A DNA stretch of 64,000 bases from Paratrimastix pyriformis. Its lineage: Eukaryota; Preaxostyla; Paratrimastigidae. The position numbers and the translations under genes were made by a program. Under the pieces are notes generated by a model, which ran no database searches, was not told the DNA's origin, and was given only the letters and a program-made list of their open reading frames with translations. Below, in pieces: positions 1-64,000 of the stretch (position 1 is its first letter; each line of letters begins with the position of its first letter). The DNA is taken from positions 777,001-841,000 of the forward strand of contig JAPMOS010000001.1 of the NCBI GenBank assembly GCA_027972325.1. The letters run 5' to 3'.

Positions 1-2922
<2,922 letters not shown>

Positions 2923-3316
2923 GTCTCCGGATCCGCTGAGATCGATCGGCAATCCTTCCGGAAGTCGCTAAGTGGAGCGCTGTTGTGGTGATGGTCTGAG
3001 TGTTTTTGCAGACCGGCTCCACCGACACTCCTGGGCGTAATTGGAGGCGGTTTCCCTCTCTGATGACAGGTGGTGGGTCAGAAAACAAAGAGAGCACACA
3101 GCAGACAGAGAAAGGGGTTCCGAAAGAGATCACAGTGTAGGCAGCCGCCGATGTGGCGTGAATGGTTCCAAGTGAGCTCGCTGGACGTGTTTGAGCCGCT
3201 TGGCGCGGTGAAGGGGCCCGTAACGAAGAGTGGGGCCGGGTGGACAGGAATGAAAATTGAAAGAAAGTCTAGTCGATAGCCCCTGATGGGATGAGCAGAT
3301 ACCCGGCTGAACTCGG
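2923..3316. other. Divergent intergenic region, no gene seen
   Basis: The 394 bp between the LRRC49-like start and the voltage-sensor-like start hold no convincing coding sequence, RNA gene or repeat; they presumably carry both promoters. Confidence 0.5.
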
Positions 3317-4070
3317 ATGGGATGCATGCAGCGAATTCGGTTTTATGTCAACAGCCTGATCCACTCCTTCTTTTATCTTGGATATCACATTGTATTGGTC
3401 ATCGTTTCCGCTGCGCTCGTCATCTGGGGAGTCGTCGATTTAGTGGCAACGCGCACAGCGCCTTTTATCTCACTGGAAATCGTGATCACAGGATCTCTTT
3501 TCTTCGATGTGATCCTTCTGTCTGATTGGATTGGATTTTTTCATCTGCTTGAAGAAATACACGTGAAATAGATTCATCGGAAAAGGGAGGCGGGTGTTGA
3601 AGTCGTGGCGATTCTATTTCGATTGCTTTGTCATTCTGCTTTCGGCTCTCCTTCTTTTGAGCTACCTTTGGGCGAAGCAGGGACCATGGGTGTTCAGCAT
3701 CAACGTTGTCCTGCTGCGGGAAGTCGTTATCATCGCGCGCCTCATTTCGTTTTTGATGAGGATGCGAAGCTATGGCCCAACTCGCGGCGAGATTACAATC
3801 GAAAGTGCCCCACTCCTCCACAATCCCCTGTTGGCCCTCAGCACCCCCGAGATCGCTCACGCTCCCCCTCCGCGAGGAGCACCACCATCAAAAGGCCGCA
3901 CGCCACGCATGGTCCCGCACACTCTAGGACCGAGCCAGGCAGCAGCTCTCGACTTTTCGGAGGCAGGCATCGGAGCGCTTGTCCCGCGATCCTGGCGCAG
4001 CGAACTATCGATCGATGATCTGATAAACAAAAAAGCAGGCAGCGAGCCAACGAACAACGGCAATCATTAA
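3317..4070 (+). CDS. Small four-TM voltage-sensor-like membrane protein
   Basis: Two exons, 3317-3562 and 3603-4070, separated by a 40-bp intron (GTGAAA...GAAG); both sides are phase 0 and give 237 residues. Four hydrophobic segments lie at about residues 8-35, 45-75, 83-105 and 108-135. The fourth, REVVIIARLISFLMRMR, has arginines spaced like a voltage-sensor S4, and an acidic residue sits in the second segment (FFDVIL). A hydrophilic C-terminal tail of about 100 residues follows. There is no pore helix, so it would be a stand-alone sensor or an unrelated four-helix protein. The first ATG is used; a second in-frame ATG three codons later would make no difference. The neighbour downstream converges, with stops 83 bp apart. 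Structure is seen in the sequence; the voltage-sensing role is inference. Confidence 0.7.
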
Positions 4071-4152
4071 TGAGCTGACGAAAAGGACCTTCGTTCAGGA
4101 GAGGAGCGAGGGAAAAAAATAACCGGACTGAAGGCCGGACAAAACCATCGAG

Positions 4153-5933
4153 TTAAGATCGACCCCGTCCTCGTCCGGGAGCAGCGGGCTGGAATGGCGG
4201 CGGTGCCCCCCGGCCACGAGGAAATGCTTGTGGAGCAGGCTGTGGTGGCATAAACTGATAGGCGGCGTATGGAGCTGGCCATTGCACAAAGGAAGAAGGT
4301 CAAATGAGCGAGTCTGGACGGTCGGAGCAGACCCCATTGTGGTGGGTAGCCAGAGAACTGGGCTGACATCGCCTGCTCGTCAGATCCATGTAATTGCTGC
4401 TGCATGGGCCAATAATCCTGTTGGCATGACGGCGTGAGGGGATGAGGCTGGCAAGGGCAGGGCAGACCGGCGGAACAGCCATCCCGGGCATGGGCATCCC
4501 AGGCACCTGCATCGGGACGGGGGTGCCTTGAGGTATCCCTTGAGGCCCCCCCGCCAGAACAGGAACGCGAATAAAGAGCCTCCCATCGACCATGGTGGTC
4601 GGTGGTGGTACCTCGGATGACGGGCCTGTGGGCACATAGGCGAGGTGGCCTTGCGGCGTCGTGACAAAGGATGGCGGAGCAAGAAAGCCTTGCGGGACGG
4701 AGGGGGACCCAGCCATGTTCCCCGGTGAGCCGAGGTGGCCCTGACCCGGGATGAGAGGCCGGACGGGCAAGGTCGGAGGGGGAAGAACCGCGGGCTTGAG
4801 GGGCGCGTGTGGGGGGGCCTGCAAAGGTTGGGTTGGCGAGCGTGAGGCACCGCGAGAAAAGGCGGCGCGGGCGCTCGTGGAAACAGGGAGTGAGCCGCTA
4901 GTCGGGGGAGTGGGTGGTGTGGATGGGGGCAAGACAGTCGTTGGAGAGGGGGTCGTTTGAATCGGAGAGGGCGCAAAACGGGTCGGGGCGCCAGAAGGCG
5001 CCGAGTGCTGCTGAACAGAAGGCCGGGCCACCGGGCTGCTCCGAGGGCTCATGGTGGGGCTGGGGGTGGTGAGGAGCGACGGGGTGTGGGCACTCACCTT
5101 CGGGGAGCGAACTGCGAAAGAACGCCAGGAGTCATTCGAGGGGACACCGGAAAAAAGAACCAGACCAGGAGGAGCGGTAATCGGCACGCCCCGGGAAATT
5201 GGGGCTGCCGCGGGGGGAGTCGTTGGCGGCTGGTTCTTGGGCAGCTGAGGGCGGGGCTGGCCGGAGGTTCTGGGGGTCGAAGGAGGAGAGACCTCGGAAG
5301 GGGTCGCCACAGGGGTCGGGGGGGAGGGTGCCGTCGGAATCGGAGTCGGGGCTGCCGACGGAAGAGAGGGCTTAGCGACAGGCTTGGTGGGGGACCCCTT
5401 GACAGGCGAAAGGAGAGGTTGTGGAGGGGGCAAGGGAAGGAGTGGAGTGGTGATGGCGGACGCGGCCTGAGAAGAAACTGGCGCCGAGGTCGGGGTGGAT
5501 GGTGCTGCTGGCCGAGCGGGGGAGGGGTTCGGCAGGAGAGGCTTCCGCGGAGAAACTGTGGTGGGGTGGGGCGGAGTCGACGAAGGTGGCGCTGCCACGA
5601 GGGCTGGGGCTGGAAGAGGAGTCGCCACAGGAGTGGGATGGGGCACTGTCGTCAGAAGAGGAGCAGTCACGGTGGCCGGGGTCGGCGTTGAACTCACGGG
5701 GGTTGGGGCCGGGATGGGAGCCGGAGCCGGAGCCATGAGCTGACTGGGCGTACCTGCCGCCTTGCGCGGAGGGAGGACCTCCCAGGGAGTCCTGGTCGTC
5801 ATGACAGGGGCGGGAGTCACAAGGGTCAAGGCAGGGGCAGGAAGCGCGGGGGCGACTGCGGCCGGCTTGGCTGGCGCCATCGGGTGAGTCTGTGGCGGTT
5901 GAGGCTGAGGCTGCTGCTGCTGCTGAGGCGGCA

Positions 5934-5985
<52 letters not shown>

Positions 5986-8900
5986 GACTTGTTTCCTGCC
6001 CCTGCCGCGGTTGCGCCCTTTGCCCTGGGCAGGTTGTGCGGGAACCGCATGCTGCTGCTCGGTGGGAGGGGGGACGGGCCGACTGGGTCCCTTGGGTGGC
6101 TCGGGCTTCACAGCAACATCTTCTTTCTTGCCCTTGCGCTTCCCGCGACCCTTGACCACCTGGAAGGCGCCTTCGCCCTCCTCCACCCCGGGCTGGTCGG
6201 TCACCAGGGCAACCCCGCTGCTGGGAAGAGGAAGCCCATCGCCACCCAGCTCGATGTGCCGGCCCAAAGCGTGCTGAAGCTGCTCCTGCTTGGCGGCCTT
6301 CTCGTCTTCCGAGGAAAGAGCACGTGCCGTCGTCGAAGCGGCACCCGAGCCCGAGGTGGCGGGAGTCTCGTCAGCATCCAGCAAAGGCGCATAGGTCGAG
6401 CCAAACGCGGCCATATCGGTTCTCGGTTTGGGAGCACGGCGCGGCAGAGGCGCAGCGACTTTGGTGGATGCAGTCGGACTCGCCTGTGCGGCAGTCGAGG
6501 TGCTTGGGGTGGTGACCAGAGTAACAGCGACACTGGTGGGGGCACTGGTGGGGGCAGTCGTGACACTGGGAGTGGCGGTGGTGGTAGCGGGAGGAGCCGA
6601 GGCGGCCGCGGCCGCGGTCGGATGCTTGGCAGGGAAAGGACCCGCCGTGAAGCGAGCGTGGAATGCGTCGCTCGAGGGCGAAGGTGTGGGAATCGGCACC
6701 GGGGTTGGGGTCTCTGAGGGTTGTTTCGGGGGCGTGGGGATCGGCTGTTGTGGGTGCTCCCTAGGATGCCGTTGGTGCGGTGGAGGGGCATTCACAGATT
6801 GGGGGGTCTGGGAAATGAGCGGCTCTGCTCCTGCAGCGACAGGCGCGGGGATGGAAACGGCGGCAGTTGGGGCTCTGGTGGCAGGAGACGGCCCCACTGG
6901 GACCGACTGAGGGCGAGAGGGTGCATGACCCCGTGGTCGGCGCCCCTGGGGTGGCTGAGTGGTGATCGGTGTGGGGGTTATGGGGGGCTCGGCCGAGATC
7001 GCCTCGTGCCGAGGCACATGAGAGACGGGAGCATTGTAGGGGGTGGTACGGATGGGAGGAGGCACAGCTGCGGGGCCTTCGTGTGGCGCATGCTTCGGCG
7101 GCGATTGGAGTTGGGGGGGCGTAGGCAAAAGGGCCTCTGCTTTCGGACGAGAACTGGCGGCCGATTTGTCTGACGCAACCGCAGGCACGGAAGGAGTAGG
7201 CGCGGGGCTGGAAGCAGGCGAGTATGCGTGCGGGAAATGTTGCTGCTGTTGCTGAGGGTGGGGCGGGAAATGTTGCGGGAAATGTGGGAGACGGGGATGT
7301 GGTGCACCGCCAGCGACTACGGGAGCAACAGTGGCCGGGGCCGTGGGCGGGTGGCGGGCAATGGCGATGGGGGCAGCCGATGGAGCGGTCACTGGGGGAG
7401 AAACTAGGGCAGCCGCCCTAGGAGCCGATTGGTTCTGGGGGGAGGGGGGAGGGGAGGGTGGGAGGGAAGGGTGGGAGGGAAGGGTGGGAGGGAAGGGTGG
7501 GAGGGAAGGGTGGGAGGATGAGAGCGACCAAAAGACCTCGCGTCGGCAGACCTGTTGAGTGGGGTGCGCCGCTGCTTCGGCTGCTGCGAGTTCGTCAGCT
7601 CGTGCGCGGGCCCTTTTGGCACCCTCCTCTTCTTCAAGTACCCGCGCTTCGCGCTCCTTTCGTTTCTTCTCAGCCAGGGCGGCCATTATTAGATGCTGCT
7701 CAGCCACTTGCCGAAGAATCGGATCAGTCAGAGGGACCTCTGGGGTACCAGGGGCCGCAACTGGGAGAGGGACCGGCGAGACCGTTGGAGGGGCGATAGA
7801 AGCTGGCTGAGTTGGTGGGGCCGGAGGGGCATGCGGAGGGATGGGTGGGGGCGGATAGGGGGGCGGGCGACTCCCTCGTGGATCGTGCCAGTCCGGCCTT
7901 TGGTCTGGCTTGGGTGGCACGTGCGAAAACTCGGGTCGCTGAGGGAAGCGGCCCGGGCCCTCACGGCCAGGAGCCGGGTGGTGCGCAAAAGGAGATGGCT
8001 CGCGACGCTCACCATACCGAAACCGGCCCTGGCCTTGAGACCACGGCTCCTCTGGTCTGTATACCCCATGATGCTTGTCGTACTCGGCCCGATTCAGTGT
8101 CCACGCAGGAGGTTGCTCAGGGTAGACAGCGGGAGCGGTGGGAGGGGTCGCAGGTCCGGATTCAGCAGCAGGACCGGTCGATGCACAAGTGACAGGGAGG
8201 GACTGAGGTGGAACAACGGGGACAGGCGCCGTGGAAGAAAGGGAAACCTTCCGATGCCAAGGATCGGCAGGATCTCTGCCTGAAGTCTCGGTTGACGGCG
8301 GAATGGCGGGGGCTGTTGAGGCTGGAGGAGCTGCTGGAGCGGGAGCGGGAGCGGGAGCAGCTGCGGGTCCTGCCGGAGTGCGTGTGAGGATCTTCATCTG
8401 AGGCTGTTCGGTAACAGCAGATGGTGCGACGGCAGGCGTGGAGAAAGGCAGAGGGATCGTAAAATCCATCTCCTTATCAGCTTCGTCAGCCCAGTCGCCC
8501 TGTGAAACAACAAATTTCGGTCGACTACGGTTCAACGACGATCAGGCAAAAGAGAAGATGAGAGGAAAAACAGACTCTACATGTTGTGGTGTTGGTTGTG
8601 CCGGTGGTACGGGCGCTGGGACGGCAACACGAGGACTCACATCATCACGGCTGATGCCGGCATCAGTCGAAACTGACGAGCGGAAGAGCACGGTGGGTCG
8701 CACAAAAGAGATATATATCTCACAGACCAGTCATTCCACCGGAGGGGGTCGCTCCACCAGAGGGGGACGACGGGGCTGAAATGGGTCGAGGTTCAGATGT
8801 ATCGACGACAACGGTGGAGGAAGTCGTTTGTGTGCGCTCAGGGGTAGTGTTTTTAGCGACTGGAGATCCCCAGGCAGGACGTGGTTGGGCGGGCAGCTCT

Positions 8901-9112
8901 GGTGGTGCTGTCGTGTCAGATGGTGGGGCTACAGGCTTTGTCGGTGGAGTCGTGGGCTGAGGAGGGGCTCCAAGCCACGTGAATTCACTGGTCCCTTCGC
9001 TTTTCATCGACGGTAAGTTGACGGGTTTCAGTGTTGCGGCAGCCTTTGGGATATTGATGCGAGAGGTTCGCTGGCCAGTGCGGGGCCCTGAACACACAAA
9101 TACGGAAGACAT
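4153..9112 (-). CDS. PRRC2/BAT2-like proline-rich low-complexity protein
   Basis: Six exons give a continuous 1512-residue frame: 9112-8728, 8672-8641, 8499-7552, 7434-4468, 4417-4333, 4274-4153. The N-terminus has a BAT2_N-type block, with LKPVNLPSMKSEG near residue 37 and GDWADEADKEMDF after the 32-nt second exon. PRRC2 proteins bind translation-initiation factors and stress-granule mRNPs. Beyond this lie a charged helix rich in K/E/R, a basic GRGKRKGKK stretch, a poly-Q run of 17 (5930-5985) and a long Pro/Ser/Thr/Ala region, ending in RG-rich PGRGRGRS. The intron at 7435-7551 keeps frame and holds a 13-bp repeat, so splicing there is inferred. The start at 9112 is the first ATG in frame; a short upstream exon cannot be excluded. 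Only the N-terminal block supports the family name. Confidence 0.72.
7440..7517. repeat. 13-bp GGTGGGAGGGAAG tandem repeat
   Basis: About five copies within the presumed 117-bp intron of the PRRC2-like gene. Confidence 0.85.
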
Positions 9113-9379
9113 AGGCGAATGAGGAAAATGAAAACCCGCGTGAAGACGATGCCGGTGGAAAAGGTGCCGCGAAGAGGTGCGAATGAGATTGCAGAGTGGT
9201 GATTGTGCGGAAATGCCAAAAATAGAATAAATAAAAACTGACCTCGACCACCTGTGAATGGTCTGTGTGGGCCTTTTTCATCGCGCCGCATAAAATGAGT
9301 TGTTGAAAAGAGAAAACAATGGGGTGGCTGTGCCCCCGTTTATACCAGCTCTGTTTTCTTTGTTTGAGACTGAGTGCCG

Positions 9380-11192
9380 ATGCACGAAAATCCCCCTCTG
9401 ACGGCACGGACATCTTCTTTCGAAGGAGATTTTTCTTTTTCTCCGCAACAATTGCAACAAGCATCGGCATTTCTTCACCAGCATTCGAAATGCAAGACTT
9501 TTGCTACGCGAACACTTCGAGGACAGTTTTCCGCCATCGAAATGTCCAAAGAAAAAATGGCGATTTCCAATGCCCAACTTGAAGCGGAGTATTTGACTTC
9601 CCTTGTCCAGGACGCAGCCTCACTCAGACAGTCGATCTCGGGGATGATTTCCCGGTATCTCGTTCGCGAAGACCAGCAGAAATTTCGGCACGAATGTTTA
9701 CAAAAGACCTTAAATTGTCCTGTTGTTCCAGAGGTCTGGAAGCGAACCACACTGCTGTCCACACTGCAGGCTTTCAGCGGCGCCTCAAGGACCCCTTCAG
9801 CGGGGAATTCTCGAAAAACATGCGTCTATTCCAGGAGCAGTATACCGCCCAGCGAGTCTGGATCTACCATTTGACCCTTTCCTGTCATCAGATCTGCTTT
9901 TTGGGTGTGTCAAAGACCGAGGGGGCACAGCGCCTCGAACGGGCCATGGACCACGCGGCCATCGAGGAGGGCCGGCGCCTGATTGCCGAGGCGGCGGCCC
10001 ATCTGCCATGTTCGGCCCCGACCAACCAGGTCCGTGCCTCGCGGCCTCGGTCTCCACAGGGGGGAGGAGTCGGGTAGGGTGGTGTCTGTGTGTGTGTCTG
10101 TGTGTCTGTGTTTGCCGTCGACTGACCCTTGTTCGCTGCTGCCCTTGTTCGCTGCTGCCTGCTTGCGTATGTTGGCCTGGTGGGCGCTGCTTGACTATGG
10201 CGCTTCCCTCGTGGACTGTGCCTACACTTCTTGCGGTGTCTTTCCTCCCTCTTTTAAGTGTGTGTCGGCATGCGAGCACTCATGTCTTCCGGCGGGGCCA
10301 TCTCGGCTGGTCCTTAGCAAGCCACCCAGCGGGTGATGGCCCTCCATGCCGGCGAACGGACCCTCGACCAATGGCTTCTCCGCGAGCGCTGCGAAGCCGC
10401 CCGCTTTGCGGCCCAGGCGGCCTTCCTGCGCAGTCGCGACAAGGTCCGGCCGCCCCGCCCCTGCGCCCTCGCCTCACTGCCGCGTCGCTCCGTAGGCCAT
10501 GAACCGGAAGGAAGCCCAGCCCGCCTACGAGCGGACCGTGGGCCAGCTGCAGGTCGGCATCCTCTTCCCGCAGGGGAATCTCTGACCCGCCGCTTGGGCT
10601 GGGTGCCCCCCGCCCCCCGCCCTGCCTGCAGGTGCTATGGACGGCCCACTTCCGGCGGTGCCTCGACGGGACCCCGCTGCCTGCCGTTCCGTCGGCTCTG
10701 GCCGAGAGGCCCGCGGCTCCCCAGCCGCCCGCCCCGCTGCAGCCGCGGCACCTGCTGCTGCCCGACCAGCCGCCCGCCCCGCTCGCGGCGTCCCTCAGCC
10801 GCCCCGCCCCCGACTGGCCAGCCTCTCCCCGCGTCCCGGGATTCCCCCTTCTTCCTGCTGCTGCTGCTGCTGCCACCACCACCGCCGCCGCCGCCCCGCC
10901 CACCTGGGCCGAGTCCACCGCGCGTGGGCTCCTCGCCGCCGCCTGCCGCCGGCTGCAAACTCAGGTGGATGAAGACGCGCGGGTGCCCCCCGGTGTGGCA
11001 TGGCCGCCCCGGCCCGATGAAGGCGTGGTGGACCTGCCCGTCAGCGATGGAGTCGACGACGCGGGTGGCGGCGGCGCCCCGACAGCGGCAGACCCGGCTG
11101 TCTACGTCGAGCCCGCCCAGGTCGAGGCGGCCTTGATGCGCTCCGTCAAGGCGCGCGCCCTCAAGGAGGCCTGCAGGGAGGCGACGGTCCGC

Positions 11193-11227
<35 letters not shown>

Positions 11228-13258
11228 TACCCCGCGGACCACCCCGAACCATCCCTACCACAGCAACCACCCATACAGCGGCCCCGGCTGACTGCAAATT
11301 CGAATTCACCGGGTAATTTTACGGGGGGGGGGGGGGGGGGAGAGGGGGGTTCCTCTGGAACCGACCGTCTCACTCCAAGTTAAGGGGGACACCCGGTGGC
11401 CGGCACCCCAAAACCACCCCTCTTTTGGTTCGCTGGCTGATCCGCGCGACGGCTCACCTCTTCTCTCTGCTCCTGCTTCGGGTGGGGGGTGACGAACGCT
11501 GGGCCGCAGGTGGACCTGACCTGGCTCCTGGCCCGGGCGGCCCACTGCGCACACGCCCTCAGCCACGAGGCTGCCCTGAGCGCCGCCGCCCAGACACAGC
11601 ACCACCTGCGGCGCGAGGCGGACCTCGTGGGCCGGGCCCGAGCCCACCACGACATGCACCGGGCCCACATCGAGGGGCTGGCCCTGCGGGCCGAGGAGGA
11701 GCGGCTCGCCCAGCTGGCCGCCGCCCTGGAGGCCCGCCGCAAGGCCGAGGTGGAGGCTCGGGAGCAGGTCCGCCGCCCTGTGCCCCGCTCGCCCCCACGC
11801 TCGCTCATCATCTGTGGCCATCCTGCCTGCTCGTTTCCTGGTCGTGGTTTTCATGGCCGCGGCCCAGGCCCGAAAGGCGGCCGAGGAGGCGGCGCGCCAG
11901 GAGGCGGCCCGTCAGGCAGAGGTGGCGCGCCAGGAGGCCGAGGCGCGTGCCAAGCAGCAGCCCCCCGAGGGCCGCTCCCGGAGCGGGTCCATGACCGTGG
12001 GGCAGCGGATGGGCGATGTGGTCCTCTCGGCCAGCCCCCTCCTGCGGGCCGCATCGCTGGCCCGGCGAAGCAGCGCCTTCGGCACCAACCATGCCCCGGC
12101 CGTCCCGTCCCCCCTCGTGACCCCTTCCTCCGCATCCCCGCCACCCTTCGGGGCCCCTTCCTCCGCTTCCCCGTCCCCCCGCGCTTCGCCCGTGCCGGCC
12201 CCCGTCGGTCCGGGCCCCCTCCCCGCGCCGGCTTCTTCAGGCCCCGCGCCCGCCGCCTCGGGAAGCGCCACGCCGACCCTGGGAGGTGCCACCCCCATCC
12301 TAAGGAGCACCACGCCGACCCTGGGGAGCGCCACACCGATCCTGGGAAGTGCCACGCCGACCCTGGGAAGTGCCACGCCGACCCTGGGAAGTGCCACCCC
12401 CATCCTGAGGAGCGTCACGCCCACCCTGGGAAGTGCCACACCGCTCATGTTGACCCGATCGGACTCGGCACCCACCGGGCCTCCCCCGCCCGTCTCCCTC
12501 GGGGGGGCAGCCGCACCCCCGGGGGCCCCCGCCCCGCGGAGCCTGAGCTCGGTCCTCACGGCGGCCAACAAGCTCCTCTCGGCCGTCGGCAAGAAGGCGG
12601 CCGGGTTCCACACCAACCCCCAGCACGAGCGCCTCCTCAAGGGTGGTCCGCTGGCCACCCCGCGCCTTCCTGTGGTCGATCCTGCTGGTCCCAGGTGCCC
12701 AGCTGGGCCTCCAAACCGACCTCTCCTCTCACTCCCTCTTTGGTGCAGGGGGGACCTTCTTGCGCCACCAGACCCGAGGCCGCCCCGTCGAGCGGATCCT
12801 CTCCGTCACCGACGACATGGCCACGGTCGAGTGCCGGGACCGGCCAGGCAGGAAGGTCTGCCCGCCCAGGCCCCGACTCCCCCGGTCTCAACCCCCCCCC
12901 CCCCCCCCCCCCAGCCCATCGAGGTGATCCCCGCGGCCGCCATCTACGGGTTGATGCAGGGCCAGAGTACACCCAACTTCCAGCGCCGCTCGGGCGCAGG
13001 TCCGTCGCCGCACTCTCGCGACCGTTCGTCATCCCCGAGTCCCTCATAGCGGGCCGGGAAAACCAATCGTTCTCCCTCTTGGCCACTGAAGGCCGCTCCT
13101 TTGATTTGGAAGCCCAAACGGTGGAGCTGAAGGACCAGTTTTACCAGGCATTCGACTATCTTGTCCAGGTCAGTGTTGATACCCTTCCCAAAAGACTCAT
13201 CTCTCATTTTTTGTAGTATCACAAGACGCCTCCCGCCGAACGACTGCCTCCTGTGTAA
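9380..13258 (+). CDS. Coiled-coil protein with C-terminal PH-like domain
   Basis: Multi-exon plus-strand gene from ATG 9380 to TAA 13258. The N-terminal half is helical and charged (AEYLTSLVQDAASLRQSI, ALHAGERTLDQWLLRERCEA). A second coiled coil, rich in Ala/Glu/Arg, lies at 11.5-11.95 kb. A Pro/Ser region with nine 7-residue repeats follows (12261-12449). The C-terminus is PH-like: GGTFLRHQTRGRPVERIL, TDDMATVECRD, PIEVIPAAAIYGLMQG and NQSFSLLATEGRSFDLEA, ending in an alpha-helical segment and YHKTPPAERLPPV. Coiled coil followed by PH suggests a BAR-PH type membrane adaptor, but the BAR part is only a guess. Introns include 10029-10329 and one with a CA repeat plus an 18-base G-run near 11.2-11.34 kb. 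The poly-C run at 12892-12912 abuts the acceptor of the PH exon. Confidence 0.62.
11196..11226. repeat. (CA)n dinucleotide repeat
   Basis: About 15 CA units in an intron of the coiled-coil/PH gene. Confidence 0.85.
12261..12449 (+). repeat. Coding 21-bp minisatellite, nine copies
   Basis: Nine 21-bp units encode GSATPTL-type heptads (variants GGATPIL, RSTTPTL, RSVTPTL) in the disordered linker before the PH-like domain. Because the unit is a multiple of three, other frames stay open too and produce spurious ORFs. Confidence 0.85.
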
Positions 13259-13355
13259 AGTTATGTAGTTAAACTGAACGCGGATTGAATCTGCGGATCT
13301 CTTTGGCTCAGCCTTCGAAGCCCCTGGGTGACACTGCCAGCAGGCACAGGCAAAG

Positions 13356-13730
13356 ATGAACCCGCCCACTCTTCCTGAACCGTCGCCCTCCAATCAAATG
13401 TTTCGGCCAACACTCTCTCCACAAATCCCTGGGAAATCTACAGTTTTTGAAGAGTATGTATGCGTCAAGACGTCAGGTCGGTCTTTCATGCCCAATCGTA
13501 GATCCTTTTCCACCCGTGGGCAGACGGACACGACTTCATTTGTCCGGTCACGATATTAGCGTACGAATCGAAGCGTATCCGACAAATGTTTGCCAGAGGC
13601 GCAGGTCTGGCCGAGCCCGAGCTGCCATGCGGTCCGATCTCAACCCCCCTCAGCCCAACGACACGTGATCACCGTCGCTGCCAAAGACCGGCTCACCATA
13701 GAGGCCGGCGAGCCAGATTCTCCCCAGTGA
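13356..13730 (+). CDS. Candidate small four-exon gene (79 aa)
   Basis: Exons 13356-13453, 13502-13546, 13597-13664 and 13702-13730 join in frame through introns of 48, 50 and 37 bp with clean ends (GTATGT...TAG, GTCACG...CAG, GTGATC...TAG). The result is a Pro/Ser/Thr-rich 79-residue protein ending in TGA. I recognise no domain. Intron sizes match those of RACK1 and centrin in this window, and the gene starts 97 bp after the preceding stop. No homology supports it, so it could be a 3' UTR with chance splice sites. Confidence 0.35.
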
Positions 13731-13828
13731 GACGACAGGGCCGACAGGCCACCCTCTTTTCCGGGAAAGGAAAGAAGGCGACTGGAGGAGATCGCTGGCG
13801 GCGGACCAAGGCGAGCGACCCCCCTTGA

Positions 13829-16800
13829 CTAGACGGGCAGCACCTGCACCATCAGCAAGAAGAGCTGCAGAACCTGCGCCATCCGGTCGGGGCTGTGCTG
13901 GAAGAATTGCCGGTAGTTGGAGAGCTGCTCCCTACGGACCGCAGGCAGCCAACCGACGGGGCGGGCGGAGTGGATGGTGGTGAGCGGGGGGGGGGGGGGG
14001 GGGGGGGGCATCAGACCGCATCGTCAGGTAGAGCGGGAAGATGGTCGCCGCCAACAGCTCGCACTGAATTTGCTCGGGGTCGGCCGTGAGGGCCTCCAGG
14101 GGCCCGTCTTCGGCCGGCGGGACGTAGGGGCCGGGGGCCGTGAGGGCCTGCAGGGCCACCCCCAGGACGGCGGCGGCCTGGCACACGAGGCGCCGGGTCG
14201 CCCGACAGAACTCGGCGAAGAGCAGCGCCGAGACATCTTGGTGGAGGGCCAGCTGGCCCAGCGCCCACAGGTACCTGGGCCGCCCCCAGCCGGCGAGAGA
14301 GCGCATGCGGAAGGAGACGGTGGGCGGGGGGGCCGAGACGCCGGGGGCTGACGGACGCGCTTGGGAGGGCCACCGCAGAGAGCCCCAGAGGGGCAGCCAG
14401 GGTGCGGCCGAGGATTTCGTCCCAGCTCGGCCCGGTTGGGGAGCGGCTGCGCCCCCTGCGCCCCGCCACGGCCACGGCCCGCCACCAACCGTATCGTGAG
14501 AGCCCAAGGGATGGCGGCCGGTGGGCGGGCGAAGGGATGGAGCGGCTGCTGCACAGACGGGGATGTTGTCGAAGGAGGCCAGGTAGAGCGCCTGGCAGAA
14601 GGCCACCCCCAGCCGCCGCGGGTACCGGAAGGGCGTCCGTGCCGGGGCCTCCTGTCGGTCGGCCGAGTCGTCGGCACCACCCCCGTGGGAAGCGTACGGG
14701 AAAGGGTTCGTATGAGGGCCCGCAAAGGGTCGCCACGGCGAAAGGGTGCCGAAGGGCGGGCTGTCGGCAGACCGGGGGAGGACCGGCCAGCCCCTCGAGG
14801 AGGGCGGGGCCGGTGGGCCGGGCGAGGAAGGACGGGCACCGGGCGCCGATCTCGGCGCTCAGGTCGCACATCAGCTCGCCCAGGCGCACCAGCAGGGCCC
14901 GGAACCCCTCTGGCGAGCAGCAGGAAGCGCCGAGTGGGTCAAGGCGGGGGAGGCCTGCGAGGCGGCAGACCTTCCTCGGGGGAGAGGGCCCCCAGGCGCT
15001 GGCACAGGTCGCGCACCAGGTCGGCCAGGGCCGCGCACGAGGGCAGCCCGGTCGCAGGGGCGACTTGAGGCGGCGCAGCGACGGGCGTCGCAGGCGCAGA
15101 GCCAGGCTCGGTGTGGTCCAGCTGTTGCTGACCGCAAGGGGGCGGCGGAGGCGGCGGAACGGGCGGCGGCCCCCCTTTTGTGGTCGGGCCGGTCGATGGG
15201 TCCCCGAGGCCGAGGGGTGCCGCAGGCTGGGGGAGAGAAAGCGAGGCCGCGGGGGCCCCACCGCCCCCCTCCATGGGAACCGGGTTGGCCGAGCCAACTG
15301 GCTCCACGGCCGGGGAGCCCTCGGGCGGCTGGGGGTCGGGGGGCGCGAGCTGGTCCCACTCGTCGAGGAGCACCAGCAGGGCGGCCTGCAGGGTGTCCAG
15401 CTGGCGCTGCGTCCAGGCCTGGTACTCCTCGGGCCGGGCGAACTCGGCCGGTCGCCGGGTGGCCAGCAGCAGGAGCCGGTAGAAGGGGCTGGCGTAGACC
15501 CAGGCAGGGACGGCCGGGGCGGCCGTGGGAGCAGCCGCAGCCCGACTGGGGCACGGCGAGTGTGGTGGCGCCGGCCCCGGAGGTGTGGCCGCCTGTCCGG
15601 AGGGCGGTGGGAAGTCGGGCTGAGCGGGTCCGGACGGGTCTGCCGCGGGGGCAGGGGTGGGAGAGGGGGCCACGTCGGTGGACTGCGGCTCCTCGCGGGG
15701 TGATTTCCCCCCGTGCTGCTGCTCGGGCTCCGAGGGCGCGGATGGGGTGCCATCGGCAGGGCGGGTTGCGACTGGCGGGTCAGAAGGCCGGTCAGAAGGC
15801 GGGGGGCATGTGGGAGAGGAGGCGGGCAGAGGAGGCGGGCAGGCGGAAGGTTCGGGCCCCTCCCGCGCGGCTTGCTGTGGAGCCGTCGGTGACGCTTGTG
15901 GAGAAGCGGCCGGCGATGAAGACGCAGGGGCCGCCGGTGGCGATGGAGAAGTCGGTTCGGTGACCCCGTGGGTGATTGGCGAAGCGGTAAGCAGGGGCGC
16001 CAGGAGGCCCGCCGGGATGGCCGCCGGGCGGTCGATCTGCGTCCACCCACAGAGAGCCCACCAGGCGGGGCGAAGCGGGGCAGTCGGCGGGGGGTCGGGT
16101 GGAGGCGGTCCGATGCGGAATCCGGGGCCACCGATTTGGCCCAGCCCTCCGCGTCCCCCGCCCGGCCGCACAGACGATCAAATCCTTGGCCAGGTGGGCG
16201 CACGACTGCGGCGTGAGGCCCAGCTGGGCCCGGAGGAGGCGCAGGGTGGTCTGGCAGGGCAGGGGGAGGCTCTGGACGGGCGGGGTGCCCATCAGCAGCA
16301 CCAGCTCATAGGCGGCCGTCTGTCAATCCAAGTGAGCCAGCCAGACAGCCGGGAGAGGGCGGCCGGCGGACCGCCAGGACGGGCTCCTCCAGGGCACACT
16401 CGAAGGGGGGGCTCCCGATGACCCGCCGGCCGCCGGCAGGGCGGCTGCTGCCCGGGGCCGAGCTGCCGCCTCCCGCTTGGGCATCGGCGCCAAAGGACGA
16501 GAAAAGACTTTGCGAACCCGCCCCCTGGGGTAGGACCCGATCGTGGTGAGCCGAAGAAGGGCGACGGGAGAAGACGCACCTTGGATGATTTGAGCCGCTG
16601 CAGGGCCGAGGCCAGCGAGAACCGATCAAGGTGACTCCGTACATTACGGGAGAGGTCAATCGGATCGCCTAGAATGGGAAAAAGCAGACGGCGGATCGGG
16701 GAATCCAGAGGAACGCACCTGAAAGCAAGGATGCGATGAGTCGATCGACATCGATCTTCTCGAAATCGATCGACTCTAGGGGAGTCTGTGGGGGCAACCT

Positions 16801-16875
16801 GATGCATGAAGCAGGGAGCTCCTTGAGCATATAGAAGAGAAGCAAAGCCCGATCGCGGCTTGGATCGACAGCCAT
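13829..16875 (-). CDS. Unknown helical multi-exon protein
   Basis: Minus-strand gene, ATG at 16875 and stop at 13829. The first exon encodes a helical start (ALLLFYMLKELPASCIRL), then a splice to CVPLDSPIRRLLFPIL and HLDRFSLASALQRLKSSK. Later exons carry AAYELVLLMGTPPVQSL, TLRLLRAQLGLTPQSC, PFYRLLLLATRRPAEF, RQLDTLQAALLVLLDEWD, LVRLGELMCDLSAEIG and LGVAFCQALYLASFDN, and the last exon reads SNYRQFFQHSPDRMAQVL to a short C-terminus. Amphipathic helices separated by long Pro/Ala/Gly linkers suggest a helical-repeat scaffold, but I cannot name a family. The final intron carries a 23-base C-run (sense) at 13986-14008. Exon limits in the GC-rich middle (14.3-15.9 kb) are uncertain. Confidence 0.5.
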
Positions 16876-17048
16876 TTGATGATGGGTAAGAACAACCGAA
16901 AGCGATGGAGGGTGTGGCGGTGGTGACGGTTGGGGTTGATGGGGAAGCGCCTGCGGGTCTGTGCGGGGCGCCGAAAGAGGGAGGGGGAGGAGAGAAAGCA
17001 AGCTCAACCCGAACAACGGCTGCTCTGGGTCAGCAACGACGGGACAAT

Positions 17049-17053
17049 AAAAA
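17049..17053 (-). terminator. Pol III T5 terminator of tRNA-Ala copy 1
   Basis: Five T residues on the transcribed strand, 9 nt after the tRNA 3' end. Confidence 0.8.
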
Positions 17054-17062
17054 GTGATTCTT

Positions 17063-17135
17063 TGGAGCTGAGGGGTATCGATCCCCTTGCCTCCCGCATG
17101 CCATGCGGACGATCTACCAAGTGATCTACAGCCCC
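17063..17135 (-). tRNA. tRNA-Ala(GGC), copy 1
   Basis: A 73-nt cloverleaf. The 7-bp acceptor stem GGGGCTG/CAGCTCC contains G3:U70, the alanine identity pair. The D stem is GATC/GATC with G18G19, the anticodon stem TCCGC/GCGGG encloses loop ATGGCAT (anticodon GGC), and the T arm AGGGG/CCCCT has loop ATCGATA as in eukaryotic tRNA-Ala. CCA is not encoded and there is no intron. It sits between the stop of the F-box/LRR gene (17207) and the start of the unknown helical gene (16875). It is identical over all 73 nt to the copies at 20502 and 48248. Confidence 0.95.
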
Positions 17136-17155
17136 GAATACGAAGTTCGTATGAT

Positions 17156-17172
17156 CCGCGGCATCATCATTT
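17156..17172 (-). promoter_or_regulatory. Conserved tRNA-Ala upstream box, copy 1
   Basis: AAATGATGATGCCGCGG, starting 37 nt upstream of the mature tRNA. It aligns with boxes at the same position before the other two tRNA-Ala genes (consensus AARTGAYGATGCMRCRG, 12 of 17 positions invariant), while the remaining flanks differ. It is probably a Pol III upstream promoter element. Confidence 0.6.
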
Positions 17173-17206
17173 CCGTGGACAAAGCACGTGTGCGGGTCTA
17201 TTTTTC

Positions 17207-19432
17207 TTACTCCGGCTCCTCTGGTGCCACAAAACGCGTGGGGTCAGGGGCCGCTAAGATCAGGGGGCACCACCCCCGGAGCCAATCGACTGCACGTTGA
17301 GCAAACGTGCCCCCGACAATCCTCGTGAGGCGGGGGGTGTCCCGCGGCACCCGGACGGAACACGATTGCCGGCGCGGGAGGATGCGGATCGACTCGAGCG
17401 CCGGGGCCCCGGGGCCATGGAGCACCAAGTCGGAACCACCACGGACGGTCAGTGCGCGCAGGTTGGGCAGCGCGGGGAACTCGGACCCAGCAGACGGGGT
17501 GTCGATCAGCAGAAAGACATCGAGGGCGACTGACGGCGGGGGGATCGCCAAGATCTCCCCCAAGGTCCCCAATGGGCATTGCATGCGGAAGTCGACGGCC
17601 AGTCTGCCCAGGCGCGAGACAAAGGGCCTCCTCAAAAGGGCGCCCAGGGGTTCGAGATCCGTCTGGTGGGCCACCCGGAGGGCCATGGTGCGCAACGCGG
17701 CCAGGGGAACCTCCTCCGCGAGCTCGCCAAAGGCGCTGGTCACGGGCATGACCAGGGTGCGCAGCAAGGGGGTGGCCAGCGTCAGCTGGGTCAGACTCGC
17801 GGCATCGACAATCCAGAGGTCATGCAGACGCGGAGCTTGCACGGCGCAGATCCGGCACCCGCGAACGAAGACGGACTCCAGCCCGGCGCCTGTGATGGTC
17901 ACGGGCTGCAGCTGGCACTGCAGGGTGAGCTGGCGCAGCGAGGGCGGTGCTGCGAACTGAGTGGCGGGGGCAATCGAGCGGAGATCGACCGAGGCCAGCC
18001 GGGGCAGGGCGGCGAACAGCGCCTGACACTCGGCATCGGATGTGATCCTGACCCTGGACAGCTCCACCAAGTTGGGCATCTCGCGAAGGACGGGCAGCAA
18101 GAAGGTGGCGGGGCGCAGGTCGGAGTGGTAGGAGTTAAACGCGAGCGAGGTCACGCTGCTCAGGGCTCCATCAGCTTGCAGCGCCACCGCCGAGAAGTGC
18201 TCCAGGCATCGGAGGCGCGGGCACTGGCGCACGGTCAGGGTCTTGACGAAGAGCAGGGTGTCGACCAGCTCCAGGGCGGGCAGCCCTTCCAGGGTCAGAC
18301 AGATGCGCTTGTGGAAGACGTCAGACGAGGCGCGCACCCGAAACTCGCGGAGGCAGGGAGCTCCCGTGAGGCACAAGTCCCGGTCGCTGCCTTCCCGGGG
18401 TAGCGCGAGGTGGAGAACGGTCAAGCGGCCGAGGAGCAGGGGCCCGGGGGGCTCGTGGAACCCGACCAGCTTGCGCAGACGGGGCATCCGTTCGATGAGG
18501 GACACCAGAGCCGCGTCCGGAGGCTCCGCCAAGTGGATTTCCTCCATGGTGGCCCCGCTGGATAGGTAGCGCTCGATCTCGGTGGAGCGCCCCACTTGGA
18601 CCTGAGCGAGGTTGTGCGCCACGGCCGCCAAGTCGAAGGGGGAGAACACCCACTGAGGCCACTCGGCCACGGTCACCGAACGCAGCCGAGACGGATTGGG
18701 CAGCAGCCTGAAGTCCGCGAGGGGCGTGCAGCCTAGCCAGTTGGGCGAGGGAGTGGGAATGTCACAGGGCAGGTCGAGGCGCTCGAGAGATGCCAGGTGG
18801 GGTAGAAGCCCATTGAGGGTGCCCACGGACTGCCGAAATATGCCTAGGGTGAGCTCCGCCAGCCAGGGCGCACAGGGGATGAGCCGTCGGCAGTCCACGG
18901 GGCACCCGCGCAGGGAGAGGGCCCGCAGGTGGGAGAGGCGGGGCAGAATATCGTAGAGCCAATCGATGTCCTCCAGAGTGACGGTGAGCTCCTCCAGGGA
19001 GGGAGCCACTCGTTCCAGAATCCGCGCCAGGGCACAGCGGCCCAACCCCGCGGTACAATCTGCCACCAGGGAACGGAGCGTGGGGGCCCTGGTGGCGGGA
19101 AAGGCAATATCCACCCAGCCGGCAGACTCCCGAAGACAGCCCGTCAATTCCATCGCCAAGTTGAGGGATTGGAGGTCGCAGCAACGACTCACGAGAGTGG
19201 CTAATGTCTCCACGGGCAACAGTGGCTCGGGGAACTCGGTGGGAACTCGTTCGAGAGAACCATCATGCTTGATGGGAACCGAGAAATTCATCTGCCGAAT
19301 TGTTCCGAGGAAGTGAGCGCGAGTCTGATGATTGAGCGCAATGAGATTACAGTAAATGCGTAACGTGTGGGCCGAAGCATATTCCAAAATCAAGTCAAAT
19401 AGTTCGGGTGGAAGATCACAAAATACAAAAGA
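17207..19432 (-). CDS. F-box/LRR protein, essentially intronless
   Basis: About 740 residues in one open frame. The N-terminus reads DLPPELFDLILEYA, a typical F-box start, then irregular leucine-rich repeats to the end (RCCDLQSLNLAMELTG, LEELTVTLEDIDWL, LRALSLRGCPVDC, LASLERLDLPCD, LRQLTLQCQLQPVTI). F-box/LRR proteins recruit substrates to SCF ubiquitin ligases, the LRRs binding the target. No ATG precedes the F-box in frame: the reading frame opens after a TTAG at 19433-19436, so a short 5' exon is likely; internal Met at the MNFSVP position would lose the F-box. The lack of introns contrasts with nearly every neighbour, which could mean a retroposed or recently expanded family. Confidence 0.68.
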   Translation of the reverse strand, partial: SFVFCDLPPELFDLILEYASAHTLRIYCNLIALNHQTRAHFLGTIRQMNFSVPIKHDGSLERVPTEFPEPLLPVETLATLVSRCCDLQSLNLAMELTGCLRESAGWVDIAFPATRAPTLRSLVADCTAGLGRCALARILERVAPSLEELTVTLEDIDWLYDILPRLSHLRALSLRGCPVDCRRLIPCAPWLAELTLGIFRQSVGTLNGLLPHLASLERLDLPCDIPTPSPNWLGCTPLADFRLLPNPSRLRSVTVAEWPQWVFSPFDLAAVAHNLAQVQVGRSTEIERYLSSGATMEEIHLAEPPDAALVSLIERMPRLRKLVGFHEPPGPLLLGRLTVLHLALPREGSDRDLCLTGAPCLREFRVRASSDVFHKRICLTLEGLPALELVDTLLFVKTLTVRQCPRLRCLEHFSAVALQADGALSSVTSLAFNSYHSDLRPATFLLPVLREMPNLVELSRVRITSDAECQALFAALPRLASVDLRSIAPATQFAAPPSLRQLTLQCQLQPVTITGAGLESVFVRGCRICAVQAPRLHDLWIVDAASLTQLTLATPLLRTLVMPVTSAFGELAEEVPLAALRTMALRVAHQTDLEPLGALLRRPFVSRLGRLAVDFRMQCPLGTLGEILAIPPPSVALDVFLLIDTPSAGSEFPALPNLRALTVRGGSDLVLHGPGAPALESIRILPRRQSCSVRVPRDTPRLTRIVGGTFAQRAVDWLRGWCPLILAAPDPTRFVAPEEPE

Positions 19433-20460
19433 CTAACGGCAGAGAAAAAAATAACAAGATGGAGCAGCTCAAAAAAAGAATAATTCCTTTAAATAAAACC
19501 GACCATTGTTGGTGTTCGTTCGACCAGATCCAGGGGGTAATATACGTTATCACGGGGGTGGTCACGGGTTCAAAAAGCGGCCGAGAAGTTTGAAACATAC
19601 CGTACCCAGTAGTTCTCCCGCCCGGGGCCCCCGGGCCTTTTTCTGACCCCAGGAGTCACCTGGGCCTGGGGGCTCGTAGTGGCGTTTTGCCTTTTGGTGC
19701 AACGCGGGGTCACCGTGGGGGCCCGACGATGGGTGCCATATCCGGTGCAGCCTCGGCTATATGGTTGTACCCAAACGCCCCGCAGTGCGGACGATACCTC
19801 TTCCAAAAAGAAATCCGCCGAAGGGTCGAAAAAGGTTCTACCAGGTGGCGAACCATGTTTGATGGAAAAAATGATCAACTGATGTCAAAATCCGATGCGG
19901 GCATCAAATCGCAATTCTCTATTCGCCAACACAATACTCACATACCCCTCACAGAAAAACAGCATTCAAACTGATTCCTCGCCCGTGCGGCGCCCGAATT
20001 TACCGCCATCCTGGAAAAGCGCGAGAAAACCATCCAGCTTGGTGGGACAGACTGAAACGTGAAGGTGGATCCCATTTTCGAGAGTCGATAACGGGCTGAT
20101 CGTCAAAGTGGGCAAGATGATCCATGAGGCTACGGCACCAGATCAGCGTTTTTAACCCAAATTTCAATCATAAGTTGTTTTAAAATAGCCCTGCGAAGGG
20201 CGGAATCAATGTCAGAAGGTTGGTTGTCAACTCGATGAACGCACAGCATTATTGATGCTCCCCACAGAGAACGGCTCGGGCGAATCGCCCAATTCCGCGC
20301 CATAGGAAGAAGAGCATCCCATCTTGATTTTTGATGGTTGTCGTGGTCAGCTTCGGTGGCAGTGGCCAAGTCAGCCGGAAAAATAGCTCGTGACCACCCC
20401 CGTGTCAACGTATATAACCCCCTGGGACCAGATCGTCAGAGGTTGAACATGCTATCTCTC
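19433..20460. other. Gene-free, AT-richer region
   Basis: No convincing coding exon. The region holds short stop-rich frames and a 7-bp inverted repeat followed by T5 (20095-20153, listed separately). A TATATAA motif lies near 20410, upstream of tRNA-Ala copy 2. A GTTATCACG...GGGTTCAA stretch near 19540-19575 recalls tRNA arms but does not fold. Confidence 0.4.
20095..20153 (+). ncRNA. Possible small Pol III transcript
   Basis: GCTGATC (20095-20101) pairs perfectly with GATCAGC (20141-20147), closing a 39-nt interior, and T5 follows at 20149-20153. It is too short for a tRNA and has no B box. It is listed only because it lies in a gene-free stretch 350 bp before a tRNA gene. Confidence 0.2.
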
Positions 20461-20477
20461 AAGTGACGATGCCGCAG
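20461..20477 (+). promoter_or_regulatory. Conserved tRNA-Ala upstream box, copy 2
   Basis: AAGTGACGATGCCGCAG, starting 41 nt before the mature tRNA; matches the boxes of copies 1 and 3. Confidence 0.6.
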
Positions 20478-20501
20478 AACAGCAAATCAAAAAACAAGTT
20501 C

Positions 20502-20574
20502 GGGGCTGTAGATCACTTGGTAGATCGTCCGCATGGCATGCGGGAGGCAAGGGGATCGATACCCCTCAGCTCCA
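20502..20574 (+). tRNA. tRNA-Ala(GGC), copy 2
   Basis: Same 73-nt sequence as copies 1 and 3 (G3:U70 acceptor pair, anticodon GGC, B box GGATCGATACC), in the gene-free 19.4-21.9 kb region and in the opposite orientation to the other two. Confidence 0.95.
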
Positions 20575-21888
20575 ACCGAAAAAACTTTTTGTGTGGCGGC
20601 CCCCGTGTACCTAAGGATTGAAAAAGGGTACCCATGTTTGACGCCCTTCCGGTCCCCACCGCCTCCCACCCGTCCACCGAAGGCCCAATCCAGTATGACG
20701 AGGCTGAGTGGGGCTACACACTGGTATCTTGGGTTCCCTTCCAGTGGGGGTCGGGGGGATGGTGGCACCACACAGAAGTATCGGGGGGTCAAGGGGCCCA
20801 GGGGCCCTTGGGGTTAGGTCCGTCACCAGATGGGGGGATGCAGCCGTCAGGTCAACGGGGGCCAGGGGGCAAGGGGTGAGGAGGTGTGGCGTGTCCAACG
20901 CAAGGCGAGTTGGATCTGCCACTCGGCAGGGTGTCGCGTTTCCAGGTGAATCATGAGACCTCCCGGACACCCACCTCCCCACGATGCGAACCCCTCGATG
21001 GGGGTGATCCGGAGCGGGCTGCCTCTTTCAACCGGCACCCTCGCGAGCCCCGTGTCCCGAGATCCTGTCGAAGGATCAGTGGCCCATCACACCCTCCGCG
21101 AACCCGGACCTGGTCATGGTGATGGGGCAGGGGTGCAAAACAAGTTGACAGGGGAGGCGAGGGCCGGGCCAGCCAGGGGGCGCAGGCGGGGCGGCCGGGC
21201 TTCCCCTGGGCCCCGAGGGGAGGGGACACTCGAGTGACTGCGACGACCTGGGGGCGTGGCACTGGGTTCAGCCGGCCAGGAGATGGACCGAGTGATGACC
21301 AACACCCTTCGGACGACCCCCCAGTATGGCACCGGGGCAAAGTCAGAGGGGCCCTGCAGCGGGGGCCGGGAAGTCAATGGTCTTGTCTCGTAATAATGTA
21401 GCAAGGGGGCCTTCCCTCAACGTACCGAGGGTGTTTGGGCTCCCCCACGAAGCACCCGAGCCGCTTCGAGGTCAAAACCTGATATCGACCATCGATGTCT
21501 TGTGTGGTCGCAGGTCGGACTCGATCGCTGGGGATCAATTTCACCTTGTGTCTGTTGAATAAGACCACTGGGACGTCCGAACGTCAAGGGAGATTTTCGT
21601 TCGCGGCCCCTTCAAACCGGCATAACGGCGGGCACAACACTGTCAAAATTTCAAATTTTTCAAAACCTTAGGTACTAAGGGGGGCGATCATGTCATTGTT
21701 TGCCTCGGGTCATGGTCGGGAAGGGTCATGGTCGGGAAGAGTCGTCTCTCTTCTTCGCCACCCCTCCCTCCCTTCGGCGCCCTGCACAGCCCCGACGCCT
21801 CCCAATATTGTCGTTCGGCGCTTTCCGCTCTGGGTGGGGCTGCGACTCGACCAAGCCCAGCTGTTTTGGTGGGGCTGTGACTCTTCCA
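20575..21888. other. Unassigned 1.3-kb region
   Basis: Mixed-composition sequence between tRNA-Ala copy 2 and the PAXBP1-like stop. The longest frames (20611-20982 minus, 20951-21340 minus, 21326-21562 plus) match nothing I recognise and show no convincing intron pattern. I see no terminal repeats or target-site duplication, so a decayed element or lost gene is possible but unsupported. Confidence 0.35.
20586..20590 (+). terminator. Pol III T5 terminator of tRNA-Ala copy 2
   Basis: T5 starting 12 nt after the tRNA 3' end. Confidence 0.8.
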
Positions 21889-24800
21889 TCAGCGCCCGGA
21901 TGGGGGCGCGGGGACGGCGGCCCTGATGGCGGCGCAGAGGGCCCTCCAGCGGGCCTCCTGGGCAGCTGCGGGCAGGCGGGCCGCGGGCCACTCGGGGAGC
22001 AGGTCGAGCAGCTCCATCACGGGCGATCCGGCCACGGGCCGGACCAGGTCGGCGGGCAGGGCCTCCACAAGCTGCCATCCACCCAGCCACCCGTGTAGCC
22101 CATCCATCCCCTGGCGGTGAGCCGGACGGCTGTTGGGCGGCGGGTGGCGGCAGCGAGCCCGGCGGATGCGGGGGGCGGACCTTGAGGGCCATGAGGGGCC
22201 CGTAGGGGACGGCCTCCTCGCGGAGGAGGCGCAGGTAGGGCACCAGGGTGGGCGCCACCAGCCCCCGGACGAGGACCTCCTGCAGCGCGTCGGCGCTCAG
22301 GTAGTCGCTGAACAGGCTCGCGTTGGTCACGAGCTGGCCACAGATGAACCCGCGTGAAATGTGTGAGTGTGAGTGAGTGTGAGTGAGTGTGTGTGAGTGT
22401 GTGTGAGTGTGTGAGTGTGTGTGTGTGTGTGTGGACGGGACGCGGGCGAATCGCAGCGGGGAGGGCTCGGGAGGGGGCTGCCGCCCGCCCGCGACGGGGA
22501 AGAGCGGCAGCCGGCAGGCCCGCACGGCTCCGTGGAGGCCGGATGAGGGACAGGAACGGCGGTGAGTCGGGGGGTGCGGAGGGACTCGGTGACCTCGCCC
22601 TTGGAGAAGACCAGCATGTCCTGCAGCAGGGCGACCACCTTCCCGGTCTGCAGCGGGAGAGCCCGGCGGGGCGTGGGGTGCGGGGCGGGGCGGGATGGCG
22701 CACCAATGGCGGTGAGTGGTGGGGCGGCGCCGGCGATGGGGCACGGCAGAGCGGCGGGGCGCATGGGGGATGGCGGCGGATGCGGACCTGGCTGGCGGAG
22801 TGCGGGTCGTAGACGCCCCGACCACCTCGCAGACGATGGGCAGGGCCACGTGCTCCACCAACAGCGGAATCAGGTTGAGGTCCTCGTCCGGGGCGGCCTC
22901 CTCCTCCGGGGCACCGTCCTCACGTGCCCACACGCCCCGCCCCCGAAATGCCGCCCCCGCAAGTGCTGTTCGTCAGATTTGGCGGCCCCATCATCACTGC
23001 CCTCCCATCATCAATGTCCGGGCTGCCCTCCCATCATCGCTGTCCGGGCTGCCCTTCCCGGTCCGGGCTGGCGAAGGGCAGTGCTGGAGGGGTGGAAGGG
23101 GGGGGGGGGGGGGGGGGGGCAGACCGTGGCGGGGCTGGGGCTGGCGGCGCGGCTCCCTCCCGGGTGCCGAAGTCGAAGAGGGTCCGGAACCAGGCGAACT
23201 GCTCGAACTCGGTGGCCCGGAGGGGGTTCCACCCGAGCAGCTCCAGCCGGACGAAGGGCGCGAAGAGCCCCGGGGCCGACAGCGAGACGAAGGCCTCCCG
23301 GTAGCTCTGCGGGAAGGCGAACTTCCACTCCTCGAGGCGGGCCTTGAGGGCCTCCAGCGAGCAGAACTCGGGCAGGGTGTCCTCGAACAGGGCCCGCCCC
23401 TCGCGCAGGATGGCCGCCTGTCGCTCCTGGTACCGGCGGGGCGAGAGGAACGGGTGCGCGGGGCCCGCCGGGGCCGGGCACGAGGGGTGCAGCAGGGCCG
23501 GCGGGCAGGGGGGCGGCAGGGGGCCCGCCGCGGGCAGGGGCAGGGTGTCCTCGTTGTCGTCCGTGTCGGAGCCCGACGACCAGCCCCCCGGGTAGAAGCT
23601 CTGCCCCATGCCCATCCCCATGCCCATCCCCATGCCCATCCCCAGGCATCGCACCCAGCCCACCCGCGGTCCGAGTTGGCGGACGGGAGGAGGGGAGCCA
23701 CGAGGTCGCACACATCCGAACGAACCACCACGTGCACATGGGGCAGGGCAGAGGGCAGGGCAGAGGGCAGGGCAGAGGGCAGGGCAGAGGGCAGGGCAGA
23801 GGGCAGGGCAGAGGGCAGGGCAGAGGGCAGGGCAGAGGGCAGGGCAGAGGGCAGGGCAGAGGGCAGGGCAGAGGGCGGAGGGCAGGGCGGAGGGCAGGGC
23901 AGAGGGGCAGGGCAGGGCGGGTGACCTGGGGGAGCGGGGCCTGTGGCGGAGCCGCCATGCGGCAGAGCTCCCCGTGGTCGGCCGCCCGGTCGCGGGGCGA
24001 GGGCGGCTTGGGCGTCGGGGCCGGGGAGGCGCCGGGCGGGGGCGGGGGCGGCGTCGGGGGCGGGGGCGGCACGAAGCCCGGCTCCAGGAGCGGGTCGCCC
24101 AGCCGGCCTGCCCGGGGGACGGAGGGAGGGAGAGAGGGACGACGGGAGGGACGGAGGGACGGAGGGAGAGGAACCTGAGCGTGTTGCTCGCTGCGGGTGG
24201 GGTGGCAGGCGCCCCGCGAGGCGGATGGCCGGGAGGCGGCGGGGGACGTGGTGGTGGTGGAGTAGGGAGGGAGGGAGGGGGTCGCCGGGACCTGCCGCGA
24301 GGGCCATCTCGTCGATCTCCTGGGCGACGAGGGCCTGACGGCGCTCCTCCTGGGCGGCCCGGTAGTCGCGCCGCAGGGACCACATGGCCGTCTCGAACTG
24401 CTCGATCTCGGGGCTCTGCGGACACCAACCCGGCCGGGGCCCCACCCGCACACCCCCACCATCCCAACCATCAGCCCTCGGGCACATCGTCCGGCGGAAG
24501 GGGGGGGCGGGGGGCAGGGGCAGGGGGCGGGGCGGGGCGGGCCTTCTTGTCGAGGCAGTCGAAGAGGTCGTCGACGTACTGGCGCATCTGCTGGAAGAAG
24601 AGGAACTCGGTGTTCTGCCGGGCCAGCTGGGCCGTCGACTCCTCCACCACCCGGCTCGCCTCTCTGCCCCCCGCGCACAGAGCCCAAACCCGGCCCACCG
24701 CCCGAGGTCCCGCATGAGCCACGGAGAGGGCCAAACGAGGGCTGGGTGCGGGGGGTTGCGAGCGTGGTCTGGGGTGGGGAGGGTGACCTTGAGCTGGACG

Positions 24801-25312
24801 TCGATCCGGTCGCGGGCCCTGCCGTCCTGCTCGGAGTGGGTCTGCATGGCCCCAGGGCCCGCTCCAGGGACTGGGTGATCTCCTCCACGCTCGTCGGCCC
24901 AGCCACGGGCTGCGGCTCTGCAGGCGGACGAGGAATGCGAGGAAGGCGGATGGAGGGGGGAATGGGCAGGTTGCTGCTGGGCGGGGGGGGGGGGGGGGGG
25001 GGGGGGGTCGCGCGAGGGGATGGTGGGGCCCGGGGCGGAGGGGGCTGCCGACCGTCGTCGCGGCTCAACATGGGGTCCTCGTCGACCGAGTGGCCCCGGC
25101 CCGGCTGCTGGCGGGGCGGGTCCGGTCCGAGCCGGGCGGACCCCAGCCGTCAGGCGGCGGCCCAGCGGGACGGAGGGCTCCGAGGAGCGGGTCGGGGCCG
25201 GGGCAGGCGGCCCGCCGCGGCCATCTTGGCCATCATGGCCACACTGACGCCCGCCTTGCGGAGCTGCTGCGCCTCCCAGTCGTCCTCGTCATCCGACCCG
25301 CCCGCCTGTGGA

Positions 25313-25347
<35 letters not shown>

Positions 25348-26926
25348 AGGGAAGGGAAGGGAAGGGCCCAATGGAGCAGAAGAGTGTCAACCCCGGGAAA
25401 TGTGGGAAGGCGTGTGCGCGGGTGTGCGCGGGTGTGCGCGGGTGTGCGCGGGTGTGCGGGTGGGTGGCGGCAGCGGCGGACCCTCCTGTCGCGCCGGGCG
25501 GGGTCGTCCTCTGGGGGGATGTCCTCCTCGGGCCCGGCGTCCTTCCGGCCGAAGACCTCCTCCAGCCCCAGCACCCGCGGCTGGCCCACGGGCTTGATGG
25601 TGGACCCCCCGAAGGCGATCCGCGGGCCCCGCTCGTCCTCCAGCGCCTCTGCGCACCCACAGTGGCAAACAGGCGCCCGAGAACAGCAGGACGGCACCCG
25701 ATCCGATGAGAACAGCAGGACGGCACCCGATCCGATGAGAACAGCAGGACGGCACCCGATCCGATGAGCTTCCGCCAGCCAGGGGGGGGGGAGACCTCGG
25801 CCCGAAGGAAGGGAGGCGGGGCGGGGCGAGGCAAGGCTGCGGGCCTTCCTCGGCGTCGTCGTCGTCTTCGCGGACGAGGCGCGACTTGCCGGCGGCCGCG
25901 GCGGCCTTGGCGTCGCCTGGCGGGCTCTCCTCCAGGTCGATGTACTCCGCCACGGCGCTCTGGGCCTGCATCCGGCGCACGTCCCGCTTGCCCTTGGCCA
26001 ACTCCACGTCCTGCTCCGCCACGCGCCACCAACCCGCAGATGGGACGGCGATGACCCGGGGGGCATGAGACGACGCGGGCCGAGACAAGGGGCTGGCGCC
26101 CGGTTGGAGGCGCGGTGGAGGGTGGATGGGGAAGAGAGAAGGGGAGGGCGAGCTGGGGGCCAGACCAGGGCCGACGGGATGGGCAGCCGAGAGGGCGAGA
26201 GGGCCATCTCGGTCGAGAGGGCCCGTTGGTCTGCGGGGGGGGGGGGGGGGGGGGGCAGGGCAGCCGGCCCGGGGAAGAAGAAGAAGGCGGGGTGTGAGGG
26301 GTGTACAAAGAGGGGATGAGGACGAAGATGGCCACAGAAAGCGGGCGGATTTGCGGGGCCCGCGGGGCGGACCCTCATTTCCCTGGCCGGTGGGCTCGTC
26401 CTCGTCCAGGTTGATCGTGGCCGGGCTGCTGGCGGGCCCCTGGGGCCGCCGGGAGAGCTCCTTGGCGTCGAGGAACTCTTCTTGGGGCGTGGCGGGGGCA
26501 AGGTTCGAAGGGGGAGCTCTGCGGATGCTCTTCTTCTTCTTGGGTTTGGGCAGGCCCTTCTGGACAAAAGGCCCATCAACCTCAGCCTGACATCAGAAGA
26601 ATGTCAAAGTGAGCCACTTTGAAAGAGAAGGGTTAGATCAAACTGACCTCATCGACGTCAAAACTCAGGCGATTTCGAGCCGGTGGGGAAGGGGCTGGAG
26701 CAGGAGAGGCCTTTGGGGTTGGCGATTGCGTTGGCGATGGGGCTGGTGGGGGAGTGGAAACGCTTTCAGCGATCGAATCTTCACCTTCGCCATGCTTCCT
26801 GAAGCTCTTCTTCTTTTTTGGGGCAGAGGGGGTCTGACTGTGCGAGACCGGTTCCTGTGGGACCTGCTGCATCTGTGCAGCTTCCCTCTGGGGTTCCAGT
26901 GGCTCCCGCAGGTTTCGCTCGCCCAT
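21889..26926 (-). CDS. PAXBP1: PAXBP1/GCFC2-like splicing-associated protein
   Basis: Many exons follow the GCFC family in order. A basic/acidic N-terminus is spliced DVDE|AEVDGPFVQKGLPKPKKKKS; then KSRLVREDDDDAEEG, GPRIAFGGSTIKP, DDEDDWEAQQLRKAG, SVEEITQSLERALGAMQ, FFQQMRQYVDDLFDCLDKK, EWKFAFPQSYREAFVSL, FAPFVRLELLGWNPL, FEQFAWFRTLFDFG, DLNLIPLLVEHVALPI and a helical C-terminus ending PAPPSGR at TGA 21889. Human PAXBP1 and GCFC2 and yeast Ntr2 associate with spliceosome/lariat-disassembly factors, fitting an intron-rich host. Start ATG 26926 overlaps the ATG of the divergent F-box gene. At least four introns carry 21-32-base C-runs (sense), and others carry a GT-rich array (22345-22434), a 12-bp array (23742-23912) and a 29-bp triplicate. 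Confidence 0.85.
22345..22434. repeat. GTGTGA/GTGAGT-type simple repeat
   Basis: GT-rich array in a PAXBP1-like intron. Confidence 0.85.
23742..23912. repeat. 12-bp GGGCAGGGCAGA tandem array
   Basis: About 11 copies, decaying at the right end, in a PAXBP1-like intron. Confidence 0.88.
25315..25346. repeat. 32-base G homopolymer (C on sense strand)
   Basis: The longest homopolymer in the window. On the sense strand it reads C32 then CTCTCCACAG, i.e. it forms the pyrimidine tract of a PAXBP1-like 3' splice site. Confidence 0.9.
25411..25460. repeat. 10-bp GGGTGTGCGC tandem repeat
   Basis: About five copies in a PAXBP1-like intron. Confidence 0.85.
25681..25767. repeat. 29-bp unit repeated three times
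   Basis: Three perfect head-to-tail copies (25681, 25710, 25739) in a PAXBP1-like intron. The unit starts GAACAGCAGG and ends ATCCGATGA. There are no spacers between copies. Confidence 0.92.
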
Positions 26927-28165
26927 GACGGAGGCTCTCCCCATCGATGCACTTCCCACCGATCTTCTTTTTCATATCATGTCGCTGTACGCCAATTTTC
27001 AGTTGAAAGAATTTTTCAACCTTCGGCTGGTGTGTCGACGCTTCCGGGATGTCGCTGTCACCGAGTGGCACACCTTTGACTTCTCATCTACGCTGCAATG
27101 TAGTCACTTTCTCACAGACGATCGTTTTTTGCGGTTGATATCGAGGTGCAAAAACCTGCAGTTTGTCAATCTTGCCAACTGCTACCAGCTCACGGTGAAA
27201 TCCCTGCGGGCCCTCGCCGGTTCACCTCACATTCAGTACCTGGGCCTAAACTATATGTCTCAGTTCACAGATCGGGACCTCCTCTGGCTGCACAAGCTCA
27301 CCGAGCTGAAGTCCCTGCACCTCTACGGGTGCAACGTCTCCGCCCCCCTCCTGATGACCATCGCCAAACATTGCCGCCAGTTGCAGTTCCTCGACCTCAC
27401 ATCCAACCGATTTCCCCTAACCGCCGCCCTGGAGGCGCTCCCACCGCTGTGCCCCGATCTGCGGGATCTTCGTGTCGCCGGGGTGCAGGAGGTCCGGGAC
27501 ACGCTTCTCCTGGGGCTGGCCGAGCACTGCAAGCGGCTGACCCACATCGATATCGGGCATGCCAAGGTCACCGACCATGGGGTTCAGACTCTGGTCGGCG
27601 CCTGCCATGACCTCGAGGTCTGATGGGCGGGGGGGGGGGCAACCCTCCCGCGGGCTCACCCTGCGCCTCGTCATCTAGTCGCTGAGTTGCCCGTTCTGCC
27701 CCTTGGGCGACGACACCCTCGCGGCACTGGCCCAATGCCACAACCTCAAGGTCTCGGTCCTTCCCAACCGGCTTTCCGAACGCTCTCCCCTCCCGCGTAC
27801 AGACCCTCAGCCTGGGACACTGTCTCCACCCCACTCGGCCCTTCACCATGCCAACCCTGGTGCGCGTCCTGCGAGCGAACCCGACCCTTGAAACGCTTAA
27901 CCTCGCCGATGCGGGGGGGCTGTCTTTGGAGGACCTGATGCTCCACTGGAACCGGGACCAGCCCCCCACCGCCCCCTCCCCCCTCGCCAAACTGCGGACC
28001 CTCATCCTGCCGGCGAAACCTGTGGACCCCACGGCCGTTGAGCGGCTCATCTGGGCGGTCTGTTCGCCGCGCCATGCGAAGGAAACGCATGCTCACTCTG
28101 CCACGCCATCGGTTAAATACACTTTGTTAGGCTCCGGAAATCCAACTGTGCATCCTTGGGGATGA
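26925..28165 (+). CDS. F-box/LRR protein (FBXL type)
   Basis: F-box at residues 6-50: LPIDALPTDLLFHIM, NLRLVCRRFRDVAV. Cysteine-containing LRRs follow (NLQFVNLANCYQLTVKSL, LKSLHLYGCNVS, LQFLDLTSNRFPLT, LTHIDIGHAKVTDHGV). Exon 1 ends DLE|GTCTGA near 27616; a short exon encodes SLSCPFCPLGDDTLAALA; the last exon starts after CGTACAG with TLSLGHCLHPTRPF and ends HPWG at TGA 28165. It is expected to be an SCF substrate receptor. The first intron has an 11-base G-run. The start codon overlaps that of PAXBP1 by two bases; the F-box begins so close to it that no downstream ATG would do. It converges on the GET2-like gene 70 bp away. Confidence 0.8.
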
Positions 28166-28235
28166 GGACCAGTCGAAACGGCTTCCCGGGCTGAGCCGCC
28201 TGTGCAACATCCTTCTCTGAAGTGGGGCGGCCTCT

Positions 28236-28913
28236 TCAACCTCGACGTGCGGCAACAAGTCGGGTCACGGCCGCGAAGCCAGTCGGGAGAAGATAGACGA
28301 AGCCAACAAAAACCCCAAAGAAAACGAGCGAATCGCACGCGAGGGTCGCTGTTGCCTGCAGGTTTCCCAAGAAGGAGGCGAGGTCCGCCTTTGCGTCAGC
28401 CTAAAAGAAAGGAAGGAAGAAAATGCTAAGCTTTTTTTTCGCTGTGGACCAGCTGACCTGAGTGGTGTCCTTGCGCCGGAAGAAATGTCGTTTGAGATCT
28501 TTGAGTTTTCGGAAGAGGATGAGGAAACCAAAAAACCAAATGGAAGTACTCCAAAGGGGCACGATGTTCACCCCGGTGAAACGGACGGAGAAGAACCTGA
28601 GAAGAGCAAGGAAGAGAGCAAGAAGAAACGGCTGCATGGTCACCCGGAATTTCGGGAGAAGTGTGGGCACTTCGAGGGGGGTGGCGATCGAAGGTGAGGT
28701 AGGAGCCATATCAGCTGGGTTGACGATCGGAGGCGGGTTTTTATCCTCCTTCCCACGCAGAATGATCTTCCTCATTCTCATCTCGCCTCCTTGGAGCAAC
28801 CGAGCGCGACGAGCCTCAGCTTGTTCGCGAAGGCTGAGTCCTGGAGGCTGCGTCGCAGTCTCGGCGTGTTGAGTTTCGGGAGAAAGTTCGGAGGCGGCGG
28901 CGGCTGTGTCCAT
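28236..28913 (-). CDS. GET2/CAMLG-like tail-anchored insertase receptor subunit
   Basis: Two exons, 28913-28458 and 28400-28236, encode 206 residues; the intron is GTCAGC...TTTTAG. The cytosolic N-terminus carries LREQAEARRARLLQGGEM plus RMRKI, matching the arginine-rich helix of GET2/CAML that recruits the GET3/TRC40 ATPase (human CAML: AELRRRKLLMNSEQRINRI). Three hydrophobic segments follow: PFLLALFLALLRFFSV, PLWSTSIWFFGFLILF and, after the intron, SLVFFGVFVGFVYLLP. This is the architecture of the ER receptor that inserts tail-anchored proteins. Family members diverge strongly outside the motif, so assignment rests on motif plus topology. Confidence 0.68.
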
Positions 28914-29217
28914 TGCTCTGGGTGCTCAACGACTCCGGCGAAGGCAGATTTGAACTGCACGAGAAGAGCAGTTTTTTTCTTCGACACGGGTGGGACCTGC
29001 TTGATCAACCGCGCTCAGAAATTGAGGATGAAATTGGATGGGGAAACGGAAGGGAACAGAATCAGAAGGACCTATCACCCCCACATAAAGGCCTCAGCCG
29101 GCGGCAAAAGACCGTTCAGCTCGAGTCCCAGACTGCTCACTCAACGACAAAAAATAGTCGACTTTTTTCTTTCTCCCTTTCTTTCTTCACTATTTCCCCA
29201 CAGCGGCAAAAACAGAT
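28914..29217. other. Intergenic region, no gene seen
   Basis: The 304 bp between the GET2-like start and the PTAR1 stop (both minus strand) contain no supported feature; the GET2-like promoter should lie here. Confidence 0.45.
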
Positions 29218-30707
29218 TCATCGAATTAACTCGAGGAGCCACCGAGCATGCCCTGCCGCTCCTCGCGCAGTTGTTTTATCGGCCTTCAGCAGTGCGTCTT
29301 CGATACATCTGGTAGTGAAGTGTATTTCTGAGGCTAGCGAAGGAACCGCCGAGGTAGAGGCCACCGGTCTGAAGACGGAGCTGGTGGGGGTGTTGCATGA
29401 GATCCATCGAGAGAGAAGCCGCCAGAAATCAGTGGCCCAATTCCAAAGACTGATATGCATGGGGTACCTGCCCCGGAGATGTCTCAGAAAGAGGACCTCG
29501 CCAGCGCACAGCTGGGCAAAGTTCCCCAACAACGAATCTGGGCCACCTGATTCCACAATAAATAAGAAAAGCAAGGTTGGTCAGGTTGTTTGTCCACACA
29601 GACAAGCAGTACTGCCGGTGAGGGAGCCATCCACAGAGACGGTCGCCTGGCCGAACCACTCCAAAAGCTGGGCCTCGCGATCGGCGAAGGCGCGCGATGG
29701 AAGCGATAGTAGGGCTGCGGTTGCATCGGGAAATCGGGCAATGTGGGGAGGGGCAATGAAGGCCGCGGCGCGAAGTGCCCCCAGGAGATGATCACCTGGC
29801 GAGGTGATGATCTGGGCCGAAAGGGCATCACTTGACCAGGGAGGGAATGGAATATCAGAGGACAGTGTCGTAATTGTCGCGATCTGATCACAAAACTTCC
29901 GGGCAAGGGCGTGACGCTGCTCTGGTGCGACAACGGGAAGGATGGAAAGTCGGGAGAGCTGCTGGAACACCTGAGTGAGGTGGTGCTGCGCGGAGTGGTC
30001 CGAGGGGCGTCGAGAGACCCATCGATTCACCCGCCCAATCTCTTCCAGGCACCGGGAAAGGTCGAGGGCCGGCAAGACAAAGCACGTCATGTGGGTCCAT
30101 GAGTAGTAATTCCTCGGGCGAAGTTCGGCTGCCCGGGAGCAAACTGCCAGAGAGCGAGCAAGAAGTTCATCGCGAGGGACGCACCCATGTTCGAGGCAGT
30201 GTTTGAAAAGCCAGTGGAAGTGTGCCCATCCCTCGACACTCTTTAAATTGTGAGGGAAGGAGAAGGCCACTTCGAACAGATGCAATTCACCCGCGGGGTC
30301 GATGTGATGGGAGACCAGGAGTGATTTGCGTGTATTCAGGAGAGTATGATTGGACATCCCAACCAGCAATATTGCTGCTCTTGAGAGATTCGAAAATCGG
30401 GTTGTTTTCTCGGTGTTCTCGAGATGGGCGCAGAGGATCTGAGGTCGTTGGGCTGAAACTTCTGATGACAGTTGGGCCAACGTACTCCGGAAAACTCCAA
30501 GCTTGTTGTCAACCAAGACATATCGTTTTGATGAATATTGTACCGTGTCCGGGGCGACGAGTCCTAACTCTTCGACGAGATCGCACGAATCGATTAGCCC
30601 AATCTCGTCGCTATGGAAAAATTGATGAGGCTAACCGGTCCGATAAGGAGAACAGACATTTTTGGAAACTGGAGCCAGAGCGCGGCCAGCTCGTCTGAAG
30701 CCTGCAT
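29218..30707 (-). CDS. PTAR1: PTAR1-like protein prenyltransferase alpha-repeat protein
   Basis: The N-terminal DEIGLI and VLVDNKLGV block matches human PTAR1 (DEIGLI...VLVENKLGV). It is followed by prenyltransferase-alpha repeats: NHTLLNTRKSLL, FHWLFKHCLEHGC, RNYYSWTHM, RRPSDHSAQHHL and MHISLWNWATDFW. PTAR1 is the alpha subunit of geranylgeranyltransferase III, which acts on Ykt6 and FBXL2; the presence of F-box/LRR proteins nearby is probably coincidence. An intron near 29530-29610 splices LTG|S. The first exon is unclear: ATG 30707 (MQASDELAALW) is in a plausible context but would need a 23-nt intron before DEIGLI, so another start is possible. Confidence 0.8.
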
Positions 30708-30748
30708 TTGTGGCAGAACCCCGTGGTCCAAGAAGCAAATCCTGATTC

Positions 30749-31871
30749 AACGGCCGGGCTCGGAAAAGGACGGCGTCTCTCACCTCGTTCCCGGCTTCTC
30801 TAGCCTCGTTACAAGAGAGTATTCAAGCTTATGTGGACTCTCAGCCCCCCAACCCTGCTCTCTTGGAGCAATCTATTTTCATCCTCGGGCAGGCCCTGCT
30901 CGGGAAGCGATCCGGATCGGCAGCACTCTCTCCGGACACCCTAATTGCTGTTCAAACTACATTTCTCGATTTTATTGGGACTCGTCTCGACGAGCTGGCC
31001 ACTTCCCCTCTCTCCCAGAAAGCCATTAATGCCCTTCTTGACTCTTTATTGGCGATTTGTGGGAGTTGTACTCCACTCTCAGCCTCGAGTATGATGTGCG
31101 CTTCTTTCCTTGTGATGAAAGGTCTGCCACGTCACCTCTGTCTTCGCCGATATCAACGGGTCCACACATCATCAGATGTGAAGTTTGCCTCGCATTTCTT
31201 CTCGTTACCCATGAAAAGCACCCTCATGAAATTGGGCCTTCAGATGTTCATCACCAGCACTGAGCCCCCCGTCCGCGAACAGGCCCTCAGCTTCACGGTC
31301 TTCCTGCTCGATCGGGAGCCCTCCCTCGAGGCGCTCCCCCCCGACCAGCAGCAGCAGTCGGATTCCCCGGGTGAGAGCTGCGGCGGGTGCAATGCCTCTG
31401 GGGCCTGGTCCCCACTGACACCCTGGGACATCTCGGGCGAACCCGAGGTTCTAGCCGCCATCAACTGGGCCGAGCGCAGAACCAGTCCGTCCCCCCCGCC
31501 CTCCGCCACTCGCCGGACGCCTCATGTCCTTCTCCCCCGCCACTTCCCTGCAGTGCTGGCTCGGATCCTGATGCTAGAGAAGGAGCTCAGGCGAATGTGT
31601 GCCTTGGTGGACAAGGTCCGCCCCGCCTTTCGAAGCCCTTGCCGCCGCACACATTGCCCTGTTTCCCCGGTGCTTCTCCTCTGGGACAGCTTTCTGCGGC
31701 CGCTCCCCAGGCTCTCCCGCCCAACAGCCAGCCGCCCGTCAGCCAGGCCGAGGTGATCCAGTCGATGGACATCACCGCCCCGCCCCAGGCCCCGCCACCG
31801 CCCAGCCGCGGCCCCACGATGACGCTCCCCCCCGCGGCCACCCCGGCCACAGCCGATCGGCCCGCCCAGAC

Positions 31872-31907
<36 letters not shown>

Positions 31908-34778
31908 CCCCATCCAACCCCCATTCTCCGCCACACCTCGCCCCGCCCCCGACGCCACAGGCGCCGCAGCCACCCCAGCCACCCTCGGCCCCGCCCCCGT
32001 CCCCGCGCCGGCCCCTTCACCGCGCCCGAGCCCCCTGGGCACCCCTCCCCGGGAGAAGCCTGCCTCGGTGGGCCTCCCCTCGTCTTCAACCTCTCCTCCC
32101 CTCCCTCCCCCGCCCGCTGCCGCCGGGGGCCTGGGTATGCCCGGCACCCCCATCACCCCGGGGGCCGTCTACCTGCCCCGGGTCAGCCCCCCGGACACCG
32201 GCAGGCCGGCGCCCTCCTCCTCCTCCTCCTTCTCCGCCGCCGCCGCCGCGCCCAGCCCGCCCCAGCCCCCCGAGTCCCAGTCCCCGTCGCCCGTCAGCCC
32301 GGGCGGATCGGAGGAGGACCCCGCCTGGCCAGCCAACCCCACCACGGCCCCGCCCCCGCAGCCGCACAAGCGCCGGGGCGGAGGCGGCCTGACCAGGCAG
32401 GCGGAGGCCCCCGAGGAGGGGGATGAGCAGTCCCGCCAGTCGGGCGGCGAGGGCGACGAGCGGTCGCAGCGCCCTGGCGCCTCCGTCGGGGGACGCACCC
32501 GGCGCGGGGCCGACCTGGGCCGGCTGGGGCTCGAGCGCAGAGGGGCAGCGGCCCCCGAAGCGGCCAAGCAGCAGCAGGGCGCCCCAGCGCACCGGTCTGC
32601 CCCACCACCCCCAGCCCACCCCAGTCCAGCCCACCCCCCTTGACTCCGCCTGCCGCCGCTCATCTCCTGTTCTGTCTCGCCGACCGGTCCCGGGGGGTGG
32701 GGGCGTGCGGCGACTGCAGTGAGGCGCCCGAGGATGTCCCGCTCTCGCTGGTGGAGGGCCTCCTGGGGCAGCCGCTGCTGGGCGACCTCAGCCGGATGGT
32801 CTCTCCGCCCCGGGCGTCCCCGGCCCCCTCTGGGCCCGGCCCGGCACCCCCCTCTGCCGCCTCATCCATCTCCCCGCCGGCCCTCTCCCGCCCCCCGGCC
32901 CTTGCCACCACCACGGCCACCATCATGCACGAGCCGCGCACCCTGGGGCCCCTCGCCGACGATGGCGGCGATTACCCGCCCCCCGAGGCCGACAGCCCGC
33001 CCCCCGCCACCGGGGGGCCCCGCCCCTACACGGCCCCCACCGGGTCGCCGCCTGGCGCGTCCTCGGGTGCCGCCGCCAAGGCCGCCGCCGCCCTGGGGGC
33101 CCTTCGGGTGCCGCCCTCCATGGCCTCTCGGGGTGCCGCCGCCGCCGCTGCTGCTGCCGCCAGCGCGTCGCTCAGCTTGCGGCCACGGACGACCCCCTCG
33201 GGCGGCCGGCCGGGCGGCGAGGAGGCCGAGGGTGACGCGACCGACCGGCGCCGCGACCCCCCCGGGAGCGAGTTCGATGCCTTCCCGCCCCCCGGGCCCG
33301 AGGGGAGCAGCCTCATGGCGGCCAGCCCGCCCATGCCCGCCCAGCAGCAGCCCGTGGCGCCCTTCATGCCGCCCCCCCCACGCGGCGTGGCCCCTCACGC
33401 ACGGAGCGGCTCCTCGTCCGCAGGCCGGGGCGCCCTGACCGGCGGCGGCCTGGCCCAGGACACCTCAGCCACGCCCAGCTCGTCCTCATCCTCGTCGTCA
33501 CTCTCGGCGCCCGTCTCCGTCCGTGGCCGCCTGCTGCCCTCGCCCCGGGCCCCCGCCCCCGCCCCCGCCGCCCAGGCCCCGCCCCGCCCCGGGGCCGAGG
33601 AGAACGACGAGGGCATGGTCGTGGTGGAGCGCCTCGAGCCCGCCGCCTGGCCCCAGCAGCAGCTGTCCCAGCCGCGCGGGCCGGGGGCTTCGCCGGCAGC
33701 CGGCCGCCGGAGTGCGGGCGGGCTGATGCCGCCCTCGCCTCTGGCCCAGACCTACGGTCCGATGGCCTCGCGGCCGGCCGGGCGCTGGGCGGGCGATGAC
33801 GAGCCCCCGGAGACGGAGAGGCGCCGCTTCAGCGGTCTGACCGGCCGCCTGTCCTTCCTCGGCTCCTCGCCCCCATCCCGGGCCCGGGCCTGCCCATGCT
33901 CGCTCACCTCCTTCCCCTTCCCCTCCCACAACCATCACACCAAACTACCCCAGCCTCGGCGTCCCAGCTGCCCAGGCCGTCGCCCCGGGGCGGGGCAGCC
34001 AAGAGCGACGAGGTGTTCAGCTTCACGGACCGCTCCTACCACCGCAAGGCCACAGACCCCGAGGACACGGCCGCCGACGAGCTTGGCGGTCCGCCGCACC
34101 CTCCATCGCCCCGCTCCCACCTCACCTTCCCCTCCCCCCCTCGCCCATCCACGCTCACTCCCCGCTCGCCCGGCAGCCTCGGACTTCAACGCCATGGCCA
34201 ACCTGCCCTCGTACCTGCCCCCCCGCCACCGCTACGAGGAGGACCAGCAGCAGCAGCAGCAGCAGCCCGGGGCTGCCAACTCCTCCGTGGCCGCGACGCC
34301 CCCGCCCCCAGCCTCATCGGCCCCCGCGCCGCTGCCCGCCCCGGCCACGGCCCCCCTGCTGCGCCACCGGACCCGGCCCGTGCCCTTGCCCGGGACCCCC
34401 CGGGGCAGCCCCCCCGGCGAGGACGAGGGCTCGGGCTCCCTTCTGCGCACCCCGGCCGGCCAGCGGCCCCCCACGACCCCCTCCCTGGCCAGCAGCTCGC
34501 CACCCTCGCCCTCGGCGCCCTACTCGGCCACCCCCGGGCGCACCATCGACCTGGCCGCCCTTGTGGCCCACCGGGTCCCCCCCCATGCCCCGGCCCCCGG
34601 GTCGGTCGGGGACGAGCTGCCACCGAGCCCCTTCCCCGCCTCGGCCGCCCCGGGGCGCCGGGTGGGCTCCGCGGGCCCCCTGGGGTCCCGCATCTCCCTG
34701 GGCGGGATGCCCCTGCCCCCGGCCGGGGGGGCTACCACCCCTCGGCGGCCCCCGCCTGGCCGCATCCCGGTCGTCTGA
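30749..34778 (+). CDS. Large protein: helical N-terminus, long disordered tail
   Basis: Unrecognised multi-exon gene. The first ~250 residues are helical (SLQESIQAYVDSQPP, LLEQSIFILGQALLG, AINALLDSLLAI, MKLGLQMFITSTEPPV, ARILMLEKELRRMCALVDK). About 900 residues of Pro/Ala/Ser/Gly-rich sequence follow, with poly-Q runs at 31875-31906 and 34242-34266. One intron (32593-32719) joins PAHR to EAPEDVPLSLVEGLL, restoring frame across an apparent stop; further introns lie near 31617-31750, 33880-33985 and 34090-34175. Other short ordered pieces are DEVFSFTDRSYHRKA and DFNAMANLPSYLPPRHRY. Stop is TGA 34778. No ATG is in frame before 30833, so a 5' exon is missing from this model; it diverges from PTAR1. 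Confidence 0.5.
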
Positions 34779-34848
34779 GGCGGCCACACATCACCCTCCA
34801 ATCACTCTCCCGATGACGTCCTCTTCTTCGCTCGTTCGCTCGTTCGTT

Positions 34849-34879
<31 letters not shown>

Positions 34880-35154
34880 TCGTTCGTTCGTTCGTTCGTT
34901 CGTTCGTTCGTTGTTTCGGTTTTTCTCTGCGTGTGGGACGTTGACGGCTCGTCCATCTTCCGCCCGGTTTCCCTTCCTCCTCCGTCTCTTTTTCCTTCCC
35001 TGCCCCGGGGCCGTTAGCCGACTTCTCTGGATGATCGGCATCGACATCGCTTGTTTTCCTCAGTGGCAAGAGAGTGCCTCGCACCCGTCGATCCGGGGGG
35101 GGGGGGGGGGAGGGGGAGGGAGGGGGGGGGAGGGGGCTCCCGACCTTCGCGCGG
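34779..35154. other. Intergenic region between convergent genes
   Basis: Apart from a TTCG array and a 16-base G-run (35095-35110) I see nothing here. Confidence 0.5.
34828..34912. repeat. (TTCG)n tetramer array
   Basis: About 20 TTCG/CTCG units between convergent genes. Confidence 0.9.
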
Positions 35155-36501
35155 TTAGCGGGAGGGGGCAGTGGGCGTAGGGCGCCACAGGTGGAGGCAC
35201 TTGTCGTAGAAGGAGCAGCTGGCCACCACGGGGCGCGGCTCCCTCCCGGGCAGCAGGCACCAGTCGATGCCGTAGACCATGGACTGGTGCCCGTCGTGTC
35301 CCCAGAGCGCGCTCACCCCGGGCCGACCCTCGGGCCCACTGGCATCTTGCTGGCGTCCCTCCCCTCGAGGAGGGACCGCCGCCGCGTGGTCGAGGGGGAA
35401 GCGATCGGTGACTGGCGCCCCGACCGAGAGTCCCAAGACGCCCCCCTTGGTGCACCCGCACAGGAGCATGTCCCCCGGGGGCCCCGCCGGGCCTCGCATG
35501 ACCTCCGAGAAGGCCTCCGTGGGGGCCCATCGCAGCCGCCACGCCCCGCCCGGCGCGTGGAACTGTTCGAGGGGCTGCCGCGGGGCCCGGGTGTCGAAGA
35601 GCCGCACGCACTCGTCGTACGACCCCGTGGCCAGGAGGTGCTCCCGGAAGGGGTGCGGCGCAATGGCCGTCAGGCCCGCTCTACACCAGGGGGGTGGGTG
35701 GTGGGTGTGTCAGCCGAGGGGGCTGGGGACGGGGACGGGAGCGGCGAAAGGGAGGGGCGAAGGAATGCCGACAGACTCGTGCGAGCGGGTGTTGGCCCAA
35801 GCGGGGGTGCGGGTGGCTCCGCCCTGGGTGACGCGCTCCTTCTGGGCTTCGTCCAACTCGTCCAACTCCTCGGCGCTCAGGCCGCCGTGCGTACAGGGAA
35901 TCCGCAGGTCCCAGCAGGCCAGCTTGGCGTCATCGGCCCCGGAGTAGCAAATGTCGGGATGGTGGGTATCGAAGGCGCAGCACCATGCCTCATATTCGTG
36001 ACCCGCCCAAGTGGAATCCACCCGCATGCCAGTGGGCGTCACCTCGACAATAGAGACGAACCCGGCGGACTGACTCGTGATGAGGCGGTTGGTGGGGGCG
36101 ATTGGACTCCAACCCAACTGAAGGCACATACGATCCGGGTCAATGGTACACTGATGTAGCTGACGTAAAGTGGAAGTTCTTTCCGGGTGTGGGAGATCAT
36201 AAATAAAAATACCGGTTTGAGTGGCCAAAGCAAGGCGCCTATGATCACTTTGTTGGGATGATGGTTCCCAGTGGACATCAAGAATGGCGCTGGTTTCGAT
36301 GGGATTCTCGATCTCCTCGAGAACAATCCGCTCTTCGTTTTCGTGAACAGCAAAATGATAAAGAAGCCCTCGTTTCTCTTGCTTCTCGGAATCGAGGAGG
36401 TACGCCCCACAAACCAAATGGGTCAGATCCGAAGAGCACAGAAAGTCAACCGAATCAGCGGGGAACCGAGTTTCGAAGTGGCAGGCGGCGGGAGCGTTCA
36501 T
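35155..36501 (-). CDS. DPH7: DPH7 (WDR85) diphthine methylesterase
   Basis: Two exons, 36501-35777 and 35680-35155, give exactly 417 codons including the stop. The sequence follows DPH7 throughout: FPADSVDFLCSS, HLVCGAYLL, IETSAILDVHWEPSS, WAGHEYEAWCCAFDT, HPDICYSGADDAKLACWDLR, FREHLLATGSYDECVRLFDT, GGAWRLRWAP, VYGIDWCLLPG and VVASCSFYDKCLHLW. DPH7 hydrolyses the methyl ester of diphthine on eEF2, the penultimate step of diphthamide synthesis. The single 96-bp intron starts GTCTGT. The 416-residue length is normal for the family. The plus-strand ATG of the ZC3H3-like gene may lie only 10 bp away at 36511. Confidence 0.92.
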
Positions 36502-36510
36502 TTGCCCCGG

Positions 36511-39256
36511 ATGCAGTTGCTAGAACCCTCCAAAGGGTTATAGCCAGAATCAAAAAGCAACCTGTCTGCCCCAAAAATCGAGGCCACTTCTTCCCCGGGG
36601 ACCTTTGTTCGGCGGGGCAACACGCTCATAATTGCCCATTCCCGTGTGGTCCCCACTCGCGCACCTCCCCCGCGAGCCGCACTGCTGGCAGTGCAGCAGC
36701 GTTCGGCTATCCAGCCACCACCGGTTCCCAGTGTTCCTTCACTTCACCGACATCCCACTTTTCCTGGTTCGCTGGGACATCTTACTGCCACCGCACGACC
36801 GCCCGGACAAGGAAGCGCCTGGTGGTCGTTGAAAGCGGCTCCCCCGTCTGTCTTCTGACCAGCTCTTGACGACGAGGCGGCTCTCGTTTTTTTCTCCTTC
36901 CCTTGAAGAACAAGGGCCTCCCTCCAGGGGGCTGTGCCTCCTCCTCCAGTGCGTTCCGGGCCTTCGGCGGCCCCCCACCCCCACCCGCCAAACCTCAGGC
37001 GCCACCTCCCAAACAGCCCTGCGCTCATCCCCCCGGACCGATCCCACTTCCATCAGGGCCTCCGCATGGCATCCCCTCCCAACCATCTCCACAGAAACCC
37101 CTCCCACCAAAACCTCCACCCTTACAAAAACCCGCTTCGTCGCCACGGCCCCCCGCCCCGGCCCGAGGACTTCCCGCCCAGCCCGCAACCACCGCTGGTG
37201 GAAGTCGGGCCCTCCCTCCTGCGCCTGCGCCTGCTCAGCCCGCCCAAGCAGCACAGGCCCTGCCGACTCCGCCCCAAACGCCCCAACCCACGACGGCTTC
37301 TCCGCGCCAGCTGCTGGCCAAGCCGCGGAAGAAGGCCTCGCCTGCGAAGGCCGGCATCCCCCCCAGGACTCCGAGGTCGTGTGGCCTCGATCTGCGCGCT
37401 CTCCTAACCAGGCGCTGCTTTTCAATGTAGCCAAGGGGCCGCCGCCTCTCCGGCGCGCTCCTCCAATAAGTGGTGTCTTTCCCCGACGGCCAGGTTTTCC
37501 TCGATGGGGCACATCCTGCAGAAGCGGCGCCACTGGTGGTCGCTCGTCCAGGGGGCCAGCTCGGTCCCCCGGGTGGCCGTCCCGGCGGCCATGCTGAAGA
37601 AACAGACCGCCCCCCCCACCCCACCCTCCCACCCCAAGGATCGCCGCCCGCTCCCCGTCAGCCCGGGGTCGCGCCTCCCCCTCCAGCAGCAGCTCAACGC
37701 CATCTCCCGGCGCCTGGCGGCCGCCCGCTGCTACCTCTCGCTCCCCAAGGGGCTCTCCCCCGCGGAGTCCGACACCCGTTCGGACTCCGACCCTGGCCCG
37801 GGCCACCCCCGCCGCCTCGCCCCGGCTGCTCCGATCGGCCATGTCCCCGGCCACACGGGCCGTCATCGCCAAGTGGCAGGCCAAGAACAAGTCCCCCCGC
37901 GGAGCCTTCCCCAGCACCCGCGCTCGGCAGCCCGTGGGCTCCGCGCACGCCTGGTACGCCCCCCGTAAGACCACCCTGGTTGTGGGGGCAGCCAGGGGCC
38001 CCAAGAAGCGGGGGGCCATCCTCATCGCCCTCCAGGCCGCGACGGCCCACTGCCTGTCGTACTGCTGCCACGGTCAGCCTCCCCCTCCTCCCGGCCTGCC
38101 CCTCGGGCGGCGGTCGCACAACCACCTTCCTTCCTCTGCCATTTCTGCCATGGCGGTGCAGGGACATGCACCAGGAAGGCGTGCCCCTATCTGCACAACC
38201 AGCAGTGGGTCGCCCTCTGCCCGGTGATGCTCAACAAGGGAAAATGCGACCGACCGGGCTGTCGGCTCTCCCACACCCGTCTGCGCCCGTGCCCGTGCCC
38301 GTGCCCGTGCCCGTGCCCGTGCCCGTGCCCGTGCCCGTGCCCCCCAAGGAAGTTGGGCAGCCCGTACCCGCCATCGCCATCGCCATCGCCTCACCACCCC
38401 GCCGGTCCTCCTGTTCTCTGTAGCGGACTGGTCCAAGCTGCCCGTTTGCAAGGATTTCCTCCAGGGCATCTGCCCCCGGAGCCGCTGCCCCTTCCTGCAC
38501 GTAGCAGGTCTGCACGCTCCCAAGGCGCGGCTGTCTCACCTGCCCCCGATCCCAGTGGACCCCAAGGCCAAGTTCTGCGTGGACTTCCTGTCGGGCCACT
38601 GCCCGCGTGGGGACAAGTGCTCCCAAAAGCACTCCTTCCCCCGGGGCCTCGAACCGACCCCGCCCCCAGCTTCTACTGAGGCCAGCCCCGCCCCCGCCCT
38701 CTCCGAGTCCCCGTCGCCCCCTTCGACACCGCCACAGCAGCCTTTGCCCACCGACCGCCTGATGGACGAGGATGACGTGATGGATGCAGAGGACGAGGAC
38801 GAGGGCGAGGAGGCGGATGCGGATGCGGTGGCGGAGGTGAATGTGGGCGGCGAGGAGGCGGACGAGGAGGCGGACGAGGAGGCGGACGAGGAGGCGGACG
38901 AGGAGGCGGACGAGGAGGCGGATGAAGATGAGGAGGAGGGGGCGGAGGGGATGGGGGCTGAGGTGGCGGCATTTGAGGAGGAGGCGGGGGAGACTGAGGG
39001 GCTCGTTGCACTCCCCACCGAATCGGAGGATCCCCTTCCCCAGATGGCGGCACGCCGGAGACGGCACGCCGCTCCCGACAGCCCCCTCCCCGGCACCTTG
39101 GTCCTACCCCCGTTGGACCAGGCCTTTTCCATTGCAAGTTTCCCAGCGACGCCAGTTGCCACTCCCCCGAGCCGCCAGCCGCCAGCGGGACGAGGCTTTG
39201 TCCTTGGGCTAACTCCGACAGCGGTAAAGTTCCTGGCCGAACAGCGTAGTGAATAA
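36511..39256 (+). CDS. ZC3H3: ZC3H3-like CCCH zinc-finger protein
   Basis: The N-terminal half is Pro/Ala-rich. At least four CCCH fingers follow: CLSYCCHGTCTRKACPYLH, CPVMLNKGKCDRPGCRLSH, CKDFLQGICPRSRCPFLH and CVDFLSGHCPRGDKCSQKH. Their spacing and order match ZC3H3, a nuclear RNA-binding protein involved in polyadenylation and mRNA export. The first finger is split by an intron (HG|T); another intron with a GCCCGT hexamer array (38285-38342) separates fingers 2 and 3. The C-terminus has an acidic tract including six EEAD units (38852-38922) and ends AEQRSE, where the TAA stop overlaps an AATAAA signal. The start is uncertain: ATG 36511 is the only upstream candidate, with no clear following splice site. 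Stop is 79 bp from the RACK1 stop. Confidence 0.78.
38285..38342. repeat. (GCCCGT)n hexamer array
   Basis: About nine copies in the intron between zinc fingers 2 and 3. Confidence 0.85.
38852..38922 (+). repeat. Coding 12-bp repeat (EEAD x6)
   Basis: Six in-frame copies of GAGGAGGCGGAC in the acidic tail of the ZC3H3-like protein. Confidence 0.88.
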
Positions 39257-39335
39257 AACAGAATGCCCCACCAACCACTATCGAAACCCCAAGGAGGGAG
39301 CGCAGATGAGGCGGCTGAGTCTCTTTCGAACAAGT

Positions 39336-40552
39336 TTACTTGGAGGGGACGTCCCAGATGCGGATGTTGCCATCGGAGTAACCAGCGAACAGGTGCAGGC
39401 CATCCTCGGAGAAGGCGACGCTCAGGCAGCGAGGCATCTTGTTGGGGGTCTCGCCCTCAAGCTCCTCAGACTGGAGCTGGAGCTCAACAACGAGGGTCTT
39501 GGTCTCAAGGCACTGTTGATGCAATTGATTGAGTGAACGGATGATGACCTGAAATACAGACCCAGATCTTAATGCCGGAGTCGCAGGCGGTGATGAGCCA
39601 ATAGCGGGCAGGGGAGAAGACGAGGTCGTTGATGATGTCGCCGCAGTCGAGGGTGAAGAGGTACTTGCCCTCCTGGAGATCCCACAGGTTGCAGGAAGTG
39701 TCCTTCCCGCCAGAGGCGCAGAGGGAACCATCGGGGGAGATGGCGACGGCGTTGATGTAGCCAGTGTGGCCCTCCAGGGCGGTCTTGAGCTGGCAGGTGT
39801 TCTTGTCCCAGACCTAGACATGAAAAACAGAATTAAAAATCGAAACAAACGGAAGCACACAGACCCGAACAAGACGATCATAGCCGGCGGTGACGAGGCA
39901 AGTGTCATCGGGGCGAGGAGAGAACTTGGCGGAGGTGACCCACTCAGTGCACTCCTGGATGGTGTACTTGCACTCACCCAGAGTGTTCCACAGCTTAATG
40001 GTCTTATCGCGAGCACCAGAGACGATCTGACGGTTGTCAGGGGAGAAGGCGACGCAGAGGACATCCTAGAAAAGAAACAACAAATGTCAGCAATCGGCAG
40101 CGCACTTTGGTGGAACAGACACCCTGGTGGTCACGGAAGAGCTGGGTGGAGACACCGGAGTTGATGTCCCACAGGCGGAGGGTCTTATCCCAGGAGGCGG
40201 ACAGGGCGTACTGGCCATCAGAGGAAAGAATGACATCCTCAACGAAGTGGTTGTGGCTAGAGCAGAAATGAGGATGGTAAACTCGGTAAAGAATAAAACG
40301 AACCCAGTCATACGACGACGGGGGACGAAGGGGAGAGCGTCGTGCTCAGTGCTGTCGTTCAGAGCCCACATCATGACGGACTTGTCTACAAGGGAAATGC
40401 TCGACCGATGACAGGCCAAAAGAAAAAAACAAACCGCGAGAGCCAGAGATGATGAGATCGTTGGTGGCGGCAAGGGAGGTGACCCAGCCATCGTGGCCGC
40501 GCAGAACACCCTTAGGAATGCAAAGAGCCGCAGCTGCCTCAGTACGCTCCAT
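39336..40552 (-). CDS. RACK1: RACK1, 40S ribosome-associated WD40 scaffold
   Basis: Six exons: 40552-40435, 40385-40304, 40256-40121, 40065-39865, 39813-39562 and 39512-39336. They total 966 nt and give a 321-residue seven-blade propeller. Diagnostic segments are [78 protein letters not shown] and [18 protein letters not shown]1 sits on the small ribosomal subunit near the mRNA exit channel and docks signalling proteins. Introns are 47-55 bp with donors GTTTGT, GTTCGT, GTCTGT, GTCTGT and GTCTGT, and none contains a repeat. The coding sequence is less GC-extreme than its neighbours, as expected for a highly expressed gene. Confidence 0.97.
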
Positions 40553-41220
40553 TCTTTAAGAACCAATTTGTCCGATTCAAAATCAAATTTCAATGAAGCC
40601 AACCATGAAGGAAGAGAAAGGGAAAACTCGAATGAGACCACGGCCCAGCATGCTCAAAGCGTCAGACCTAAAAAGCGCGCGCGAAAGGGCCTTCAACCCT
40701 GGAGCACCTCCCACAGAACTTGTTTGTTCCCGACGCACGTACCCCGTTTCATCCTCGCCCTTCGACTTTTTCTCAACGATACATAGCAAAAAGCCTTTCT
40801 TTTTCAATCCTAAAGCAATCCAATCGTCTCAGACCAACACATAGGCCACCATCATCATGATTCTCGTTCCTGGGGGTTCCTCGCTTTCAGCCGGGGCAAA
40901 TATAATGTGATTCCATTACTCGCATGATCGGGATTGCTGTTTTTTGGCTGAGTGATAGACCATTTCCGGATCATTAAGGGCAGACTCAACCAAAGAATAG
41001 ACCATTGCCACCGCTGTGTTCACCCTTCTTCCTTCTCCCCTCCCCACCTCTCGTGGCCTCCCCCTCCCGCCCCCACTCCATCACCTCTCCGCTGCTCTCC
41101 TCCCATTTCCGCCTCTCCGTTTGTTTCTCGCAATCGACCAGAATGCCATCGTGCCATCCGAGTGATTCGGGCCGTTTTCGAACGAGTAGGACTCCTCAAC
41201 ACGTGACCTTTGACTGCCGG
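40553..41220. other. Divergent promoter region (RACK1 / FAD oxidoreductase)
   Basis: The 668 bp contain no supported gene. They are AT-richer than the flanks, with pyrimidine-rich stretches near 40730-40800 and 41020-41120. I see no RNA gene or repeat. Confidence 0.45.
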
Positions 41221-43915
41221 ATGACTTGGGGGAACGTCACCACCACCTGGATGCTTGCAAATTCAGCGTTAGGGTGGGTCCTCATCGCACCCCTATGGGC
41301 CACCTTGTGTCAGTTTTGCGCCGCAGCTAACGCTCAGCCAACAAGCACAGCCATTACCGATTGTTCTCTGGTGATCGCAGGAGGTACCACCGCTGCTCTC
41401 GCCGCTGCCATCTCTGCCGCCAAATTCAACACATCAGTTTGTCTCTTGGAGCCCACTGATTGGGTTGGTGGCCAGATGACAGCCAGTGGAGTCAGCGCAA
41501 TCGATTTCGCCTGGCACACCCTGACGAATCCCACCACCAAGTTTGTCTACCCCGTGTATAAATATGCCCGCCAACGGGAGAACTTGACACCCCTCTTCAC
41601 GGAACTTGTGAGCGCCGTGGGGGACCCCGGCCGGTGCTGGGTCTCGACCAACTGCTACTCCCCGGGTCTGCTGCTGGACAAGGTGCGGCCCCTGCTGGCC
41701 GGGCTGCCCACCCTGCGGGTCTTCTACAACACCGTGCCCAAGCGGGTCACCGTCCGCCAGAGCCCGGGCGCGGGCGACCAGACGGTAACGCTGACCTCGC
41801 TGACGGCCATCCAGCGGACCCCCACCCAGGGCGACGGGTCCGCCCCCGACCCCGCCGCCCCTGTTCCTCCCGGCCTCCACTCGCCACACATGATGACGGT
41901 TGTTTCGTTGGGGTGGTGGTGGCGGTGGCGGCGGCGGCGCGATGGCGCAGGTACGACCGGACCCTGTCGGAGGACCTGGCCGACTGGTACTCGGAGCGGC
42001 CCTCGGCCCGCTTCGACAAGCGGCTGCTGGCCTTCCAGCCCGCCGCCCCCGGGCAGGACATCCTCTTCATGGACGCCACCGAGTGGGGCGAGCTGCTCGT
42101 CCTGAGCGGGGCCCCCTACCTGCAGGTCGCATCCCGCTCCCCCCTTCCATCCCCCCTCCTCCCCTCCCGCACGCCGAGCATGCCTGCTGACATCCGGCAT
42201 CCCCCGCCCGGTGGCCCCGCAGGGTGTGGCCGAGCGGTACGACGGGGACATCTCGGGGCTGGGCGGCAACGAGACCTGCGGCCAGTCGGCCACGTACGGC
42301 TTCTCGGAGCGCCTCAACGCCGACCCGCAGCCCGAGCCGCCCAACCCGCGGCCACGCGACTTCGGCTCCTTCTTCAACTTCCAGGGGTACACGTCCGCCC
42401 CGCCAGCCACCCTGACGACGCGCCCCCACCACCGGCGCACGTGCCCCTGCTGCTGCTGTGCTGCTGCTGCTGCTGCTGTTGTTGTTGTTGTTGTGCCCGT
42501 GCACCGTCCCATGGCGCGTGCTGCGCTGGTGTGGGTGGGCTGTGGGGTGAGCGCAGATGGGACAAGATCTTCACCTACCGGCGGCTGGTGGGCGGGGGGA
42601 CCAACCCCACCACGGGCGACCTGACCCTGCAGAACTGGAGCGGCGGCAACGACAACGCCTTCGCGTACCTCTTCCTCGACAAGCAGACCGCAGCCGCCCA
42701 GGTCCGCCCCCCCGCCATACCCGCCCCCCTGGCGATGGAGAGGCGCCCCATGGCAACCGCGGCCCCATCATGTGTCGTCTGGTGATGATGATGATGATGA
42801 TGGCGGCGGCGGCGGCGGCGGCGGCGGCCATCCTCCCCTGCAGGCGGCCAGCGACTGGCGGGGCGGCGTGTCGGTGGATGCCCTGGCCACGGGCGAGGCG
42901 CTGGCCTACGGGTGGCACTACTACTACAAGGCCCACGCGGACCCCGGGGACCGGCTGACCCTCGACCGGGCCACCTGGGGCACCGCCACGGGCCTGGTCA
43001 AGGTGCCCTACATCCGCGACACGCGCCGCTCGGTGGGCCTGGGCGGGTTCGTCATGCGGGTGGCCGACATCAGCGGCTGGCCCGACCCGGCCGGCAACAT
43101 GACCGGCCTCGCCTACCCCGACCGCGTCGCCCTCGGCTGCTACGGTCCGCTCGCCGCCTACGCCCCCCCCCCCCCCCCCCCCCCCCCCCGCTCACCCGAC
43201 CCCCCCGCTCACCCGACCCCCCCGCTCACCTCCGCCCGACCCCGCTCACCTCCATCCGGCCAGACGTGGACACGCACCCGTCGCCCAAGGGGTGCCCCAT
43301 GCCGGGCCACATCGGCCAGTACTACCCCATCCTGCCCTTCTTCGTGCCCCTGCGGGCCCTGACCAACGCCCGGGTGGGCAACCTGCTGGTCGCCGGCAAG
43401 ACCATGGCCCAGAGCTTCCTCACAAACTCCGTCCGCCCTGCCCTGCCCTGCCCTGCCCTGCCCTGCCCTGCCCTGCCCTGCCCTGCCCTGCCCTGCCCTG
43501 CCCTGCCCTGCCCTGTCCTGCCCTGCCCTGCCCTGCCCTGCCCTGCCCTGTGCCCTGCCCTGCCCTGCCCTGCCCTGCCCTGCCCTGTGCCCTGCCCTGC
43601 CCTGCCCTGCCCTGCCCCATCGCCGCCCATCGCATCCCATCCCATCCCATCGCCGCTGCCTGCTGTGGTTCGGCTCTGCCTCGCTGACGTCCCGCCTGTT
43701 GGGGACCTGGCGGGGTGTCCCTTCAGGCGACCCGGCTGCATCCGACCGAGTGGTCCACCGGGGCGGCGGCCGGGGCGGTGGCCTCCTTCATGCTGCAGGC
43801 GGGCGTCCACACCACGGGCGACCTGTGGGCCGACCACCTGGCCCAGGCCCAGATGTGGGCCGCCAAGGCCACCCCCGCCCGCTGGACCATCGAGGGCCGC
43901 CTCTACCCCCAGTAG
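41221..43915 (+). CDS. Secreted FAD-dependent oxidoreductase (FAD_oxidored family)
   Basis: An N-terminal signal peptide from ATG 41221 (hydrophobic core to CAAANA) precedes a dinucleotide-binding fold: DCSLVIAGGTTAALAAAI, CLLEPTDWVGGQ and SGVSAIDFAW. Later conserved parts are FDATEW-like LFMDATEWGELLVLSGA, GSFFNFQGY, LQNWSGGNDN, VKVPYIRDTRRSVGLGGF, GHIGQYYPILPFFVPL, NLLVAGKTMAQSF, RLHPTEWSTGAAAGA and a C-terminal LYPQ before TAG 43915. The end matches the FAD-closing part of this flavoprotein family; the substrate is unknown. At least six introns interrupt it, holding a CTG/TTG run near 42450, a 27-base C-run (43163-43189) and a CCCTG array (43435-43616). An ATG at 41143 in the same frame would mask the signal peptide and is less likely. 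Confidence 0.8.
43435..43616. repeat. (CCCTG)n pentamer array
   Basis: About 35 copies in the last or penultimate intron of the FAD oxidoreductase gene, with a few TG/GTG interruptions. Confidence 0.92.
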
Positions 43916-43942
43916 GCCGCCCCCCCCAGCCGCCAGTGCGGC

Positions 43943-44070
43943 TCCCCTTCGCCTCCACGTCCTCGTCGCCTCTCTTCTTCGCCTTCACATCCTCGTCGCA
44001 GTCGCCTTCACATCCTCGTCGCAGTCGCCTTCACGTCCTCGTCGCCTCTCCTTCTCCTCGTCGCATCTCT
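43943..44070. repeat. CTTCACATCCTCGTCGC-type imperfect repeats
   Basis: Imperfect copies of a pyrimidine-rich unit just after the oxidoreductase stop. Confidence 0.7.
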
Positions 44071-44214
44071 TCTTCGCCCCACCCGACGAGCGTTTGTATG
44101 AATAGCTGGTCCGACGTTGAGCGTTCCCACCGCCACGACTGATGGTCCGCGGAATCTGCTCGCCCCGCCAAGGGAACGGCAGGGGAGGGACGACAGGGGG
44201 GGGTGGGGGGAGGG

Positions 44215-44365
44215 GGGAGGGACGACAGGGGAGGGGACACGACAGGGGGAGGGACACGACAGGGGAGGGACACGACAGGGAGGGGACACGACAGGGGAGG
44301 GGACACGACAGGGAGGGACACGACAGGGGAGGGACACGACAGGGAGGGGACACGACAGGGGAGGG
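44215..44365. repeat. GACACGACAGGGGAGG minisatellite
   Basis: About ten copies of a 15-16-bp unit (GGGA number varies) between the convergent oxidoreductase and MORN3 genes. Confidence 0.88.
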
Positions 44366-44649
44366 ACGACGGGGGATCGAGGGCAGCATCCGTGGCGCCC
44401 ATTCCACACGGGGCCCATGGCACCGCACGACGGTAGCCCCAGGTCCCCGCAAGCCCATGGCGGAACCGTCGGGTGGCGGCGCCCGGGAGGCGGAGACGGA
44501 GGCGAGACGAGGAGGAGGAGGAGGATGAGGGAGGGGGGGAGGAGGAGGAGGGAAGGATGCGCGGGGGGAATCGGGGACCCGCTTCTGCCCACCCACACGG
44601 GACCCGGGCTTGGGGGAGGGGGGGGGAGGGGTCGGCCCGGATGGCGCCC

Positions 44650-46225
44650 TCACTGCTTGGCCAGGGCCCGTGCTTGCTGCAGGCACCCACCGTCCCACCC
44701 GCACAGTCAGCCGGAGCTTGGCACAGCGCGGTCCCCAGGGGTGGGGCGGCAGGGGTGGCGGGCGGGGCGGGCGGGGCTGGCGGGGCTGGCGGGGCGGGCG
44801 GGGCGGGGCGGGCGGGGCGGGCGGACCTGAGAGAGCTTGGCCCGCTCGAGGGCCTCGGCCTCCTCGCGCTGGGCGGCCTCGATGCGCGCCTGCTCGGCCC
44901 GGGCATCGCGCTCCCGCTGCTGGACCTCCTCCAGGTAGCGCCCGTACTCGCGGCTGTCCATGACGGCCTCCCCGAGCACCTGCGCATCCCCGGAGGGGCA
45001 GCCCGAGTGCAGGCACCCACGGGAGGCGGCGATGAGGTCGGGCCGGTGGGTGCGGGAGGGTGGCGTCGGGGAGGGGTCCCGCGCACCTTGTCCGGCTCGG
45101 CCAGCTGGAGGGCGGGCAGGGCGGGCGAGGGCTTGCGGATGCTGTCCTCGGAGGGCGGGGGCAGGGCCGGCGACTGGGCGGCCCGGGCCGAGACGGCGTC
45201 TCCGCCGGGGGGCAGCAGGCCGGGCGGCGGGTTGGGGACGCAGTGCTCCGACTGGTAGACGCCGCACTTGGGCACCCCCTGCACCCACTCGCCCACATAC
45301 TTGCGGTGCTGCCAAGGGGCCGAGGCCACACCCCACGGGGGAGGTGCGATGAGGCGGGTGGCAGGAGGCCTTCCAAATGCCCCCTCTCCAAGGGACAGCT
45401 GCGGGCCGCGGGGGCGACGGGGGAGGGTGGGGTGGGACCTTGGGCGGGTAGTAGAAGACCCCCGAGCCGTGCTGCTGGTCGTCGGCCCAGGCGCCCTCGT
45501 ACCGGTTGCCGTCGGCTGTCCTCACCCCACCCAGTGTGCCGCCCGATACAGCCCCGTCAACGCCGGCCATCGGGAGGGCGAATCCGAGAAGGCAGGGGGG
45601 CGGCGCGAGGCGGACCCTTGTACAGGGTGCCCTGGCCCACCCGGAGCCCGTTTTCCCAGTGCCCCACGTAGCGGGTGCCGTCCTGGTAGTACATGGTGCC
45701 GAACCCGCTCCGCTTGTTCCTGCCCCAGATCACGGGAAAGATCAACCGGATGGATGCGGCAGGCTGCCAGAGGGCGCAGGGGCACAGACTGCAACCACTC
45801 GCCTTCGTACTGCTCGCCGTTCTCGTAAAAGTAGGTGCCGTACCCCTCCATTCGGTCATCGACCCAGTCCCCACTGTACACAAGTCTCATGTTGCCTCCG
45901 CCAAGGTCATCGTCTGCGCAAAGTTTGGTCACGTCCGCCGAGGCAGGAAGAGGCACAGACCTCGGGATGCCGTAGCGGTTGTTCCGGTGGCCGGGACGAG
46001 GAAAAGACCGTGACCGTGACGCTTACCGCCCTTCCAGCTCCCGTCGTAGCGGGAATGGTCTGGGTATTCTTGGGTTCCCTTCCCTTCTCGCATGTTGTGA
46101 TCCCATTCACCCGCATATTTCACGCCACCGCTGAAAAAAATCGTCGAACGCATACCGGTTTTGTTCGCCATCTCATCGGCAATCCGCCAGATGCGCTGGT
46201 TTGGGGCGAGCTGGGGAGGGTCCAT
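44650..46225 (-). CDS. MORN3: MORN3-like MORN-repeat protein
   Basis: MORN repeats spread over several exons match MORN3 in order: [112 protein letters not shown] and [19 protein letters not shown]-terminal coiled coil follows ([16 protein letters not shown]...ALERAKLSQ), which an intron full of GGCGGGGC repeats (44755-44825) joins to a final exon QARALAKQ ending at TGA 44650. MORN3 is a flagellar/testis adaptor; MORN repeats bind membranes or dimerise. The start at ATG 46225 gives [10 protein letters not shown] before the first repeat. It lies 110 bp downstream of the transglutaminase-like stop on the same strand. Confidence 0.85.
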
Positions 46226-46335
46226 AACGGAAATGCAGTAGAGAGAACCACTTGGGGTTAGAGAATAATCATTTCTTGGGGCCGGAATGATTGAGCAAGA
46301 GAAGTTCGATAAATTATGAACGAGGGAGAACAAAT

Positions 46336-48204
46336 TCATTCAGTGTCGGTCGCGAGATCTGGTTCCAGATCGGCAGGTGACGGCGGAGGCGGAGGAATCT
46401 CGTTTATCCAGTCGATCAGGTCGAGATCTGCCCAGGCTAAGACCGATCCTTCTCGAGCCGACCAGCACTGTCGACGAACAGGCGCAACGGCCTGCGCAAT
46501 CTGCCCCCTGGCCAAATCGACCGGCCAATTGGTGGTGTTGGTCGGCGGGGGCGGTGGTCGACTGCAGCATTCGCATTTCGGGTGGGCATGCCGGAGGCCC
46601 CACTTGGAGTACCCCTGGTCCATCGTCAGCACGACCGGGGCAAACGACGGGTCCACGACGTAGGTGCGCAGAGAGGGTAACAACGTCACCTCAAGCCACG
46701 TGTGGTCGTCACAGGGCCTCGGGAGCCCATCGGTGCCTGCGAACGGATGCCCGGTAGCTGGGTCCAGGTCGCGGCCCTCCTCGATGAACCAACCCGCCCG
46801 GAAGCGCACCTGGCCGGGCCCGATGGAATCGTGAGCGTGGTTGTCAAAGATGCGAAGGAGAATGGGGAGCGCGAACCTCGAGGCCCAGGCTGCGGGCGAA
46901 GGGCATCAAGAGCGCCGCCACCACCGAGGCCACCGTGTGGCAATGGCCCTGGCCGTGGTGGGCCAGGCGGCCCACATCGGGGCGCCCAGAGCGCCCCTTG
47001 TCGAGGCCGGTGTGTACGAAGTGGGTGCAGTCCATGACGCGGACGAGCTGGGCGATACACCGGAGCTGCTGGGCCACCACCGGGTGGAGGGGCTCCCTCG
47101 AGGGGGCCACCCAGGGGTGCAGGGGCTCCGCGGCCGTGGCGGCGGAGGCTGGGGGGGCGCAGTAGGTGGGCGGGGTGGATGCCGGGTCGGCGGCCAACTC
47201 GAAGTGGAGGTCTCCGACGAGGTGACGGATCGCCAGGGCCGCCTCGACCATCTGGGTGATGATGCGGGTCGGTAGTAGTGAGACCGGCAGTGGGACTTGC
47301 ACCAGGTGGCGAAAGTGGGGGGGCGAGACGGACCTTGGCCCGGGTGAGGAAATCGCTGTACTTGCAGCGGATGCCATCCTCGAGGAGGCAGCCCTCCCGA
47401 GCGGGGTCCCCCTGGAAGGCCGTGGGCTGGTTGAGCGCCACCACCTCCCCCAGGGCCACGTCCATCGCGAGAGCGCCCGCCGCCCCGGGGAGGTCGACCG
47501 CCACGCGGATGGTGCCCTGGGCCTGGCCGGCCCCGAGGACGGTCGCCCGGTGGGTGGTCTCCAGGGTCCCCATCGGAGGCGCCGCGTACGCGAGCCAGTC
47601 GGGCGCGTCGGGGTGGGCCGACCAGATGCTGGCTTGGACGGTCGTCTGCGGGGCATCGAGACGGGGCATGTCCGAGAGCCCGAGGTCAAGGGTGGGCGGG
47701 TGGTGATGGGAGCGGCTGACCCTGACGAGGACCTGGCGGCCCGGGAGGTACCGCGGGAAGGCGTCAAAGGGGATGGTCTGGTCGACCCCGCTGGGGGGCC
47801 GCGGCCAGATGCCCCACCGGTGCAGATCCTGGGCCGTCGTCCGGTAGGGCAGCAGCACGGGCAGCGACCCGAACAGGGCCACCGCGTCGGGGCGAAGTCC
47901 TGCATCCACCAGGGGAGCAGGGAGCGGGCGCGGATGGTTGGGGTGAATGGCCGAGGGGCAGGAGGGGCACCGCGTATGGGATCCTCTCCCCGCGGACCGC
48001 GGTAGTCGCCCCGGCCCAGGTAGGCCTCGTAGTAGGTCTGAGCCTCGCCCCGCCGGAGGAGCTCGTCGAGCCGGGCCACCGCCCACCGGGTCCGGGCCAG
48101 GGGGTCCCGCAAGGCCCTGCTCGAGGGGCGCGGGGCCGTCTGCAGGAGGGGGGGCAGCCACCCGGGGCTGCCCTCGGGGCCGCGGCGTCGGGGGCCGGCT
48201 GATA
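46336..48204 (-). CDS. Transglutaminase-like cysteine-protease-fold module
   Basis: The C-terminal half shows the Cys-His-Asp layout of the transglutaminase-like superfamily: GQGHCHTVASVVAALL, then DDHTWLEVTL, then YVVDPSFAPVV, with DNHAHDSIGPGQVRFRAGWF between. N-terminal segments include ARTRWAVARLDELLRRGEAQ, YYEAYLGRGDYRG, VALFGSLPVLLPYR, FDAFPRYLPGRQVLVRVS and a beta-rich part (GTIRVAVDLPGAAG). Stop is TGA 46336. No in-frame ATG exists at the 5' end: the first exon opens at 48204 just after a C21 run and CTATCAG acceptor, so it must be spliced to something upstream. The best partner is the exon ending near 48430 of the hydrolase module, which would put tRNA-Ala copy 3 inside the intron and make one fused gene 46336-50339. 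Confidence 0.65.
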
Positions 48205-48234
48205 GGGGGGGGGGGGGGGGGGGGGACACCAAAC

Positions 48235-48239
48235 AAAAA
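48235..48239 (-). terminator. Pol III T5 terminator of tRNA-Ala copy 3
   Basis: T5 on the transcribed strand, 8 nt after the tRNA 3' end. Confidence 0.8.
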
Positions 48240-48247
48240 GTAGAGGA

Positions 48248-48320
48248 TGGAGCTGAGGGGTATCGATCCCCTTGCCTCCCGCATGCCATGCGGACGATCT
48301 ACCAAGTGATCTACAGCCCC
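48248..48320 (-). tRNA. tRNA-Ala(GGC), copy 3
   Basis: Identical over 73 nt to copies 1 and 2. It lies between two minus-strand exons, 23 bp before a 21-base C-run and CAG acceptor, so it appears to be inside a protein-gene intron in the same orientation. Confidence 0.95.
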
Positions 48321-48341
48321 GATCATGGTTTTTCGCGCCCC

Positions 48342-48358
48342 CTGTTGCATCGTCATTT
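48342..48358 (-). promoter_or_regulatory. Conserved tRNA-Ala upstream box, copy 3
   Basis: AAATGACGATGCAACAG, starting 38 nt before the mature tRNA; matches the boxes of copies 1 and 2. Confidence 0.6.
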
Positions 48359-48363
48359 GATGA

Positions 48364-50339
48364 TCATCGTGCTGAACTGTAAGCCGGACGCTGGCGGTGC
48401 GGTTGCGTGCGCGCGGTGTGTGTGTACTGACAGCGGCGGGCGCGGGCCGAGAGGGATGGGTGGGTGGGCAGCCGAGAGGCGCTGGCGGCGGCGGGGTTTG
48501 TGCCCCGGTCCCGCCAGAGCCGGGCCGTCCGATCGGCCAGCAGCAACTCCAGCCGGGCGGCCAAGTCAGGGTCGGGGTCAGGGGTCGCGGGCGAAGGGGC
48601 TTCGGGGGCCGCTCCGGCAGTGACGGGAGAGACGGCAGGCGGCGACGGAGCCGAGTCAGCGGCAGCCTGGAGGCGCGAGGGACCACAGCGTCAAGTGAGC
48701 GGGGTCCACCGGGCCGCGCACCCCACCGCCATCCAACCGACGGACCGCTGGGACAACCGCCGGGTGGGCCCGGGCCCGGGTGGCGGTGGCGGCGGGGCCG
48801 AGGGTGGCCCGGACCCACTGGGCGACATGGTCGGTGATCTGGGGGGCGATGCATGCGTACACGTTGTACGGCTTGTCGGGCGCGAAGGGCCCGCAGTCGA
48901 GCCGCACCTGGAGGGCCCGAGACATGACCGGGTCAGGATCGGGCGGGCGGTCGAACCCCGTGGGGCGGAGGCAACGGCGGCAGACCAAGGTGCAGTTGGG
49001 CAGGGCCCGCGCCATCTTGCGGCCCACCAGGAAGCTGTGGTTCTGCTCCGCCGGGACCTGCGCCGTCGCCGATGGCACCCACCGCCCCATGCCACACGCA
49101 CAGATTTGCAGGCGCACGGGCGAAGGGATGTGATGGGCTGTCCTGTGGGCACTGGGCGGGATGGCAGACTGGCGGCGAGGGGTGCGGGGCGGCGGGAGCG
49201 GCGGGAGCGGCGGGGGCGGCGGGGCGGCGGGGCGGCGGGGCGGCGGGGGCGGCGGGGGCGGCGGGGGCGGCGGGGCGGCGGGGGCGGCGGGGCGCGGACC
49301 CAGAGCATGAGGACGGGCAGCCGCACCTTGGCCAGGGCTCCCAGAGGGGCCGTCCAGCTGGGGTGGATGACGCAGATGCCCCGGAGCCGCTGCTGGGCGG
49401 CCGGCTGCTGGGCGGCCAGCGAGAGGGCGATGCCCCCGCCCCAGTCGAACCTGCAGCCCCACGGCCCGAGGCATCCCCCAGGCCACAAAGAGACAAGGAG
49501 ACGCGTGGCAGGCGTCAGCGGGCCGGAATGGCTGATGCCAGCAGCAGCAGCAGCAGCAGCCCGACGAGGGAGCCACCCAAAATCCGCGGGGGCGGGCAGA
49601 CCCGAAGAGGATGCCCTTGCGCTTGGAGGTGACCCCCAGGGCGTCCAGCACGGCCGCCACGGTCTCGTTCGGGCCGCCCGGCTCCCCGAAGCGCTCCGTG
49701 CGGGAGGTCTGCCGCTGGCCGGTGGCCTGGCCGAAGCCGGGCATGTCCACCCCCACCACCCGCAGCCCCAGGGCCGCCAGGGGGGCGTACAGGTACTGCA
49801 GGGGATGGAGGGAGGGAGGGAGGGAGGGAGAGGGGAGATGGGGTGGTGAGCGCCGAGCAGAATTCACGGAGGCCCCGGAAAAAGAGAACGATGTGCCCAG
49901 CGGGCATGGGGCCAGGCGGCCGACCTCCCAGTCGTCCCAGCCGCCCGGATAGCCGGGCAGGAAGAGGGCCACCGGGCCGGCCTCGGGGCCGCAGCTGCGC
50001 GCGAAGACGGTCCCGGCCCCGGTGGGGATGCGGTCCTCGCGGTAGCTGAGAGTGGCCGTCTGGCGGGCCACCGCCTGCAGCTGACTCCCGAGAGCCCGCG
50101 ACCGGACCTGGCTGTCGGCCGAGAGCCGCACCTGCGCCCCGGCAACAGTGGGCGCACAGGGGCAGGCGGGGGGTCAGCCGAGCCGATGCATGGCTGCGCC
50201 CAATGGGACCTGGAGGGGTGGCAGCAGCGACCTTCGTGACGAGCATCTCGCTCTCGTCCACCGGCCGCCAGAGGGCCCCGCTGCACATTATGGGGCAGAC
50301 CCACAACCCGTCATCTGGGTGTGGATTCCAATCCGCCAT
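48364..50339 (-). CDS. Alpha/beta-hydrolase-fold protein
   Basis: ATG 50339 starts MADWNPHPDDGLW. The hydrolase core follows: REDRIPTGAGTVFARSCG, PVALFLPGYPGGWDDWE (oxyanion-hole loop), LYAPLAALGLRVVGVDMPGF, ETVAAVLDALGVTSKRKGIL, FDWGGGIALSLAAQQP (nucleophile elbow region, here D-W-G-G), LRGICVIHPSW, LPVLMLWVRAP, NHSFLVGRKMARALP and ITDHVAQWVRATLG. The exons are separated by GC-rich introns, one with a GGCGGGGGC array (49195-49295). A last exon AADSAPSPPAV...LLADRTARLWRDRG follows and could either end at 48364 or splice across tRNA-Ala copy 3 to the transglutaminase-like exons. The usual G-x-S-x-G serine elbow is not clear: the GGG following DW is split by an intron, so the nucleophile is uncertain. 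Confidence 0.6.
49195..49295. repeat. GGCGGGGGC nonamer array
   Basis: About 11 imperfect copies in an intron of the hydrolase gene. Confidence 0.85.
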
Positions 50340-50437
50340 CCCGGGCCCGAACACATCTCGCGATCCCGGGCCAGCCCTCTCACCACCATTCTAGTGCCCG
50401 GTTGTCCCCCCCCCCCCCCCCCCCCCCTGTCGCCGTC

Positions 50438-52120
50438 TCAGCTCGGCCGCCAAGGGGGCGGGGCGGACCAGCTATTGGCGGCTTGGCCCGAGGCGCCCGG
50501 CCGGATGGCGAGGAAGCAGTTCTTGCGGGGCCGGTTCTTGACCCGCTTGGCCACGGGGGCGTCCCCCCGACCCCCAAGCGTGGGTGGAGTGAGCCAAGCG
50601 GGAAGCAGGACAGGGAGCAGCCCGCTCCGTCCAGGGGGTCGGCCAACGGCCGGGGCCCGACCTGGCCGAAGAGAACGGTGCGCTTGGACATGGGCGCGTG
50701 CTGGGCGGCCGGGTTGATGCAGCAACAGAGGGTGGTGATGCTGTTCCGGCCGAGGGCGTTCTGGAGGAGCTTGGTCAGGGCCGACTGACGGTACCCGATG
50801 TACGGGGCCTCCTGGGCGCAGGCCTCGATGACCGCCTTCAGCGCGCTGAGGCTCAGGTTGACGGCCTACAGACGGTCACCACAAGCCGAGAGCCCAACAG
50901 GAAGAAAAAGCGAGGGGATGGGCCACAGGGGCCGGGAGAGCCCTGGGCGGACCTTGGTCTCGCGCTGCTGCTGGGCCCCGAACTGGTCCGAGAGCAGCTC
51001 GGCCCCGGCCAGGTCGACGAAGCTCAGCTCCGAGACGGTGGCCGTCCCGTCGGCCCGGCACACCTGCCCGAGGGCCAGCCGGAAGACCGCATGGCCCCGG
51101 GTCGAGCGGTCGTGCAGGTAGCTGCGCCGCGCCGCCAGGGGCATGGGGGAGGCACGGAAAAAAAGCGGTGTGCGCGTGCAGGCTGGCGGGCGGGGATGTG
51201 CGGTCCGATCGAAGCGAACCTCGAGCCGATGGTGCGGTTGCTCCAGCCGACATGCAGCAGCTCGAAGGCCTCCGCGGGGCTGCCGATGAGGCGCTCGGTG
51301 AGCCCATCCACGAAGAAGTTGCAGTCCTTCTCACGGATGGGCAGTGGCTCATCTGCGACGTCGGTGGGGGGCGGGGGGAGGGGGCGGGGGGAGGGGTAGT
51401 GGAGATGGACAGTCCGATCTGAGGAGAGGACCGCGAGGCAGGGAGGCGGACCCTGCGAGCCCTCCGGACGCAGAAGGTCAAAGCACTGCTCGTTGTACAC
51501 CTCGCTGTGTCCGGAATGTCGAGGAGATCAGCGAGGTATATGAATCACTCCGAGGCAGACATATACGAGGCACAGAGCATAAACTGATTCTCAGGGTGGG
51601 CAGCAACATGCGCGAAGGCGTCACTGAGGGCCGAGTACACGACACCCTCAGTGGACTGGGAGACCCGGGCAGGGAGGAAAAAACAAAACACGTTGAGAGT
51701 GCGGAGGCGGGCAGCCAAACCTCATCTCCGAATTGAGTAAACGTCTACGACGACGCACCGCAGGCTGAGGACCAGAGGAGAAGAAAGAAAATACCAGACC
51801 TTCCCGGAGGCGGTTTGTCCAAAAACGATAAAAGCAGCGTTCACACCACCCACCCAGCGGTCAATAACGGGCTTGACAGATTTCTCATAGACATCCTCAT
51901 TGTCGTCCTCGGGGCCCAGAACCAGCGAAAATCCGTAAACAGCTCCGTCACGGATGACCGATTTTTCATCTCCGGATATCATCCATGGAGACGGCGAAGT
52001 TCCTTCTGGGTCCGGCCTGATTCTGAGAATGACATTGACTCTCTCAAAGCTGTCTCCCAATTTTTCGTTTTCCGTCATCACAGACCGAACCCTCCGGTTA
52101 TTTTTACTCAGTTCAAACAT
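50438..52120 (-). CDS. Kinesin motor-domain protein with minimal tail
   Basis: Motor elements in order: RVNVILRIRPD, the P-loop GQTASGKT (completed by a 24-nt microexon, 51744-51721, encoding TFTQFGDE), STEGVVYSALSDAF, SYIEVYNEQCFDLL, DRSTRGHAVFRL (switch I, normally SSRSH), ELSFVDLAGAELL (switch II, normally DLAGSE), VNLSLSALKAVIEAC and YIGYRQSALTKLLQNALGRN. The neck FGQRVKNRPRKN is followed by only about 28 residues to TGA 50438, so there is no stalk. Kinesins are microtubule ATPases; the P-loop is intact but both switches deviate. Start ATG 52120 lies 18 bp from the start of the divergent coiled-coil gene. A second Met (MTENEKL) is an alternative start. Confidence 0.88.
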
Positions 52121-52138
52121 ATCAACTTATTCCTGTTC

Positions 52139-52860
52139 ATGGCTGATTCCCCTGCGCAGCAGCGTTTGGCCCGTCTGCAAACAATTGTGACGGCAGCTCG
52201 GAGTAATCCGACGCCACCACCCGCTCCTCCCGCCACTCCACACCCCGAATCATCACCTGCTTCAACTCCAAAGCCAACCCCCACTCCAATTGCCAGTTCG
52301 ACTGCCGGAAGCAGTTTGTACCATTTACAGCAGCAAATTCAGGGCCAAAATCAGACCATTCAAACGCTCGAGGGCGCACTGGCCCAGCTTCGTGATCATC
52401 TTGTCTCACTCCAGTCTGTTGGTTCTTTTTTTTGTTTGTCAGCGCATCATCGCACCTTTTCTAGGGCTGACTTCGAAAGCGAGGAAAAGACGACCCAGGC
52501 ACTCAATTCGTCGTTCGCCAAGTCTTTTGCCCAGAAAGTCGAGGAGAGGTCCGCCCCCCCTCCATCCGCCACCCACCGACCGCTCTTGTCGGGTAGATTT
52601 GGGAAGGTGGAGGTCCTGCTGTCCAGTCACAAGGATCAACTCGCGCTCTTCCAATCTGTCTGCGCTCGCAATAATTTCCTGTCTTCACACCCCTTCGCCT
52701 CGCCCCCACAGACGGCCACACAGCAGCTGAAAGCTCTTGAGGGGCGCCTGAACACCGCCACCACTCGGCTGGAGCAGGAACAGGCCGAAAGGAGGCAACG
52801 TCTGGGTGGCCCTTGCCTGCCGTCTGACCCGCCCTCCACGCACCGGCCATCATCCCCCCC

Positions 52861-52891
<31 letters not shown>

Positions 52892-54191
52892 ACCCTGACG
52901 AACAGAGGCCGCAGAGCACCAGAAACGGCTCGACGCTCTGACGGCCATCGTGGAGACGCTGCGCCTGCAGATCCCAGACGTCAAGGCCGCCACCGAGCGG
53001 CAGCAGACCCTCGTCCGCGGTCCGTCTGGCTCCTCCGTGGGCCCGCCGCCCGCCTCTTGTTGAACGGCTCCACCAACGCCCTCCATCTGCACCGTGTGAC
53101 GTGCAGAGATCGCCACCAAGGAACTGACTGCTGTCCACGACCAGATCGACGTCTGTTGCGCCCTCCTTGGCAATGAGAATTATCGCACATTCTCGCCACC
53201 CGCCAGCAAGAGATCGCCACCACCCGGGCGCGCACCGCCGAGTATGTCCACCAGATGGAGGAGGGCATCGCGTTCATCCGCGACGGAAAGGTCTGCCCAT
53301 TCACCCGCCCTGCCACTTTCCCACTTCGCCGCTGCCCCCGCCGCCCACCCCACTGTGTGCTCCGCAAATCGTGCTGCTCATCGTGAATCCATCCCTCGAC
53401 GGTTCGCCTTCGACGGCTGGGCACGGGGCCACAGTCGGAGTGGCTGCGGATGTTCGAGTACAAGCTGGCCCCCTTCAAACTCCGCCATGAGGAGCAGGTC
53501 CCTCCCTCCCCCCCTCCCCCTCCCCCTCCCCCCCCCCCCCCACACACACACACACACATACACCTGATTGTGCAATCCCGCCCTGGCGCTCCGTCCAGGC
53601 GAAGGCCATCGAGGACCTGGGTGCCCAGATCGCAGACCTCGGCGGGCGGCTCGACCAATTCAACACCGGGTCTGCAACCCTGGGCTGCTCTCTTTCTTCT
53701 TCACCACCGCGCATGCGCTGCTGCTGCTCGCAGGCTGACTGCGGCGATCAGCCAGCGAGAAGAGGACCAGAAGCAGGTTATGGTCTGCGTGGGACATCCC
53801 CCGATTGCGGGTCGCTCAAGGGTCGCTCATGGCGGATGGTTCTTCTTGGCAGCACATCATGCAACAAGAACGGAAGATCCGCGAGCACACCGAGGACCAG
53901 ATCACCATCTTGCTGGAGAAGATGGTGGTCCCGCCGGGAGAGGCCGTCGGAGGAGCCCAGGCGACGCCGGCCGTGGCCGTGAGTCCGGCGGTCCCCAAAA
54001 GCGCCAACTCCCCCACCCTGGCGGCTCTCCGGCCGCCCTCCCGGCCCACCTCGGCCCGGACACCCATGCGAAGAGGGGCCGAGGGGGTCGTCATCCCCAA
54101 ACTCCCAACTTCTGGGGCTCTTGCCCCTCCGGCGCCGCCAGCAGCCTCGGCTCGGACCGAGGAATCGGGCGAGCCATTCGCCACGTCGTAA
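52139..54191 (+). CDS. SF-assemblin-like coiled-coil protein
   Basis: Multi-exon gene. After a Pro/Thr-rich head comes discontinuous coiled coil: LYHLQQQIQGQNQTIQTLEG, EKTTQALNSSFAKSFAQKVE, TQQLKALEGRLNTATTRLEQ, QKRLDALTAIVETLRLQI, EYVHQMEEGIAFIRDG, EDLGAQIADLGGRLDQF and IMQQERKIREHTEDQITILL plus EKM. The last motif resembles the RE-TEE-LL-LLE ending of SF-assemblin/beta-giardin, which forms striated fibres at flagellar bases. A Pro/Ser/Ala tail ends EPFATS at TAA 54191. Two introns carry C-runs followed by CA repeats (52854-52895, 53505-53560). The coiled coil is certain; SF-assemblin membership is moderate. The ATG at 52139 is 18 bp from the kinesin ATG, and the stop is 20 bp from that of the next gene. 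Confidence 0.6.
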
Positions 54192-54211
54192 TGCACGTGA
54201 GAGCGGAAAGA

Positions 54212-54585
54212 TCAGGATTTGGCCTCCGCTGTGCGAGAAAATCCTCTTGGCGTCGTCAAAAACGAGAAGCTCCCGCGGCGATTGAGGTTCGCCCTGGCAG
54301 CACCAGGTTCGCGACTGGGCATCCGTGATGCGGAAAGTTCCGCCTTGACCAGTTCAGCAACAGGGAAATAAATGAACAAGAAGTAGAGCAAAGCGATCAG
54401 AAGGATCGGAAGAAGCACGATTTTCTGGTGAGAAGAAGTTGTTCAAGCAAGAGAGTGTGATACTGGGCGCGGACATTTTCAAACGAGAAGAAGAAGAAGA
54501 ATATCTTGAGGAGTATTTCAAATAAATGAATACGAGCTGCGAGGTACCCAGCGAAAAACATTCCACAGAGGAGGAGAGCACCCAT
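54212..54585 (-). CDS. Small two-TM membrane protein (107 aa)
   Basis: Exons 54585-54475 and 54424-54212 join in phase 0 across a 50-bp intron (GTCCGC...ACCAG). TM1 is ALLLCGMFFAGYLAARI and TM2 is IVLLPILLIALLYFLFIYF; an arginine/serine-rich tail ends AEAKS. I do not recognise it. It lies between the convergent coiled-coil gene (20 bp) and TMX2 (200 bp upstream on the same strand). An upstream in-frame exon is possible because the frame stays open beyond ATG 54585. Confidence 0.5.
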
Positions 54586-54785
54586 GACGATGCCGGATGG
54601 ACGAAGAAGCACCGTACAGTGCGTATCCCCAGGGTCGGATCAGATAGATCTGCCGGCATCGGGCATGAACGCCAACTCCCGGGGGGTGCCCTCGGACGAG
54701 CCGGCTGCACAACGGCGACCGCGGCGGTCACCAACTCGCGACTACCAAACATCGCCTATTGCCAGGAGACCAGACAATTTTATGG

Positions 54786-55799
54786 TCACCAATCGGTTCC
54801 GATGATGCGATCGAGCATACGCTCAAAAAAGCCGGGTTTCTGGCCACCCAGAGGAGGGCCGACGAGAGGCTGCGCGGTCGAAGTGGGATACATGACAGCC
54901 CGCGAATAACCATGCCTGGATGCCTCCTGCAACTTGAAGGCTTCGGTGAGACCATCCTAGTTACATTGACGGCACCGTAGTATCCGAGAAGACCTCCATC
55001 ACAGACCAGAGTCCACGGGATGGGGGCAGTGCCATCATACGTGGATCTGGGAAGACGACACAGTTCATTTCCGTTGTGATAGAGCACAACGCATGGCAAC
55101 TCTCCTCTGAGCATCAGAGAAGCTCAGAAAACGGAAAGAAGAAAAAAGGTAGACCCACAAGAATCGAGAGTTGAATCCAATTCGGGGTAGTTCGAGAGGT
55201 TCAACAGCCCAAAGCGGAGGACAGGAGACGCGTGCCTACGAAAAAAACGAATGAAGTCGAGGGCGAGGAATTCTGCCGCCATGCAGACAGCAATGACAGC
55301 TTGGCGAAAATCGATTCGAAGATTTGACATTTCGTGCTATGGGTCTGGGTGAAGAACACAAGCCAGAGGCCGTTGGGGGTGAGGTCCTCCCGGACGTGCG
55401 ACCGGAAGGAGTCCGCGGAGAGCCGGAAGATCCGCGACTCTCCAGTGAAAGGCAATGCAGCAGGAATCATCCACGCTAGAACTGGAATCCCCGGACGAAC
55501 TCGAATCAGTCAGACGAGCGGAGCAGACGGAGAAAGAGCGCGACCGGAGCCAAAGCCAGACGCCAATTTGAAAGAAGTGTAATTGTCATGACAAAAAGTT
55601 TGTAATGGAAATATAAAGAGATTGTGAAAAATTCCCAGGAAGTTACCTGAAAAACTCTGTACAAGAGGCTAATGGCGATCAAGATGAGCGTAACCCATTC
55701 CCCGCGCAGGATTGCTGTTGTACTGAGGAACTGCCGATAAAATGGGTAAGCTATTAGCAAGCTTACGTTGTACAAGTGGTAAATCAGCCGCAAACGCAT
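54786..55799 (-). CDS. TMX2: TMX2-like ER thioredoxin-related membrane protein
   Basis: Start ATG 55799 (MRLRLIYHLYN), exon 55799-55767, a 36-bp intron, then TM segments (WVTLILIAISLLYR, LYFHYKLFVMTITLL, AWMIPAALPF). The thioredoxin-like part reads GLWLVFFTQTHSTKCQIFES, ASPVLRFGLLNLSNYPELDS, LPCVVLYHNGNELCRLPRS and a C-terminus EAFKLQEASRHG...FERMLDRIIGTDW at TGA 54786. This parallels human TMX2 (WIVEFFANWSNDC..., KQLPTLILFQGG). As in TMX2, the active site keeps only one cysteine (STKC), so classical dithiol exchange is unlikely. TMX2 resides in the ER and mitochondria-associated membrane. Exon limits around the third TM are inferred. Confidence 0.78.
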
Positions 55800-56106
55800 C
55801 GATCCAAGCCGGCGGCGTCTCGCGAGCCCTTCACCCCGCGGGAGACTGTTTCCCGACGGCAGCGGCGTGGTCTTGGACGCAATGGAACAACACGGCTCAC
55901 TTTCGGCGCCCCATTCTTGCCACCACACAGATCACCTGTTTACGAGGCGGCTCAAAACAAGAAACCGCAAAATAGAATGATAGTGTCGGGAAGGGGGAAA
56001 AAGAGCCCCTTCGCCAACGTCAAAAAAAAAGGCGAGGAAATTGGAGGTTACAGAAGAAGAAGAAGAAATGAAGGGATGCGGAATGTAGATGTGGAAGTGT
56101 GGGAGT

Positions 56107-57442
56107 TCAAGCAGTCGAAGGCAGCGCCTCGTAGGTTTCATGGGACCTGGCGCGCCGCTGTCGGTACCAGCAATAGGCGATGGCGGCTGGGAAGAACCCG
56201 AGCGAAACGACGGCCAGAATGACCGCGTAGATGACCGTGCCGGGCAGAGCTAGTCGGCGAGCGTCGGGCGCACAGTCTTTTCGGAAAGCGAGGCAGACCG
56301 GGAGGAATAGGGGTCGGAGTGGACGTGGGCACCAGGCTGGCCACCTCGACGGGGGCCCAATCGAAGATGGTGGGATCCTCGTCGAGGACCACCGTGAGGT
56401 TGAACCGGCCCGAGATGCCCGGCATGACATCCATCGGGCGGAAGAGCACGACGCTGATCCCCTCGGTGGCGTTAGTCCGGGCAATGAGGTAGAGCGCCTT
56501 GGCCGAGTCGAGGAAGAGCGTGACGGGGCGGCCCGTCAGCTGGTACGAACTGACCCCGGCAGTCGTCACCACATCGGGCATCAGCTTCGTGGGGCTGGTC
56601 GGTTGGAAGATGTGCGACGGAGGACTCCGCAAGATCAGGTAGTCTAAGGTCGGCCGCCCATCGGGAAGGCGATCACAACAAGAGGGGAGAGGGGGGCGAA
56701 CGCAGACGAGAATTGGGGTTCTCAAATTCGAAGTACGGGGTCGTCTCTTTCACCAGGGGATTGTCCGTGCTCTCGATGACAAGCCAATAAGCGCAGCCAC
56801 CCGCCACACTGAGCGGAACGGTCCAATTGTAGGAGCCTGTATTATTGAGCCCCTCCGCGATGGGAACCTTCACGGCCGGAGCACCAGAACCCGTTGCGAA
56901 AAGGGTGACAGTGTCAAGGGGGCCCTGACTACTCCATTCCAAGAGGTACCATTGTCCTGCTTTCGCGGTTTGGTGCGGATAAGATTCCCAAACAATATCG
57001 GCTACCGAGAGGCGGCGTGGAGCAGAATGACGCAATTTCGGCACAGACTGGATGCCATCTTGTGAATTCTGAAGCGGGACGAGGACGAAAAAATAATTGG
57101 AGTGCCCTCCGAAACAACAACTAGGGAATAGTCATAGCCATCAGATGGAATCAGGTTGGACGTCAAGAACCAATCAAATGAAAAATCATGCGCGGGGACG
57201 TGACGACTCAGCACAAGGGATTGCTGACGAGCGTGCGAAAACAACGAAATTGAAATCTCTTCGAGTTCAGTACAATTCCAGTAAATCCGATATCGAGAAC
57301 CAATTTCCAAGGTAGAATTTTCGGGGGGGAAAGAGGTATCAAATTCTAGGGTGCGATTACCCAGAACACCCGTGAGACCCAACAAAATCACACCGCACAA
57401 AAGAGCCACACTCCGCATAGCCGGCCGATCCTCGGGGTTCAT
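56107..57442 (-). CDS. Type I membrane protein with Kre9/KNH-like domains
   Basis: A signal peptide (VALLCGVILLGLTGVLG) is followed by two beta-sandwich repeats of Ser-Thr-rich Kre9/KNH type: LEIGSRYRIYWNCTELEEIS...FDWFLTSNLIPSDGYDYSLV and AGQWYLLEWSSQGPLDTVTL...GSYNWTVPLSVAGGCAYWLV. A third region (LDYLILRSPPSH...RFNLTVVLDEDPTIFDW) precedes a TM helix (VIYAVILAVVSLGFFPAAIA) and a short tail YRQRRARSHETYEALPSTA. Several N-x-S/T sites fit a glycosylated cell-surface protein. Introns are short (near 57000-57060 and 56650-56710, plus one before the TM). The start may be 57442 or 57418; both keep the signal peptide. It is 42 bp from the start of divergent DCAF13. Confidence 0.68.
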
Positions 57443-57484
57443 CACACATCAGGAGGAATTGCCCGAAGCAGGCGCTCCTGACGA

Positions 57485-60400
57485 ATGAAGGTAAAAGTTA
57501 TCTCGAGAGTGCAGCCAGATGCGAATACAATTCACCGGAATCTTAACCCTGAGTTCCACCCCTTCCAGCGAGCTCGCGAATACCGCCGGGCCCTAAATGC
57601 GGTTAAACTGGACAAGATTTTTGCCAAACCATTTATCGGACAGCTTTTCGGTCATACCGATGGCGTTTTTTCTCTCGCACGACACCCCAAATACTTGAAT
57701 ATCTCGGCCAGCGGTTCATGCGACGGAGGTCTGATCCGCTCTTCGTTTGCGTTCACTTCATGCTGTCCCCCTCCCATAAGAAATCCGCATTTGGAACATG
57801 CAATTCAGGTCTCTTTTTGTCCTTCTTTTGTCCGACCGATCTCACGTTGCTCCAGGAATCCCATTGTCACCCTGAAGGCCCACTCGAACTTTGTGCGCGG
57901 CCTGGCATTCAGCTCTGACGGATCCCGTATGGTCAGCTGCAGCGACGATAAGACCGTCAAGATTTGGCGTTCTGATGTGTGGGGTGGCCGGGCCGGCGTC
58001 GAGAACGAGGTCTGTTCTCTCGCCCACACGAACCCGCGTCGACCAGCAGCATCTGCCAGGTTCTGAAGCACATCCGACAGCGGCAAAGCGAGCAACTCCA
58101 GACCCAGCAGGCCCGGCTTTCGGCGGCCATCGCCACCCAGGGGAGGTCAGTTCCGGCGCCGAGTCTCCCCCAAACGGAGAAGGCGAAAGATCCCGAGGAG
58201 GACGATGAGGAGGAAGAGGGGGAGGAGGCGGAGGCGGAGGCGGAGGCGGAGGAGGACATCGGGGACCGGGAGGATCAAGCGGATAAGGACAAGGATGGCG
58301 GCGATGGCGAGGAGGACGGCGGGGAGGAGGACGACGACCCGAGTATGCCTTCTGCCGGTGCCGATCTGCCGTCCTCAGCCGCCCCCGGGGACGACGACGA
58401 GGGGGCTGCCCCTCTGGTGGACGAGCAGGACGCCGCCACTGCCGCCGTCTATGAGACGCCCATGGAAGAAGAAGAAGCAGCCACCGAGCCCGTTTCCACA
58501 TACGTGGGCCAGCACGCCTTCCAGTTCTGTCTCTGCCGCCTCACGGAGGGGCTGGGGGAGAGAGTGGGGGGAGAGGGGCGTCGGGCCCAGCGCCGGGGAA
58601 GGCACTAACGCTCAGCGCGGGCCATCGCGATTGCCCCGCTTTTAGCTGCGTCGACCACGCCTGGGCCGACTCGACCTTTGCCACCTCGGGCGAGACGCTC
58701 GAGATCTGGGACGTCAACCGGTCCGCCTGCCCTCCCCGCCCCATCTGCCCCACCGGAGGCGGCTTCCTGTGCCCCTCCCCCCCCCCCCCCCCCCCCCCCC
58801 AACCTCGGCGCTAACCGCGCGGTCTTGTTTGGTGTCCCGGCGGGCAGGTCGACTCCTCTGCACAGCTTCTCCTGGGGCACGGGTACCATCTCCCACTGCA
58901 AGTACAACCGGGTCGAGGTCCGTCCATCGGGGGTGGGCGACCTGTTCGGGCCCGGCGGCTGGGGTCCAGCTTTCGTTTGGTGGTCTGACTGGCCCCCCCC
59001 CCCCCCCCCCCCCCCCCGTGCCGTAGCCGCACATCCTGGCCACGGCCTCCAGCGACCGGAGCATCGCCATCTACGATCTTCGCGCCGCCTCGCCCCTTAG
59101 GAAAGTGGTGCTTGCGGTCTGTCCGCCAGTGAACCCAGCAGGGTTGGGGGAGCGAAACGACTGGTTGGGGACGCTGGCGGGACGTCTCATGGCGGTCTGT
59201 CTTTGCCTTGTGTCGCAGCTTCGGACCAACTGCATCTGCTGGAACCCCATGGAAGCCTTCAACTTCACATGCGTCTGTTGGCCCATGCTCCTTCCCTTCC
59301 GCCGTCGATCGGCGGGGTCCTTCCGCAGGGCGGGGGGCGGGGGCGGGGGCGAGATGCTCTTCGGGCGGGGGGCGGCTGAGATTGGGTGTGATTTTTCGCC
59401 TCACCCCCCGCTGGTTTGTCTGTACTTGCCCCGTCGCCCGCTGATTTGTCTGTACCTGCCCCGTCCCCCGCTGGTTTGTGTACCTGCCTCTCCCGCACCT
59501 GTCGCGGCCTCCGGCCCGCCTCCCAGGCGAACGAGGACACCAACCTGTACACGTTCGACATGCGCAAGCTGAACGTCGCCCGTCAGGTGCACCGCGACCA
59601 CACAGACGCAGTGTCTGCCCCCTCCATCTCCACCTCCATCTGTCACCTGCCCCTGTCCCTGTACCTCCCTCCCTGCCCCTGTCCCTGTACCTCCCTCCCT
59701 GCCCCTGTCCTGTCCTTCGCAGCATGTCCGTCGACTATTCCCCCACGGGTCGCGAGTTCGCCACGGGAAGCTACGACCGGACGGTGCGCATCTTCCTGGA
59801 GAGCGAGGGCGCATCGCGCGAGGTCTACTACACCAAGCGCATGCAGAGGTTCGCCTGCCCTGGGACCCGCTCACCTCGCCCCACCCCCCCCCCCCCCCCC
59901 CCCCCCCCTCGCCATCATCACACCTCGCCATCATCACACCTCGCCATCATCACACCTCGCCATCATCACACCTCGCCATCATCACACCTCGCCATCATCA
60001 CACCTCGCCCTGGTTGCTTTGTTTGCGTGGCCAGAGTCTTTGCCATCAACTACACGGGGGACGCCAAGTACGTCCTGTCGGGGAGCGACGACACCAACGT
60101 GCGCATCTGGAAGGCCTTCGCCTCCGACCCGACCTTCCAGGTCTCGGCTCCCCGTCCTGCCTGCCAGGGTGATGGGGGTCGAGGCTTCTGCTCCGTCCTC
60201 TCGGCTCCTCGGTTCTTCCTCCCCCCGGTTCCTCGCCTCATTCCCTCCCGTTCGGATCGCCCCCCAACAGCTCCTGGCTCGAGAAAAGCAACACTTCAAC
60301 TATCTGAATGCCCTCAAGGAGAAGTTCTCGCACATGCCCGACATTCGGCGGATCTCGAAGTCTGCTCATTCTTTCCGCCGTTGCTGCCAACCCATTATCG

Positions 60401-60709
60401 CTTTTCCAGACATCGGCACGTGCCCAGCGGCATCCGCGGCAAGACTCGCCTGCTGCATGTCATGATGGAAGCCCAGACCCGCAAGATCAAGAACCAGATG
60501 AAATACAGCAAACCTGGTCTGACCCCGCAATCTGGTGGCTTTCTCTCCCCCTCTCCCCTCTCCCCCCTCTCCCCTCCCTCCCCTCTCCCTCTCCCTCTTC
60601 TGCTTCACCCAGGCATCCAATTCCCCATTTTCCATATCTCCCTTCCCGGACAGGCGCGGTCACGGTCGAGCCCGCCCGTGTGGCCTCCATCATTGCGGTC
60701 GAGAAATAG
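57485..60709 (+). CDS. DCAF13: DCAF13/Sof1 WD40 ribosome-biogenesis factor
   Basis: Starts MKVKVISR like DCAF13 and continues HPFQRAREYRRALNAVKLDK, FAKPFIGQLFGHTDGVFSLA and HSNFVRGLAFSSDGSRMVSC. Later exons give RTNCICWNPMEAFNFT, ANEDTNLYTFDMRKL, VDYSPTGREFATGSYDRTVR, REVYYTKRMQR, YVLSGSDDTNVRIWKAF, LKEKFSHMPDIRRISK, HRHVPSGI and the C-terminal MEAQTRKIKNQMKYSKPG. Sof1 is a U3-snoRNP/SSU-processome component for 18S rRNA maturation. An exon at 58060-58530 adds about 150 residues of highly acidic, Ala-rich sequence between early WD blades that human DCAF13 lacks. Three introns carry 24-25-base C-runs and one a 16-bp repeat (59909-60004). Stop TAG 60709. Confidence 0.92.
59909..60004. repeat. 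16-bp TCGCCATCATCACACC repeat, six copies
   Basis: Six perfect head-to-tail copies following a 25-base C-run, in a DCAF13 intron. Confidence 0.92.
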
Positions 60710-60989
60710 ACAGATATCAGTTAAGATCATTCATTCGTCAATCGATCGAGCAGAACGAAGAGGGTTGAGAGGAGAGAAATATACAGCCCAAAAGAGCCAA
60801 TGGAAGCGGTAACGGGAAGAGTTGGGAATTAGAAAGGAAAAATCCCAATCACGATTGGGTGTGGGAAGTTTCTGAGGGGGGTGAAGCCATTCCACTGGGA
60901 AGAGGGTTGATGTGGGGCGGCCCGCGAAACGGAGAATTGAGAATAGGGGAAAACCGATTCCAAAAGAATCCTTTCAGGCCCGTGCGAAT

Positions 60990-61684
60990 TTAGTAGAGGG
61001 AAGTCTTCTTCATGATCCTGAGGAACTCCTCCTCGTTGATTTCGCCATCACCGTCCCGATCAGCCTCGTCAATCATCTCCTGAAGCTCCTCATCCGTCAT
61101 GTTCTCGCCAAGTTCCTTGGCCACGCGCTTCAAGTTCTTGAAAGAAATCTTCCCCGTATCGTCGTCATCAAAAAGGCGGAAAGCCTTGAGAATCTCTTCC
61201 CTGGGATCCTTCTCGGCCTAGATGATGAACATGGTCATGGTTGAATCGCTCAACAACTCAGAACAGACCATCTTTGTCGTCATCATTTCCAGGAATGCGT
61301 TAAAATCGATAGTGCCAGTACCATCCTTATCGATATCCGCGATCATCTTCTTGACTTCGTCTTTCTTGGGCTCGAAGCCAAGAGCACGCATGGCAACCTT
61401 CAGCTCCTTCGCATCAATCGTGCCTGGACGGGAAACGCCGAAGATGAGATAATGGGGAAAGGGCAGAGACAAACCGGAGCCATCAGTGTCGAAAAGATCG
61501 AATGCTTCCCGGATTTCTTGCCTCTGCTCCTCCGTCAGTTCAGGCCGGCCGCGAGGACGAGCAGGGCGGGGACCTGCGACAGAGGCAGGCTTGCGGGCAC
61601 CAGGGGCAGTGGAAGTAGCAGCCTAATAAAAGGGTTTGAGCTCGGCGACAACAAGCGAGAAAAAGAACGCACAGGAGTGCTCAT
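60990..61684 (-). CDS. centrin: Centrin
   Basis: Four exons: 61684-61673 (12 nt), 61622-61475, 61423-61269 and 61217-60990, together 180 codons plus stop. Four EF-hands are visible: [48 protein letters not shown] and [16 protein letters not shown]. The ending IMKKTSLY matches the centrin C-terminal Sfi1-binding type. The N-terminal ~25 residues are Ala/Pro/Arg-rich. Centrin is a calcium-binding basal-body/centrosome protein. Donors are GTGCGT, GTTTGT and GTCTGT; introns are 50, 51 and 51 bp. EF-hands 1, 2 and 4 keep full acidic loops; EF3 (DDDDTGKI) has K at loop position 7. Confidence 0.97.
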
Positions 61685-62198
61685 GATTTATTTGAGTTTT
61701 GAAACTCTGAGATCGAAAATAACCAAGGAGGCAGAGGTTCAACTTGGGTTTGAAAAAAGCTGGCTCTCTGAGTCTGGTTGGGCTGCTCCGGTGATTGACG
61801 TTTTGTTCTGCAGCCTGTCCCCGGCGATCGGGAGCGCGGAAAAAAAACCATCACTTCCTGTAACCGAATCGAAACGTTAAAAAAAAAAAAATCTCACGCA
61901 GCCGTGCCGAAGCTGTGCTCGCTCCGACAAGGGGAAACTTCATAAATGAAAAAAGAGAAGAAAGTCATCACCAACAGAACGCTCAGAACAGCAAAGAAGA
62001 ACCGAGAAGTCTGTGTCAATTTGGATGAGTGAGAGTGGAGGTCAAGCGGGTGAAGAGGAGATGGCGGGAAGATGAGACGAAAGATAGAGATGGAGGAGAG
62101 CGAGAGGGGCGGAGGATGACTCGACCGACCAATAATTCCGAATTGAGGAAATCTGGCCCCAAAATAACACGAAGAAAACTGAGATAAACAGCTGCCCA
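61685..62198. other. Intergenic region with possible small tail-anchored ORF
   Basis: A minus-strand frame ending at 61894 encodes a hydrophobic segment RFFFAVLSVLLVMTFFSFFI plus a short tail, but has no in-frame ATG, so it is at best a last exon. An A12 run lies at 61880-61891. Otherwise nothing is seen. Confidence 0.3.
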
Positions 62199-62921
62199 CT
62201 ACTCAAGGACGCCGGAACGCGCGACAGGGGAGGGAGTGGGCGGCGGCTCGATTCCTTGCCAGGTAACTTCTGGTGGAGTTCCTGGTGGATGTGGATGAGT
62301 CTTCGGGAAGACCGGGATCCATTTGGGAGAGCCTACAAAAAAAAAATGGCAGTGCAGTGGAAGGGGTGGGAGGAAGTGGATGCCGGACCACGCCATTCGA
62401 GGTCGTCCTGGAAGAGATGGCGCCCCTCGTCGGAGAGTCGGCCAAGGAGGGCCAGTTTCGAGCGGAACAGCTCCACCTACCATACGGCGATGCTAAATAA
62501 TAAAATTTGGGCTTCAGACCTCTCGGTAACTTTGCATACCCCCGCCCACGCGAACCAGGATGTCGATCTGGTTGATAAAAGTCTCTGACTCATCCCCAAA
62601 CGTGTCACCAACAATTTCCTTTCTATCTACTGGGAAACACCCATAGGGATGCGTGAGGGCTGCCGAAGGAGCGACGCCAGCGGTCCGCAGGCCAAGCTCC
62701 TGAAAAAGGGGATGTGAGACTGGGTCGTGAGAAAAAGCCTGCCAGACTCGTGCGATCTGATATGCTATAAGTGGAACTCCGCTTGCTGTGAGTCCCGAAA
62801 CAATTTCAATTTCGCCGGGAGGGAGGCCACGGATAATCTCCTCAATTATCTTTTTCAGTTTTTCTCGTGCCTCCCCGTGGTCAAAATCGGGTTGGGAAAA
62901 ACCAACCACACCAATGCGCAT
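62199..62921 (-). CDS. SLOG-like Rossmann-fold protein
   Basis: ATG 62921 begins RIGVVGFSQPDFDHGEA, a beta-alpha start with a glycine turn. It continues EIEIVSGLTASGVPLIAYQI (the GxTxxG-like turn), LRTAGVAPSAALTHPYGCFP, DESETFINQIDILVRVGGG and MQS. This layout resembles the SLOG/LOG nucleotide-binding superfamily, but I cannot name a subfamily. Two short introns near the 3' end splice YRE|VELFRSKLALLG and EWR|SPKWIPVFPKTHP; the C-terminus is Pro-rich and ends GVLE at TAG 62199. The second intron has a T10 tract directly before GTAG. Confidence 0.55.
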
Positions 62922-63383
62922 TGTAAACAAGAAACGATGGGCCAAGCTGGAGAATGAGAAGAGAGCGTGAGACCGCGATATTGCATGATGGCAATAAGCG
63001 CCGGCGAGGGTGAAAGAGTTTCGATTGAGCAAGGATTTTTGGGTGAACACGCCGGTCAGACCGTCAGGTTCCTGTGCCCACAAAAAAGATAGCGGACTGG
63101 TGGGTATGACCGAAGGGCGAATCAGATTATCCATTCCTCTTGCCTCGCTGAACAGCGCCTCATTTTGACGCAGCTGGGGCTCTTCGCCATTTTTCTTGTG
63201 GGAACCCTCTTTCGTCTTTTGGCAGTCGCTTCATTTGCCGACATCGAAGTTCCATCTCCACGATTCTCACTCTTGACGACCTCCCATGCTGTTTTGATCT
63301 CGAATTCTTCGACCCACTTGATCCGTCGCGACAGTTGTGGTTTGTTTTATTTTTTCCGTGGCGCCACATTTTTTATCTTGACG
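62922..63383. other. Divergent intergenic region
   Basis: The 462 bp separate the SLOG-like start and the right-edge FG-GAP gene. An open plus frame from about 63170 could add a hydrophobic leader (LFAIFLVGTLFRLLAVASFA) to the next gene but has no ATG. Confidence 0.4.
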
Positions 63384-64000
63384 ATGCTGGTAGATGGCAA
63401 TTCTTGTTGGAGCCCGCTCTCTCCAATACCGCTCCCTTTCGCGCTCGGTTCTGCCGCGTGTATTTGCGATAGTTTTCTTGTCCTCACGACAGATCAAGAA
63501 GAGATCTTTATTTTGGACCTCACCTTGCCCCACTTTTCCGGTTCGTCCGCCCTGCCCGTCTTCACGCTCAATCGTCCTGTACCAGCTTTCGAGCCTCTTC
63601 CCTTACCACAAGGGCAGGGTTTCGAAAAGTTTCACTTTACCCAGTGTCAGGTCGACCGCGAACACCTCGTCTTGGGGACCGCGGGCGGGGCCCTCGTGGT
63701 GGTCGCCCTGGGGAGGCTGGACAATGGTGCGCCCCCGTCGGACTCCGTCCGGGCGCTTTCGTCTCCGTGTCCGCAGCCAGCCGATGGATTCGGCGCGGCC
63801 TTTGCGCTGATCCCCGATCGTGGCCAGCTGGCGGTGAGCGCCCCGGGGTGGCAGGTCGACGATGGTCGGACCCCCGACCCGTCCGAGCCCGGCTCTGGCG
63901 GGGGGATCCTCTTCCTCTACGACTTGCATACCCTCGGTCTGCCATCGCTGGCCGCGGGGACTCGTCTTCACTGCTTCCCCCGACGCCTTTCCGCCAGCGT
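63384..64000 (+). CDS. FG-GAP/beta-propeller surface protein, 5' part
   Basis: Open frame from ATG 63384 to the window edge. It contains propeller-like strands (FLVLTTDQEEIFILDL, CQVDREHLVLGTAGGALVVV) and one clear FG-GAP unit: DGFGAAFALIPDRGQLAVSA then GSGGGILFLYDL, as in integrin-alpha and GPLD1-type propellers. A short intron (about 63727-63775, GTGCGC...CGCAG) probably precedes the FG-GAP. A hydrophobic leader upstream may be an N-terminal signal if an earlier start exists. Truncated by the window end. Confidence 0.55.
   Translation, partial: MLVDGNSCWSPLSPIPLPFALGSAACICDSFLVLTTDQEEIFILDLTLPHFSGSSALPVFTLNRPVPAFEPLPLPQGQGFEKFHFTQCQVDREHLVLGTAGGALVVVALGRLDNGAPPSDSVRALSSPCPQPADGFGAAFALIPDRGQLAVSAPGWQVDDGRTPDPSEPGSGGGILFLYDLHTLGLPSLAAGTRLHCFPRRLSAS

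Follow-up and report, generated by a model that had tools for sequence, protein, structure and literature searches.

The window, that is, the whole stretch of 64,000 nucleotides of the genome of Paratrimastix pyriformis (Preaxostyla) analysed here, holds three genes for tRNA-Ala with the anticodon GGC, each followed on its 3' side by a run of five T residues resembling a Pol III terminator:

17063..17135, minus strand: tRNA-Ala(GGC), copy 1; anticodon 17100-17102; anticodon loop (positions 32-38, ATGGCAT) 17098-17104 (ARAGORN, Rfam 51.7 bits, sequence)
17049..17053, minus strand: T5 terminator-like run 3' of copy 1 (sequence)
20502..20574, plus strand: tRNA-Ala(GGC), copy 2; anticodon 20535-20537; anticodon loop 20533-20539 (ARAGORN, Rfam, sequence)
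20586..20590, plus strand: T5 terminator-like run 3' of copy 2 (sequence)
48248..48320, minus strand: tRNA-Ala(GGC), copy 3; anticodon 48285-48287; anticodon loop 48283-48289 (ARAGORN, Rfam, sequence)
48235..48239, minus strand: T5 terminator-like run 3' of copy 3 (sequence)

The same three spans, proposed in an earlier note on this DNA, were returned by ARAGORN and by Rfam RF00005 (51.7 bits for each gene; gathering cut-off 29), and what that note had said of the genes was borne out: the copies agree at all 73 nucleotides, positions 34-36 read GGC, pair 3:70 is G:U, the T5 run lies 8 to 11 bases downstream of each gene and a complete cloverleaf is predicted (-30 kcal/mol). Structural scoring, which might have called them pseudogenes, accepted the window copies in both programs. 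Compared with shuffled sequences the z-score of the fold is only -1.84, 10 of 200 shuffles being equally stable, so that the case for tRNA-Ala(GGC) genes is carried by the covariance-model match. Among ten open reading frames of the window, a Pfam scan gave two matches, FAD_oxidored and PPTA, the latter below its cut-off.

Pattern searches of the genome (56.06 Mb in 495 contigs; published as 56.63 Mb in 633 scaffolds) recovered 45 copies of the 3' half of tRNA-Ala(GGC) with a 30-base pattern, 40 of them full-length and five broken at the 5' end, which places the gene far beyond chance. The 45 copies are spread over 32 contigs, several beside A34 tRNAs. Bacterial contamination was considered and rejected on this distribution and because the only non-self matches of a window open reading frame were two P. 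pyriformis proteins.

The body of the tRNA carries A48 and A54, and the A54/A58 pair of eukaryotic cytosolic tRNA-Ala is present. A54/A58 and R15/A48 have been put forward as criteria for this group, and A48 and A54 of tRNA-Ala are reportedly unobserved in bacteria or archaea (PMC7566577). The R15/A48 set is present only in part, since A48 is accompanied by C at position 15 (where the sisters, CGC and TGC, have A) and by T at position 16; the bacterial combination of T54 with a pyrimidine at 48 is absent. On the strength of A48 and A54 the body is that of a eukaryotic tRNA-Ala. Horizontal transfer from a bacterium or an organelle, with D and T arms that later converged on or were converted to the eukaryotic type, would account for an anticodon loop identical to that of Escherichia coli tRNA-Ala(GGC) and for an acceptor stem sharing 13/15 positions with E. 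coli and 9/15 with the sisters; overall identity of the T59 form to E. coli (55/73) is equal to that with its own sisters. This origin is nevertheless improbable in view of the reported absence of A48 and A54 outside eukaryotes, of a D arm matching the sisters at 18/19 and 17/19 positions as opposed to 14/19 for E. coli, and of a search with a pattern combining the loop with A48/A54, which gave no exact match in genome_contigs and viral_contigs.

A second alternative holds that the GGC genes are pseudogenes spread in the manner of SINEs or by transposons, as proposed for the centipede Strigamia, and that something else reads GCC and GCU. It can draw on the precedents in centipede and cow, where Ala(GGC) loci of the latter are silent in muscle or liver (PMC8988405, excerpt), and on the five 5'-broken copies, of which three adjoin a dispersed repeat according to BLAST, while L091 looks to the eye like a further such case. 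The full-length copies present a different picture: they are near-invariant, with T or A at position 59 and, in one copy, TT at positions 1-2, and a run of at least four T within 35 nucleotides downstream was found in 30/30 GGC copies examined (random 35-mers: 1299/20000). Flanks of 300 bp or more were compared for 31 of the 40 full-length copies: only 7/465 pairs were similar upstream and 7/465 downstream, and an A run occurred in one of the 31; the shared tails or flanks and accumulating mutations of SINEs or pseudogenes were thus not seen. Since the searches also turned up no AGC gene that could take over the decoding, this alternative is very unlikely. The flanks are unrelated for the most part, as the earlier note had described them, and its view of a selected multi-copy family gains support from the near-invariance and the T runs.

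Repeats linked to tRNAs are present in the P. pyriformis genome, a point against the reading favoured below; no Pfam domain was detected in five frames at such a repeat. Of 94 tRNAs examined, 10 had a TGAHGA motif on their upstream side, in no constant place.

With position 34 left free, an Ala pattern gave 71 matches (GGC 45, CGC 9, TGC 6, AGC 11). The 11 AGC matches were rejected as a tRNA-Ala(AGC) family, being a dispersed repeat with common sequence beyond the motif and without any ARAGORN call (0/11). Surroundings are the same in most of them; L074 differs upstream, L075 downstream, and L076 has a small deletion. Rfam, given two of them (L069 and L076), recognised no tRNA in either at E values up to 1. 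A pattern of D arm plus AGC, which ends at position 36 and is hence indifferent to an intron after 37, returned 57 matches with up to two mismatches (GGC 41, CGC 9, TGC 6, one broken CGG, no AGC), and in a further Ala pattern search N34 was G in 44/44 matches. The earlier note had conceded that a genome-wide majority of tRNA-Ala(AGC) would overturn its claim; as far as tested, AGC tRNAs numbered zero by two patterns as against 40 full-length GGC genes. That a functional tRNA-Ala(AGC) was missed, through divergent T and D arms or unassembled sequence, is most unlikely: although the search was pattern-based and Rfam scored 63 of 1695 candidates, both patterns, one from anticodon to T arm and one from D arm to anticodon, recover the same 9 CGC, 6 TGC and 40 full-length GGC genes, and neither recovers an AGC tRNA.

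In eukaryotic tRNA-Ala(AGC), A34 is deaminated to inosine. Here the presumed reader of GCC and GCU has G instead of the A34 of eukaryotic cytosolic tRNA-Ala, and tRNA-Ala(GGC) looks like the only decoder of these codons rather than an additional one. The main purine-34 isoacceptor was A34 in sampled Ile, Leu, Pro, Ser, Thr, Val and Arg tRNAs; in the loci scanned (Ile AAT, Leu AAG, Pro AGG, Ser AGA, Thr AGT, Val AAC) no G34 forms of these six were detected. Pattern counts were AGT 29, CGT 8, TGT 4 and one degenerate GGT for Thr, and ACG 34, CCG 8, TCG 2, GCG 2 and one chance-like match for Arg, whose tRNAs mostly carry G37 (a pattern with A37 gave one match, TCG). Exons resembling ADAT2 and ADAT3 are present in the genome, both matching only TadA in NCBIfam, below its cut-off. 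ADAT1 is the tRNA-Ala specific A37 deaminase; its profile PF02137 had no match in P. pyriformis and likewise none in control genomes, so that absence does not follow. Because no AGC gene was found, other families have A34 and ADAT2/ADAT3-like exons are present, the Ala box of P. pyriformis seems to have exchanged A34 for G34.

Codon use was inspected in alpha- and beta-tubulin, whose 37 Ala codons are GCC 34, GCT 2, GCG 1 and GCA 0. The C:U ratio of 34:2 differs from 127:66, the ratio over the seven A34 boxes (p 2.5e-4 by Fisher's test, with codons taken as independent in three gene pieces, two of them beta-tubulins). A lean towards C was also found in Pro (22:3) and Arg (16:3), and Gly, a G34 box, reached only 47:18, observations that weigh against the reading favoured below.

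The anticodon loop offers a further character. Positions 32-38 form A32-U38 in GGC and U32·U38 in the CGC and TGC sisters of P. pyriformis, and the bacterial tRNA-Ala(GGC) matches sampled had a Watson-Crick pair in 126/126 cases (84 A-T, 41 C-G, 1 G-C), a type that the P. pyriformis gene shares. Other tRNAs have a Watson-Crick pair here too, so Ala(GGC) is not alone in it: the same bacterial loci showed U-A 2 and U-C 1 in Ala(TGC), U-A 1, A-U 1 and A-C 1 in Ala(CGC), and U-A 4 in Gly(GCC), and in Thr(AGT) of P. pyriformis the pair is U32-A38. Bacterial (E. coli) tRNA-Ala(GGC) with a tuned 32-38 pair is the reported subject of Ledoux 2009 and Murakami 2009. G34 tRNAs in eukaryotic systems are described as miscoding and toxic, single changes at 32 or 38 bringing relief (in one paper's discussion), and the toxicity is ascribed to strong pairing, which bacteria restrain via bases 32 and 38 (PMC8266599, excerpt).

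We therefore favour, with a probability of about 0.77, the reading that tRNA-Ala(GGC) replaced tRNA-Ala(AGC) in P. pyriformis as sole decoder of GCC and GCU, I34 giving way to G34 together with a fidelity-tuning pair. The tRNA would be made by Pol III and charged by AlaRS through G3:U70; GCC would be read through a G:C pair and GCU through a G:U wobble, neither requiring inosine, while A32-U38 would weaken the strong GGC:GCC pairing and so prevent misreading of near-cognate codons, as has been described for bacterial tRNA-Ala(GGC). The CGC (9) and TGC (6) genes would serve the remaining Ala codons. Historically, A34G and U32A may have arisen in a nuclear AGC gene and then spread through the family. 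The earlier note, which had regarded a GGC tRNA as useful for proteins that it called very Ala-rich, understated the part of this tRNA, as it is apparently the only GCC/GCU decoder and has a bacterial-type 32-38 pair as well. That the ancient G34-to-inosine change was reversed in one box only, with AGC gone, the bacterial A32-U38 pair re-evolved and ADAT and seven inosine families kept, appears somewhat probable, the estimate being lowered slightly because both P. pyriformis and bacteria have Watson-Crick 32-38 pairs in further tRNAs.

A search of open-licence PMC text brought up no description of tRNA-Ala(GGC) from Preaxostyla, and the available portions of PMC3923123 (anticodon shifts) and PMC7050145 (Andalucia) contain nothing on Ala anticodons. 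Exclusion of G34 tRNAs outside Gly from eukaryotic four-codon boxes is described as pervasive (PMC5372738, excerpt), while no explanation is said to exist for the substitution of I34 for G34 (PMC8266599, excerpt). If true, the loss of tRNA-Ala(AGC) to a G34 form would put to a natural test the idea that missing 32-38 tuning excludes G34 tRNAs from eukaryotes: a eukaryote with G34 in a GC-rich box and a 32-38 pair lacking a counterpart in its Ala sisters would lend independent evolutionary support. It would also provide a tractable system, with one box freed of ADAT dependence and seven still dependent, and would show that a decoding strategy can change while the code stays unchanged.

Among known systems, bacterial tRNA-Ala(GGC) of E. 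coli is alike in anticodon, loop ATGGCAT, G3:U70 and Watson-Crick 32-38, but the P. pyriformis genes are nuclear and dispersed, have T runs downstream and encode a body with A48, A54, a GATC D stem and a V loop AGGCA, as in their eukaryotic sisters. Multi-copy tRNA-Ala annotated as GGC also occurs in the nuclear genomes of cow and of Strigamia maritima, in which most of 322 Ala-GGC genes are thought to be pseudogenes (PMC4244043, excerpt); in contrast to what is described there, the P. pyriformis family is near-invariant, has few similar flanks and stands without a detected AGC gene. Eukaryotic tRNA-Gly(GCC) likewise places G34 in a four-codon box, an exception general in eukaryotes, but in P. 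pyriformis its loop is TTGCCAT and hence U32·U38, unlike Ala(GGC). Eukaryotic cytosolic tRNA-Ala(AGC), which has U32·U38, shares G3:U70, A48, A54, U17 and a purine at 60, and in copy number GGC is within the range of the principal A34 families of P. pyriformis (29 for Thr and 34 for Arg by pattern); the P. pyriformis tRNA departs from it in having G34 for A34, A32-U38 for U32·U38, C15 for R15 and, at a further purine position, T16.

Three identical tRNA-Ala genes were located in the window by both ARAGORN and Rfam, at the places at which the earlier note had put them:

17063-17135, minus strand: tRNA-Ala(GGC), copy 1 (ARAGORN and Rfam)
20502-20574, plus strand: tRNA-Ala(GGC), copy 2 (ARAGORN and Rfam)
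48248-48320, minus strand: tRNA-Ala(GGC), copy 3 (ARAGORN and Rfam)

The sequences agree in 73 of 73 nt and contain the anticodon GGC and G3:U70, a T5 run lies 8 to 11 bases beyond each 3' end, and RNA folding predicted a full cloverleaf, so that anticodon, G3:U70, terminator-like run and complete fold were all found as previously described. The window ORF at 17207-19432 (minus strand) had its only non-self matches in PAPYR_2500 (70% identity) and PAPYR_2459 (47%), both from Paratrimastix pyriformis, a metamonad of the Preaxostyla; its third match was the window's own protein.

The genome searched for tRNAs comprised 56,060,509 bases in 495 contigs (window = C1:777001-841000); the published assembly is slightly larger with 633 scaffolds, 56,627,582 bases and 60.94% GC (PMC10703272). 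A DNA search with the GGC gene yielded 12 exact copies, one that is exact from position 3 to 73 and 27 that differ once (40 of 49 candidates scored). A34 in tRNA-Ala was asked for with patterns in which position 34 was left free or deliberately set differently. The pattern from anticodon to T arm had 71 matches in the genome (GGC 45, CGC 9, TGC 6, AGC 11), that running from the D arm as far as an AGC anticodon, two mismatches being allowed, had 57 (GGC 41, CGC 9, TGC 6, one broken CGG), none of them an AGC tRNA-Ala, and a third Ala pattern showed G34 in 44 of 44 genomic matches. All 11 AGC matches were inspected and rejected as tRNA-Ala(AGC): all belong to one dispersed repeat, whose surroundings are alike in most copies, ARAGORN called a tRNA in none, and Rfam had no tRNA match in the two submitted. 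Neither pattern thus found an AGC tRNA-Ala, let alone the genome-wide majority that the earlier note had named as the counter-case. Judged by sequence, tRNA-Ala(GGC) is the only putative decoder found for GCC and GCU in P. pyriformis, with a bacterial-type accuracy pair, and the case is more than had been claimed.

Among the 45 GGC matches (A59 in 29, T59 in 16), 40 are full-length and five 5'-broken (loci L085, L086, L088, L090, L091), none of the latter being called as a tRNA by ARAGORN. The full-length copies are the same except for position 59, to which a single copy adds TT at positions 1-2. Similar flanks were seen in only 7 of 465 pairs upstream and 7 of 465 downstream (31 of the 40 full-length copies compared), which upholds the unrelated flanks from which a selected multi-copy family, not one mutated relic, had been proposed. 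A run of at least four T within 35 nt downstream was present in 30 of 30 GGC copies examined, in 61 of 64 other tRNAs and in 1299 of 20000 35-mers drawn at random from the window. Locus L089 (C1:110140-110260) holds a broken tRNA-Ala(CGC)-like 5' half with CGG at the former anticodon place, and L060 (502-590, minus strand) an apparent tRNA-Gly(GCC) copy with internal duplication, called Met or intron-bearing Ala(TGC) by ARAGORN.

Codon use was taken from six of 13 tubulin matches (L101-L106). In the alpha/beta tubulin pieces (L101, L102 and L104, named by reading the sequence; L106, one base from L101, was omitted) Ala codons were GCC 34, GCT 2, GCG 1 and GCA 0, in two divergent tubulins (L103, L105) GCC made up 14 of 37, in three AlaRS pieces counts were GCC 7, GCT 1 and GCA 1, and in the F-box-like ORF of the window GCC 34, GCG 23, GCT 10 and GCA 7. 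The C:U endings in alpha/beta tubulin were 34:2 in Ala versus 127:66 in the seven boxes read by A34 tRNAs (Fisher p 2.5e-4); a leaning towards C was seen in Pro and Arg too, and the G34 box Gly showed 47:18. Derived from few and related genes, the GCC excess in tubulin Ala codons is supportive only for use of the GGC genes.

In an ARAGORN sample of 107 tRNAs, distinct by 15-bp flanks and from non-random loci drawn mostly via Ala, Gln and Ile matches, A34 tRNAs were found for Ile (AAT 5), Leu (AAG 2), Pro (AGG 3), Ser (AGA 2), Thr (AGT 6) and Val (AAC 2), and G34 forms of these six for none. Genome-wide patterns covered Thr (AGT 29, CGT 8, TGT 4, one degenerate GGT without an ARAGORN call) and Arg (ACG 34, CCG 8, TCG 2, GCG 2, one chance-like), these totals being pattern counts with an ARAGORN check on a single locus each of ACG, TCG and TGT. 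One of the two GCG matches is, beside ACG as the main Arg tRNA, a single tRNA-Arg(GCG) of 60.3 bits (L108, C60:19150-19290, at 44-116, minus strand), possibly a second G34 breach. Deaminase domains were matched at C146:523128-523739 and C190:146686-146967, the latter spanning one TAG; the C190 translation best matched solved ADAT3 chains (E 1.7e-18), that of C146 a chain named 'Deaminase, putative' (5.5e-11), then TadA and ADAT2 chains. Because of the A34 tRNAs in other boxes and these ADAT-like domains, the inosine system looks present in P. pyriformis, and Ala alone, the single Arg(GCG) gene apart, seems to have left it. ADAT1 is the tRNA-Ala A37 deaminase; its domain (PF02137) had no match in the own genome, in a search whose control set was uninformative.

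Positions 32/38 of the anticodon loop are A/U in P. pyriformis Ala(GGC) and U/U in its sisters Ala(CGC) and Ala(TGC). Bacterial tRNA-Ala(GGC), taken by a pattern with 32 and 38 free and other bases fixed, had a Watson-Crick pair there in 126 of 126 genes among the matches listed (120 loci; A-T 84, C-G 41, G-C 1). Such a pair is therefore the rule in bacterial Ala(GGC) but not unique to it, as some other tRNAs also have one: in the bacterial loci listed, Ala(TGC) showed U-A 2 and U-C 1, Ala(CGC) U-A, A-U and A-C once each and Gly(GCC) U-A in 4 cases, and P. pyriformis Thr(AGT) has U32-A38.

As to origin, nuclear descent by A34G and U32A is favoured on sequence grounds. Horizontal transfer with later conversion is less favoured: the acceptor stem agrees with E. 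coli in 13 of 15 positions versus 9 of 15 with the sisters, and position 15 is C, but the D arm is common to the sisters (18/19 and 17/19 identical, 14/19 to E. coli) and both A48 and A54 are present, which are reported from tRNA-Ala of eukaryotes and not of bacteria or archaea (PMC7566577). Over its whole length the T59 form is identical at 55 of 73 positions to each sister, and equally to E. coli, and a pattern of GGC loop and T arm had no exact match in genome_contigs and viral_contigs, where records near the own genome are possibly excluded.

The repeat copies behind the 11 AGC matches (L069-L079), with A-box/B-box-like stretches and a TTAGCAA loop-like motif, are possibly a tRNA-derived SINE. 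A further dispersed repeat (L045 on C51, L061 on C179, L067 on C367, L002 on C495) ends near locus position 1370-1496, directly abutting 5'-broken tRNA-Ala(GGC) copies; in L067 and L002 it lies about 100-110 bp beyond the 3' end of intact copies. L045 and L067 are 97% identical over 0.7 kb, similarity with L061 extends over about 1.5 kb, and Pfam had no match in the five frames scanned. The repeat is possibly a mobile element that targets tRNAs.

In searches of open-licence PMC papers no earlier report of a tRNA-Ala(GGC) of this kind was found. A review lists no such G34 genes for Ala in human, yeasts and fly, and large tRNAomes, e.g. cow, as breaking the G34 rule for several other boxes (PMC5372738); cow Ala(GGC) loci are given as unexpressed in muscle and liver (PMC8988405), and the 322 Ala-GGC sequences of Strigamia as mostly pseudogenes in the authors' view, perhaps TE-linked (PMC4244043). 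G34 tRNAs are described as toxic in eukaryotic systems, with relief in human cells by single changes at 32 or 38 (PMC8266599, apparently after Pernod 2020), and the 32-38 pair as weakening over-strong GC-rich pairing (PMC6720975, PMC8266599). From the loop match with bacteria, A32-U38 would permit G34 in P. pyriformis tRNA-Ala, whose anticodon loop is identical to that of E. coli tRNA-Ala(GGC).
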